Origin: Bolinopsis microptera
Taxonomy: Eukaryota; Ctenophora; Tentaculata; Lobata; Bolinopsidae
Assembly: GCF_026151205.1 (NCBI RefSeq)
Contig: NC_087078.1
Span: 3,923,675-3,987,674, forward strand
Direction of reading: 5' to 3'
Length of the DNA: 64,000 nucleotides
Shown one piece after another: positions 1-64,000 of the stretch. The notes under the pieces are model-generated. The model was not told the DNA's origin and did not search any database. It was given only the letters and a program-made list of their open reading frames with translations. A program made the translations under genes and the position numbers. How positions within the stretch are numbered: the stretch's first letter is position 1; each line of letters opens with the position of its first letter.

Positions 1-552
1 GGCAGTGGAGCTGTCAAAGCTGGTCAGTGGGCAAGAAGTATCATTATGAATGATAATCTCTATCCCGGTTCAATGCTACCATACATTCAGTGGGCTGCAG
101 ACAATGAATTTGATGTCCTGGCTTTAAATACCAATGAATGTGGTTATGAAATGAATGGATCTCGTACACCATTCGAACATGCTCAAACTGTTTGGGATGA
201 CATGATAAGTGGAGTTCTAGAAAAGAGTGTCTTTATTGTGACACACAGTTTTGGTGGGGTTGTTGTGCAGAAGCTAATAAAGAATAATTCCAATTTTAAA
301 GATATCGTTTCAAAGATCGCATTCACTGATAGTGTACACATGGGAAAGATACCGTGTGATTCTATCCCATGCATTAATTGGGTATCATCCTCAAAACCTG
401 TTGATAAACATTTGGGAGACGGGTTTGGTTGTGAGATGAGATCAGCAGGCTCTACAAAACACCCCTGGACATCACATTATGCTATGGATTATATTTTCAG
501 TTGGTTCATGGAGAATGAAACTGATGAAGCTAAGGATGAAAATAAATTGTGA
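1..552 (+). CDS. ARB2A: ARB2A/FAM172A homologue, 3' end (partial)
   Basis: The frame is open from base 1 to a TGA at 550-552, so the gene enters from the left and the first ATG (46) need not be the true start. The product matches the C-terminal part of the ARB2 domain of FAM172A/ARB2A, an alpha/beta-hydrolase-like protein. In vertebrates it is linked to Argonaute-2 nuclear import and alternative splicing. The segment GSGAVKAGQWAR at the left edge and VTHSFGGVVVQKL with its nucleophile-elbow-like GHS-type turn (here HSFGG) are recognisable, as is the following FTDSVH. The acidic tail ends in KDENKL; a KDEL-like tail is known in vertebrate FAM172A and this could act as an ER-retrieval signal, though that is inference. 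No intron is seen in the part present. Family assignment is fairly sure; function is carried over from homologues. Confidence 0.8.
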   Translation, partial: GSGAVKAGQWARSIIMNDNLYPGSMLPYIQWAADNEFDVLALNTNECGYEMNGSRTPFEHAQTVWDDMISGVLEKSVFIVTHSFGGVVVQKLIKNNSNFKDIVSKIAFTDSVHMGKIPCDSIPCINWVSSSKPVDKHLGDGFGCEMRSAGSTKHPWTSHYAMDYIFSWFMENETDEAKDENKL

Positions 553-1384
553 CTTTATTGAATTACCATGATGTTCAGAAGATAACTCTAGCAGTAAAGT
601 TTCTAGCCTAAAGTTTGCTGCTTCAATTTGTTTGCAAGTTAAGAGTCTAAAGAGAAATTCTCCAAGAGAAATCAAGTTCAAATGCGACTCATAAATATAG
701 CCCCCTTGAACTATCTAGCAGTATTGTTTTGTTAATACAAGTAATTCGTTGATGTGGTAAATTTTATTGTTAAAATTTTACGATTGCACACATTTACAGC
801 CAAAATTTAGTTTTTTGTTTGACTTTCCTCACTCTATAATATCAATTCTTTGTTATTTAATTTTATCATATTTCTATTGAGTGTCACATTTTTATGTAAC
901 CTTTAAAATAATCTTATAATATTTTCTTGAAATATGAAAAAAACATTATTATTACAAATTGTGATGAAATTTGTCTAAGTGCCTCTGAAATGATATATTT
1001 TCATTATCTTTTGTTTAGTTAATTGGAAATTGATCGATTCTAGCTTCTAAGCAGTGTGCCAGTAATAATATTGCGTATTCTATTATAACACTGCTTTTTA
1101 AAATATAATGGATATGGTTCAACAGTAATTAACTCCTTGATCCACAAAGTTGATTGATTCTAGATGACCTTCCAAGTTGCCAAATTATACAGCTATAATG
1201 ATCAGAAATTACCCTAATTGAAAGCTATATGTGATGACCCTTCTAGATTATGATCATTTACAGGACTTCAAATAACTACAAAATCTATTCAGGCAAGATT
1301 ATGGCAAGCTGACTAGAAAATGGCTTTATTGTGAGTTGAGAAGACTAGTACAGCCTATTACACAAACTACAATCCCTTGTGATC
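553..1384. other. AT-rich spacer, no gene seen
   Basis: Presumably the 3' UTR of the ARB2A homologue followed by intergenic DNA. No long ORF, RNA gene or clear repeat is seen. Confidence 0.5.
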
Positions 1385-3437
1385 ATGAACAAAGTGAAGG
1401 TTCCAATGGATTTTGGAGTTGAAAATTTGCAATGTCCTGTTCACAATAACATAGAACTACTGGTGGCTGACAAGAAGTTGTGAGAGCAAACTCTCTCATC
1501 CTATCTTACAACGGTGCTGTGTTTTACGATATATTTTTCAAACAATTGCTAAATTCAGTTGATGTAACCAGCTTTACCAAGAGCAGTGTTGATATCTTTG
1601 TCAAGTGCCTGTACTCTGGGAAGGTTTATATCAACCATGACTCTTTAGAGAACTATGTGAACTAGCTGACAAGTTTTTAGTTGACTGGGTCATTCAACAA
1701 TGTGACAGATTCTACATGCAAGAAATAGATTCCATTTCAGTCAGCAACAAGAACCTTGATGAAAAATTCAAGATTTTGAAGTTCTCTTTTGATGAAGCAT
1801 TGTGTGCCCCGAAGCGATACAGACAAAAGTACAAGTTAAAGGTACAAGAGAAGATGTCGGTAATGAGAGCATATGAGAAACGAAATTTCATTCAGAAGTA
1901 TTCTGCCACATACCTGTATCTATCAGTTGATCAATTGAATGCTTTGCTTGAGATTGCTAAAGGGTACGATGGAATTTTGTTAAAGATTGTTCAGGAAAAT
2001 CTTATCAAACAACGTTACCACCTCGATGAAAACTCAGCTCACATTCTCAAAGCTATAAATCTGGATAATTGTATGGAATCTGATAGCGATACTGTGAACC
2101 AACTGTTCGGTAATAACTTTATTGTCAAAACTCAGCAAGAATTTGAAAATCTTGCAAAAGTCCTTGATTTGGGGGCCAATGCTAAGAAAAGATTGCTTGC
2201 ACATAAGCCGAATCTGACATCAAAGTTTGTGTCCATGAAATGTAATACAAGTGTCAAATTACCAGCTACACAAATTCCTGATAAATCTTATGCAATTACA
2301 GTTTCTGTAGATCCATCTCCTCAAAGAAACTTGATTTGCGATGGTAACATTGTTGATGACCTCCATGATCCAGCTAGCATTCCAAATCTGTTTTCATCTC
2401 TTGACTCTATGAATTTCACTGCCCTAAATAGACATGGTGTTCATGTTGATCTCCGTAGGTATGGCCATGGTCCATTTTTCTACATTGAAGATATTCTTAC
2501 AGCTGCTTCTACATCACGCGTCTTCAAGAATCTGTACATGGTGATAGAATTAATTGCACTGTATGGAAGTGTCAAAATATCAGATGCTGAAATTGGGAGA
2601 TCTGATTTAGAGTGTATTATTGCCAAACTTGTTGAATTAAAACGTAATCGGGGATGGAAGCGTGTTAATCCGAATTTATTTGACTATCACACGGTTCGTG
2701 CAAACTTGAATGCTGAAATACAAAGTCGTACTAGTGATAAATTTGTTAAAAATTATCCTGATATTTCATTATTAGCTTTAATTAAACAATGTGATGACTT
2801 AGTGTCGGAGAAGGATTCCGTCATATTAGTATGTAACAGAGGACAGATTCAAGAACGTGCTAGCAGGAAATATTCTGTAATCCCTGATACTATTCGCATG
2901 GGAGAATTCCTAGCATCCGAGGTGCAGACTTCGTGTAAACGAATCTACAAATTCTACTGGAAACATCCTAGTGTAACCACGTGTCCTAATCCAAGTCAAT
3001 GTGGGTTTATTATCAATGTTACTCCAATAGGCGAGTTGGATAGTTTTGATATTGGCCTCTGCACACAAACTGCTGATTACCCCGAAGACATTCATTTCCA
3101 CCCGGAAATTATGACTGCCCAAAAGATGCACTTTGTCCTCAGAAGAGATTACAACAGAAAGTCTTCCGGGAAGAGGAGCGGAGTGGTTTATGTTTCATGG
3201 GCAGGTAAACCAGTGTACCATAGTAACCATGTGCATTGGGGTGGGGCTTCTATTGCTACACTGGGCTATATAGCACTTGTAGTTTACTATGATGTGCCAG
3301 AGGGTGAGTTAGTAACTGGTAACAAGTCAGGTGGTGAGTTAGCCACTGGTAAGTTACCAACTCCTTTGTACTCCGAAAAAACTATTCTTGGAATGATACA
3401 AAGAAGGCGTCTCCGAGAAAGAACTACACTCAACTGA
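1385..3437 (+). pseudogene. BTB/POZ-domain gene with a BACK-like region and long unknown C-terminus, two frameshifts
   Basis: An ATG at 1385 opens a reading frame with a BTB-like start (NNIELLVADKKL) that hits TGA at 1481. The match continues in another frame from 1483 (RANSLILSYNGAVFYDIFF...CLYSGKVYI, typical BTB strands and helices) and stops at 1663-1665. It then resumes in a third frame from about 1659 (ELADKFLVDWVIQQC, a BTB/BACK junction) and stays open to TGA 3435-3437, about 590 residues. The long C-terminal part holds no domain I recognise. It contains three cysteines near residues 420-470 of the main ORF and a repeated GELVTGN/GELATGK motif near the end. No intron interrupts about 2 kb, unlike RFC2 next door, which hints at a retrocopy. 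Either a pseudogene or one with two small sequence errors; the long open C-terminal frame argues for recent loss or error. BTB proteins often act as CUL3 adaptors, but that role is not shown here. Confidence 0.6.
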
Positions 3438-3488
3438 AACAAATGAACAATCTTCTGCATGATAGATATTCATATGTGCTCTTGGGTT

Positions 3489-3494
3489 AATAAA
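3489..3494 (+). promoter_or_regulatory. Polyadenylation signal AATAAA
   Basis: AATAAA lies about 50 bp after the stop of the BTB-type ORF, in the right place to end that transcript. It suggests the locus was, or is, a transcribed gene. Confidence 0.45.
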
Positions 3495-4044
3495 GAATAC
3501 GAAGTATACACTATACACTATACAATATGTACAAATGTATTTCTTACTTTGTCTCTAAGTTACATCTACAGTCAGAAATCTCTCCAGGAATTTATCTGCT
3601 CTATAACATCATCTACCACATCAACTGAAATATAAGAAAGTGCTGGGAGCGGAAAAAAGAGAGGTTGACCTTCCTTTTATTTAAAGAAGCCGTGAAACTG
3701 AGAAATGAAAGGACTTACTTGAAACTATTGTCCAGTAGCGGTCTATACAAAATCAACCGAGACGTTATCTTTTACACTATATTAAATTTTTATTTTTATT
3801 AGTAGTTTCTGTCTTTTTTATTTGTAGTTTCTGTCTTGTTGTTTAAATTTTTATTAGCTGTAATACAATGTACTTATTTATTAATTCTACTTTTGGGCGT
3901 GTTTGGGTCTGTCTCTTTTATACATTTTAAAAAATATATAAAAATTTTATTTTCCTTTTATTTGTTTTTCTGCAATTTTTTATCACCTAATAACGATGGT
4001 TTGTTTCATTGCGTTATTCATCTTGCACCTGTTTAATCTATTTA
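3495..4044. other. AT-rich spacer, nothing recognised
   Basis: T-rich low-complexity stretches around 3780-3980. Short ORFs here look like chance. Confidence 0.4.
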
Positions 4045-4454
4045 GGGGCCATCTACTTAGAACGTCCGCCAAAATCGCAGATTTTCAGACCACCCCCTCC
4101 CCCTGTCCGGGTGTGTCCGAATTTTCAAAACCACTCGGACGTCCGGATTTCCAGCTTCTTTTAAGAGTACAAATAAAACAAACTCAAGTTCATTGTTAAT
4201 AAAATGTGTCGATAATACTTTAGTGTCGAAAAGTTTAGCACAGTTACATTTAAGGACATTTAAGTACTCGTTCAAAATACAGGGATCTAAACTTACAGAG
4301 TAATTAGTGTCAAAGATTTGAAATAAATGGGACTTTTTCGTTAATTCTGCAAAAATTTCCGGACGTCCGGATTTTCAGAAACCACCCCCTCCCCCTGTCT
4401 GGATTTTTCCGAAATTCCAAAACAACCCCCTGGACGTCCTAAGTAGATGGCCCC
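4045..4454. mobile_element. MITE of about 410 bp with GGGGCCATCTACTTAG inverted ends
   Basis: The left end GGGGCCATCTACTTAG is matched in reverse complement at 4439-4454 (CTAAGTAGATGGCCCC). Just inside each end are further related sequences (GGACGTCCGGATTT and an ACCACCCCCTCCCCCTGTC tract). Flanks are TTTA on the left and TTAC on the right, so the duplicated target is TTA or a decayed TTAA. No coding capacity. A non-autonomous DNA transposon of the TTA(A) type is the best reading. Confidence 0.75.
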
Positions 4455-4483
4455 TTACACAACATTTCTTTCTCTAGTATTGG

Positions 4484-4918
4484 ATGGAATGTAGTATAAA
4501 GTTATCCTCTCTCCAACTGACCGGATCTTGCGATAAACACACCAGAACATACACCACCCTTTACACTTGCCAGAAGTACATCAACAAACTAGCCTCACTT
4601 CTGGAATCTACCAACAACACTCACTTTATCAATAACTTGGTGCAGACCCGACTCAACAAGGAACATTCCTCTGGAGATGAAGTGTTCTCAAACTGGAAGA
4701 TTAAAACGAAGTGTTCTCATTTGAGGGAGGGGGATTATAACTGGATGTCTAAGATATCGCACCTCCAGAACATTCATCTCGCTACTTCCGAGCTGCTAAA
4801 CTGGTTATCTACACTTGGGGGTAAGATACTAGATGTTGGATTAGATTTAGATTATTGTGGTGAAATCTTCATTATGCTATGTAACGGCTTACTCGACACA
4901 GTGATGCTACCTAAATAA
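4484..4918 (+). CDS. Hypothetical ORF, possible exon
   Basis: A 144-residue ORF preceded by a good splice acceptor (TTTCTTTCTCTAG at about 4467-4479). The composition (helical, Leu/Asn-rich, ending in TVMLPK) is plausible for protein, but no family is recognised and no partner exons were found. It could be a 3'-terminal exon of an unannotated gene or chance. Confidence 0.3.
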   Translation: MECSIKLSSLQLTGSCDKHTRTYTTLYTCQKYINKLASLLESTNNTHFINNLVQTRLNKEHSSGDEVFSNWKIKTKCSHLREGDYNWMSKISHLQNIHLATSELLNWLSTLGGKILDVGLDLDYCGEIFIMLCNGLLDTVMLPK

Positions 4919-5981
4919 TTTAAAACCTACTAAATTCAGATTATTAGTTGATTATTTGTTTTCTCATTGCAGGCGGTTGGAGTGCGCTAGGGTGACTCGT
5001 CCCAGTTCGCAGCAGAGCAGTGCTTCACTGTTTCAGGTTCAGCAAACTCAGTCTCGTCATAAACTTCAGTTCCTGAGCTCATGTCTACTTGCTGGTTTGC
5101 TCTGTTAATAAGTAGTCTGGGATTTATTATTACTACAACACGGAGGCGATGTTTTCTCAACAACACGGGAAAAAGGTCTTCTGAATCAGAATTTGTGGGA
5201 CGCGGCTAATATTTTATAGAACTCTTCGCGCAAATTTGATTCTTCGCGCGCAAATCATTTATTTAGTTGTTGAGCCACCTTAGTAGTGAGTATGCAAATG
5301 CTTTTAACAATGTATGTTAAACATCAAAATGTTTTAAAATATCTGGAAATATAAAACATCCCCACCCTTCAATGTATAGTGCACACGAACTTGTAAAAGT
5401 CGGATAAAAATGGCCTTGGTAAAATCGGATGGAACGTTCTTTGTTTAAAACCTATTGGTTATAATCGCAGTTATATAATGTTTCAGACCAGGGAAAAAGT
5501 TTTTCTCTCAATCAGTAACCCCCCTCAGGTTGTACGCAGCGCTCAGTTTAATTCAGCTGAACCGCAGAAAGGAAGCCAAGCAGATTATCTTATCTCAGTA
5601 CCCGACAGTTATGAGATTTAAAAATCATCGTTATCTCACCAGCCTATATTCTGCCACAGTCTTCAAATACAATGCCACCGCTGATTTAAATCTGAAGTAG
5701 ACATCAGTTACGATCTTGTAGCTTCATTTAAATTATGTGTTCTATCCAATAACTCTGCCTTCAAAATTGGTTTAATTTACACTTTACAATAACGTTATAT
5801 TGGTTTTGTATGTATTTTTCAGTTTGGTATATGCATTTAATTTATTTTGTTTAAATCCAGCGTTTTTATTTAAAAGGCAACTAATTCAGCAAAATGAGTA
5901 GTAAACTGAATGTTATCGCACAATACATATACATATCAAGTTAACTATTCCCCTCACTAAGTCCCCTCTAGATAACATAGC
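4919..5981. other. RFC2 upstream region
   Basis: About 1 kb of AT-rich DNA before the RFC2 start codon. It presumably holds the RFC2 promoter and 5' UTR. No TATA box or repeat could be assigned with confidence. It is not copied in the later units of the array, so copies 2-4 lack it. Confidence 0.45.
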
Positions 5982-8087
5982 ATGATGGTTACTGATGTGG
6001 AGATGAAGACAGACACATTTCCTCCTCACAAGAAAAGTAAACCCAGATACGAACTTCCCTGGATAGAAAAACACAGACCTCGGTAAACTTATTTAACTAG
6101 TTACTCACCACACTTAGGTGCTCGCCTTACTGAATGGTATTTTGAAGCCTCGTTTGCATTCAAACTTTATTCGAATATTAGGGGTCGTTCACATATTACG
6201 GAATCAGGGGAGGGGGGTTTTCAAATGATTACGTGTAATTTTGGCACAATAGCTATGTGTAAAACTGATTACGGAAGGGGGGAGGGGTAAACATTTTTCA
6301 AAAAGTTATTACATATATATATGTGAACGATGCAGATTTATTTCTATTTCAAATTGTTTACCCCGACTGTTACTTGGATCTCTCAGATACCTTCCGGAAA
6401 TAGTGGGAAATGAAGAGACAATAAAGAGATTACAAGTATTTTCAGAGCAGGGTAACCTTCCAAATATCATTATAGCCGGCTCACCTGGTATTGGTAAAAC
6501 TACCACTATACTCTGCCTTGCTAGAGCTCTTCTCGGTAGGTTATTTTACTAATAATACTTTACCTTCTTATACAAGGACCTGGATTGCGGAAAGGGTTTA
6601 TCTCTTGGTACTGGCGCCTCTTTTGTTAATTTTTCCCTTATAATATTTTTAATTGTTTTTTTTTCGAGACAATTAAAACTGGGCCGTAAAAACGGAAATT
6701 TAAAGTAAATTTGCCACAACTCTGGTTATAAGAACTATTGCAGGGCCGGCAATGAAAGAAGGTGTTTTGGAACTGAACGCGTCGAATGAGAGAGGGATTG
6801 ATGTGGTCAGGAACCGGATTAAAATGTTCGCTCAGAAGAAAGTTACACTCCCACCAGGTCAGTTTCTCTCTTCTTAGTAAGTTAGTAGTAATGCTTTGCA
6901 ATGTGCATCATTCCCCTCGATTCATTCTTCGTCTTCGTTGTATAAAATTACGTAATATTGTGAAGGACCCCTAAACTGTTCTTATCTGCAGGTCGTCACA
7001 AGATAGTGATTCTAGACGAAGCAGATTCCATGACATCTGCAGCCCAGGAAGCCCTCCGAAGAACTATGGAAATATACTCCAAAACTACTCGGTTTGCGCT
7101 GGCGTGCAATAGTTCTGATAAAATTATAGAACCCATACAGTCGAGATGTACAATGCTCAGGTAATAATAATATAATGCATAACCACTGATTGTGCACATA
7201 TTAGATTTACTAATTATTGCTATTACTAGTAGAATATAACTGAAATTGCTAAACCTACAATGCATAGCTTTTGTGAGATGAGAATTTTTTTAAACCGAAA
7301 TATCGATAATTATCGCTAATTATAATAGTGATTGCTTTTTTCAGATACTCGAGAATAACAGACGCTCAAGTGCTGAGGAGGTTGCTGGATATCTGTGAAG
7401 CTGAGAGTGTGGTTAAGACAGATGACGGTTTAGAAGCAGTCATCTTCACCGCTCAGGGTGACATGCGACAGGCTATAAATAACCTACAGTCCACACATCA
7501 GGTTACTTGTATTGTCGCTCACATTATTGAATCATGACGTCATCACACTCCAGCATACGTCATCATACCTCGTGTATGCTGTGGGAATATTTATAATTTT
7601 TTAATGAATCTTACTTGCAGGGTTACGGGATAGTTAACAGTGCAAATGTTTTCAAAGTTTGTGACGAACCTCATCCCCTTCTTGTAAAAGATATGATCAA
7701 ACACTGCACGTCGGAAGATATAGACGAGGCCTATAAGATACTCCACTCTTTGTGGAAGCTGGGTTATTCTCCTGAAGATATTATTAATAACGTTAGAAAG
7801 GTAGTTCTACTGTTAAAATTATAAATCTTCGCTGCCGTTGGAAATTGTTTACAAAACTCTATTATGTATTATACTGCGTTCGTTTTTGAAAATGTAATTT
7901 AAAATGAATGTTTGCCTGGCAGGTGTGCCAGACATTTGACATGCCGGAGTACAAGAAGCTGCTCTTCCTCAAGGAAATAGGTTACACTCACCTCCGGATC
8001 ACACAAGGAGTCAACTCCCTCCTCCAACTCAGTGGCATGCTCGCTAGACTCTGTCGCGTAAGCGCCGCTAAGAGCATGACCCAATAA
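5982..8087 (+). CDS. RFC2: Replication factor C subunit 2, complete (copy 1)
   Basis: Clamp-loader small subunit of the AAA+ family, which helps load PCNA at primer ends in the nucleus. Seven exons join in frame: 5982-6082, 6387-6535, 6744-6857, 6992-7160, 7345-7501, 7621-7800, 7923-8087, giving 344 residues plus TAA (human RFC2 is 354). All introns are GT-AG. Exon 1 gives the conserved [11 protein letters not shown]. Exon 2 holds Walker A ([11 protein letters not shown], with Ser where human has Pro). Exon 3 has [15 protein letters not shown]. Exon 4 has the Walker B/DEAD box (ILDEADSM) and the SRC arginine-finger motif. Exons 5-7 carry the helical collar ([38 protein letters not shown]). 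The ATG at 5982 is followed by a second Met and fits a short acidic/basic tail before the conserved core. This is the only copy in the window with a start codon and no lesion. Confidence 0.95.
6181..6330. mobile_element. GGGGTCGTTCACATATTACG MITE in RFC2 intron 1
   Basis: GGGGTCGTTCACATATTACG at the left is mirrored by ATATGTGAACGA at 6319-6330; the far right end is lost. Internal G-rich tracts are typical of the family. Related pieces lie in RFC2 intron 1 of the other copies, in intron 3 of copies 1, 2 and 4 (ending GTGAACGACCCCTAA), across the exon 3/intron 3 remnant of copy 3 (ending near 26641), and at 29063-29135. TTA flanks suggest a TTA(A) target. Confidence 0.65.
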
Positions 8088-8513
8088 CTGGTTGGCAGTT
8101 GCGACGCGCGCTGCAAGTTTATCACACATGGAAATTGGACCTGGGTTACATTGTGTGCGCACTAACATCCTGTATGATATTTAATTATAGGCCCCCGATC
8201 GGTGAAGTACTCCCGGCAGTGCACAGAACTGTTTTTAAAGTGCAAATTCTACTTTTTACTTTTTATTTATAATTTCCAATTTCATTTCTTTTGATTTTAA
8301 CACAATTTTCGCAATAAATGATCATTAATCATTAATGAATTGTGGACTGTTTCTTTGTTCTTGTGCTTATACTAACTTAACCATAAATAGATGGTACATA
8401 TATTTAAGTATTTGTTTCTATGAGAAATACTCGGTTCTGTACGTAAATAACCTAAAAGTTGCCCAATTATTCCTCAAATTTTGGTCAAATAGGCATGGGC
8501 ACACGATGTATAC
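8088..8513. other. RFC2 3' flank
   Basis: AT-rich sequence shared, with insertions, by the other RFC2 copies (for example 19685-20137, 27785-28491, 57678-58080), so it is part of the duplicated unit. It contains the CCCCCGATCGGTGAAGTACTC segment in part (8190-8210) and two ATCATTAATCATTAAT-type stretches near 8320. No gene. Confidence 0.55.
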
Positions 8514-8618
8514 TTGTATCACGTCGTGACACCCATAATTGTCGTTTCACTAAGTTTTTACGATACAGGGGGAGCCGCGCACTCGTGCGGCTGGTGATAC
8601 TGATACAACGTATTACAA
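8514..8618 (-). mobile_element. T1 element (8-bp TSD hairpin MITE)
   Basis: Begins TTGTATCACG and ends CGTATTACAA, with the internal GCGCACTCGTGCGG hairpin of the T1 family. Flanks aTGTATAC and cTGTATAC give an 8-bp target duplication with one mismatch. About 105 bp. Confidence 0.75.
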
Positions 8619-8972
8619 CTGTATACCCAACTGTATACCCAAAAAACCTTACCACCTGCCGGGCTCGCTAGAGGTGGTCGATTTTCAACAGCACGGTTGT
8701 CCTCGATCGCGCGTCACATCAAGTTCACCTTCCGCACGCTGCATTTAGCCTACTGTAGTCATGACAACCACATCGCTTTGCAAAGTTAAAAAGCTGCGAT
8801 CTTTTGTTTAGCCCAAAATCAAACTTTTCGGTTTAATTCAGAATCTAAGTCATGTCCCAAATTTTGCTCCTGGGGAGCTAACTTTAAATTTACGAGACGG
8901 AAATCTTGTTAAAAACCGGAAGGTTCTATTTATTTTACTTTTGGAGAAAGACCCCAGCCGGTAGGGTTTGCT

Positions 8973-9059
8973 TTACTGGGCCGCGCTCAGCCTGTCATTC
9001 GGCCTAATCTCTATGTTTAATATGAACATGATATGTGATAGCCTGAGGTCCCCAGGTAA
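8973..9059 (+). mobile_element. T4 element (TTACTGGG...CCCAGGTAA MITE)
   Basis: An 87-bp element with imperfect inverted ends (TTACTGGGCCGC... and ...GGTCCCCAGGTAA) and an AT-rich centre. It is flanked by an exact 8-bp direct repeat GGTTTGCT (8965-8972 and 9060-9067). Confidence 0.85.
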
Positions 9060-9175
9060 GGTTTGCTGGGTACCTCTTCGCGCGCGCCTCCGTTTATGGT
9101 TTAGAAACAGAAAAGGGAATAAAATCACAAAGTATGTAAACTTCCTCAGTCCAAACCTAACATAATTTTTTCGGA

Positions 9176-9345
9176 AACCTTTGAAATAGGGACTACGAGT
9201 ACGGGTGGAAGATATGAATAATTAATATTCCAACAGCATCTTGTTCTATTCCCTTCATTGTGCTGATTCCGGGAAGCATTTTGTAACGCTCTCATGGTAT
9301 TGTAGAATGAGATATCGTTCATTTAAAATTGGGTAATTTAAATTA
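9176..9345 (+). repeat. Spacer segment shared with 21.8 kb and 48.4 kb
   Basis: The stretch from GAAATAGGGACTACGAGTACGG through TTCATTTAAAATTGGGTAATT in part is also found at about 21846-21995 and 48356-48505. It is spacer DNA of the duplicated unit, not a gene. Confidence 0.7.
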
Positions 9346-9501
9346 TAGGCTTGTCAAGGATTGTAGCCCAATTAAGAGCTGATCAATTGCAGCTACTTGT
9401 GCTATATAAGGGATAACTGAGATCACGTGACAGTCGGTCCTATCACGTGACCTTTATTCGTAGGCTGCCATACCTAATCATGATTGTCTTCAGCAAGTAC
9501 A

Positions 9502-9585
9502 TTGTATCACGTGGTGACCCCCACTGTCGCTTCACTATAGTAGTAGAGTTTCTACGATACAGGCGGGTCATACAACGTATGACAT
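9502..9585 (-). mobile_element. T1 element, shortened
   Basis: Starts TTGTATCACGTGGTGACC and ends near CATACAACGTATGAC. The GCGCACGAGTGCGC hairpin seen in other copies is missing. The target duplication is not clear. Confidence 0.55.
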
Positions 9586-9977
9586 GAACTAGTACATCAG
9601 CGGACAAAGAGGAGCTCAACTACTTCTGGCAACTCTACCTGGAGATGACAGAAGTACAGAATCAAGAAATGTCCTGCTCATGTAATCCTTGACCATGGAG
9701 ATCAGTCCTTGGCCATGACGATGCCAAACCTCATTCCCACGACCGGCCTGACAACTTAGTCGCTCCTACTAAATCGCTCGCCCAAATTTTAAGAAAATTC
9801 TTGTGAAAAGGCCCTTTGGGTATGAAATTGATCTGCATCGGTGTATTTTTGGACGCTGATTCCGAATCACCCCCCATGACGTACAACGTAGGGTAAAAAT
9901 GCTTCACTGGAGAGTTATGGGCAAAAAACCGTTTTGGTCACGTGACAGGCTAGTAAAAGATGAATTCGATTGTTTAG

Positions 9978-10067
9978 CCTTAGGGCTCGGGTTAGGGTTA
10001 CGGTTGTGGTAAGGGTTATGGATAGCTTTGGGGTTATGGTTAGGGTTAGGGTTGGGATTAGGGTTTA
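9978..10067 (+). repeat. Interstitial telomere-like repeat
   Basis: Degenerate TTAGGG array (GGGTTAGGGTTACGG, ATGGTTAGGGTTAGGG, GGGATTAGGG). TTAGGG is the usual animal telomere unit. Short and diverged, so an internal relic. Confidence 0.75.
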
Positions 10068-10168
10068 TGTAAAACTGTTTTGTACGGCTGCAAAACCATA
10101 AAAACCAAAGTCACGTGAAATTTTTGGGCGAGCGAATTAATAAGAGCCCAACTTAGTAGCTGAGAAAG

Positions 10169-10262
10169 TTGTAAGTTTACAACCTACCAGGACGCGCGCC
10201 GAGTTGGACTCGTCGACGGTCCCAATATATGGAACAGATATTTTAAGAGTATCACCCGTTAA
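10169..10262 (-). mobile_element. T5 element (9-bp TSD), minus orientation
   Basis: 94 bp. Read on the minus strand it runs TTAACGGGTGATACTC ... GTAAACTTACAA. It is flanked by the exact 9-bp repeat CTGAGAAAG (10160-10168 and 10263-10271). It contains the AGTCCAACTCGG hairpin core described under the finding on T5. Confidence 0.85.
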
Positions 10263-10892
10263 CTGAGAAAGCAGAGTTCAGAGCAGAATTCAAGCGGAAA
10301 GCTGCCGACCAATCTAGGTAAATTAAAGGTAAAAATATAATATTAATCATAAGCTAAAATGTACTAATCTTTGTATTCTAAGTGGGGAAAAGAAGAAACA
10401 TTGTCAGTCAGTCGAGAAAATTGTCAGTCAGGCTATATGGCAGCTTTGTAGATGTTGTGACAATGCTATTGCTAGTAGTGGTCCCAGGCTTGCGACTGGA
10501 ATTGCGGTGTTAAATCGATTTAACGGTATACCAACGATCCACCTCCCACTTGTTGTTTGGTACTTAGCATTAATAGTGTAAGCTGTAGCCATTTATAGCA
10601 AGAATCTTAAAACTAAAGGGGATGACAAGGAAAAGAGGAAGGAAAAAGAATAACGGAGCAAATAATTAATTAAAGTATTTACAGGAGCATTAGTTATTGT
10701 ATTTGTAATTACAAGCTCTAATAATAAATCACTGACTAAAACATCTAATTAAAATGACACTTGGTACGCTCGCCCATTTTCACTGGTCAGTCTGAACTTC
10801 GGTTTAGCACGTTGTACACTTATTCACCTAAGTTTCAGAATTTTTTCAGTTTAGCAGAGTTAGTACCCGTGTTTCAATAAAATCAAAAGATA

Positions 10893-11607
10893 TCAGGGGA
10901 GTTGTTTAATAATTTTATGGTCATCTAGAATACCGAACTTCCTGAAAACGTTATTATATTTCCTCAGACAACGTTTAATACCTTTAATCAGTCTATCACG
11001 GCTATATCCTCTATCAATTAGAATTTTGAATATCTTGTGAAGATGGGAGGTAAAGATATCCAATCTAGTGCAAACATTACCATATCTAAGAACTTGACTT
11101 GAAAAAACGTTGTAGCCAACCTCGGTTGGGATGTTACTGTGGGGAAATGTAAGGGATACAACATGAAAATTAAAATCATCAGTTTTGTTATACACTGATA
11201 TTTCTAGTCCTTCTGTGGAAATATTAATATTTAAATCAAGGTAGTTAATGATTTTATTATTGGAACCAGCTCGCTCCATCTCCAATGAATTAGGATAAAT
11301 ATCTTTAATCAATTTATGAAAGTAAAGGTAGTTAATAATAGATAAATCGTCAACATATCGTTTATTATTGGATAATATCTTTGCTAATCCCATTTTCTTT
11401 TCCTGAAGTAAACGTTTCATATAATTAAATTCCTTTTTGCCAACAGTGAGATCAGCTATAGGGGAACTTGAATTTCCACCCATAGGAATACCCTTGGTTT
11501 GTATGAATACAATCCCACCGAAGACAACATAAGTGTTATAAATAATAAATTTAACAGCCTCTTTTAGGTCATCTTGACTAAAGCAGTCATGAGAATCATA
11601 GGTTCAC
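10893..11607 (-). pseudogene. Reverse transcriptase fragment (GIPMG...YVDD type)
   Basis: On the minus strand a frame open from about 11607 to 10893 gives roughly 238 residues of a reverse transcriptase. It shows KGIPMGGNSSSPIADL (palm motif B'), then KRYVDDLSIINYLYF with the catalytic YVDD, then NYLDLNINI and YNKTDDFNFHVVSLTFPHS. These match a family of animal retroelement RTs with a GIPMG/LDLN signature and a C-terminal helical block ending near the stop. The N-terminal fingers (with the first catalytic Asp) are absent, and an in-frame stop lies just upstream, so this is the C-terminal half of a dead element. No endonuclease is seen. The exact clade (Penelope-like or non-LTR) is not settled. 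Confidence 0.75.
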
Positions 11608-11756
11608 CTCTCAGCAACCCAAAACCTCCTCACCGTAGCCCTATCTACATGCCCACCTGAAATCAACGGGGAACTACCAAAACTAGAGTCTTTCGCGAAA
11701 ATTAAGTTTTGGATTATCTTTTTGCCATTGCTAAGTGTTTTGGACACGATGTTGCT

Positions 11757-12485
11757 GGGGGGGGGGGGGGGGGGGGGGGGGGGTTCACCCTGATTTTTTT
11801 GTGAAACTTGTTTTCGAGATAGCAGCTGACCAACAAACTAGGACCAGTGACCGAACTTTTGAGGGGGTCCCGGACCCCAACCGCCAAACGGTGCCCGCGG
11901 GGCAGCCACGCCCATATTTGGTCCAAATTAGGCCCAATTTAGCCAAATACCCTCAACATGCCCAAAATCCAGATTTTAGGTGCTTTACTTGTAGCTAGTA
12001 GTCCCTTGAACTCGTATATGAATTTTCATCAAGATTGGACAAAAAATGACTGAGTTATGAGCCAAAAACCATATGACCATATTTGGGCATACGCACCAAA
12101 TTTGATCGATTTTGGCCCATAAATTGGTCAAATATCAATATTTTTGAATGAAACCAACTTTATATGGAAGGTAAGCCTATACTACACATTCTCTATGAGT
12201 ATCAGCTCAATATCTACCTAACTGTGGATTCTGTGTTCAAATAATCGCAAAAAATTAACAAAATCGCATATATCTCAGTTCGCGATAATTGCAAAACTGA
12301 TTTCGCTCAAAACAATAGAACTCAATAGGGTTTCAATATTTTTACAAGAAATTTTCAGAATCAACGTAGAATCGCATTTCGACCTTAAGTTTTGTATTGG
12401 AATTTTGAGTTAGGCCTTTAAAAAAATTTGGCGGCCAAATTCTGAATTTCGCATTGCAAAATTTGGAATTTGGCTGCCAAATTTT
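11757..12485 (+). mobile_element. Half of a poly-G foldback element
   Basis: A run of over 20 G starts at 11757 and is followed by sequence matching the left arm and centre of the foldback at 15742-17131 (TTTTTTTGTGAAACTTG..., to the TTTGGCGGCC centre near 12430-12475). The second arm is missing. The apparent ORFs here, ending in ...PEHAQNPDF-type peptides, are arm sequence and not genes. Confidence 0.8.
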
Positions 12486-12639
12486 TGGAAACTTGTTTAT
12501 CAATATCTGTCAGTTAGTTCTAGTGACGATTGGGTTCAGTTGTCGTTTCAAAGTTAATTAGGTAGACTGATTGGGTTTTAAATTATTTTCCCAAGCTACC
12601 CTATCTAGGAAACGTCCAAATTGGGTTCAGTTGTCCGGT

Positions 12640-12930
12640 AGCCGTCCTATCACGTGACCGCTGATCCTATCACGTGACCTTGATTCGTAAATCCTCGGAC
12701 ACCTGATCACATTCGTCACCAGAACTCAAGCTACTTGATCAGGCCTTACATGGAATAGTATAGTGTATCGCGTGTAATTGGATCCAATTATAATAGGAGC
12801 TGCGCAATTATTGCAGCATCTTGATCTGGTATCACCTTCTGAAACCTAGTAGTAGTAATTTGAAGATAGAAGGATTTTGTGTTAATGAATATCGAAGCGA
12901 AAATCTATGTTTTCGTCGTTGCCAAGTAAA
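12640..12930 (-). repeat. Inverted copy of spacer segment found near 23.1-23.4 kb
   Basis: Reverse complement of about 23090-23395 (and 49615-49900), with shared landmarks such as TCACGTGACCTTGATTCG, AGCTACTTGATCAGGCC and the ATTGGATCCAATTATAAT block. In unit 1 this segment is flipped relative to units 2 and 3. Confidence 0.75.
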
Positions 12931-13292
12931 AGCCATACTACAGTACAGAGCTACTCAGCTAGATGATGAAGAGAAATTAAAACCTAAAACATAACTGATT
13001 TTTTAAATTTCCTCGATCAAATTTTTCAAGATAATAATGGAATAAAACCAAAGTGGAAACTATTAAAGTGTAAAACTTCATGATTTGAGTGGTCAATTGC
13101 ATTCATAGGTCTGCTTTATAGATAAAAATAACCTTTCATTTAAAATAATTGTTCTATTAATTTTCTGGGACGAAGGCATGGCACGTGGTCAGTCGTCAGT
13201 ACATCTAGCAAATGTTAAATAATGGTCACTAGCCGCATCAACCAAGATGTTATTGTTGTTATGTACGAGTGCTTGTAGCGTTAGGTTACTAT

Positions 13293-13377
13293 TTACTAGG
13301 CCGCGCTCAGCCTGTCATTCCGCCGAATCTCTATTCTATGTTCATGAACATATAAATAGCCTGAGGTCCCCAGGTAA
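13293..13377 (+). mobile_element. T4 element with paralogous empty site
   Basis: Starts TTACTAGGCCGCGC and ends CCCAGGTAA. GTTACTAT occurs on both sides (13285-13292 and 13379-13386; one extra C at the right). The paralogous site at about 22065-22085 reads through without the element. Confidence 0.85.
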
Positions 13378-13479
13378 CGTTACTATTTGTCACCCGCACA
13401 AACAGCTGGACTTGTACAGTAATGTCTTGACTCTTAGTAATTTTTATAGTAGTGGCTTCTTCATATAACTTACGATCAT

Positions 13480-13865
13480 GATAATCTATTTTTTTAAAAT
13501 CTAAAAGTGATCATTAGTCGAAAATTGGGAACAATTTTCATCTGCGCATGAACGTTTCTTGGAAAATTATCCCCAACTCTAAGTCTATGCTTCGGCAATG
13601 GTACTTTTGTGGCTAAAGACATGATTTTCAATGACAATAATTACGGCAAAAAGAAGAGCAAATTGTCGATTACGATTTTTCAAGTCGAGGCTCGGAAAAT
13701 TATCTCGCTTAGTTTCTCACCTCGCTCCTAGAATTGTGCTCTGCAGGAGATAATTTCCTTTGCGCCTGATCTTCAAATTTTCCACTCAAGTGGCCTCCAA
13801 ATCAGCATGAAAAAATAAAAATTGGCCAAGGAATAGAAGTTTTCGAGCCCAAAATTTGTGGTGTC
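13480..13865 (+). repeat. Spacer segment shared with 22.1-22.5 kb and 48.7-49.1 kb
   Basis: Conserved across three units (AAATTGGGAACAATT, GGAAAATTATCCCCAACTCT, TTTTCAAGTCGAGGCTCGG). Non-coding, AT-rich, just upstream of lectin A. Nothing in it translates well. Confidence 0.7.
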
Positions 13866-14034
13866 AAAAACGCAGTGCTTTTTTTGGCTGCTCTGTACTT
13901 GTAGGTTGTTTATAAAGTTTCTCTGTAGGAAATTACAAGACTGGGCACATTTCCAGCGCCTAGTCATATGAATCGTATATGACAGAATGTGTAAGCATAA
14001 TAAAAATTAATCATTTATCAGCATTTTATGTGAC

Positions 14035-17000
14035 ATGGAAGTTTACAAGATTTTCAGTATGGTGGCAATATTTTTGATTCCTTTAATAAGTGGTAAGTCT
14101 TGCTATTTTCAACTGATTGATGTAACTATTTGCTTTTCATCTTTTCAAAATTTTTATATTCTTTTTAGAAGATCCTTAGACTTCTTCGTCTCATCAGTAA
14201 TTTTTTATTGATGCTGGAATGACATTTTGCTAACTTAATATCAATTTATTCAATTGTTTTGCAGCATCAGAGAAGCAGTTGACTATCAAAAGATCAGTAT
14301 CTTTCAACCACCGTAACAACTACATTGCTGAAAAGGCACATGATAGAGACTATCAAACCTGGTACAGCGTAAAAGATGGAGCTGTGACTGGGAACTTTCT
14401 GAAGTTATATCTCTCACGAGCTTATAGCATCGGAGAAGTTAAGATGATTAGTAGGAGTGATAAACCATATTTTGCCGAAAGGATGAAGAACACAGAAGTT
14501 AGGGTCTACTCTACTAAAAATGTAGAGACCAAAGTGTCGAGTTGCGGAAAAATAAATGGTGATGAATTTTACATTTTTATATTTGTAAAATGTCCCTGAA
14601 GTTTAAATATAAGTTAATTGATTACTAAATAAATGATAACGAATCTCTCGCCAAGATCTTTAGTAGATGATTAATTAATGACTCTACACAAATTACAGAG
14701 GTGAATCCCGGGAACCCACAAACTATAGAGGATCGGACCTACTCTCTGAACTGTGACGGTGTAGTGGGGGACATGCTGTATCTCACTGATCTGGATTATG
14801 ACGCAGAAGTGGGACACAACATAGCTGAAGTCGAGATATTAGGGTCAGGTGAGTGCTATTATGAGATATGATATCGGTGCTGTACCATGTGATGGAATAT
14901 TGGAATGATTATACATAGTGTAAATATATTCCAATATTCCAAATTTACCTTACTAATACTTATGACTTATAAAATATTTTCAACAGCTCATGATAAGTTG
15001 TGTTTAAAAACTTTCTAAATTTTCGTTAAATAATTAAATATAAAATCGTACATTTTGGTCACGATGAAATGATTTTAATATTATTCAGAATATTTGTCGA
15101 TAGAACGATCTGAAGCAAAAAGCTGGTACAAAGACGCCTCATCTAATGAAGCTACACGTAATGCTACTGAGAAAGCTTATGACGGAGATTACATGACCAA
15201 CTATATGGTTAAGGACGATGATGCTGAAGGAAACTTCTTGAAGCTGTTCCTGCTAGAAAAGTACAGGGTAGGCACAGTGAAGCTGACAAACGTAAAGAAA
15301 GGTTGTTGCGGGCAACGAATACGTGGCACAGTGGTCATGGTGTATTCTGTTGACGAGAAGGGAGAAACAAAAGTTGCAGATTGCGGTAAAGAAATAACTG
15401 GTAAGTTAATTAACTTATAGCGTCAAATATTAATCTAGCAAAGTCGTGGCAGTACAGATGACAGAAGTTTCACTCATAAGATTTAAATTTAAAACAATTT
15501 GAGTATTAAGTCCTAAATGATATTTTCTTCAACCAGAGTACGATAGCAGTGTAGAATTCCAGACATTCTCTCTAAACTGTAACGGAGCAGCGGGGGACAT
15601 GATCTACATCACTGATACAGAACTTGATTATGGAGGAAAGCTAGGCCACTCTATATCTGAAGTGTTTGTGATAGAATCTACTCAACCCATACATGGCCGT
15701 AAGTTGCGCGAAACTGAAAACCGGTGCTATGGTTTCATTAAGGGGGGGGGACAATGGATATTTTTTTGTGAAACTTGATTTCGAGATAGCAGTTGACCAA
15801 CAAACTAGGGCCAGTGACCGAACTTTTGAGGGGGTCCCGGACCCCAACCGCCAAACGGTGCCCGCGGGGCAGCCACGCCCATATTTGGTCCAAATTAGGC
15901 CCAATTTAGCCAAATACCCTGAACATGCCCAAAACCCAGATTTTAGGTACTCTTCTTGTAGCTAGTGGTCTCTTGAACTCGTATATTAAATTTCATCAAG
16001 ATTGGACAAAAAATGACTGAGTTATGAGCCAAAAACCATATGCCCATATTTGGTCATACGCACCAAATTTGGTAGATTTCGTCCCATAGATTGGTCAAAT
16101 ATCAATATTTTTGAATGAAACTTACTTTATATGAAAGGTAAGCCTAAACTACATATTCTCTATAAGTTATAGCTTTATATCTGTTTAAATGTGGATACTA
16201 AGGCGAAAAAACCACAAAAAATGAACTAAATTGCCTGTATCTTGGTTCGCGATATTCGCGGAATTGATCTCATTAAAATTGTAACAACTCAATCAGTTTT
16301 CAAAATTTTTCCATGAAATTTTCGGGATCGACTCGAAATCGCATTTCCACCTTATTTTGAGAACAGATTTTTGATTTAGGCCTCCAAAAAAATTTGGCGG
16401 CCGAATTCTGAATTTTTCCGGGAAAATTTTGGAATTTGGCCGCCAAATTTTTTTGGAGGCCTAAATCAAAAATCTGTTCTCAAAATAAGGTGGAAATGCG
16501 ATTTCGAGTCGATTCCGAAAATTTCGTGGAAAAATTTTGAAAACTGATTGAGTTGTTACAATTTTAATGAGATCAATTCCGCGAATATCGCGAACCAAGA
16601 TACAGGCAATTTAGTTCATTTTTTGTGGTTTTTTCGCCTTAGTATCCACATTTAAACAGATATAAAGCTATAACTTATAGAGAATATGTAGTTTAGGCTT
16701 ACCTTTCATATAAAGTAAGTTTCATTCAAAAATATTGATATTTGACCAATTTATGGGACGAAATCTAACAAATTTGGTGCATATGCCCAAATATGGGCAT
16801 ATGGTTTTTGGCTCATAACTCAGTCATTTTTTGTCCAATCTTGATGAAATTTCATATACGAGTTCAAGAGACCACTAACTACAAGTAGAGCACCTAAAAT
16901 CTGGGTTTTGGGCATGTTCAGGGTATTTGGCTAAATTGGGCCTAATTTGGACCAAATATGGGCGTGGCTGCCCCGCGGGCACCGTTTGGCGGTTGGGGTC

Positions 17001-17087
17001 CGGGACCCCCTCAAAAGTTCGGTCACTGGTCCTAGTTTGTTGGTCAACTGCTATCTCGAAATCAAGTTTCACAAAAAAATATCCATT

Positions 17088-17131
<44 letters not shown>

Positions 17132-17386
17132 TTAATATGATATCATAGAACGGCTGCAGAGCAAGCAATCCCAGACTCCGCCTTTAAAACATGGTATTCG
17201 CGCAGTTTAGATGTAATTTTACTTAACTAAGATATCAAACGTGGGCAGCCTAATCATGTTGATTCGGAGGTCTTGCTGAATCAAATATGTGTCTCCTCCT
17301 CTTGCGGTGTAAAACATCGTCACCATTAATATTATTGTAATCATAATTTTTGATTTCTTTTTTTAGATTATTTTAGTATTCAATAA
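14035..17386 (+). CDS. Secreted two-domain FTP/F5-8C-like lectin, copy A
   Basis: Six exons join with uniform phase-1 junctions: 14035-14092, 14265-14558, 14699-14848, 15089-15400, 15537-15698, 17367-17386 (331 residues). Exon 1 is a signal peptide (MEVYKIFSMVAIFLIPLIS). Exons 2-3 and exons 4-5 each encode one galactose-binding-like domain of the fucolectin/tachylectin-4/pentraxin (FTP) kind. Shared marks are AHD-x-DYQTWYSVKDG then NFLKLYLSRAYSIGEVK, a SSCGK cysteine, then SLNCDGVVGDMLYL and IAEVEILG; the second domain has AYDGDYMTNYMVKDD, VADCGK and SLNCNGAAGDMIYI. In known families such domains bind fucose or related sugars and are often secreted immune or adhesive lectins; sugar binding here is inferred. 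Intron 5 contains a 1.39-kb foldback insertion. AATAAA at 17414 ends the unit. Confidence 0.85.
15742..17131. mobile_element. 1.39-kb foldback element with TTAA target duplication
   Basis: Two arms of about 670-700 bp are near-perfect inverted repeats meeting at about 16403-16437. The left end is G9 followed by ACAATGGATATTTTTTTGTG; the right end is its complement followed by 42 C. TTAA flanks both ends (15738-15741 and 17132-17135), while paralogues at about 25347 and 51952 have a single CATTAATATG. No transposase. A non-autonomous TTAA-target element (piggyBac- or Kolobok-type target choice) is likely. Confidence 0.9.
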
Positions 17387-17586
17387 TACTTTGAAGCAAA
17401 TTTGAAATAGTATAATAAACCGGCTGGACTACACTATTGAACTTGAAGTTGTAATCAAATTATGACAATATCCAATTATGGGTATTTGTCTAATCGTATT
17501 TTTCTTATGAGATCATTGTCGATATTAATCAACAGTTTACTTCATTTAGATTCTAAGACTTACAAGTTTAATTAAAGTTCAAATCA

Positions 17587-19684
17587 AGATATAAACTTCC
17601 CTGGATAGAAAACGCAGACCTCGGTAAACCATTTAACTAGTTACTCACCACACTTAGGTGCTCGCCTTACTGAATGGTATTTTGAAGCCTCGTTTGCATT
17701 AAAACTTTATTCGAAGATTAGGGATCGTTCACATATTAAGTGTAAAACTGATTACGGAATGGGTGGGGGGAAACATTTTTCAAAAAGTCATTATAACTGG
17801 CTCACCTGGTATTGGTAAAACTACCACTATACTCACTATACATATTATATGTGATTACATATAATATGTGAACGATGCAGATTTATTTCTATTACAAATT
17901 TATTTCTACAAATTTTTACCCCGACTGTTACTTGGATTTCTCAGATATCTTCCGGAAAAAGTGGGAAATGAAGAGACAATAAAGAGATTACAAGTATTTT
18001 CAGAGCAGGGCAACCTTCCAAATATCATTATAGCCGGCTCACCTGGTATTGGTAAAACTACCACTATACTCTGCCTTGCTAGAGCTCTTCTCGGTAAGTT
18101 ATTTTACTAATAATAGTTTACCTTTTTTTACAATCAAAACTGGGCCGTAAAAATGGCAATTTAAAGTAAATTTGCTACAACTCTGGTTATAAGAGCTATT
18201 GCAGGGCCGGCAATGAAAGAGGGTGTTTTGGAACTGAACGCGTCCAATGAGAGAGGGATTGATGTGGTCAGGAACCGGATTAAATTGTTCGCTCAGAAGA
18301 AAGTTACACTCCCGCCAGGTCACTTTCTCTCTTCTTAGTAGTAATGCTTTGCAATGTGCATCATTTCTTTCAATTCATACTTCGTCTTCGTTGTATAAAA
18401 AAGAGATCACTTTTTGAAAAATGTTTACCCCCCCCCCCCCTCTCCGTAATCAGTTTTATACATAGTTATTGTATCAAAATTATACTAATGAAATCGTTTA
18501 GATACCCCCTCCCCCCTCGGCTGATTACGTAATATTGTGATTTGTGAACGACCCCTAAACTGTTCTTATCTGTAGGTCGTCACAAAATAGTGATTCTAGA
18601 CGAAGCAGATTCCATGACATCTGCAGCCCAGGAAGCCCTCAGAAGAACTATGGAAATATACTCTAAAACTACTCGGTTTGCGCTGGCGTGCAATAGTTCT
18701 GATAAAATTATAGAACCCATACAGTCGAGATGTACAATGCTCAGGTAATAATAATATAATGCATAACCACTGATTGTGCACATATTAGATTTACTAATTA
18801 TTATTGCTATTACTACTATCAGTAGAATATAACTGAAATTACTAAACCTACAATGCATAGCTTTTATGATATGAGAATTATTTTAAAACCGAAATATCGA
18901 TAATTATCCCTAATTATAATAGTGATTGCTTTTTTCAGATACTCGAGAATAACAGACGCTCAAGTGCTGAGGAGGTTGCTGGATATCTGTGAAGCTGAGA
19001 GTGTGGTTAAGACAGATGACGGTTTAGAAGCAGTCATCTTCACCGCTCAGGGTGACATGAGACAGGCCATAAATAACCTACAGTCCACACATCAGGTTAC
19101 TTGTATTGTCGCTCACATTATTGAATCATGACGTCATCACACGTCATCATACGTCATCATACGTCGTGTATGCTGTGGGAATACTTATAATCTTGTAATG
19201 AATCTTACTTGCAGGGTTACGGGATAGTTAACAGTGCAAATGTTTTCAAAGTTTGTGACGAACCTCATCCCCTTCTTGTAAAAGATATGATCAAACACTG
19301 CACGTCGGAAGATATAGACGAGGCCTATAAGATACTCCACTCTTTGTGGAAGCTGGGTTATTCTCCTGAAGATATTATTAATAACGTTAGAAAGGTAGGT
19401 CTACTGTTAAAATTATAAATCTTCGCTGCTGTTGGAAATTGTTTACAAAACTCTATTATGTATTATAATACTGCGTTCGTTTTTGAAAATTTAATGTAAA
19501 ATGAATGTTTGCCTGGCAGGTGTGCCAGACATTTGACATGCCGGAGTACAAGAAGCTGCTCTTCCTCAAGGAAATAGGTTACACTCACCTCCGGATAACA
19601 CAAGGAGTCAACTCCCTCCTCCAACTCAGTGGCATGCTCGCTAGACTCTGTCGCGTCAGCGCCGCTAAGAGCATGACCCAATAG
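17587..19684 (+). pseudogene. RFC2: RFC2 copy 2, lacking the start of exon 1
   Basis: Exon 1 survives only from its midpoint (17587-17623), with a one-base deletion in the IEK codons and no ATG. Exons 2-7 are intact and in frame: 17945-18093, 18205-18318, 18576-18744, 18939-19095, 19215-19394, 19520-19684, with all splice sites kept. Walker A (GSPGIGKTT), DEAD and SRC are kept. There are a few replacements (for example EIVGN to EKVGN, KMFAQ to KLFAQ). It sits directly after the lectin A 3' end. Without a promoter and start it was probably dead at birth. The clean downstream frame means either a recent duplication or expression from a new start or a fused transcript. Confidence 0.9.
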
Positions 19685-20137
19685 CTGGTTGGCAGTTGAG
19701 GTGCGTGCTGCAAGTTTATCACACATGGACATTGGACCTGTCACCTGGGTTACATTGTGCGTGCACTTACATACCGCATGATATTTTATTATAGGCCCCC
19801 GATCGGTGAAGTACTCCCCGCAGTGCACAGAACTGTTTTTAAAGTGCAAATTCTACTTTTTACTTTTTATTTATAATTTCCAATTTCATTTTTTTCGATT
19901 TTAACACAATTTTCGCAATGAATCATGAATGATCGTTAATCATTAAATTTAATGAATTATGTGGATTGTTTCTTTGTTCTTGTGCTTATACTTATTTAAC
20001 CATTAACAGATGGTACCTATATTTAAGTATTTGTTTCTATGAGAAATACTCGGTTCTGTACGTCATTAACCTAAAACTCTAAAAGTTACCCAATTTATAT
20101 TCCTAAAATTTTGGTAAAATAGGCATGGGCGTTGAAA

Positions 20138-20193
20138 TTGTCATAGGTTGTATGACCCGCCACGCACGAGTGCGCGGCTTCCCCTTTATCGCA
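20138..20193 (+). mobile_element. T1 element, 5' part
   Basis: TTGTCATAGGTTGTATGACC then the GCGCACTC/GAGTGCGC-type hairpin, cut off where MULE-derived sequence begins. Confidence 0.6.
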
Positions 20194-20560
20194 GCTAGAA
20201 CAAAACTTAAAAACAAGTTGAATGTGTAATTGTTCTGTCTTAGGTACAGTTTCTAGTAGTAGTAGTAGTAGTACCGCCGTACTGTCCAAAGTAAAATGGG
20301 TGTCATGTGATCCGCCGTTTTAACGGGTGATACTCGTAAAATATCTGTTCCATATACAGGACCGTCGACGAGTCCAACTCGGCGCGCGTCCTGGTAGGTT
20401 GTAAACCTACAATCCGCCGTTCCGTCCAACCTTTTTGGAAAGCACCGGCCTCCGCTGAACCGTCCTCCGCCGGACTGTACACCGCCGCAGTGACTTCCGC
20501 CACAGTGACCGGTTCCCGAATTTGAGGAATGTGAAGCACGCAAGATACTCAACTCAAGCT
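20194..20560 (-). mobile_element. MULE subterminal relic, interrupted by T5
   Basis: Matches, in reverse, the left inner end of the MULE at about 52400-52640 (AAGTTGAATGTGTAA, CTGTCTTAGGTACAGTTTCT, then CCGCCGTACTGTCC and CCTCCGC motifs). It lacks the outer inverted ends and transposase. A T5 element lies inside it at 20320-20412. The sister copy is at 42646-42920. Confidence 0.75.
20320..20412 (+). mobile_element. T5 element with exact empty site
   Basis: 93 bp, TTAACGGGTGATACTCG ... GTAAACCTACAA, flanked by TCCGCCGTT on both sides (20311-20319 and 20413-20421). The sister locus 42772-42780 has a single TCCGCCGTT and no element. Confidence 0.92.
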
Positions 20561-20646
20561 GTCAGACGAGGTGCCACTCTTTTCCTTTTGCAGTGCGGTC
20601 ACTTTTTATGAGTTGAGCCCCTAAATTTTCAATACTTGGTGTGAAA

Positions 20647-20692
20647 TTGACATACGTTGCATGCCACTTTTCGCGCGCGAAACATGTATCAA
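20647..20692 (+). mobile_element. T2 element, 46 bp, with exact empty site
   Basis: Starts TTGACATACGTTGCATGCC, has a TTCGCGCGCGAA palindrome at its centre and ends ACATGTATCAA. It is flanked by GTGTGAAA (20639-20646 and 20693-20700). The sister locus at 42998-43005 has one GTGTGAAA and no insert. Confidence 0.9.
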
Positions 20693-20998
20693 GTGTGAAA
20701 TAAGGACTTAGTTTATTTCCTGTTGTTTAGACGACTCAGCCGAATGACCAGGAAAATTTAGACGAGTAGCCTCGCTCGTGTATACTATAAGTATACCTGA
20801 ATTGAACCTACGCTAACCTTTTCAGGTCCTTTCTATAATAAGCCGGTTTCTCAATAGCCATCATGATGTTGAATTTACTGAATAGATGAAATAGAACAAC
20901 TAATGATAAATTTAAACGGTTTTCCCAACTCCATAGATTTACTGTTAAACTGTAGAATGTAGAAGTTTTAAACACAAACTCGCAAACGCACTCTTAAC

Positions 20999-21085
20999 TT
21001 AACGGGTGATACTCGTAAAATATCTGTTCCAGGACCGTCGACGAGTCCAACTCGGCGCGCGTCCTGGTAGGTTGTAAACCTACAA
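20999..21085 (+). mobile_element. T5 element
   Basis: 87 bp between ACTCTTAAC repeats (20990-20998 and 21086-21094). The same insertion is present in the sister segment at 43403-43489, so it predates that duplication. Confidence 0.88.
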
Positions 21086-21324
21086 ACTCTTAACTTGTAA
21101 TAATATAATATGTAATAATAATATAGATTATATTATAGTGTATAGTAGTCTACAGGTAAGTCATAAGTAAGCCCCCCACGCACGACTATTTAGTTGAGGC
21201 TCTTACGGGCAAAAAGACGTGTTTTATGCTATGAGTTTGGAGACCTAACCATTAATTGGACACAATAGTATGATGTGTAAGGATCAAGAATATGTTTAGA
21301 ATTATAAATAGGACTTTATATTAT

Positions 21325-21357
21325 TTAACGGGTGATACTCGTAAAATATCTGTTCCA
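21325..21357 (+). mobile_element. Truncated T5 head
   Basis: TTAACGGGTGATACTCG continuing to ATCTGTTCC only; the hairpin half is missing. The sister copy at 47579 carries a further insertion inside it. Confidence 0.65.
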
Positions 21358-23290
21358 TATATTGCTATACCAATGCGCGTTTTAAACTTTGACAGTCTAT
21401 AACTCTTAGGTGCAATATAATAATAAAAGTATTCACATTCATAATTTGTCAGCAATAAGATCACATTGTCAATTGTTCTCTATTTGGTGAGAAAATATGA
21501 GCTAAAACAGACCTAATCTCACTGAGTTATAGCTGTTATAAACCTAGCCGGGTTAAACATGCAGTACATTGCGTTCAGTACTTATAATTAATATAATGTT
21601 GATAGTTATAGTTTATGTTCTTACTCTTATTGGAATGCTGATTATGCTGAGGCTATCATTCACTTAAAACAATATGCTGTAATGTTTTGCGCGTTTCGTT
21701 GATTTTTATCGCTGAACCAGATTTTAAAAGACTTTAAACAATCAATCTAGCAGGAGAAGTAGGTGAACTGTAAAGTTTTAAGGTCATTATTGCTAAACAA
21801 TAGTCGATTAAGGTATTTTCGGGTCATCTTCATTCTAGTTAGTGTAGGGACTACGGGTGGAAGATGAATAATTAAAATTCCAACAGCATCTTCAATTTTG
21901 TTCCCTTCATTGTGCTGATTCCGGGAAGCATTTTTGTAACGCTCTCATGGTACTGTAGAATGAGATATCGTTGATTTAAAATTGGGTAATTATAGCAAAT
22001 GTTGAATAATGGTCACTAGCCGCATCAACCAATACGTTGTTATGTACGAGTGCTTGTAGCATAACGTTACTATTTGTCACCTACAAACAGCTGGACTTGT
22101 AGAGTAATGTCTTAGTAATTTTCATTGTAGTGGCTTCTTCATATAACTTACGATCATGATAATCTATTTTTCAAAAAATCTAAAAGTGCAAGTGACCATT
22201 TGTCGAAAATTGGGAACAATTATCTTCTGCATGAACGTTTCTTGGAAAATTATCCCCAACTCTATGCTTCGGCGATGGTACTTTTGTGGCTAAAGACATG
22301 ATTTTCAATGACAATAATTACGGCAAAAAGAAGAGCAAATTGTCGATTACGATTTTTCAAGTCGAGGCTCGGAAAATTATTTCGCTTAGTTTCTCACCTC
22401 ACTCCTAGAAGTAGAATTGTGCTCTGCAGGAGATAATTTTCTCTGCGCCTGATGTTCAAATTTTTCCACTCAGGTGGCCTTCAAATTAGTATAAAAAAAT
22501 AAAAATTGGCCAAGGAATAGGAGTTTTAGAGCCCAAAATTGGTGGTGTCAAAAACGCGAATTAAATAGATAATAATTATTTTAGTCTCTTGAGTCTTGAC
22601 TATAGGGTTATACGGGTTCCTGCTAGTTTATCTAAAATTGATATATTATATCAATTGGGGTTTATTATGGTTTCTAAAGTTCTAAGATACCGTATCTTAC
22701 TTTATATAAAGCCATTCATATCATCAACCGCTATGAAGACTTGAAATACTGCTTATAGGAGTCCCGATACAATCCTTGGCAGTCCTTTTCGATATTGGTT
22801 GAATATATCCGTATTCGTTGATATTAAGCAAATATTTGGAAAAATTTCCTTCGTCTTCTGAACTATCATTGACATTAGCTGAGAACTAGAGTCATAATTG
22901 TTTATAATTACTGAGATTCGGCAGAGAGACCGGTGCCATCCGATAAGCCGCTCGGGCGCTTTCCTTAGCTTATAATAACATCTATGACAGCCAAGTGCAT
23001 TTTAAAGAAATTTTCCCTTGAGTATGATAATCAAAACCAGTTTTATCGTGTTCAGCGTCCTCGAAAACATTTACATAGGGTTACATGATTTTCGCTTCGA
23101 TATTCATTAACAAAAAATCCTTCTATCTTAAAATTTCTGGCCCAGCTGCCTGCTAGGTTTCAGAAGGTGATACCAGATCAAGATGCTGCAATAATTGCGC
23201 AGCTCCTATTATAATTGGATCCAATTACACGCGATACACTATACTATTCCATGTAAGGCCTGATCAAGTAGCTTGAGCTCTGGTGACGTA

Positions 23291-23326
23291 GTCGTATGCC
23301 GACTATCCTAGTCGGCATACGACACG
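23291..23326. repeat. 15-bp stem hairpin
   Basis: GTCGTATGCCGACTA and TAGTCGGCATACGAC are exact complements around a TCC loop. Present also at about 49825 but absent from the inverted unit 1 copy near 12715, so it is a small insertion. Confidence 0.7.
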
Positions 23327-23620
23327 TTACGAATGTGATCGCGTGTCCGAGGATTTACGAATCAACGTCACGTGATAGGATCAGAGGAAATAATTAACCT
23401 ACGCGGGTGATGCTTATAGAGGGCTCTCTGCTTTGGAATAGTTTGTTTTGTCATTTGTTTCAAGCGGTGCTTTTTTGCTACTCTGTAGGTTTAGTTTAAG
23501 TTTCTTTGTAGGAAATTACAAGACTGGGCACATTGCCTGCGCCTAGTCATATTAGTCTTATTATATGACAGAATGTGTAAGCATAATCAAAATCAATCAT
23601 TTATCAGCATTGTATGTGAC

Positions 23621-25613
23621 ATGGAAGTTTACAAGATTTTCAGTTTAGTGGCAATATTTTTGATTCCTTTAATAAGGGGTAAGTCTTGCTATTTTCAACT
23701 ATTTGATGTAACTATTTGCTTTTCATCTTTTTCAAAATTTGTATATTCTTTTTTTAAAGATTCTTAGACTTCTTCGTCTCATCAGTAATTTTTTATTGAT
23801 GCTGGAATATCATTTTGCTAACTTAAAATCACTTTATTCAATTGTTTTGCAGCATCAGAGAAGCAGTTGACTATCGAAAGATCAGTATCGTTTAACCACC
23901 ATGTTAACTACGTTGCTGCAAACGCACATGACGGGAACTACAACACCCTATACAGTGTACAAGATAAAGCAGTGGCTGGGAACTTTCTGAAGCTATATCT
24001 CTCACGAGCTTATAGCATCGGAGAAGTTAAGATGATTAGTAGGAAGGATAAAGCTTTTGCCGAAAGGATGAAGAACACAGAAGTTAGGGTCTACTCTACT
24101 AAAAATGTAGAGACCGAAGTGTCGAGTTGCGGAAAAATAACTGGTGATGAATTTTACATTGTTCTATTTGTAAAATGTCTCTTAAGTTTAAATATTAGTC
24201 TATTGATTACTTAATAATTGATAACGAAACTCTCACCAAGATCTTTAGTAGATGATTAATAACACAACATAAATTACAGAGAATAATCCCGGGAACCCAC
24301 AAACTATAGAGGATCGGACCTACTCTCTGAACTGCGACGGTGTAGTGGGGGACATGCTGTATCTCACTGATCTGGATTATGACGCAGAAGCGGGACACAC
24401 CATTGCTGAAGTCGAGATATTAGGGTCAGGTAGGTGATATCATGAGATATGATATCGGTGCTGTACCATGTGATGGAATATTGGAATGATTATACATAGT
24501 GTAAATATATTTCAATATTCCAAATTTACCTTACTAATACTTATGACTTATAAATTATTTTCAACAGCTCATGATAAGTTGTGTTAAAAAACTTTCTAAA
24601 TTTTCGGTAAATAATTAAATATAAAATCGTAAATTTTACTTTTAGTCGCGATGTAATGATCTTAATATTATTCAGAATATTTGTCGATAGAACGATCTGA
24701 AGCAAAAAGCTGGTACAAAGACGCCTCATCTAATGAAGCTACACGTTATGAACCTGAGAAAGCTTATGACGGAGATTACATGACCAACTATATGGTTAAG
24801 GACGATGATGCTGAAGGAAACTTCTTGAAGCTGTTCCTGCTAGAAAAGTACAGGGTAGGCACAGTGAAGCTGACAAACGTAAAGGAAGGTTGTTGCGAGC
24901 AAAGAATACTTGGCACAGTGGTCATGGTGTATTCCATTGACGAGAAGGGAGAAACAAAAGTTGCAGATTGCGGTAAAGAAATAACTGGTAAGTTAATTAA
25001 CTTATAGCGTCAAATATTAATCTAGCAAAGTCATGGCAGTACCAGATGAGTACAGATGACAGATGAGGCAGAAGTTTCACCCATAAGATTTATATTTAAA
25101 CAATTTGAGTATTAAGCCCTAAATATTATTTTCTTCAACCAGAGTACGACAGCAGTGTAGAATTCCAGACATTCTCTCTAAACTGTAACGGAGCAGCGGG
25201 GGACATGATCTATATCACTGATACAGAACTTGATTATGGAGGAAAGCTAGGCCACTCTATATCTGAAGTGTTTGTGATAGAATCTACTCGACCCATACAT
25301 GGCCGTAAGTTGCGCGAAACTGAAAACCGGTGCTATGGTTTCATTAATATGATATCATAGACGCCATGAACGGCTGCAGAGCAAGCAATCCCAGACTCCG
25401 CCTCTAAAACATGGTATTCGCGCAGTTTAGATTGTAGATGTAATTTTACTTAACTAAGATATCAAACGTGGACAGCCAAATCATATTGATTCGGAGGTCT
25501 TGCTGAATCAAATATGTGTCTCCTCCTCTTGCGGTGTAAAACATCGTCACCATTAATATTATTGTAATCATAATTTTTGATTTCTTTTTTTAGATTATTT
25601 TAGTATTCAATAA
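23621..25613 (+). CDS. Secreted two-domain FTP/F5-8C-like lectin, copy B
   Basis: The most compact lectin of the array, 330 residues from exons 23621-23678, 23853-24143, 24280-24429, 24676-24987, 25143-25304 and 25594-25613. The signal peptide ends PLIRG. Domain 1 differs most from its sisters (HHVNYVAANAHDGNYNTLYS, SRKDKAFAERM) and changes the QTW motif to NTL. Domain 2 is nearly identical to A and C. The last exon adds only HYFSIQ before TAA, and AATAAA follows at 25641. All exon junctions are phase 1, the usual sign of shuffled extracellular modules. The start is the ATG that begins the hydrophobic leader. The upstream 5' region (TTAACCTACGCGGGTGATG, GGGCTCTCTGCTTTGG) is shared by all lectin copies and is the likely promoter/5' UTR. 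Confidence 0.88.
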
Positions 25614-25640
25614 TACTTTGAAGCAAATTTGAAATAGTAT

Positions 25641-25646
25641 AATAAA
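25641..25646 (+). promoter_or_regulatory. Polyadenylation signal of lectin B
   Basis: AATAAA 28 bp after the lectin B stop; the same hexamer is at 17414 in copy A. Confidence 0.55.
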
Positions 25647-25813
25647 CCGGCTGGACTACACTATTGAACTTGAAGTTGTAATCAAATTATGACAATATCC
25701 AATTATGGGTATTTGGCTAATCGTATTTTTCTTATGAGATCATTGTCGATATTAATCAACAGTTTACTTCATTTAGATTCTAAGACTTACAAGTTTAATT
25801 AAAGTTCAAATCA

Positions 25814-27784
25814 AGATATGAACTTCCCTGGATAGAAAAACGCAGACCTCGGTAAACCATTTAACTAGTTACTCACCACACTTAGGTGCTTGCCTTACTG
25901 AATGGTATTTTGAAGCCTCGTTTGCATTAAAACTTTATTTGAAGATTAGGGATCGTTCACATATTAAGTGTAAAACTGATTACGGAATGGGTGCGGGGGA
26001 AACATTTTTCAAAAAGTCATTATAACTGGCTCACCTGGTATTGGTAAAACTACCACTATACTCACTATACGTTCACATATCATATGTGATTACATATAAT
26101 ATGTGAACGATGCAGATTTATTTCTATTACAAATTTATTTCTACAAATTTTTACCCCGACTGTTATTTGGATTTCTCAGATATCTTCCGGAAAAAGTGGG
26201 AAATGAAGAGACAATAAAGAGATTACAAGTATTTTCAGAGCAGGGTAACCTTCCAAATATCATTATAGCCGGCTCACCTAGTATTGGTAAAACTACCACT
26301 ATACTCTGCCTTGCTACTGCTAGAGCTCTTCTCGGTAAGTTATTTTACTAATAATAGTTTACCTTTTTTTAAATTAAAACTGTTAAAAAAATGTAAAGTA
26401 AATTTGCTACAACTCTGGTTATAAGAGTTATTGCAGGGCCGGCAATGAAAGAAGGTGTTTTGGATCTGAACGCGTCCAATGAGAGAGGGATTGATGTGGT
26501 CAGGAACCGGATTAAAATGTTCGCCCAGAAGAAAGTTACGATCAGTTTTATACATAGTTATTGTATCAAAATTATACTAGCGAAATCGTTTGGATACCCC
26601 CCTCCCCACTCAGCTGATTACGTAATATTGTGAACGACCCCTAAACTGTTGTTATCTGTAGGTCGTCACAAGATAGTGATTCTAGACGAAGCAGATTCCA
26701 TGACATCTGCAGCCCAGGAAGCCCTCCGAAGAACTATGGAAATATACTCCAAAACTACTCGGTTTGCGCTGGCGTGCAATAGTTCTGATAAAATTATAGA
26801 ACCCATACAGTCGAGATGTACAATGCTCAGGTAATAATAATATAATGCATAACCACTGATTGTGCACATATTAGATTTACTAATTATTATTGCTATTACT
26901 ACTATCAGTAGAATATAACTGAAATTACTAAACCTACAATGCATAGCTTTTATGATATGAGAATTATTTTAAAACCGAAATATCGATAATTATCCCTAAT
27001 TATAATAGTGATTGCTTTTTTCAGATACTCGAGAATAACAGACGCTCAAGTGCTGAGGAGGTTGCTGGATATCTGTGAAGCTGAGAGTGTGGTTAAGACA
27101 GATGACGGTTTAGAAGCAGTAATCTTCACCGCTCAGGGTGACATGAGACAGGCCATAAATAACCTACAGTCCACACATCAGGTTACTTGTATTGTCGCTC
27201 ACTGCTCACATTATTGAATCATGACGTCATCACACGCCAGCATACGTCACCATACGTCGTGTATGCTGTGGGAATATTTATAATTTTGTAATGAATCTTA
27301 CTTGCAGGGTTACGGGATAGTTAACAGTGCAAATGTTTTCAAAGTTTGTGACGAACCTCATCCCCTTCTTGTAAAAAATATGATCAAACACTGCACTTCG
27401 GAAGATATCGACGAGGCCTATAAGATACTCCACTCTTTGTGGATGCTGGGTTATTCTCCTGAAGATCTAGATATTATTAATAACGTTAGAAAGGTAGGTC
27501 TACTGTTAAAATTATAAATCTTCGCTGCTGTTGGAAATTGTTAACAAAACTCTATTATGTATTATACTGCGTTCGTTTTTGAAAATGTAATTTAAAATGA
27601 ATGTTTGCCTGGCAGGTGTGCCAGACATTTGACATGCCGGAGTACAAGAAGCTGCTCTTCCTCAAGGAAATAGGTTACACTCACCTCCGGATAACACAAG
27701 GAGTCAACTCCCTCCTCCAACTCTGAACTCAGTGGCATGCTCGCTAGACTCTGTCGCGTCAGCGCCGCTAAGAGCATGACCCAA
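25814..27784 (+). pseudogene. RFC2: RFC2 copy 3, broken
   Basis: The exon 1 remnant (25814-25851) is in frame but has no start. Exons: 26180-26334 (six extra bases, giving [10 protein letters not shown]), 26437-about 26538, 26662-26830, 27025-27181, 27308-27493 (six extra bases, EDLDII), 27616-about 27784. Walker A reads [10 protein letters not shown], losing the second conserved Gly of GxxGxGK. The 3' end of exon 3 and its splice donor are deleted. A 7-base insertion in exon 7 makes TGA at 27724-27726, and the old stop has become TAT. Several independent lesions make this a clear pseudogene. Confidence 0.93.
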
Positions 27785-28023
27785 TATCTGGTTGGCGGTT
27801 GCCGCGCGCTGCAAGTTTATCACACATGGACATTAGACCTGGGTTACATTGTGCGCGCACTTACATCCCGCGTGATATTTTATTATAGGCCCCCGAATCC
27901 CGATCGGTGAAGTACTCCCCGCAGTGCACAGAACTTGCTCTAACCAGAGCCCTCTCGCTTGCAGTTAAGTAGCGCGCGACCGCCGTTTGCGGCAAAATAT
28001 AATATATTCAACTTGTGAAACAA

Positions 28024-28136
28024 TTGACCATTGTTAATGGTCTGGCCCGGCGCGCGCTACTTCGTAGCACTTGCCATTTCGAGAAGAAAGCGGCGCGCGC
28101 TACTTCGAAGAAATTTAGACGAGTAACATCCGTCAA
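28024..28136 (-). mobile_element. T3 element
   Basis: 113 bp, TTGACCATTGTTAATGG ... GTAACATCCGTCAA, with two GGCGCGCGCTACTTCG hairpin blocks. It is flanked by GTGAAACAA (28015-28023 and 28137-28145), an 8- or 9-bp duplication. Confidence 0.82.
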
Positions 28137-28491
28137 GTGAAACAAGCGCGTCGCGCAGTACGCGTATACACATGGCTATGCGTACACATAACTGTTTTTA
28201 AAGTGCAAATTATACTTTTTACTTTTTGTTTATAATTTCGTTTTTTTTTATTTTAACACAATTTTCGCAATGAGTGATCATTATAATCATTAATAAGTCA
28301 TATAATGAGTTATGTGGATTGTTTCTTTGTTCTTGTGCTTATACTTATTTAACCATTAACAGATGGTACCTATATTTAAGTATTTGTTTTTATAAGAAAT
28401 ACTCGGTTCTGTCATGTACGTGATTAACCTAAAACATAAAAGTTACCCAATTATTCCTCAAATTTTGGTCAAACAGGAATGGGCGTTGATA

Positions 28492-28624
28492 TTGTCTGCA
28501 TACTCACACGTTGTATGACCCGCCACGCACGAGTGCGCGGCTCCTCCTGTATTGTAGCTAACGCTAAATGGGAAAGCCATGCTTATATTAGTGAAACGAC
28601 AATGGGGGTCACGACGTGATACAA
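28492..28624 (+). mobile_element. T1 element
   Basis: 133 bp, TTGTCTGCATAC ... CGTGATACAA. Flanks CGTTGATA (28484-28491) and CGTTGACA (28625-28632) are an 8-bp duplication with one mismatch. Confidence 0.8.
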
Positions 28625-29062
28625 CGTTGACACACGCTGTAAACCTCTTCGCGCTGTAAACCTCTTCGCGCGCCTCCGTTTAGAAACAGAAAAGGGAATA
28701 GAATCACAAAGTAGGTAAACTTTCCTCAGTCCAATCCTAACATAATTTTTCGGAAACCTTTGAACACTTAAATCTTTTTAAAAACTTTCCGAAAAAGTTG
28801 GAGCATATCCAATCATCAGCATTATGTTATAACTCAAATTAGCTGCATATTTGGCTCCAATTAAAAGCCGCGCATCATCAAATATAATATGACACTACGA
28901 CAAAAACTCACTCATCACTGTGCACCGATCATTTCAAAAAATTATATCATGAAAAAGCGCTCACATTCTCAAAAAAAACAATGGTTCACAAATTTTTAAA
29001 AATCCGAGCCAGTTTAATTTTATTTTTACCGACCGTGCACCTATTATATTGAAAGAAGTTAG
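28625..29062. other. Spacer, no gene seen
   Basis: Contains a short direct repeat GCTGTAAACCTCTTCGCG at about 28640-28673 and sequence shared with 9076-9175. No coding signal. Confidence 0.4.
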
Positions 29063-29141
29063 GGGTCGTTCACATAATCATATTACGTAATCAATATTTT
29101 ATTTTTAGCAATTTTTACCCCCCCCCCCCCCCCCTCCTTAA

Positions 29142-30544
29142 GGGGAGATACACCAAAACCGTTTTTGCTCCGAACATCGATTTTATTTTATATTATTTTT
29201 AAATAGACAAAAAGAATAAGATTGTACACCTTCAAAAATTTTTAAAAATATTCCCTCATCGAGAAAAAAATATTTTTCTTTTTCGAAAATTTTTAAAATT
29301 TGGAGAAGTCTGTCACTGTAATACCGATAGTTCGGCCATTTAAAAAGTTTTTTGGCTGATTTTTTTTTACTGAAAATTACTTACACTCCGTACTAGAAGC
29401 CATTGAAAGGATTATATAATTGAACAATAAATTACCAAGTTACAGACCAAACAAGGTGAAAAAAGAAAAATTGGGATTTTTGCATACCACCAAAGTTGTA
29501 CATTTCACCACCCGCCCAGGTCATCAGATATCGCTTCAAAAATTCTTGTGAGTGTAGTTGATGATCATGGCAAGCTTTTTGGAACCAGATTTCTCTCAAT
29601 TTTGAGTTTTAAGCTATGCAATGTGGCCTCAAACGACTTAGTAAAATTCATCGTAAAAAAGGGCAAAAAAGGCAGATTTAAGGCTTAAAATGCCTATAAC
29701 TCAAAAAGTATCAGTTTTTTTGAAATAATTTTTACAGGATCGTAATCAGCTTGGTAAGACGAATCTTTTAGTACGACATTTATAATATTCAAAGCCACAA
29801 AATTTGTAAAAAAATGTGTACAATTTGTACAAAATTTATACAAGGGGGGACCCTTGTGTTCGAGCTAGAAAATTATTTAAGACAATTTGTCTTCTAAAAG
29901 CACCTATTTGGTACTAAAAGATTCGTCTTACCAAGCTGATTACGATCCTGTAAAAATTATTTCAAAAAAACTGATACTTTTTGAGTTATAGGCATTTTAA
30001 GCCTTAAATCTGCCTTTTTTGCCCTTTTTTACGATGAATTTTACTAAGTCGTTTGAGGCCACATTGCATAGCTTAAAACTCAAAATTGAGAGAAATCTGG
30101 TTCCAAAAAGCTTGCCATGATCATCAACTACACTCACAAGAATTTTTGAAGCGATATCTGATGACCTGGGCGGGTGGTGAAATGTACAACTTTGGTGGTA
30201 GGCAAAAATCCCAATTTTTCTTTTTTCACCTTGTTTGGTCTGTAACTTGGTAATTTATTTTTCAATTATATAATCCTTTCAATGGCTTCTAGTACGGAGT
30301 GTAAGTAATGTTCAGTAAAAAAATCAGCCAAAAAACTTTTTAAATGGCCGAACTATCGGTATTACAGTGACAGACTTCTCCAAATTTTAAAAATTTTCGA
30401 AAAAGAAAAATATTTTTTTCTCGATGAGGGAATGTTTTTAAAAATTTTTGAAGGTGTACAATTTTATTCTTTTTGTCTATTTAAAAATAATATAAAATAA
30501 AATCGATGTTGATCGGAGCAAAAACGGTTTTGGTGTATCTCCCC
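29142..30544. mobile_element. 1.40-kb foldback element with TTAA target duplication (second family)
   Basis: Arms 29142-29774 and 29911-30544 are near-perfect inverted repeats of about 633 bp around a 136-bp loop. Ends are GGGGAGATACACC and GGTGTATCTCCCC, flanked by TTAA at 29138-29141 and 30545-30548. It is inserted in an older GGGGTCGTTCAC-type MITE. Arms are unrelated to the 15.7-kb foldback. No transposase. Confidence 0.9.
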
Positions 30545-30795
30545 TTAATACTAATCAACCCCTGATCTCCTGACAGCATGATATAATATTACGTAATCAT
30601 GGCCTGACCCCGGCCCCGGGTCATCTTAATTTTAGTTAGTGGTGATTGGAGAACCAACAGCTGGATTCTAATCGGAGAGCCAGTAACTTTATTTAGGGAA
30701 TCCAGATACCGTAGACTAAGCACCTATGTCAAACTTCAGCTTCTAATGAAAACAAATATATGCCTCAAAACGTTCGGCAGAGCTTACACTTACAG

Positions 30796-30940
30796 TTACT
30801 GGGCCGCGCTCAGCCTGTCATTCCGCCGAATCTCTATGACTTAATTTACTCTATTGTTTATGATTAATATGATTCATGTTTATGATTAATATGCTATCAT
30901 GTTCATATTATGAACATGATAGCCTGAGGTCCCCAGGTAA
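30796..30940 (+). mobile_element. T4 element with expanded AT centre
   Basis: TTACTGGGCCGCGCTCAGCC ... CCCAGGTAA, 145 bp. The middle holds repeats of TTTATGATTAATATG and an ATGTTCATATTATGAACAT palindrome. The same insertion is at 58490-58590 with a shorter centre. Confidence 0.8.
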
Positions 30941-33179
30941 GGCAGAGCCAAGGACAAAACTAGAAAATCGCGATTATTTTGGCCAAATATCGCGGCGCCG
31001 CGACAAGCGGTCCATTGTTCAATAACAAGAAAAAAAACACAAATCAATAACTATAGATCCAACGACGTTTGTGACAAGTATCTGACAAGTGACAATCAAT
31101 ATTCAATTATAACAACACTGATTTCACCTACTGCGCGATTTCATAATCCATTTGCATTGTATGTCTAGTGGTCAAGTTAATGTCTAGTGATCAATTTATG
31201 TGAATGTCTACTTGAGTACTTCTAGTGGTCAAGTTTCATATGTCAAATTAAATCTATGACTCGGAACACTTTCAGATAAGTTCATTTAAATTATTAAGTA
31301 TTTTGAATCTCACTCTTAAGATTTACGGGGTTCATTGTATATAATTATATATATACTTTATGACTTTTGGGTAAATTTAATTTTTTATATCTGGTCAGAC
31401 ATTACCATTGTAATTTGACCTTTGAATCGTTTAATCCGTTTAATCCGTTTATGTCTAGTGGTCAAGTTAATGTTTCAGTTTAGTGGTCAATTTTATGTTT
31501 AGTGGTCAAGTCTATGGCCAACAAGGTTACGTCAGCACTCAGCAGGCGAGTGGGAGTGGGTTAAGAAATAGAAATGCTTTTGAAAGTGGATTCCTGGAAA
31601 CCAATTTTCTCCACGGTTCATGCTACCCTGATCGCATTGCCATTATGAGCCTACATTTTTTGGATTTTCTGGTTATGTTCAGGTAGTTAATCCTGTCTAG
31701 TAGTAGTATAAATTTGATCTTGTGGGGCCTGACTGCTATGATCGCTGCCTATGAATCTGAAAAGAATGTTATAGTAATACATCCAGGTTCCTTTATAGCG
31801 TTTATTATTTTATTTATTGTTGCAAATTGAGCTGCTGAGTGCTGTGTTAACTGTTGCTGATCGGGAGAGACTCTAGCCCTAGGATCGAGGGACAATAGTG
31901 TTACATGTTCTTGAATTGCCGTTCACACATCACACACTGCACATTCTTAAATATTATCAAGTGTCTAAACGCACTTCATGCCATGTGATGATCGAAATCG
32001 GGAGCTTTGCCTTCAGAGGTATGTATCGAGGATGACTCGAACCGAACATTTTATAAGTCAAAATTTTTTCAAAGTTTTTCTAGAAACTAAGTACTTTTGG
32101 TTCTTAAATTTGTTGTTACTGTTAGTATATTCATATACTGAGTATCTAGTTTTTGGATTATATCGCAAGGCCAGCCGCTTTGACATCGGCAATATTTATT
32201 TTTATTTTGATTGTTGATATAAGCGGGATAAAATAATTTATTTCATTTGATTTCAACTACTTTTGTTCATGATTCATGCTACCCTGATCATTATTAGCCG
32301 AAAATATTTGTTCGATTTTCGAAGTCCGTACCACTACCTACATTCGGAAGGCTGATGTGGATCACGTGATTGGTTCCATATACTTATAGAGGACGTGATA
32401 TTTGACCCGCAGATTTATAGGAAAATACGCGAATTTGTTCACCAGATTTTTTTTAAAATGCGCGATTTGTCGCGAAGAACTTTAAAAATCGCGAATTGTC
32501 GAGAGGATCTGAGAAAATCACGATTTGTCGCGGAAAAAGTGAAAATCGCGATATGTCGCGGAGAATGGGGAAAATCGCAATTCCGCACGTGCTGCGATTC
32601 CCTTTTGTCCTTGGGCAGAGCTAGCAGCTTGATATCGTTGTGTATGACTATGACCTTAATATTATGTAGTTAATTGTATTTGTGAGCCATAAATATAATA
32701 TAACTTGTACTAATTTTAATCTGTTAACCTCGTTTAATATCAATTAATTCGTATTAATCGTCTTTCAAGAAGAGGCCTTTAAAAACAATGTAGTTCTGAC
32801 TGAGAGTCCGCCACCAGGAAAGCTACCAGCTAAGTAGGAGACCGTTACTATGGCAATTAACACGGGGCTGTCTTAGTTCACGTGTGACGCCAGCCAGATA
32901 AACGCACATGGGCTGCAACCTGGCAGAGAGCCAATAAGGGACACCATCACAGATAAGGCACATGCAACATGGGACTCAATTATATTTGAACATCAGTTGC
33001 AGCTAGCCAATGAGGGTCAGTCTGTCGGAGAATGATCTGAGTCCTGAGACTAAACTAATTAAAAACAGCAATTATAGAGTTGCAAATATAATCATATGTA
33101 TATTTTTAGAATTCCACCTGGAAAGTGACCAGCGGTGTCCTATTAAAGGGGCGTAATTGCTCGTTAGTCGTTATATAAG
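30941..33179. other. Repeat-poor spacer, no convincing gene
   Basis: Short motifs recur (TAGTGGTCAAGTT five or so times at 31165-31510; GAAAATCGCGA/TTGTCGCGG at 32455-32580). From about 32620 the sequence matches 58600-59280 upstream of lectin D. Short ORFs at 31483, 31978 and 32395 show no family features. Confidence 0.45.
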
Positions 33180-33431
33180 GAAATATTTAACCTACGCGGG
33201 TGATGATTATAAATACAGGGGGCTCTCTGCTTTGGGATAGTTTGTTTTGTCATATGTTTCAAGCGGTGCTTTTTTTGGCTGCTCTGTACTTGTAGCTTAA
33301 GTCTATAAAGTTTCTTTGTAGGAAATTACAAGACTGGGCACATTGCCAGCGCCTAGTCATATTAGTCGTATATGACAGAATGTGTAAGCATAATCAAAAT
33401 AAATCATTTATCAGCATTTTATGTGACATGA
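33180..33431 (+). pseudogene. Lectin 5' relic cut at the start codon
   Basis: Matches the 5' flank and 5' UTR of the lectin genes (TTAACCTACGCGGGTGATG, GGAAATTACAAGACTGGGC, AGAATGTGTAAGCATAAT) up to TGTGACATG, then changes to unrelated sequence. It includes TATAAATAC at about 33210, a better TATA-like box than in the intact copies. It has no coding exon. Confidence 0.8.
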
Positions 33432-33671
33432 GGTGCCTAAAAAGAATGCTTGAGGTCAACGTTTGGTATATATATTTTATATTTTATATATATTCTGAAC
33501 TGTGGACAAAAATATTTGGAAACGTATGTTATAAGACCCTATGGCCTTCTTCGGCAGATACACGTCTATTAGGGCTCACTCTAGATAGAGTCAGATTGGT
33601 ACAGCCCTGTCCCAAAAAATAACACTTCTAAGATGTTCACATTTCACAATCTCAATAATTAAACTGTTTCA

Positions 33672-33756
33672 GGCAACTGGACCACGTTCAGCGTAAAGTT
33701 ATGGTCATGAAGGCTGACCCACCAAACAAAAAACCCAAAAATTGTGGGTAAGATGA
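33672..33756 (+). other. Possible orphan exon
   Basis: Between an acceptor (AACTGTTTCAG) and a donor (G then GTAAGAT) one frame reads QLDHVQRKVMVMKADPPNKK with a KPKNCG tail. The same frame stays mostly open further on. No family is recognised. It may be a fragment of an unrelated gene carried by the insertion that cut the lectin relic. Confidence 0.25.
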
Positions 33757-34525
33757 CTTCGACTTTGTGATTGAAAAACTGGAGTCTTACCAAGCGAATC
33801 GGTGGACAGAGGTACGAACAGGAGGAAATTAGATGCTTCCAGAGTGCAATAAGATAACTCTTTATACTAGCAACCCTCCAGGAAAAGGATCGCCGGAAAT
33901 GCAAGTGGAATCAGAGGGGAATTAATAAATATTCAAATGTCATATACAACTGTCAATATACCTTAAGAATCGACAAAATATTTAGTCTACCATAAATTTA
34001 GTCAAACTTTTGACTAAAAATGGTTGTAAACCAAAATTTCTTGAGACTAAATTTTTCGGGGACTAATTTTAAAGCGACTAAAATTTCACGTAGAGCCAAA
34101 TATGAAAGGAAATTTATTAAAGCTTAATTGTTTTTAATTATTTTATTATGACATACGTTCCTACTGCACAAAACGTACAAAAGTCCTATTGCATTTAAAC
34201 CATTACATTGTTTAATCGATCCATCCAATGTTTTCGGATCTGTGTTATTGAAATTCCTGGTAATGCAAAACGCATATATATATGAAGGGACTATTAGTGA
34301 AAAGTCACTATAAAGTGCTTGTCATTATATAGTGTTGTAATATATAGTGCGGGAATCGTAGCCAAAGGGTGTGGGGCCGCCAACAGGGAGGGGGGGGGAG
34401 CTTTTTCAATAGGAGGTGGGGGGCGCAACAGGCACGTTACGCACTGCAGTTCTTTGAACATGATTAGACGTTAGTGTGTGTTGCAAAGTTAACAAATAAT
34501 ACTTAATTAATATGTTAATCGTGGT

Positions 34526-35116
34526 ATGGTACCTCAAATTGGATTCGCCAGTGGTGTCAAGCTCAGCCATTTCATAAGCTTTGAATTTACCCACAAAACC
34601 TACGCGTGCTGCTATCCGTCGGATTTCAATGTGAGCAAGTGTTCGTGGATCCGGGAGCTCAGGGAGTTCAAACATATATCTACAGTGCTAGTAGCTGAAA
34701 TCAACAAATTCTTTTACATAGGATTCAGATATTGTAGCAGTAAACTAAATAAGTTGAGGCAGCTCTGTTTTTCATTTGCATGTGGCCAAAGTTTAAACAA
34801 ATACTATCTAAAGTACTGCAATATCCTTATTTTCTGCTTTTCTCCTTCAGAAGAAGGTTACCCCCAAAACTCCAATTGGAGGGAGTCATTATGGACAAGC
34901 ACAGCCAATAGAATAGAAGACTTGGGAGGACACATAAAGAACCCTCGAACTAGTTACAAGGAGCAGCTTCCGGGATTGGCATATTCCGGATATTACAGCC
35001 CGGCTGATCCGGTTGACAGGAACTTATTATACCGGCGATCTATATTCCTCGTACAACGGTCTCTGGACGGAGTTTGTCCAATACCTGGAATAGACAATAA
35101 AGTACGTCGACGTTAA
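34526..35116 (+). CDS. Hypothetical ORF
   Basis: 196 codons, the longest plus-strand frame in the 33.4-42.6 kb block. It starts with GTG-like or internal codons rather than a supported ATG context. A splice-acceptor-like TTCTCCTTCAG ends at about 34850, and the downstream part (NWRESLWTSTANRIEDLGGH...) has protein-like composition. No homologue recognised. A single C-terminal exon from about 34851 is as likely as the whole ORF. Confidence 0.25.
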   Translation: MVPQIGFASGVKLSHFISFEFTHKTYACCYPSDFNVSKCSWIRELREFKHISTVLVAEINKFFYIGFRYCSSKLNKLRQLCFSFACGQSLNKYYLKYCNILIFCFSPSEEGYPQNSNWRESLWTSTANRIEDLGGHIKNPRTSYKEQLPGLAYSGYYSPADPVDRNLLYRRSIFLVQRSLDGVCPIPGIDNKVRRR

Positions 35117-38100
35117 TGATTGTTGTTGCGAAAGTTTGATCGGATCTGTGAATATAAAGTTGTGTTTATAGTGTCCGATAAAAACTGATTTCAAAATAAT
35201 ACTATAACCTTCCGGATCCTGTGGACCACGAGCCTTCTGTATTTTACTATTTCAATTAAGTGAGATTTGACCTTTTTTTGATTGTTTTTGCAGAAACTTT
35301 TAAGCTTTTACTCAAGGTTCCGTTTTGCCGGGGAATATAAACATAGTATAGCAAAGATATTACATATATTATTGCACATTAACGTGTAAGTTGTTCGGTC
35401 ATAGATCTTAAATTAGCTACTGGATCTCAATTTAGTTCTAGAACACTTTAGGGGAGTTAAATGATATAAAACTATAGCAGATAGCTCGCCTGTAGTAATC
35501 TCTGGAGTATCTATTGTTTTAATGCCCACAGTTTATTTGCGGTTTTGAAGTTTATTGCCACGGGTAACATTTATTTGTACTGTATTTTCCTGGTATAGAT
35601 ACTCGATTTATTAATAAGTTAACATTCTTTGAATATTTTTAGGAACGGGGATCAGAGTTATTGAAATGCATGCAGGGGACGTCCTGATGTTTTGTTTGAC
35701 ATCCTGCTGAACCTTATCAGGGTCGATAGGACAGTCAATATACTGTTCGTCTCAAATTTAAATCAATTTATGGGATTATGCGATAAGCTTAAGGCTACCG
35801 TTTATTACAATTTTGCTGTTCTGTTATCTTTTAGTTTAATACTAAAATATATATTTTATCGGACGTAGGAATTGTGTCACAACTGCAGACTTGCTGCCGA
35901 CTGTTCTGACAATCAGATATGAATAACGTGCAGACAGAATGCAATTAACTTCCTGGAGGTCGCTGACTGGTTTAATAACGATAATCTCCTGATGTAGGTC
36001 ATTGGGAGTCACAGCTCACAGCATTCACAGCTATAAAATTTTTATAGTTAAAATGTTAGTACTGAATGAATATATTATTATAGATATACTAAAAGGCAGT
36101 TGGCATCACGAAAAATCCTTATCAACAAAGATACAGGTCATTTTTTAAATGTAAAACTACTAAAAAATTTAAAAAATTGTGAGGTTCTAACTCCATTTGC
36201 GAGGCTGAATGGATAATCGAATAAAGATTTATATGGAAATAAATTGTATTTTAAAATATACACGATCGAGGCACATTAAACAATTTCCGACGAAATTTTT
36301 TTTAATAATATTATATAGGTTATATGCTGACACGTTAAAATAGTTTTCGCTGCAAACGAGTTTCCTCTGTAAAATAGTTGTTGAATCATTCAGATAATTT
36401 TGTAAAGAAAGCTGTTGGTCGAGGGGTATTCTTCGACTACAGGTCGAAGATGTCTACGAAAATAATCAAAACTATTGAATTTCTAAGTATATAATTGTGA
36501 ATTATTCAAAATTATCCTCATTTAGTAATTTCAGTCCTTTTTTTTGACTAATTTAGTAGCCCAAACTCCGATTTACCGCTTTTTTTTACTCTCACATCTG
36601 AAGCACCAGATCAATTTCAATGGGAAATAAGGAAATATTTTTGTATATTCTCCAAAGTGGCGTAAATTTTGTGTAAAGAATCGTTTTAATTTCAGGTAAA
36701 ACATGATATATTTTAAGAGGCAAAATTCACTATAATTGCTGATTTAAGAATGAGATGAATGACTTCAAGGAACTGAGAGTGTTATAGTCTGAGTGTAAAT
36801 AGACTAAAAGAAATTGTAGAAAATGGTTAACTTTAGTTAGGATTCACGTCCTCTACGACCTTTGGTTTTAGCGCACTGAATCTTGTGGTCAGCGCACCCA
36901 TCCGTTGTCTCTTGTTCTTAAATATAGAGATATATAAAATATGGTGAATATATGAAATATGAGTAATTAAAATTCGATCGGAAGAGAGTTTTAATTTCTA
37001 TGTCAGTTAAAATAGCTCAAGCATATAACAAAAGTCGTCGAATTTCGATGTTTCTTTCATTTTCGGTTTTGCGCACTGTGATATACTGGACACGGTAAGG
37101 CATGATCAAAGCACGATTCTTGGGGGAGATTGAGTTGTGATGGAGTATTTTTTTCACCACAAGAACGGGGTTGAAGATTATAACACTTGTTTAAGCAGAA
37201 ACGATGTTGTACCTTTTGAACTGATTGACGTAGTACTTCCTTTTCAATCTTTTCCAGTGTCTAAAATTTCAGGAGGGCCCAAACGCGCAGAGAGGAATAT
37301 GTACGTGCGCGTTCAAATCCATCAAACAGCAAAACAACAACTTGATTAGCTTTTGTTTTTCTGTGGTTGGGAACTGCTGAAGATAGGACATATTTTTACC
37401 ACAAGATTTTCTTTTCAGCATAACTCAGATATTATCGGATAAATACTAAGATTAGAGAATGATTTTTAAAAAAATTATTTTCATATAATATATTTTTTAA
37501 ATTTTATTTATATAACTGTCAACTGATGTGTTTGGACTCTTTCACTGTCCTATATTCAAATGAACCCTTCATTTTATCGGTTTTTCTCTTGTGTTAAAAG
37601 TTCGTTGACTTAAAAGCCATTTTTCTTCTATTTTTCATAAAAATTTTCCATTCGATCTCGAAAAATAAAGCTATAGAATTAGAGTGGTTCGGACTCTAAT
37701 GTTGGAGGGGTCTGGATTTTAGGAAGTGCCTAGGACAGAACTTACGGCGTAGGAGGAGTCCAAAACAGTACCCTACAAGCGACAATATAAAATTTCCTAT
37801 TTTCATTTAAAATAGATTCTAGGATGGCAAGGTTCACGGAAAGTGTTCTTTATAAACACAGGGACTAAATACAACAGAATAAAAATTTCACGGTGGTAAT
37901 AAAACATTGTGACACCCAATGGTTTCGACCTTTAGAAAGTATTAGATGATTGAAAAATAATACTATGGATAGATAGCTCGACGAGTTAGATAGAAATACC
38001 TAAAGTGCTGAAGCGTGCTAAGATTAATCAATAAGAGGCGTACATAGAAGCAAAAACACTAAAATATTGGTGTCGGGACAGGAGTGTGTTACCGAGGTAA

Positions 38101-39107
38101 AGCATGGAGGGAGATGATACTTACACAACGAGAGTTCATTGGTGCACGCCCTCAAAATTATTTGAAGTACTGTTATAGTGGATTATATTATCTGCACTCT
38201 GCAGATTGCCGAAGGCTTTATGTTGTCCACTCCGATATTACGAGCTGATCAAGTGGCATTTGAATTATAGCGGCCACTGCTGCACAAATCATTCGATTAC
38301 GATTCTTCCGATCTTTCAAGTTCTACATCACAACAGGTGACAGGGAAATTCGGATATAAATTTTACGCTCATCCGAGAAAAAATGGCGAGAATTTTCTTG
38401 TTCCAGCCTGATTTCTTTCGGTTTCCCACGTCCAAGTCCTGACTCTGTTCTGTAGGGTATGTCTCGCGCTGTTGAGTCCCGGATTCGGAATGGGACTCCT
38501 AAGTTTTTTTCTTATATTAATATATACGAATGATTAACGGAAAGTATCAAATCAGAATTAATTTCGACTCAGAATTTCTCAATCACAATTAGTTCAATAG
38601 TTGTTGAAAGAAATGTCTTGTTTTGCTTGTCAGTGCTGTCATTCTTTTGAGTATAAAATAGAGTAGGTTATTGATGGTTGGGGTTTTATCGGATGATTAA
38701 GCGTGGTAGTATGTCTGTGATGTAGAATTGATGAATGTGGGAGGAATAGGTAACAAACTATAATATTATACGGCGCGCTATTTAAATGCCGCTCTATCCA
38801 CCCAAGTGTCACGGAATCTAAGTGGCAAGTATAATTACAACATCAAGACTTGGTTTTGGGCATCTTCAGTTAAATTTTAAATTGGAATGCATTAATACAC
38901 CATTATAATACATTTCGATCCTTTTGTCAGACCAAGCATGTTCTACTTTCAACTTCACTGACAGTTCAGTGTACACAGTGACGGTTGCAAGATGTGTGAA
39001 ATGGCGCCAAACAAAGGTAAGCGCGGCCTTCAATAAATAACTAATTAGTCAAATAGCTGCCTTTCTCAGTGTGACACAAATAAACGCGCGCGGCGACAAA
39101 CCACCAT
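35117..39107. other. 4-kb AT-rich block, nothing recognised
   Basis: Unique in the window, not part of the RFC2-lectin unit. I see no gene, RNA or clear repeat. Base-level noise and short ORFs only. Confidence 0.4.
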
Positions 39108-40295
39108 AAGTCTCAATTGAAATGACACACATGCGCCACCTAATGATTTACATTACTATAAACCTGGTAGCGGCATGTCTGTCACTTTTTCGTTTTGGAC
39201 AAACATGCGTACTGATTTTTCATGAAATCAATAGGTGGCGCATTGTGAGTCATTTCATGCAGGATTATTACGTAAGGGCTGGGAAACCCCAATTCGTTTT
39301 CCTCCGTGATAGATTGAGTCATCATGAAGACTTGGCTAGAGTGAGGTCATCGAGAGTCCGCACAAAATGACCCAGGTTCATAGAATGAACGGAAATGAAC
39401 GGATCTGAATTGTATCTAAAAATTTACTCATATAATGGTTCAAAATTGGTCTGAAGAATTTGGTTGGTCCTAGGACCATCCCTAGCAATTTTGGGAATTA
39501 CTAATTAGATTTTTGGTGGCATTTCGAAGACATGAGGATGTAGTATTCACTGTATTTGAGTGCTGGGAAGCATTAATTCGGTTTTCTTACAGCCTCAATC
39601 ACAGCTTTATACTTCGATGGCCCGGGTCCCATGGCCATAATAATGTATATGGGGCTATTAATAATAGCCAATGGATCCCTTCGTCCAAATTTGTGGAGTG
39701 GTCGCAGGACCACACCAAAATCCTTCAGGACCAAATTTTGTAACAATTATGAGCACTTTCTCGGATACAATTTCATTTCCGTTCATTACCGTTCATTCTA
39801 TGAAACCTGCGGTTCATTTTGTGCGACTCTTCGATGGTCTTATAGGCCTAGCTTATGACAGATCCTATCATAGAAAAACCGAATGGAGGTTCCAGCCCTT
39901 ACGTATAGTCTCAAATTGAATGACACACATGCGACTCCTATTGATGTAATGATAACCTGTTCCTAGCGCATGTGTATCATTCTTTTTTTATGACACACCA
40001 TTGCGCTACTAGGAAGGCATGTGTATATTCATTTTTTTTCGACACACATGCCGCTAAGCCAGTTATCATGTAAATTACAATAGGTGCGATGTGTGTCATT
40101 TCAATTGGAACTTATTACGAAAGGGTGGGACCCCCCCAATTCGTTTTCTATGATAGATAGTGTTACATAAGCTAGGCCCTAAAGACCATCGAAAGTCGCA
40201 CAAAATGACCCAGGTTAATAGGATGAACGGAATTGAAACGGAAATGAAATGTATCCTGAAAGTGTCATAATGGTTCCTAAATTGGGTCATGGAGG
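39108..40295. repeat. Nested inverted repeats with TGACACACATGCG ends
   Basis: The block 39110-39160 (CAATTGAAATGACACACATG...) is matched in reverse at 40065-40115. Inside, a segment at 39260-39440 (GGGAAACCCCAATTCG, AAATGACCCAGGTTCATAG) recurs inverted at 39770-39905, and again directly at 40120-40290. Small TGACACACAT palindromes also recur at 42510-42640. This looks like a foldback element that has inserted into or copied itself. Confidence 0.7.
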
Positions 40296-40305
40296 GAGTT
40301 TTGTT

Positions 40306-40748
40306 GTAACCAAGTCATAACATGTTATATCCATGTCATGACCATGTCATACATGTATAAACCATGTATAACATGTCATAACCATGTCATAACCAGATGT
40401 CATAACCATGTCATATACCATGTCATATCCATGTCATAACCTTGTCATAACCAATGTTCATAAACATGTCATAAAACCATGTACATAACCTTTTCATAAC
40501 CATGATCATAAAATGTCATAAACATGTTCATAACACATGTCCTATCCATTCATAACCATGTCAAACCATGTTCAAACATGTCATAACATGTCAGAAACCA
40601 TGTTCCATAAACATTTTCTAACCATGTCATTACCATGTCATACCTGTATTACCATGTCATAACAATTTTGGTTTTCATATCCATGTCATAACCATGTCAT
40701 AACACATGTCATACCATGTATAACATGTAATAACATGTCATAACCTTG
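40306..40748 (+). repeat. Degenerate minisatellite, unit about CATGTCATAAC
   Basis: About 40 imperfect copies of an 11-bp unit (CCATGTCATAA) with many small indels over roughly 440 bp. Confidence 0.85.
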
Positions 40749-41242
40749 TTAAGACAAATGCGTCATAGAAATGTCACAAGCTGGACCACTATGATTGCAG
40801 TAAACAATAAAAGAGTTATTTATAAAAACTAATTATGATTATAACCGAGAAACACGTTTACTTTCTTCATTATTACATATTTTGAAAATGTGCTGTAATT
40901 ATTTTGTAATTCGCAGCTGTACAGGCAATACAGATGTTTTTAATTATTAGTACTTAGAAGACTGCTCAGGCGCATCAAATAATGTTTTTTGACTACGATC
41001 GGCGCGATGCACTTTTATTAACTGGGCCGTACTGCCAGCTAACTTGACATGTAAAATATTGACGTTGTTTTTATTCGTTTTCGTAAATGATTAAACGGTT
41101 GCGGAATGACATTGAAAAGGACAGGCTGAGCGCCGCCAGTAACACAGACATTCGAAAAGAAGTTGCGCGTGTTACTTCGAACAATTTAGCAAGCATCATC
41201 GTCGGACGTACCGGCGAGTTCAATTTCCAATCTTTCTTTAAC

Positions 41243-41338
41243 AGGTGATACTTGTAGTCGTAAAATATTTGCTTCAAAATATTAGTCAGGACCGTCGACG
41301 AGTCCAACTCGGCGCTCGTCCAGGTAGGTTATAAACAT
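41243..41338 (+). mobile_element. T5 element, diverged
   Basis: TTAACAGGTGATACTTG ... GTCGACGAGTCCAACTCGG ... GGTTATAAACATACC. The hairpin core is kept and the ends are eroded; no target duplication is seen. Confidence 0.6.
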
Positions 41339-41623
41339 ACCAAGTCAACGGTCGCGATCATCATTTGTTATTTCTTCGCCCCCGCTTATGCTATACGTGG
41401 GCGAAAGCCCGATACGACCGCGCAGCCACAACGAAGGGTCTGGGGTAATAATTTACCGGATGGGTGCAGGGGGAAATTGGTAAAATACGACTTCATCTTT
41501 CATTAATTGTGAATTGTTTAAAATTCTCATATCAGGTAAACAAGCAACGTTTGTTTTTAATTTTTTACTATAAGTATAACTATTAGTGACGGATTGTTAT
41601 CGTTTAAATTTTTCGTTGGAAGT

Positions 41624-41700
41624 TTACTGGGCCGCGCTCAGCATCAGCATGTTCATTTCCGCCGAATTTATTAATATGATTATGAACATATATAATAACT
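41624..41700 (+). mobile_element. T4 fragment
   Basis: TTACTGGGCCGCGCTCAGC followed by a damaged centre; the right end is missing. Other scraps of this family lie at about 41105-41140 (inverted) and 42060-42095. Confidence 0.5.
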
Positions 41701-42509
41701 AATTAAGTGCAAGTAAGTAAAGTAATATTTCATTGCTAGGAATGTGGCACCCAATACGGTACGGGTAACCATTAACATCATGAGTTTTTGCCTTTTTGCT
41801 TTGCATAGCAGCTCAGCGAGGTACGCAGGGGTGAAGGGTGCATTTTGCCATATCTAACGACAACACAGGTGGCCTTACGACGAAGAATCATTTTGCCTTA
41901 TGGGATTATGCGCGGCAAGCTTGCTAGTTGATCGAAGTATCCCGAAACTGTTAGTCATTATCATTGATAAACAATAAACACATTTTTGGAACTGGCAGTT
42001 GGCTGATACAACGAATTGCAATTCGAATCTTCGCACCGATCCCAGGATTCAATATGCAATACTTGGCGGCGCTCAGCCTGTCATTCTACCGCACGCGCAG
42101 CAGGCAGCTTCATTCATCCATAGCTCCATTCTCCAATGAGTATGTTTATAAATATTATAGCTTGTAGCACGATGCGTTACTGTGCCGCGCCGCGCATTCA
42201 ATTATTGATTATGCTTCTTGCAACGCTAAATCGGTGAAAGGCGCTACTGTGCCTCGCCGAGCTGCGATGAATTGACATCGTCAATTAACATATATTATAG
42301 CCTGTGCAGCAACAGTACACGCGCTTTAACCTAACCATGTGCTTTCGCGCCACTGACTGCAGCGTGCAGGCGCGCTCGTTTCACACGGGAGGCGAGCGGA
42401 CGCGGAGAGGAGTTTAAAGATAAAATAGAGATAAGGATAAAATACATATATAAATAGATAAAGATAGCGATTAGAAAATTAAATAGAGATTTTACAGCAA
42501 TTTTACAAA

Positions 42510-42640
42510 AATGACACACATGGGCCACCTAATGATATACATGATAAACCTGGTAGCGCATGTGTATCAAAAAATTTTTTGACACACATACGCTACCTAG
42601 GAAGCGCATGTGTATCATTATTTTTTTTGACACACATGCG
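42510..42640. repeat. Short inverted repeats of TGACACACATGCGC type
   Basis: Alternating ATGACACACATG and GCGCATGTGTATCA blocks, the same family as the ends of the 39.1-40.1 kb repeat. Confidence 0.65.
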
Positions 42641-42645
42641 CTTTA

Positions 42646-42920
42646 TCGTAGCTAGAACAAAACTTAAAAACAAGTTGAATGTGTAATTGTTCTGTCTTAA
42701 TTAGGTACAGTTTCTAGTAGTAGTAGTAGTAGTGCCGCCGTACTGTCCAAAGTAAAATGGGTGTCATGTGATCCGCCGTTCCGTCCAACCTTTTTGGAAA
42801 GTACCGGCCTCCGCTGAACCGTCCTCCGCCGGACTGTACACCGCCGCAGTGACTTCCGCCACAGTGACCGGTTCCCGAATTTGAGGAATGTGAAGCACGC
42901 AAGATACTCAACTCAAGCTG
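42646..42920 (-). mobile_element. MULE subterminal relic (uninterrupted sister copy)
   Basis: Same relic as 20194-20560 but without the T5 insertion, so it provides the empty site. Confidence 0.8.
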
Positions 42921-43123
42921 TCAGACGAGGTGCCACTCCTTTCCTTTTGCAGTGCGGTCACTTTTTATAAGTTGAGCCCCTAAATTTTCAATACTTGGTG
43001 TGAAATAAGGACTTAGTTTATTTCCTGTTGTTTAGACGACTCAGCCGAATGACCAGGAAAATTTAGACGAGTAGCCTCGCTCGTGTATACTATAAGTATA
43101 CCTGAATTGAACCTACGCTAACC

Positions 43124-43208
43124 TTGATACATGTTTCGTATCCGCCTTCGGATACGCCTTCGGCGGCGCGCGCTTCGCGCGCGAAAAGTGGCATGCAACG
43201 TATGTCAA
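43124..43208 (-). mobile_element. T2 element, 85 bp, with exact empty site
   Basis: Starts TTGATACATGTTTCG and ends GCAACGTATGTCAA, flanked by CGCTAACC (43116-43123 and 43209-43216). The sister locus 20811-20818 has one CGCTAACC. Compared with the 46-bp T2 it carries about 39 bp of extra GC-rich hairpins at the centre. Confidence 0.9.
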
Positions 43209-43402
43209 CGCTAACCTTTTCAGGTCCTTTCTATAATATTAATAAGCCGGTTTCTCAATAGCCATCATGATGTTGAATTTACTGAATAGATGAAATAGAA
43301 CAACTAATGATAAATTTGAACGGATTTCCCAACTCCATAGATTTACTGTTAAACTGTAGAATGTAGAAGTTTTAAACACAAACTCGCAAACGCACTCTTA
43401 AC

Positions 43403-43489
43403 TTAATGGGTGATACTCGTAAAATATCTGTTCCAGGACCGTCGACGAGTCCAACTCGGCGCGCGTCCTGGTAGGTTGTAAACCTACAA
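43403..43489 (+). mobile_element. T5 element
   Basis: Flanked by ACTCTTAAC on both sides (43394-43402 and 43490-43498). Orthologous to the insertion at 20999-21085. Confidence 0.88.
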
Positions 43490-43730
43490 ACTCTTAACTT
43501 GTAATAATATAATATGTAATAATAATATAGATTATATTATAGTGTATAGTAGTCTACAGGTAAGTCATAAGTAGGCCCCCCACGCACGACTATTTAATTT
43601 TAGTTGAGGCTCTTACGGGCAAAAAGACGTGTTTTATGCTATGAGTTTGGAGACCTAACCATTAATTGGACACAATAGTATGATGTGTAAGGATCAAGAA
43701 TATGTTTAGAATTATAAATAGGACCTTATT

Positions 43731-44236
43731 TTACCAAAACCCATAATCATGGGTAGAGTGGACCGCTGTCAGTGTCTCTCTTTCCCAAACAAAAGGAAAT
43801 GATATTACTTTGATTGACCGTTCTCAAATGCAAAATGATACCGAGAATGAAATCGGTCGCTCGCTTTTCCCATTCAATCACGGCTTACGAATTGTAATAA
43901 GTTTCGATTGATTACATCAATCAGATGCTGTAAAAATCTCTTTGGGTTGCGTTCGGGTCGATACCTAGTATTTCGGGGTAAGGGTGGTAGTTATTAGTAT
44001 TACTTATTGAATTAGCTGAAGTTTATTGAATCTTCATTGCCGAGTACAGCTGCCTTTGGGTAGTTTTTCTTAATCTATTACAATTGTAAATGAATGGGAA
44101 AAGCGAGCGACCGATTTCATTCTCGGTATCATTTTGCATTTGAGAACGGTCAATCAAAGTAATATCATTTCCTTTTGTTTGGGAAAGAGAGACACTGACA
44201 GCGGTCCACTCTACCCATGATTATGGGTTTTGGTAA
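43731..44236. repeat. Palindrome with TTACCAAAACCCATAATC ends
   Basis: Arms of about 150 bp (left from 43731, right ending 44236 with GATTATGGGTTTTGGTAA) around a loop of roughly 200 bp. Confidence 0.82.
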
Positions 44237-45287
44237 AATATCATCTCTTTTTGATTATAATGTCAGGGTACTTTATAAAGTCGAAATATAAACTGATATC
44301 TTCATTAATAAGGAGGAAGTTTCAACGATTTCGAAATCTATCCTTTAAAAACATTTCCTTGTGTTTAGGGAAGCATATCGGTCGATCACTGACTGAATAT
44401 GCCACTTAATACTCATTCAAGTTGGCATTAAATTCATATATAATGACATTAAACTGTCGTGGCAAAGCAGAATTTGTTGGAAATCACGAATGAGCAAAAT
44501 TCTCACCTTTCGCACGTGCAAACTTTGAGCAGACGTTGCGTGCGCATCCAATATTGAATCGCCGTAAATTTTTGCATGTAATTGTTTTATATATAGCTTG
44601 ATAAGCATGCAAAGTTTCAAAGTATTTTAAGAAGAACTGTAATCACAACGGCACTCTAAAGTTGACAGAAAATGACGAAAACAGCAATTTTCAGTGATTT
44701 TAGCGATTTTCTATCAATTTGGGAGTGTCCCAACGTGTGCAACTTTTCGATTTTCAACTTTAAAACTAGCCTATGACACAATTTATACCTATAGGAAGCA
44801 GAACTGAGCTCCACAACCCAAGGCATGGCCCAACACCAGAGAATACTAAATCGCAAAATTGACGTTTTTATAAAATAATTCTTCAAAAAAGCACAAACTT
44901 CAATGACGAATATCTTTATGAAGGAGCAAGCTAGAAAAACTTTCCGGTAGATTTTCAGAATGCTTGAACAATTATCTAAGATGAAAATTTCCTCAGATTT
45001 TGAATAAAATTACTCCTTAATGGTTTAAAATTAATTTTAAAAGTTATTACTTTGTCAAAAATCAAGTTTTAAAAACGGTTAACTTGATGACGTCATCAAG
45101 GGGTGTTTATGACGTCATATAATTTTTGTATACAATGTAAACTAAAGTATAAACAATTATTTGCAAGACCTGTGGTCGGAAATGGCTGTATCTTTTATAC
45201 TTTTAAATCTATGGACAATTAAATACAGGCTACAATTGACTGGCAAAGCGTCTATCCCTGAATATATATATATATGTATATATGTAT

Positions 45288-45610
45288 TGACCAAAACCCA
45301 TAATCATGGGTAGAGTGAACCGCTGCCAGTGTCTCTCTTTTCAAAACAAAAGAAAATGATATTAATTTGAGGAACCGTCCGCAAATGCAAATTGATACCG
45401 AGAATGAAATCGGTCGCTCGCTTTTCCCATTCAATAAGCTTTATTACAATACGTAAGCCGTGAATGAATGGGAAAAGCGAGCGACCGATTTCATTCTCGG
45501 TATCAATTTGCATTTGCGGACGGTTCCTCAAATTAATATCATTTTCTTTTGTTTGGAAAAGAGAGACACTGGCAGCGGTTCACTCTACCCATGATTATGG
45601 GTTTTGGTCA
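45288..45610. repeat. Second palindrome of the same family
   Basis: Arms of about 145 bp, diverged from the first by scattered substitutions, with a much shorter loop (about 35 bp). Both palindromes are followed by the same AATATCATCTCTTTTTGATT flank. Confidence 0.82.
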
Positions 45611-46634
45611 AATATCATCTCTTTTTGATTATAATGTCAGGATAATTTACACAGTCGAAACTTAATAAGGAGGTAATTTCAACGATTTCGAAATTTTACC
45701 TTTGAAAACGTTTCCTTGTGTTTAGGTAGGCATATCTGTCAATAACAGACTGAATATAGCACTTTTTACTCATTCAAGTTGGCATTAAATTCATATATAA
45801 TGCCATTTTAATATCGTGGGAAAGCAGAATATATTCGAAATCACGAATGAGCAAAATTCTCACCTTTCGCACGTGCAAACTTTGAGCGGACGTTGCGTGC
45901 GCATAAAATATTGAATCACCATAAATTTTTGCATAGTGTTATTTAATATATAGTTTGATAAGCATGAAAAGTTTCAGAAGATTTCAAAAAGAACTTGGAT
46001 CACAACGGGAGTCCAAAGTTGGTAAAAATCGTGAAAATAACAATTTTCAGTGATTTTAGCTATTTTAAATGAATTTGGGCGTGTCCCCACGTGTGCAACT
46101 TTTCGATTTTCAACTTTAAAACTAGCCTATAACACAATTTAGACCTTTAGGAAGCAAAATTGAGCTCCACAACCCAAGGGATGGCCCAACACCAGAGAAT
46201 ACTAATTCACAACTTTTGTGTTTTTATAAAATTATTCTTCAAAAAAGCACAAACTTCAATAGCGAATATCTTTATGAAGGAGCAAGGTAGGAAAACTTTC
46301 CGGTAGATTTTCAGAATGCTTGAACAATTATCTAAGATGAAAATGTCCTCAGATTTTGAATAAAATTACTCCTTAATGCTTTAAAATCGATTTGAAAAGT
46401 TATTATTTTGTCAAAAATCAAGTTTTAAAAACACTTAAATTGATGACGTCATCAAGTGATGATGATGACGATAAATTATTTTTCGATATAATGTAAACTA
46501 AAGTATAAACAATTATCTTTAAAACCTGTGGTTCGAAATGACTGTATCTTTTATACTTTTGAATCTACGGACACTTAAATGTAGGCTACAATTTACTGCA
46601 AAAGCGTCTATACTATATAATATATATATAGCTT

Positions 46635-47400
46635 CACGACAATCTGTTGTAAAACAGGGGTTCCAGAAAACCCACTTCCCGATACTCCTGCAACATGAAT
46701 TTTTTTTTACAGTCGATTTGGACAAGGTCTAGACGCTCTGCAAAGTTTCAGATCTCTAACTCAATTTTAACATGGTTTTTAAGGCACCTGAATATGGCGA
46801 TTTTGGGTTTTTTACCTAATTTCGTATAACATGCTGGCGCGTATTTTGCGCAAATTTCTTAAAAACCTCCACATAACTATTTCTTATTCCTGTCATCTTT
46901 AACATTGAATTAGAATGTTTTGAACTTAAATATACCTGCTGAACTACTTTCGATGAGTCTTAATGCCTGGAAAACAGTAAAGGGGATATAATAGTATAGG
47001 GGGTACATAGTGTTGTGAATATAAGGGCAACGGTTATGCTTGCCAGCATTGTGATCACGACAATCTATCGTAAAACAGGGGTTCTAGAAAACGCACTTCC
47101 CGATGCTCCTGAAACCTGAAACTTTTTTTGCAGTCGATTTGGTCAACGTCTAGACGCCCTGGAAAATTTCAGATCTCTAACTCAATTTTAACATGGTTTT
47201 TAAGGCACCTGAATATGGCGATTTTGGGTTTTTTACCGAATTTCGTATAACAGTGCTGGCGAGTATTTTATGCAAATTTCTTAAAAATCTCAACATAACT
47301 ATTTTTTATTCCTGTCATCTTTGACATCAAATTAGAATGTTTTGAACTAAAAATAAATCTGCTGAACGACTTCCGATGAGTCTTAATGCCTGAAAAACTC
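46635..47400 (+). repeat. Tandem pair, period about 421 bp
   Basis: CACGACAATCT, then CAGATCTCTAACTC, GAATATGGCGATTTTGGG and TTTCGTATAACA occur in order twice, the second copy starting at 47056. Confidence 0.85.
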
Positions 47401-47403
47401 CTG

Positions 47404-47460
47404 CCGGAGGCGGCGGCCTTCGGCCGCCGCCTCCGGCCGGAGTGCACGCTTCGCGTGCAC
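47404..47460. repeat. Two adjacent GC hairpins with TTC loops
   Basis: CCGGAGGCGGCGGCC-TTC-GGCCGCCGCCTCCGG (15-bp perfect stem) followed by GTGCACGC-TTC-GCGTGCAC (8-bp stem). Very GC-rich against an AT-rich background; similar hairpin modules occur inside T1-T3. Confidence 0.85.
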
Positions 47461-47605
47461 GAAAGAGGCTTGTAACGTGTACCAAAGGGGGTATAATAGT
47501 AAAGGGGGTATAATAGTAAAGGGGGTACATAGTATACCCACAATAAATGCACCGGTCGTGCTTGCCAGCACTGTGATTTAACGGGTGATACTCGTAAAAT
47601 ATTTG

Positions 47606-47728
47606 ATTCACGATGTCAATCCTTCGCAGCTCGGTGAGGCACAGTGGTGCATCTCGCCGATCTACCGAAGATGGTTGCGAGAAGCATTATTTGATGCACG
47701 CGCGACCCAGTAGTGCATCGCGCTACAA
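47606..47728. mobile_element. 123-bp insertion in a T5 head
   Basis: GTAAAATATTTG flanks it on both sides (47594-47605 and 47729-47740), and the sister at 21340-21357 is uninterrupted. The insert contains GTGCATC-type repeats and resembles sequence near 42230-42290. Its family is unknown. Confidence 0.65.
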
Positions 47729-47946
47729 GTAAAATATTTGTTCCATATATTGCTATACCAATGCGCGTTTTAAACTTTGACAGTCTATAACTCTTAGGTG
47801 CAATATAATAATAAAAGTATTCACATTCATAATTTGTCAGCAATAAGATCACATTGTCAATTGTTCTCTATTTGGTGAGAAAATATAAGCTAAAACAGAC
47901 CTAATCTCACTGAGTTATAGCTGTTATAAACTTAGCCGGGTTAAAC

Positions 47947-48061
47947 TTGTCATACGTTGTATGACCCGCCGCGCACGAAGTGCGCGGCTCCCCCTGTAGC
48001 GTCGAAGACGCTACAGTGACCGCTATAGTGAAGCGACCGTGGGGGTCACCACGTGATACAA
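47947..48061 (+). mobile_element. T1 element with exact empty site
   Basis: 115 bp, TTGTCATACGTTGTATGACC ... CACCACGTGATACAA, flanked by GGTTAAAC (47939-47946 and 48062-48069). The sister at 21551-21558 has a single GGTTAAAC. Confidence 0.92.
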
Positions 48062-49907
48062 GGTTAAACATGCAGTACATTGCGTTCAGTACTTATAATT
48101 AATATAGTGTTGATAGTTATAGTTTATGTTCTTACTCTTATTGGAATGCTGATTATGCTGAGGTTATCATTCACTTAAAACAATATGCTGTAATGTTTTG
48201 CGCGTTTCGTTGATTTTTATCGCTGAACCAGATTTTAAAAGACTTTAAACAATCAATCTAGCAGGAGAAGTAGGTGAACTGTAAAGTTTTAAGGTCATTA
48301 TTGCTAAACAATAGTCGATTAAGGTATTTTCGGGTCATCTTCATTCTAGTTAGTGTAGGGACTACGGGTGGAAGATGAATAATTAAAATTCCAACAGCAT
48401 CTTCAATCTTGTTGCCTTCATTGTGCTGATTCCGGGAAGCATTTTTGTAACGCTCTCATGGTACTGTAGAATGAGATATCGTTGATTTAAAATTGGGTAA
48501 TTATAGCAAATGTTGAATAATGGTCACTAGCCGCATCGCAACCAATACGTTGTTTATGTTATGTACGAGTACTTGTAGCATAACGTTACTATTTGTCACC
48601 TACAAACAGCTGGACTTGTAGTTGTAGAGTAATGTCTTAGTAATTTTCATAGTAGTGGCTTCTTCATATAACTTACGATCATGATAATCTATTTTTCAAA
48701 AAATCTAAAAGTGCAAGTGACCATTTGTCGAAAATTGGGAACAATTATCTTCTGCATGAACGTTTCTTGGAAAATTATCCCCAACTCTATGCTTCGGCAA
48801 TGGTACTTTTGTGGCTAAAGACATGATTTTCAATGACAATAATTACGGCAAAAAGAAGAGCAAATTGTCGATTACGATTTTTCAAGTCGAGGCTCGGAAA
48901 ATTATTTCGCTTAGTTTCTCACCTCACTCCTAGAATTGTGCTCTGCAGGAGATAATTTTCTTTGCGCCTGATGTTCAAATTTTTCCACTCAGGAGTCAGG
49001 TGGCCTTCAAATTAGTATAAAAAAATAAAACTTGGCCAAGGAATAGGAGTTTTAGAGCCCAAAATTGGTGGTGTCAAAAACGCGAATTAAATAGATAATA
49101 ATTATTTTAGTCTCTTGAGTCTTGACTATAGGGTTATACGGGTTCCTGCTAGTTTATCTAAAATTGATATATTATATCAATTGGGGTTTATTATGGTTTC
49201 TAAAGTTCTAAGATACCGTATCTTACTTTATATAAAGCCATTCATATCATCAACCGCAATGAAGACTTGAAATACTTCTTATAGGAGTCCCGATACAATC
49301 CTTGGTAGTCCTTTTCGATATTGGTTGAATATATCCGTATTCGTTGATCTTAAGCAAATATTTGGAAAAATTTCCTTCGTCTTCTGAACTATCATTGACA
49401 TTAGCTGAGAACTAGAGTCATAATTGTTTATAATTACTGAGATTCGGCAGAGAGACCGGTGCCATCCGATAAGCCGCTCGGGCGCTTTCCTTAGCTTATA
49501 AATATAATAACATCTATGACAGCCAAGTGCATTTTAAAGAAATTTTCCCTTGAGTATGATAATCATAACCAGTTTTATCGTGTTCAGCGTCCTCGAAAAC
49601 ATTTACATAGGGTTACATGATTTTCGCTTCGATATTCATTAACAAAAAATCCTTCTATCTTAAAATTTCTGGCCCAGCTGCCTGCTAGGTTTCAAAAGGT
49701 GATACCAGATCAAGATGCTGCAATAATTGCGCAGCTCCTATTATAATTGGATCCAATTACACGCGATACACTATACTATTCCATGTAAGGCCTGATCAAG
49801 TAGCTTGAGCTCTGGTGACGTAGTCGTATGCCGACTATCCTAGTCGGCATACGACACGTTACGAATGTGATCGCGTGTCCGAGGATTTACGAATCAACGT
49901 CACGGAT

Positions 49908-49984
49908 TAAACAGGATTAAACAGGATTAAACATAAAATTACCAGAGAGAACACTAACGGACTCGTCTTGGCTATACAAGAATG
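49908..49984 (+). repeat. Insertion with three AGGATTAAAC-type repeats
   Basis: About 72-77 bp absent from the sister near 23380. Begins with GGATTAAACA three times. Origin unknown. Confidence 0.6.
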
Positions 49985-50230
49985 ATAGGATCAGAGGAAA
50001 TAATTAACCTACGCGGGTGATGCTAATAGAGGGCTCTCTGCTTTGGGATAGTTTGTTTTGTCATTTGTTTCAAGCGGTGCTTTTTTGCTACTCTGTAGGT
50101 TTAGTTTAAGTTTCTTTGTAGGAAATTACAAGACTGGGCACATTGCCTGCGCCTAGTCATATTAGTCTTATTATATGACAGAATGTGTAAGCATAATCAA
50201 AATCAATCATTTATCAGCATTGTATGTGAC

Positions 50231-53200
50231 ATGGAAGTTTACAAGATTTTCAGTTTAGTGGCAATATTTTTGATTCCTTTAATAAGGGGTAAGTCTTGCT
50301 ATTTTCAACTATTTGATGTAACTATTTGCTTTTCATCTTTTTCAAAATTTGTATATTCTTTTTTTAAAGATTCTTAGACTTCTTCGTCTCATCAGTAATT
50401 TTTTATTGATGCCAGAATATCATTTTGATAACTTTAATATCACTTTATTCAATTGTTTTACAGCATCAGAGAAGCAGTTGACTATCGAAAGATCAGTATC
50501 GTTTAACCACCATGCCAACTACGATGCTGCAAAGGCACATGATGGAGACTATCAAACCTGGTACAACGTAAAAGATGGAGCAGTGACTGGGAACTTTCTG
50601 AAGTTATATCTCTCACGAGCTTATAGCATCGGAGAAGTTAAGATGATTAGTAGGCAGGATAATCATAAAGCTTTTGCCGAAAGGATGAAGAACACAGAAG
50701 TTAGGGTCTACTCTACTAAAAATGTAGAGACCAAAGTGTCGAGTTGCGGAAAAATAAATGGTGATGAATTTTACATTTTTATATTTGTAAAATGTCTCTG
50801 AAGTTTAAATATAAGTTAATTGATTACTAAATAAATGATAACGAATCTCTCGCCAAGATCTTTAGCAGATGATTAATGACACAACATAAATTACAGAGGT
50901 GAATCCCGGGAACCCACAAACTATAGAAGATCGGACCTACTCTCTGAACTGTGACGGTGTAGTGGGGGACATGCTGTATCTCACTGATCTGAATTATGAC
51001 GCAGAAGCGGGACACAACATAGCTGAAGTCGAGATATTAGGGTCAGGTAGGTGATATCATGAGATATGATATCGGTGCTGTACCATGTGATGGAATATTG
51101 GAATGATTATACATAGTGTAAATATATTCCAATATTCCAAATTTACCTTACTAATACTTATGACTTATAAAATATTTTCAACAGCTCATGATAAGTTTTG
51201 TTTAAAAACTTTCTAAATTTTCTTTAAATAATTAAATATAAAATCGTAAATTTTAGTCGCGATGAAATGATTTTAATATTATTCAGAATATTTGTCGATA
51301 GAACGATCTGAAGCAAAAAGCTGGTACAAAGACGCCTCATCTAATGAAACTACACGTTATGCTCCTGAGAAAGCTTATGACGGAGATTACATGACCAACT
51401 ATATGGTTAAGGACGATGATGCTGAAGGAAACTTCTTGAAGCTGTTCCTTCTAGAAAAGTACAGGGTAGGCACAGTGAAGCTGACAAACGTAAAGGAAGG
51501 TTGTTGCGAGCAAAGAATACTTGGCACAGTGGTCATGGTGTATTCCATTGACGAGAAGGGAGAAACAAAGGTTGCAGATTGCGGTGAAGAAATAACTGGT
51601 AAGCTGACCTATAGTGTATAATATTAATCTAGCAAAGTCATGGCACTACCAGATGAGTACAGATAACAGAATAGGCAGAAGTTTCACTCATAAGATTTAT
51701 AATTAAAACGATTCGAGTATTAAGCCCTAAATGATATTTTCTTCAACCAGAGTACGACAGCAGTGTAGAATTCCAGACATTCTCTCTAAACTGTAACGGA
51801 GCAGCGGGGGACATGATTTACATCACTGATACAGAACTTGATTATGGAGGAAAGCTTGGCCACTCTATATCTGAAGTGTTTGTGATAGAATCTACTCAAC
51901 CCATACATGGCCGTAAGTTGCGCGAAACTGAAAACCGGTGCTATGGTTTCATTAATATGATATCATAGAACGGCTGCAGAGCAAGCAATCCCAGACTCCG
52001 CCTTTAAAACATGGTATTCGCGCAGTTTAGATGTAATTTTACCTAACTAAGATATCAAACGTGGGCAGCCCAATCATATTGATTCGGAGGTCTTGCTGAA
52101 GCAAATATGTGTCTCCTCTTCTTGCGGTGTAAAACATCGTCACCATTAATATTGGGCAGTATCGAGATAGCCCGACCACTGTCCGCGGACCACTGTCCGC
52201 GGACCACTGTCTGCGGACCATCGTGTCTTGAGGAGTTGGAGGAATGGAGTCCGGGAGTTGATGCTCAGGACAAAGCTTTGTTATCTTTTTTGTAGTAGAA
52301 TGTAGGATCCCATCGAGGACTGAAGATTCTCGGTGGACATTCATAACAACGCAGTTGTTACATTTGGAGCGGACACGAGGAGCATGAGCAGAGGAGTTAG
52401 CAAGACCTCCGGCATCAGAGGGAACCGGTCACTGCGGCGGAAGTCACTGCGGCGGAGGACGGTACGGCGGAGGACGGTACAGCGGAGGACGGTACGGCGG
52501 TAGTTTCCAAAAAGGTTGGACGGTACGGCGGATCACATGACACCCACTTTACTTTGGACAGTACGGCGGTACTACAAGAAACTGTACCTAAGACAGAACT
52601 TACACATTCAACTTGTGTTGTTCTAGATTCGCATTATTATTATATATTTTTTTCTTAGTTTTTTTCTTCTTTCTTAATTTTTGTTAGTTTAGTTGTTAAT
52701 TTTTTTTATTCAGGGCTTTGCAGACAATGTAAATCGAGAATATTGAGTTGTTGAAAATCAAAAAGTTAATATAACTAAATCCCACACATCATTATCAAGA
52801 AATTACAGCAATCAATAATTCACATAACACTTCTGAGCAGATCCAGATAATTCAAGACATCATCTTCGTAAGCGTGGTAGGTCTGCACGATGCGGTGAAT
52901 CCTCCTGTCCTTGTCGCTGTGATCTTTCTTCCTCTTCGGTGGGTTCTCTCCGACCAGGTAGGCTGCGTGCTTCCCATCTGTTGAACTCTGCTCCATCTGC
53001 AGTGCTGTTATGAAGTTGTAGATGGTGGGGTTAGAGTGTCCAAGGATAGTGGAAAACTTCTTGTTCCAGGATTCCACGAAATTGTTTGTTCTGTTCATGT
53101 GGAAATGGGTCCGATCGTAGGCGTTCCAGGAGAGTGGAGGAAACTTAGCTCGTCCAGTACCAGAGGAGGTGGTCAGTCCCTGGATCCATGTCGTCTGGAA

Positions 53201-55494
53201 GTAGGCGAGGAGGTCGTCTATCTCCAAGGACGGTGGCATCTGGTCCAGGATACTGAAGAAGGCGTCCGGGACGTCCGCTGTAGGAATGTAGGCGAGGATC
53301 ATCAGTCTGCGTATCCAGATCCGGGTAGGAGTGTAGGTTTTCTGACCAGTAGTGGGGTCCGTCGTAACTCGCTCGTACTGCTCCTTGTAGCCAAGTCGCT
53401 GGACAGCCCGCATCACCGCTTGACACAGATGGAAGTAGCAGCCATCAACTTGTGCGGAAGGGAAGGTGGCAGATAAGGCATTCCGGAGAGCTAGCTCGTA
53501 GTCCACCATGATGTTGTCTGGAGAGAAGTTGCCAAGACTGTCGAGGGCTTCGAAGGCTTCCTTGTAGATGGGGGTATCCTTGTGGGTGAGGAGGATGTAG
53601 ATGCAAGGGAAGACCCAGGTAGCGTCCTCGTTGAAGTTGACCATCTCAGCGTGAATGGTGAGGAGTTGGTAGAAGAGCTGAGGAGAAGAGGAGAAGGTCG
53701 CGTCCACGTACCAAGAGCTGCTGTCCTCCAGGGCTCGCAGGTTCTTCTCCGTCCCAAAGATGATAACTCGTCGGTCATCGTCTTTGTTATCAAACTGGAG
53801 CATAGGTTCGCCAGCTAGAGACATGCAGTCGTCCTCCTCCAGTTCAAGGTCTGCCAGGTTCGTCGGAGCTCTAGGGACAGGGTTCTCCTTCCGGCGGGCT
53901 CTCTGAGCTTGCTTCTTCACCGCTTGTTCACTGGGGAGGAGGAAGCGAGCAGTCTGGGACAGCGAGCCAGTAACGGAGCAGTAGATTCTGTGGTTCTGAG
54001 TAATCGTAGTCGCAGCCAGATCGTGGACTTGGGGGAGGGTTTCTCGGACTTCGCAGTCAGCTATGTCGGCACTGTGGTTGTGAGGCTGGGTGACTGACAC
54101 CAGGGATCCGTTGAGGGTGTAGAGTCGTCCCTTGCATCTGTCGTTCTTCTTCACGCACCTCCAAGCCTGTCGTCCATCCAGAGTCGGCTTTCCATCTTTG
54201 GAGTAGCGGAAACCACGGTGTAGAAGGTTCTGACTCTTAGCAGTTCTCCCTCTGACCACCTTCACCGTATCTTCATCGAACATCGTTGTAGCTGTTGTAG
54301 TGTTGCAGTACTGGAGATGGTAGTGCTAATGAGATACTCTCCTCAACTTTGATCCGCTTTATATACTGTTTGCCTCTATCATTATCTACGTTTCAGTGAG
54401 CAACCTCTCTTCTTGGCTACGGTTGATCAGATTCCTGGATGCGATCCCTCGTGACGTGTTCTCATGCCCTTGTTATTACCCATTGCATCTCGGCGCAGTG
54501 ATATGAGATCTCACCGTAACAAGCTCATCATGCACTTACGCGATCTGATACGAACCAGAAAGTGGAACAAGAACTGTTCTTAGCAATCACAATGTATATG
54601 TTAAACTTTATCCAATTTAATTTTAATTAAAATTAATTTCGAAGTAACAAAGAGGAAAATAGAACTTTTTAAAGCTAATCGATTTTGTTATATTAGCAGT
54701 GCAGTCTGTCTTATAGGTACAGTTTCTAGTAGTATTACCGCCGTACTGTCCAAAGTAAAGTGGGTGTCATGTGATCCGCCGTACCGTCCAACCTTTTTGG
54801 AAACTACCGCCGTACCGTCCTCCGCTGTACCGTCCTCCGCTGTACCGTCCTCCGCTGTACCGTCCTCCGCCGCAGCGTCCTATACCCGCATCAGAAGATG
54901 CTACAGGGTCATGAGCAGCGCATGATATACCAGCATGCCTCTTGTTGCAGAAAACGCAGAAGCTTGGGTTGGCTCTGGAGACGATGAGGGTTTTACCAGC
55001 TTGAGTCCACTTGTCGAGAGGTGAGATAGGTTTGCAGATAGGGTCGCAGGGTAGGGCTGAGTTCATCCGTTTCGTTTTCTCTGAGACCATAGTTGTAGTT
55101 GTTCAAGAAGGAGTTGATGATAGAAATGATTGATGCAGTCTGATAATAGTTATTCTTTATATATTGCATGATGTGAACTGATCTCGTAAGGTTGCTTAAT
55201 CGTTTAATAAGCCTTGACACCACCGCTGATTGAAATTCGCGTGCGATGATGTGAACCCTGCTTGACTCAGGGGATGATGTGAACCCTGCTTGATTCAGGG
55301 GATGATGTGAACCCTGCTTGATTCAGGGGATACTGTTATTATACAGTAATATGATCTGGTAGACAGGTGTCCGCAGACAGTGGTCCGCAGACAGTGGTCG
55401 GGCTATCTCGATACTGCCTAATATTGATTTCTATTTTTTAGATTATTTTAGTATTCGTATAAATTTAATAAGACCGGCTGGACTACACTATTGA
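50231..55494 (+). CDS. Secreted two-domain FTP/F5-8C-like lectin, copy C
   Basis: Exons 50231-50288, 50464-50760, 50897-51046, 51287-51598, 51751-51912 and 55442-55494. Leader and domain 2 are almost the same as copy B. Domain 1 resembles copy A in its AKAHDGDYQTWYNVKDG loop and has two extra residues in SRQDNHKAFAERM. The last intron is stretched to 3.5 kb by a complete MULE transposon (52155-55418). The final exon has lost the early stop found in A and B, so the tail runs HYFSIRINLIRPAGLHY before TGA if the old acceptor is still used. All other splice sites are intact. Whether the long intron is still spliced out is unknown. Confidence 0.82.
52820..54283 (-). CDS. MULE transposase with FLYWCH zinc finger
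   Basis: 487 residues, intronless, starting at ATG 54283. An N-terminal FLYWCH-type zinc finger (about residues 25-75: GFRYSKDGKP, AWRCVKK, CKGRLYT, PHNHSAD) would bind the element's ends. The MULE catalytic domain (about residues 190-300) shows WYVDATF with the first Asp, then IMVDYELALRNAL with the second, and GCYFHLCQAVMRA carrying the CxxH signature; FVESWNKKF near residue 425 is a candidate for the catalytic Glu. The full frame and intact ends make it possibly functional. The Mutator-like assignment rests on these motifs; 8-bp rather than 9-11-bp duplication is slightly unusual for the group. Confidence 0.92.
   Translation of the reverse strand: MFDEDTVKVVRGRTAKSQNLLHRGFRYSKDGKPTLDGRQAWRCVKKNDRCKGRLYTLNGSLVSVTQPHNHSADIADCEVRETLPQVHDLAATTITQNHRIYCSVTGSLSQTARFLLPSEQAVKKQAQRARRKENPVPRAPTNLADLELEEDDCMSLAGEPMLQFDNKDDDRRVIIFGTEKNLRALEDSSSWYVDATFSSSPQLFYQLLTIHAEMVNFNEDATWVFPCIYILLTHKDTPIYKEAFEALDSLGNFSPDNIMVDYELALRNALSATFPSAQVDGCYFHLCQAVMRAVQRLGYKEQYERVTTDPTTGQKTYTPTRIWIRRLMILAYIPTADVPDAFFSILDQMPPSLEIDDLLAYFQTTWIQGLTTSSGTGRAKFPPLSWNAYDRTHFHMNRTNNFVESWNKKFSTILGHSNPTIYNFITALQMEQSSTDGKHAAYLVGENPPKRKKDHSDKDRRIHRIVQTYHAYEDDVLNYLDLLRSVM
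54890..55090 (-). CDS. Small Cys/His-rich ORF in MULE end
   Basis: A minus-strand frame from ATG 55090 gives a short protein with FCVFCNKRHAGISC, a knuckle-like Cys/His cluster. It then runs into the Gly-Arg-Tyr-Ser repeats encoded by the CCGCTGTACCGTCCT units. Possibly the first exon of a second MULE protein, possibly chance. Confidence 0.35.
55245..55330 (+). repeat. 28-bp tandem repeat, three copies
   Basis: GATGATGTGAACCCTGCTTG with a TTCAGGG tail repeated three times inside the MULE right end. Confidence 0.85.
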
Positions 55495-55640
55495 ACTTGG
55501 AGTTGTAATCAAATTATGACAATATCCAATTATGGTTATTTGGCTAATCGTATTTTTCTTATGAGATCATTGTCGATATTAATCAACAGTTTACTTCATT
55601 TAGATTCTAAGACTTACAAGTTTAATTCAAGTTCAATTCA

Positions 55641-57677
55641 AGATATGATTATGAAATTCTCTGGATAGAAAAACACAGACCTCGGTAAACCATTTAACTA
55701 GTTACTCACCACACTTAGGTGCTCGCCTTACTGAATGGTATTTTGAAGCCTCGTTTGCATTAAAACTTTATTCGAAGATTAGGGATCGTAAAACTGATTA
55801 CGGAATGGGGGGGGGGGGGGGGGGGGGGGTAAACATTTTTCAAAAAGTGATTACATATAATATATAATAATAATAATGTGAACGATGCAGATTTATTTCT
55901 ATTACAAATTTATTTCTACAAATTTTTTACCCCGACTGTTACTTGGATTTCTCAAATATCTTCCGGAATTAGTGGGCAATGAAGAGACAATAAAGAGATT
56001 ACAAGTATTTTCAGAGCAGGGTAACCTTCCAAATATCATTATAGCCGGCTCACCTGGTATTGGTAAAACTACCACTATACTCTGCCTTGCTAGAGCTCTT
56101 CTCGGTAAGTTATTTTACTAATAATATTTTACCTTATTTTAAAATTAAAACTGGGCCGTAAAAATGGAAATTTAAAGTGAATTTGCTACAACTTTGGTTA
56201 TAAGAACTATTGCAGGGCCGGCAATGAAAAAAGGTGTTTTGGAACTGAACGCATCCAATGAGAGAGGGATTGATGTAGTGAGGAACCGGATTAAAATGTT
56301 CGCTCAGAAGAAAGTTACACTCCCACCAGGTCAGGTTCTTTCTTAGTCTCAATTATACTAGCGAAATCGTTTGGATACCCTCTCCCCCTCGGCTGATTAC
56401 GTAATATTGTGAACGACCCCTAAACTGTTCTTATCTGCAGGTCGTCACAAGATAGTGATTCTAGACAAGGCAGATTCCATGACATCTGCAGCCCAGGAAG
56501 CCCTCCGAAGAACTATGGAAATATACTCCAAAACTACTCGGTTTGCGCTGGCGTGCAATAGTTCTGATAAAATTATAGAACCCATACAGTCGAGATGTAC
56601 AATGCTCAGGTAGTAATAATATAATGCATAACCACTGATTGTGCACATATTAGATTTACTAATTATTGCTATTACTAGAAGAATATAACAACTGAAAATA
56701 CTAAACCTACAATGCATAGCTTTTTTGAGATGAGAATTATTTTAAAACCGAAATTTTTATAATTATCGCTAATAATAATAGTAATTGCTTTTGACAGATA
56801 CTCGAGAATAACAGACGCTCAAGTGCTAAGGAGGTTGCTGGATATCTGTGAAGCTGGAAGTGTGGTTAAGACAGATTACGGTTTAGAAGCAGTCATCTTC
56901 ACCGCTCAGGGTGACATGAGACAGGCCATAAATATAAAATAACCTACAGTCCACACATCAGGTTACAGGTTACTTGTATTGTCACTCACAATATTCAATA
57001 TTGAATCATGACGTCATCACACGCCAGCATACGTCACCATACGTCGTGTATGCTGTGGGAATATTTATAATTTCGTAATGAATCTTACTTGCAGGGTTAC
57101 GGGATAGTTAACAGTGCAAATGTTTTCAAAGTTTGTGACGAACCTCATCCCCTTCTTGTAAAAGATATGATCAAACACTGCACTTCGGAAGATATAGACG
57201 AGGCTTATAAAATACTTCACTCTTTGTGGAAGCTTGTCGTACGTTGTATATATGACCCGCAGCGCACGAGTGCGCGGCTCCCCCTGTATCGTAGAAACTC
57301 TACTATAGTGAGGCGACAGTGGGGGTCACCACGCGATACAAGTGGAAGTTGGGTTATTCTCCTGAAGATATTATTAATAACGTTAGAAATGTAGGTCTGC
57401 TGTTAAAATTATAAATCTTCGCTGCTGTTGGAAATTGTTTACAAAACTATATTATGTATTATACTGCGTTCGTTTTTGAAAATGTAATTTAAAATGAATG
57501 TTTGCCTGGCAGGTGTGCCAGACATTTGACATGCCGGAGTACAAGAAGCTGCTCTTCCTCAAGGAAATAGGTTACACCCACCTCCGGATCACACAAGGAG
57601 TCAACTCCCTCCTCCAACTCAGTGGCATGCTCGCTAGACTCTGTCGCGTCAGCGCCGCTAAGAGCATGACCCAATAA
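55641..57677 (+). pseudogene. RFC2: RFC2 copy 4, broken
   Basis: Exon 1 remnant 55641-55684 has six extra bases and no start. Exons: 55956-56104, 56216-56329, 56441-56609, 56798-56961, 57095-57390, 57513-57677. The exon 2 acceptor CAG has become CAA, but an in-frame ATG at 55885 in the former intron opens straight into exon 2. Walker B reads LDKAD in place of LDEAD. A 7-base insertion in exon 5 gives INIK then stop. A T1 element splits exon 6, and the last base of exon 6 is changed (AAG to AAT). The poly-G tract in intron 1 belongs to a MITE. Clearly non-functional as a clamp loader. Confidence 0.93.
57234..57341 (+). mobile_element. T1 element inside RFC2 copy 4 exon 6
   Basis: 108 bp, TTGTCGTACGTTG ... 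CACGCGATACAA, flanked by GTGGAAGC (57226-57233) and GTGGAAGT (57342-57349). RFC2 copies 1-3 have the uninterrupted codons here. Confidence 0.93.
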
Positions 57678-57877
57678 CTGGTTGGCAGTTGCGACGCGCG
57701 CTGCAAGTTTATCACACATGAAAATTGGACCTTTTTAAAGTGCAAATTCTACTTTTTACTTTTTATTTATAATTTCCAATTTCATTTTTTTAATTTTAAC
57801 ACAATTTTCGCAATAAATGATCATTAATCATTAATGAATTGTGGCCTGGACTGTTTCTTTGTTTTTGTGCTTATACT

Positions 57878-58001
57878 TTGACGGATGTTACTCGTCTAAA
57901 TTTCTTCGAAGTAGCGCGCGCCGCTTTTTTGTTTCTTCTCGTGCCCGACGGCACGAGCTACGAAGTAGCGCGCGCCGGGCCAGATCATTAACAATGGTCA
58001 A
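57878..58001 (+). mobile_element. T3 element
   Basis: 124 bp, TTGACGGATGTTACTCG ... ATTAACAATGGTCAA, flanked by CTTATACT (57870-57877 and 58002-58009). Copy 1 has the empty site at about 8367. Internal hairpins include CTCGTGCC/GGCACGAG and GAAGTAGCGCGCGCC blocks. Confidence 0.9.
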
Positions 58002-58489
58002 CTTATACTTACTTAACCATTAATAGATGGTACATATATTTAAGTATTTGTTTTTATGAGAAATACTCGGTTCTGCGATGATGGATGAATAATTTGTGTT
58101 TATAGAGATCTGCGGCGCGTTATCAGGTTAACCAATGAAATCACGGCGTTTTCGTCACGTGACAGTCGAGTGTAGAGTGATTAATTATCATCCAAATCCG
58201 AGCAAGTTTATTTTTATCGTGCACCCCGGCCCTTAGTAATCAACCCCTGATCTCCTGACAGCAATATAATATTATTGATTACGTAATCATGGCCTGACCC
58301 CGGGCCGGCCGGGTCATCTTAATTTTAGTTAGTGGTGATCGGAGAACCAACAGCTGGATTCTAATCGGAGAGCCAGTAACTTTATTTAGGGAATCCAGAT
58401 ACCGTGGACTTAGGACTAAGCACCTATGTCAAACTTCTAATCAAAACAAATATATGCCTCAGAACGTTCGGCGGAGCTTCTGCTTACAG

Positions 58490-58590
58490 TTACTGGGTAG
58501 CGCTCAGCCTGTCATTCCGCTGAATCTCTATGACTCTATAACTATTGTTTATGATCAATATGAACATGATAGCCTGAGGTCCCCAGGTAA
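58490..58590 (+). mobile_element. T4 element with extended palindromic flanks
   Basis: TTACTGGGTAGCG ... CCCAGGTAA. The flanks TCTGCTTACAG and CTGTAAGGCAGA are themselves complementary, so the whole forms a longer hairpin. Same insertion as 30796-30940. Confidence 0.78.
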
Positions 58591-58667
58591 CTGTAAGGCA
58601 GAGCTAGCAGCTTGATATCGTTGTGTATGACCTTAATATTATGTATTTAATTGTATTTGTGAGCCAA

Positions 58668-58812
58668 TATATAGCTGCCATATAGCCTGACTGACAATTT
58701 TCTCGACTGACTGACATGACAATGTTTCTTCTTTTCCCCATTTAGAATACAAAGATTAGTACATTTTAGCTTATGATTAATATTATATTTTTACCTATAG
58801 TTTACCTAGATT
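58668..58812. repeat. 145-bp insertion also present inverted at 10325-10450
   Basis: ATAGCTGCCATATAGCCTGA ... AATATTATATTTTTACC is absent from the otherwise matching sequence near 32690 and is found reversed at 10325-10450. Family unknown. Confidence 0.65.
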
Positions 58813-59580
58813 GTACTAATTTTAATCTGTTAACCTCGTTTAATATCAATTAATTTGTAATAATCGTCTTTCAAGAAGAGGCCTTTAAAAACAATGTAGT
58901 TCTGACTGAGAGTCCGCCACCAGGAAAGCTACCAGCTAAGTAGGAGACCGTTACTATGGCAACTAACACGTGGCTGTCTCAGTTCACGTGTAACACCAGC
59001 CAGATAATCCCACAGGAGCTGCAACCTGGCAGAGAGCCAATAAGGGACACCATCACAGATAAGGCACATGGGACTCAATATTTGAATATCAGATGCAGCT
59101 AGCCAATGAGGGTCAGTCTGTCGGAGAATGATCTGAGTCCTGAGACTAAACTAATTAAAAACAGCAATTATAGAGTTGCAAATATAATTATATGTATATT
59201 TTTAGAATTCCACCTGGAAAGTGACCAGCGGTGTCCTATTAATTAAAGGGGCGTGCGCGTAGTTGCTCGTAGTCGTTATATAAGGAAATAATTAACCTAC
59301 GGCTACGCGGGTGCGGTGATAATTATAGAGGGCTCTCACTGAGACTGAGAGCCTCTCAGTCTCTGCTTTGGGATACAGATAGTTTGTTTTGTCATTTGTT
59401 TCAAGCGGTACGTTTTTGCTGCTCTGTAGGTTTAGTAATAGTTTAAGTTTTTTATAATATAGGAAATTACAAGACTGGGCACATTGTCAGCGCCTAGTCA
59501 TATTAGTCGTATTATATGACAGAATGTGTAAGAATAATCAAAATCAATCATTTATCAGCATTGTATGTGATTGTGACATA

Positions 59581-61548
59581 ATGGAGGTTTACAAGATTTT
59601 CAGTTTGGTGGCAATATTTTTGATTCCTTTAATAAGGGGTAAGTCTTGCTATTTTCAACTATTTGATGTAACTATTTGCTTTTCATCTTTTTCAAAATTT
59701 TTATATTTAAAAAAAAAAGATTCTTAGACTTCTTCGTCTCATCAGTATTTTCTATTGATGCTGGAATAACATTTTGCTAACTTTAATATTAATTTATTCA
59801 ATTGTTTTGCAGCATCAGAGGAGCAGTTGACTATCGAAAGATCAGTATCGTTTAACCACCATGCCAACTACATCGCTGCAAAGGCACATGATGGAGACTA
59901 TCAAACCTGGTACAGCGTAAAAGATGGAGCAGTGGCTGGGAACTTTCTGAAATTATATCTTTCACGAGCTTATAGCATCGGAGAAGTTAAGATGATTAGT
60001 AGGCAGTATAAAGCTTTTGCCGAAAGGATGAAGAACACAGAAGTTAGGGTCTACTCTACTAAAAATGTAGAGACCGAAGTGTCGAGTTGCGGAAAAATAA
60101 CTGGTGATGAATTTTACATTGTTCTATTTGTAAAATGTCTCTTAAGTTTAAATATTAGTCTATTGATTACTTAATAATTGATAACGAAACTCTCACCAAG
60201 ATCTTTAGTAGATGATTAATAACACAACATAAATTACAGAGAATAATCCCGGGAACCCACGGACTATAGAGGATCGGACCTACTCTCTGAACTGTGACGG
60301 TGTAGTGGGGGACATGCTGTATCTCACTGATCTGGATTATGATGCAGAATGGGGACACAACATTGCTGAAGTCGAGATATTAGGGTCAGGTAGGTGATAT
60401 CATGAGATATGATATCGGTGCTGTACCATGTGATGGAATATAGGAATGATTATACATAGTGTAAATATTCCAATATTCTAATATCTTACTTATAAGGCGT
60501 TTACAACCGCTTCATGATAAGTTGTGTTAAAAAAACTAAACTTTCTGAATTTTTGTTAAATAATTAAATATAAAATCGTACATTTTGGTCGCGATGAAAT
60601 AATTTTAATATTATTCAGAATATTTGTCGATAGAACGATCTGAAGGCAAAAAGCGGTTACAAAGGACGCTCATCTAATGAAGTTACAAGTCATGCTCCTG
60701 AGAAAGCTTATGACGGGGATTACATGACCACTTATAACGTGAAGGACGGTCATGCTGAAGGAAACTTCTTGAAGGTGTTCCTGTCACAAAAGTACAGAAT
60801 AGGCACAGTGAAGCTGACAAACGTAAAGGAAGGTTGCTGTGAGAATAGATACTTGGCACAGTGGTCATGGTTGTACTCAATGAGAGGGGAGGAAGAAACG
60901 TAAGTTGAAGATTGCGGAAAGAAATAACTAGTAAGTTAATTGACTTATAGAGTATAATATTAATCTAGCAAAGTCATGGCAGTACCAGATGAGTACAGAT
61001 GACAGAAGTTTCACTCATAAGATTTATAATTAAAAAGATTTTGAGTATTAATGAAATTTTCTCGACACGATTACGACACGCAGATGTAGAATTCCAGACA
61101 TTCTCTCTTAACTGTTACGAGCAAGCGGGGGGACATGATCTACATCACTGTACAGAACTTGATTATGGAGGAAAACGCTAGGCATCTTATATATGAAGTG
61201 TTTGTGATAGAATCTACTCAACCCATACATGAACGTAAGTTGCGCGAAATGAAAAACCCGGTGCTATGGTTTCATAAATGATATATAGAACGGCTGCAGA
61301 GCAAGCATCCAGATCCGCCTTTTAAAAAAGGTTATTCGACGGCAGTTTATGATGTAATTTTACTTAACTTAGTAATCAACGTGGGAACAACGTGGGAAAC
61401 AAAGTGGGGAAGCCTAATCATGTTGCTTCGAGTCTTGCTGAAGCAAATATGTGTCTCCTCTTCTTGCTGTGTTAAAGTTAAACATCGTCACTATTATTGT
61501 AATCATAATTTTTGATTTCTTTTTTTAGATTATTTTGATATTCAATAA
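59581..61548 (+). pseudogene. Lectin copy D, second domain decayed
   Basis: Leader and first domain are intact: 59581-59638, 59813-60103 and 60240-60389, with AKAHDGDYQTWYSVKDG and SRQYKAFAERM. Exon 4 (from 60619) has an extra G in the GAAGCAAAAAGC stretch and further indels, giving an early stop. Its donor has lost the final G (AACTAGTAAG). Exon 5 (about 61070-61233) has lost its acceptor and carries several indels. The last exon at 61529-61548 still reads to TAA. A one-domain secreted product could still be made if translation ends in exon 4. The indel density at 60.6-61.4 kb far exceeds that of the first domain. Confidence 0.85.
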
Positions 61549-61762
61549 TACTTTTAAGTAAATTTGAAATCGTATAATATTAATAAGACCGGCTGGACCA
61601 CAAGGACTGCACTATTATACTTGAAGTTGTAATCAAATTTGGACAATATCCAATTATGGTTATTTGGCTAATCGTATTCTGCTTATGATATCATTGTCGA
61701 TATTAATCAACAGTTTATTTTATTTAGATTCTAAGACTAGACTGACAAGTTTAATTCAAGTC

Positions 61763-63381
61763 TGAAGTTTGGCAAGAGGACCTTGGGCAGCTGGCAAAGA
61801 AAACACTTTAGTTTATAATGTGGTGAGGATTTTGAATTGAGGTTTTCCAGAACCTCAATTGTGTCACACGGCACCTATAATAGTTAACTTGCGGGTGAGA
61901 AATTCAGCCAAAACCAACATATGATGCACCTAGCACAAGTATTACAAACGACCTACTGTCAGATTTGAAATGATTATTTGAAAATCGATTTAAATTTAAA
62001 TTTTATGTTGATCCTAGACGAATAATCAAAATATCTTATATTTCAGGTTTTTAATAGAAAACTCAAATCATCCTTTGACAAAGCATTTACAATATGTACA
62101 ATGTACATACAATCGACAGAAAGTATCCCTCTACACTGTACAGGACGTTCTTTAAATGTAAGTAAATTTCTGGAATATATAAAACTTATAAAACATTTCC
62201 GGTAGCAGTAAGCATGGAAATCACAATCCCTGTATTCAAGATATCAAATCCGTGAAACCATAATTTATTTGCGACTCACGAAAGATAAATATAGTCACAC
62301 TATCATCCTCGTAACCAGTAATGTCATCATTTTATCACGCCAAGTTTAAGAATATTTGTATAATTACCCATTATAAAGTCTGAATGTATAATTTGAATCT
62401 ATAATTTGTGAGGTCTAAAGCCCAGCCGGACCCCTTTACTTTTAGTCTGTTTTACAAGAACTCTGTCAGGGTTTGGGGCGACAGCGAGGGAAGGTGAGAG
62501 GACCCCTAAGTTAAACTGGCTCACGCCACTTGGCCGCTTTGAGGAATTTGCGGTCTTTCGGGGTCTCTGAGGAAGAAGGGGTGAAACTAAAAGTTTAGTT
62601 AGTGCTTACTACTAGTAACTAGTCACTAGTTACTAGTTACTACTAGTAACTACTAGTAACTTACTACTAGTAGTACTATGTAGAGAAATTTAACTAGTGT
62701 TCACTGCTACTAATCTTTCACAAAATAACGAAATAATTCAAATATTTTCAACTCGAAATGAAACACAGGATGATTCAAAAATAATGTTTGAATTTTAAGA
62801 AATGTTTAACAAATTTATGAAGGGGCAAATTTTGAAATATGAGTAGCATCAATTCATATTAACGTTATGAACTTCATTCTGACTTCTCAATTGATCCTGA
62901 CTCATAATTTGGTTGATTTACCGTTACGGTATCCTTCCAAAAAGTTTGAACATCTTGGAGTTGGACCTGATTTTTGACGATTTTTAGATAATTTTCATAT
63001 ATTTTTATGACCCAAATATGCAGAAATGGAGTGATTTTTCACTTTATCTTAGAAATTGTGGCAATACTAAATTAAATGAAATGAAATGAAAACATTATTT
63101 TTGAATCACCCTCTATTGCTTGAAACATGCTCCACAACTTTGAGTTACTAGATATTACGTATTTTTATTACCAATATCAAATACTATTACTAACTAGTAA
63201 CTACGGATTACGGAACGATAAATATGATTGTATTACAATTACAAGACACACTATACGCTACTGTACACAATCACAAAACTTATATTCTAACTTACCGTTG
63301 AAACTTTAACAGAATCCCAACTTATACTACAAAATTAGAATAATTTATGTTAAAGAACTATTTCGATACGTAAAATCAATC
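61763..63381. other. Unique right flank, no gene seen
   Basis: The duplicated unit ends at about 61762 and the DNA beyond is not repeated in the window. It is AT-rich with poor coding signal. Confidence 0.5.
62596..62678. repeat. AGTAACT/ACTAGT repeat cluster
   Basis: TACTAGTAACT and AGTTACTAGT alternate in direct and inverted order over about 80 bp, so it can fold on itself. Confidence 0.75.
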
Positions 63382-63819
63382 TTAAACTATCACTTGATCC
63401 TGAAATATAAAATCACAAAAGTATTTCTGAGAACTGAGAATTCTGACTGACCTCGTTTGTTTGAGTCGCTTCTGACCCTCCGGAGGGCTAGTTGAAGAAG
63501 AGTGCAGATCACTCCCTTTGCGCGTGTTCCCTCTGGTGAGAGCCGCTAAGGATCTGTGTCTTTTAGGCTGATCCTTGTTGCTAGGTGGCGGTTGCGTAGT
63601 AACATCACCATTACGCTTCACTATCTCGTTACCACGTGCTAGGTGATTTGGAGACACGTGATCTGAGCCGCGCGGCACGTTGTCTTCAACTCGGAGGTGG
63701 CCCTCCGTCCGAGTAAGCAGAGAGCCGACCATCTTATATTGAGTTTTAGGAACTGAGTGACCTGGGGACACTAAGTAATTAATATAGCAGTCTTCATTTT
63801 GCCGTCGAAAACTTAACAT
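63382..63819 (-). CDS. Possible first coding exon of a minus-strand gene
   Basis: A minus-strand frame of up to 145 codons; the likely start is ATG at about 63732 (MVGSLLTRTEGHLRVEDNVP). The peptide is hydrophilic and rich in Ser, Pro, Arg and Lys (GDVTTQPPPSNKDQPKRHR), like a disordered nuclear or cytoplasmic N-terminus. A consensus donor (G then GTCAGT) at about 63455 would end the exon after KRLKQTR. The region is less AT-rich than its surroundings, which supports coding. No family is recognised. Confidence 0.4.
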   Translation of the reverse strand: MLSFRRQNEDCYINYLVSPGHSVPKTQYKMVGSLLTRTEGHLRVEDNVPRGSDHVSPNHLARGNEIVKRNGDVTTQPPPSNKDQPKRHRSLAALTRGNTRKGSDLHSSSTSPPEGQKRLKQTRSVRILSSQKYFCDFIFQDQVIV

Positions 63820-64000
63820 TTCCGTTATGAATATGATTCATGACATCTAATAAGTAATAATGCCAGCTATCAATTTATCAGATATATAGCTCAACTTATA
63901 TCACATTTTCATTCAATATCAAGTACAGATCTAGCCCAGAAAAATGGTAATTTGCGAACAAAGAAAAGACGAAAGTAAGTATAGCCACTTTTGAGAATCA

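Follow-up and report, generated by a model that had tools for sequence, protein, structure and literature searches.

T5, a MITE-like repeat of the ctenophore Bolinopsis microptera, and the hairpin build of its two ends

T5 and related elements at the locus

The window, i.e. the whole 64,000-nucleotide stretch of B. microptera DNA analysed here, contains copies and pieces of T5, a repeat of about 90 nt present at very many genomic sites, together with elements of the families F2 to F6, which share its plan (Table 1). Filled and empty sites of such elements are both present within the window. The T5 copy at 20320 lies within the remains of an inverted repeat belonging to the MULE-bearing element of the window, and its site has an uninterrupted counterpart at 54773; the uninterrupted counterpart of the F4 site is 21325-21364, and empty counterparts of the F3 element and of the 85-bp F6 element lie near 21548-21560 and 20808-20820, respectively. 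The T5 coordinates and 9-bp repeats listed by an earlier, sequence-only reading were all correct on recheck, although a decayed fifth copy (41238-41342) and two 5'-end pieces (21325 and 47578) had been overlooked. That reading had also treated the copies at 20999 and 43403 as a single insertion, and they are indeed counted as one since both lie within one segmental duplication (20810-21323 with 43208-43733, 96.6%).

Table 1. Positions of T5 and of elements with T5-like ends in the window
Feature	Position	Strand	Target duplication or remark
F5-family element, 87 bp	8973..9059		exact 8- or 9-bp duplication (rule scan)
T5 copy, 94 bp	10169..10262	(-)	9-bp duplication CTGAGAAAG at 10160-10168 and 10263-10271
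T5 copy, 93 bp	20320..20412	(+)	9-bp duplication TCCGCCGTT
F6-family copy, 46 bp	20647..20692	(-)	8-bp duplication GTGTGAAA; one of two end hairpins incomplete
T5 copy, 87 bp	20999..21085	(+)	9-bp duplication ACTCTTAAC
T5 5' 40 nt alone, remainder absent	21325..21364	(+)	matches the first 40 nt of the 8,505-bp element exactly
F2-family element, 113 bp	28024..28136	(-)	9-bp duplication GTGAAACAA
F5-like element, 157 bp	30784..30940		8-bp duplication (rule scan)
T5 copy, decayed	41238..41342	(+)	no exact duplication scored
F6-family element, 85 bp	43124..43208	(+)	8-bp duplication CGCTAACC
T5 copy, 87 bp, segmental-duplication twin of 20999-21085	43403..43489	(+)	ACTCTTAAC
T5 5' end, broken by F4 insertion	47578..47602	(+)	
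F4-family element, 126 bp, within T5 5' end	47603..47728	(+)	9-bp duplication GTAAAATAT
F3-family element, 115 bp	47947..48061	(+)	8-bp duplication GGTTAAAC
F2-family element, 124 bp	57878..58001	(+)	8-bp duplication CTTATACT

In the 264.65-Mb genome, the 19-nt core of T5 has 1,734 exact copies and its 5' 20-mer has 2,149, while the reversed pattern of each has none; in the window the core occurs five times with up to 3 mismatches, where shuffles lead one to expect zero. Seventy-seven cores were read (72 in 60 stretches of contig C1 and the five of the window), and duplications were scored on the 52 with near-intact ends. An exact duplication was found in 32 of these 52, of 8 bp in 19 copies and of 9 bp in 13; five more had one mismatch and 15 had none. 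Among flanks of other lengths from 4 to 12 there were two exact matches, and flanks paired across different T5 copies matched exactly in 3 of 2,652 cases. The mobility of T5 proposed from the window is therefore borne out by copy number and target duplications, although the duplication, given there as 9 bp, is either 8 or 9 bp long.

T5 has several properties of a MITE: it is short, non-coding and multicopy (intact copies in the window are 87-94 bp), it has a target duplication of fixed length, and it shares its ends with a longer element, described below. It lacks terminal inverted repeats, as the left and right 19-mers are identical at 8 of 19 positions, and the earlier statement that the ends are not plain inverted repeats holds. 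The duplication also falls within the 8-10 bp of MULE/Mutator elements (PMC5225508). hAT elements are not known to make duplications other than 8 bp, and were rejected since 13 of the 32 exact T5 duplications are 9 bp; Helitron or IS605-like elements, which are not known to duplicate their target, were rejected since T5 does so. Overall, T5 is almost certainly a transposon with an 8-9 bp target duplication, and probably a non-autonomous, MITE-like one.

A guess that larger elements with T5 ends exist was confirmed by an element of 8,505 bp (G000:C1:2524532-2533036) with the target duplication TGTTATGT, whose first 40 nt and last 56 nt are those of T5 and whose 5' subterminal 124 nt occur at 29 places. 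A search for an ORF of 100 aa in this element found none, nor did a search for an ORF above 113 aa in an F6 element of 5,331 bp. Since the 8,505-bp element has both T5 ends and its own duplication, T5 is most probably derived from longer elements by internal deletion, and T5 copies would arise from long elements in this way.

Internal fold of T5

The sequence-only reading had also suggested a selected fold in the interior of T5, for which compensatory changes in the stems would be expected. Such changes are nearly absent. For the R stem, counts on 52 and 26 T5 copies add up to 546 cells, of which 524 are unchanged, 17 are broken, 4 are changed on one side, and none on both. In the M stem, counted on T5 copies which were not selected via the core, 123 of 156 cells are unchanged, with 17 gaps, 8 broken, 7 one-sided, and 1 two-sided. 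Therefore, a selected internal fold is unsupported, since compensatory change within T5 is almost nil. T5 was obtained independently of the element rule introduced below, and covariation within this family is virtually absent. Nor do the loops stand out as constant, as had been thought: substitutions amount to 4.0% in the M loop versus 5.4% in the M stem, and to 10-13% in the R loop versus about 2% in the R stem. Fold prediction pairs most of CGTCGA/GCGCGC, the supposed internal loop. Two T5 copies (L122 and L139) have the duplication with most of the internal hairpin missing; the exact junction of the hairpin-less copies occurs at 3 places only, one of them on a small contig, which falls short of proving the internal hairpin dispensable.

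A structured-RNA origin, in which T5 would be a SINE-like or ribozyme-bearing retroelement that spreads via RNA copies, is extremely improbable. The predicted T5 RNA fold of -32.8 kcal/mol (z -3.4, equalled by 0 of 200 shuffles) would favour such an origin; however, the fold of the DNA strand is equally remarkable (z -5.5), the duplications are fixed at 8 or 9 bp, there is no A-rich tail, the 5' ends are intact, both ends are common to the 8.5-kb element, and internal covariation and Rfam matches are lacking. Rfam gave 0 matches for the window at gathering cut-offs and 0 for three T5 loci (L003, L009, and L062) at E<=1, and T5 was therefore rejected as an Rfam family or known ribozyme on covariance models over the window and these loci.

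Terminal hairpins in T5 and its sister families

A new feature is the hairpin build of both ends, a plan common to T5 and at least five other families. Each T5 end consists of TT and a hairpin with a 7-bp stem and a 3-nt loop, one of the two being imperfect; the right-end hairpin had been described before, whereas the one at the 5' end had been missed. A rule which demands a target duplication, TT..AA, and 7-3-7 stems, and nothing else, recovers T5 and five further families (F2-F6). Applied to 162,644 bases (the window and L001-L088), it returned 53 distinct elements, and 0 in five block shuffles. On all sequence examined, a loop of 3 gave 80 rows versus 0, 0, 1, and 0 in four shuffles, and loop lengths of 1, 2, 4, 5, and 6 gave 4, 0, 0, 0, and 0 rows. 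Of the 80 loop-3 rows, 47 cluster with T5 and 7 are artefacts or repeats (five that represent one end inside an AT-rich tandem array, another from a tandem array of 346 bp, and a one-base shift), leaving 73. Among openly available papers, none was recognised as describing elements with 7-3-7 hairpin ends; AcademH is reported with 9-10 bp duplications (PMC10045372).

The TT-7-3-7 geometry is found at 12 ends of six families, and the stems differ in sequence from family to family, and likewise from one end of a family to the other, with pairing retained. In the consensus ends, 69 of 84 stem pairs are Watson-Crick, a figure inflated by selection since the rule that found the families demands hairpins. 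When left and right stems are compared, 15 of 42 pairs are altered on both sides and still paired; neither 69/84 nor 15/42 was reached in 10,000 arm shuffles. The fold of the terminal hairpins is kept while the sequence changes across families, a pattern not seen within T5, and these hairpins are quite likely to be under selection. A strict fold requirement is spoken against by the incomplete hairpin of the duplicated 46-bp F6 copy and by the imperfect hairpins, one per family with 1-3 of 7 pairs affected. Left-end stems are mismatched in all six families, and this tolerance, with the same F6 copy, would suit a reading in which the hairpins are an unrecognised by-product, e.g. palindromes from hairpin intermediates at transposon ends. 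Such an origin is rather doubtful, since one geometry is common to 12 ends despite different stems and loop lengths other than 3 are nearly missing.

Candidate transposases and known systems

The best explanation overall is that T5 is probably a non-autonomous, MITE-like, hairpin-ended transposon which is moved in trans. In this scheme, a DDE-type transposase would act on T5 and make cuts staggered by 8-9 bp in the target DNA, and the ends that it has to find would be the two hairpins. Since the two ends of one family differ in stem sequence and both pair, the enzyme would read two-fold symmetry or an extruded hairpin at least in part, rather than a fixed inverted repeat; recognition of the ends by fold and not by sequence is proposed here tentatively.

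Thirty MULE, IS1595/Merlin, and Mutator loci were read, and none had a transposase within a hairpin-ended element; the flanks covered 13 of 88 MULE, 10 of 58 IS1595, and 7 of 18 Mutator matches, with TT-hairpin ends in none. A relaxed search at IS1595, Mutator, and MULE loci with one mismatch allowed in the duplication found 0 cases of TT..AA and 0-2 for each of eight other dinucleotides. P-element-type (PF21787) and KDZ (PF18758) models had 0 matches, which does not show absence since the controls matched nowhere either; for hAT, 150 matches of 366 candidates were scored. In viral contigs, the 25-nt right end of T5 and the F3 end had 0 matches, and in prokaryote contigs the 19-nt core had 2 exact matches, both actinobacterial, which is about chance for 257 billion bases. 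An 18-bp Mnemiopsis satellite dimer described in PMC11797021 had no match in the genome studied here.

A MULE-type enzyme is the first guess for the T5 transposase by analogy of duplication length alone, at somewhat under an even chance, and one from an undescribed lineage is a less likely second. A serious possibility, though short of even, is that T5 is an ordinary Mutator-like MITE, whose palindromic ends would be a dimeric transposase site read by sequence. The duplications of 8 or 9 bp, which show no strong preference for particular sites, resemble those of Muta1 (PMC5225508, in the part available), the genome has 88 MULE and 18 Mutator-domain matches, and the MULEs delimited here likewise duplicate 9 bp (L092, L093, and L097) or 8 bp (L096 and L101). 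However, these MULEs carry true and different inverted repeats of GG/GA/CG type, a TT-hairpin start was seen in 0 of the 20 out of 106 MULE/Mutator loci read, and ends agreeing at 8 of 19 positions are insufficient for a single sequence-specific site. The window's own MULE (52820-54283) was rejected as the T5 source, as T5 bears no relation to its inverted repeats (52420-52575/54732-54887), a relic of which has received the T5 copy at 20320 as an insertion. Membership of T5 in IS1595/Merlin elements is improbable. The 58 IS1595 matches have intact-looking frames and, in the part of PMC8101967 available, Merlin duplicates 8 or 9 bp and includes one family with very divergent ends; but Merlin termini are GG there while T5 has TT at both ends, the delimited copy L109 has GGCAGTATCGAGATAGCCCG ends with the 8-bp GAGCACAG, and hairpin ends were seen in 0 of 10 loci read out of 58.

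It is also conceivable, if unlikely, that T5 belongs with its sister families to a group of animal DNA transposons not described so far, in which the transposase would recognise TT-tipped 7-3-7 hairpins at both ends and insert with an 8-9 bp stagger. If so, the enzyme would respond to an extruded cruciform or to a single strand in folded form instead of to inverted repeats, and the sequence of each end would be free to change while pairing persists. Recognition by shape would join hairpin recognition, known from duplication-free elements, to insertion with 8-9 bp duplication, and would explain both the mobility of elements below 100 bp, in some cases near 50 bp, and the divergence of an element's two ends. 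TT, 7, 3, 7 with an 8/9 duplication is itself a search rule for families that inverted-repeat searches would overlook. Hairpin-ended elements account for much of the repeated-hairpin content of this genome, and many such hairpins might wrongly be read as RNA structures or regulatory motifs.

Among known systems, MITEs resemble T5 in being short, non-coding, of high copy number, flanked by a target duplication, and derivable from a longer element; they have the terminal inverted repeats from which they are named, whereas T5 has two dissimilar hairpins. In IS200/IS605 and Helitron elements, hairpins at or near the ends serve as recognition signals, which is similar to T5, but these elements are not known to duplicate their target, in contrast to the 8 or 9 bp of T5. 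Merlin/IS1595 elements share 8-9 bp duplications, and one reported family has highly unequal ends; however, their termini are GG with inverted repeats of 24-462 bp, while T5 starts with TT (PMC8101967, available part). Muta1, an animal MULE of Aedes aegypti with many non-autonomous derivatives of altered interior, is like T5 in its 8 or 9 bp duplications with no clear site preference and in a 10-bp imperfect palindromic terminal motif (PMC5225508, available part); it differs in that it has 145 bp inverted repeats and subterminal tandem repeats, whereas T5 has no inverted repeat and two different 7-3-7 hairpins.

Copies of T5 and their target duplications

T5 is a mobile DNA element of about 90 bp, with target duplications of 8 or 9 bp and with longer relatives that carry the same ends. 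The copies described in the sequence-only reading were exact on recheck, both in coordinates and in flanking repeats. The window has five occurrences of the 19-nt T5 core, GTCGACGAGTCCAACTCGG, where zero are expected; in the whole assembly (264.65 Mb, 232 contigs) there are 1,734 exact occurrences of the core and 2,149 exact matches of the 5' 20-mer, and none of either pattern read backwards. Two subfamilies are discernible by eye in the alignment, one with ATATCTG and the right loop GTA, the other with ATATTTG and the right loop ATA. Nested or tail-to-tail pairs and composites are present in stretches L014, L043, L080, and L142, some within one common outer duplication, e.g. TGTGGTACT around 250 bp in L014.

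Duplications were counted in 60 stretches of contig C1, picked by the exact core and all from one chromosome since they were drawn from the first 100 places listed. These stretches and the window combined contain 77 cores, and both ends are near-intact in 52. Exact duplications were found in 32 of these copies, so that their existence was borne out, but the length first given as 9 bp is 8 bp in 19/52 and 9 bp in 13/52; five copies have a duplication with one mismatch, and fifteen have none. When exact flank matches of 4 to 12 bp were considered, all but two were 8 or 9 bp long, and pairing flanks across different copies gave 3 exact matches in 2,652. The base preceding the 5' end in the 32 exact-duplication copies is T in 14, C in 10, G in 8, and A in none. 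The first base past the 3' end is T in 8 of the 32, unlike the A-free 5' side.

Insertion by elements of the T5 plan can be seen directly within the window, where filled sites are matched by empty ones supplied by multi-kilobase segmental duplications (6034-28560 and 42667-61761). Translated pieces of these duplications resemble replication factor C, and a weak match to an F5/8-type domain was also noted in them.

Ends of the six families, and insertions in the window with their counterpart sites
Family	Source of ends	Left end	Right end	Insertion	Counterpart
T5		TTAACGGGTGATACTCGTA (outside inward)	TTGTAGGTTTACAACCTAC (outside inward)	copy 20320, within repeat	uninterrupted form at 54773, with other letters beside site
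F2	rule scan	TTGACGGATGTTACTCGTC	TTGACCATTGTTAATGGTC		
F3	rule scan	TTGTATCACGTGGTGACCC	TTGTCATACGTTGTATGAC	47947-48061	empty site 21545-21570
F4	rule scan	TTGATTCACGATGTCAATC	TTGTAGCGCGATGCACTAC	47603-47728, inside T5 5' end	uninterrupted T5 5' end at 21325
F5	rule scan	TTACTGGGCGGCGCTCAGC	TTACCTGGGGACCCCAGGC		
F6	later rule scan	TTGATACATGTTACGTATC	TTGACATACGTTGCATGCC	43124-43208	empty site 20805-20830

A hairpin plan common to the ends of six families

Both ends of T5 consist of TT followed by a 7-bp stem arm, a 3-nt loop, and the second 7-bp arm (TT-7-3-7); the right stem is perfect, and the left has one G.T pair and one mismatch. Elements were sought by a rule with three requirements and no others: 7-3-7 stems, TT..AA, and an exact duplication of 8 or 9 bp. 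In the later scan, which covered the window and the loci read (338,557 bases including overlaps), 80 rows were obtained with a loop of 3, as against 4, 0, 0, 0, and 0 with loops of 1, 2, 4, 5, and 6, and four shuffles gave 0, 0, 1, and 0. Of the 80 rows, 47 cluster with T5, for which the loci had been picked. The five other families, F2 to F6, account for 24 (8 F5, 6 F4, 5 F2, 3 F3, and 2 F6), and two more rows are F5-like. Seven were dropped: five whose common end lies within an AT-rich tandem array (L066), one in a 346-bp array of L064, and one that is a one-base shift of another row. The hairpin plan is common to all six families.

Pairing within copies and across families

The predicted fold of T5 has a hairpin at the left and another at the right, with a compound middle stem between them; its energy is -32.8 kcal/mol as RNA (z -3.4) and -21.9 as DNA (z -5.5). 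A selected internal fold had been proposed from loops that seemed constant in drifted copies; the loops show no special constancy, and the stem changes are those of drift rather than compensation. Copies with an unrecognisable end were removed before counting, so that 52 of the 77 cores remained, and 26 of the 53 loci that had been picked by the 5' end. For the latter 26, the middle-stem cells divide into 123 unchanged, 17 gapped, 8 broken, 7 changed on one side, and 1 on both. In the right stem (52 + 26 copies) 524/546 cells are unchanged and none is two-sided. In the left stem of the 52 core-chosen copies 5/312 cells are two-sided, four of the five at a single pair, and 28 are broken. Moreover, parts of the middle stem are missing in several copies that keep their duplication (L122, L139).

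Across the consensus ends of the six families, 69/84 stem pairs are Watson-Crick, a count to be read knowing that five of the families came from a rule demanding stems. Left and right ends differ on both sides of a pair, with pairing intact, in 15/42 cases, although the two ends may have arisen as separate palindromes rather than by divergence from a single one. When the 3' arms were reshuffled 10,000 times, the means were 31.9 pairs and 1.8 two-sided differences, with maxima of 54 and 10. With a partly mixed consensus for F6, the two observed counts came out at 70 and 15. Under either origin of the ends, their geometry is fixed and their letters are free. It may be that the enzyme recognises the fold of the ends. 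Every left end contains an imperfect pair, two right ends contain two, and a 46-bp F6 copy (20647-20692) has a duplication with one hairpin incomplete; together these argue against the fold being strictly required.

Longer elements and the candidate enzyme

Some T5 copies have a right end with no left end nearby. Larger elements with T5 ends and their own duplication, anticipated in the sequence-only reading, do exist: G000:C1:2524532-2533036 is an 8,505-bp element flanked by TGTTATGT, which opens with the T5 5' module (positions 1-40) and closes with the 3' module (8450-8505). It contains four direct repeats, each some 900 bp long, and no reading frame of 100 aa was found in it. Its 5' subterminal 124 nt match at 29 places, 27 of them on the 13 large contigs, where 9/27 lie less than 600 kb from a contig end (1.6 expected). 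Elements of this type have long tandem repeats, with units of about 200 bp by eye in one (L083). At a second locus, from C1:3598186, the interior stands in reverse orientation behind a T5 right end, and two further loci match over the first 136-163 bp only; therefore, interiors have been exchanged. Nested in a relic of an 8.5-kb-type element is one of 5,331 bp that has F6 ends and the duplication GCCGTAAT (L064, 2398-7728). In view of the longer elements, T5 would most simply be an internal-deletion derivative.

T5 may be moved in trans by a DDE enzyme. Transposase matches in the genome number 88 MULE, 58 IS1595, 18 Mutator, and at least 150 hAT-dimer; in the flanks read (13 MULE, 10 IS1595, 7 Mutator, and 0 hAT-dimer) no transposase match lay between TT-7-3-7 ends. 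L117 simply contains an F4 and a T5 insertion. Where a MULE could be delimited, its inverted ends are of another kind, and its duplication is 9 bp (L092, L093, L097) or 8 bp (L096, L101) long; one IS1595 copy (L109) has GG ends and an 8-bp duplication. These lengths allow a MULE or a Merlin (IS1595) enzyme for T5; its end sequence points to neither.

In the region 52145-55428 of the window, a MULE frame (FLYWCH + MULE) is enclosed by long inverted arrays and, further out, by GGCAGTATCGAGATAGCCCG-type ends, which also flank the IS1595-bearing element of L109, with its 8-bp duplication GAGCACAG; possibly, MULE and IS1595 elements nest or have ends in common. Minisatellite-like arrays form the inverted ends of several such elements (L104-L111, L093-L097).

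The nearest described case to T5 is Muta1, a MULE of Aedes, for which PMC5225508 gives duplications of 8 or 9 bp and an imperfect palindromic terminal motif.
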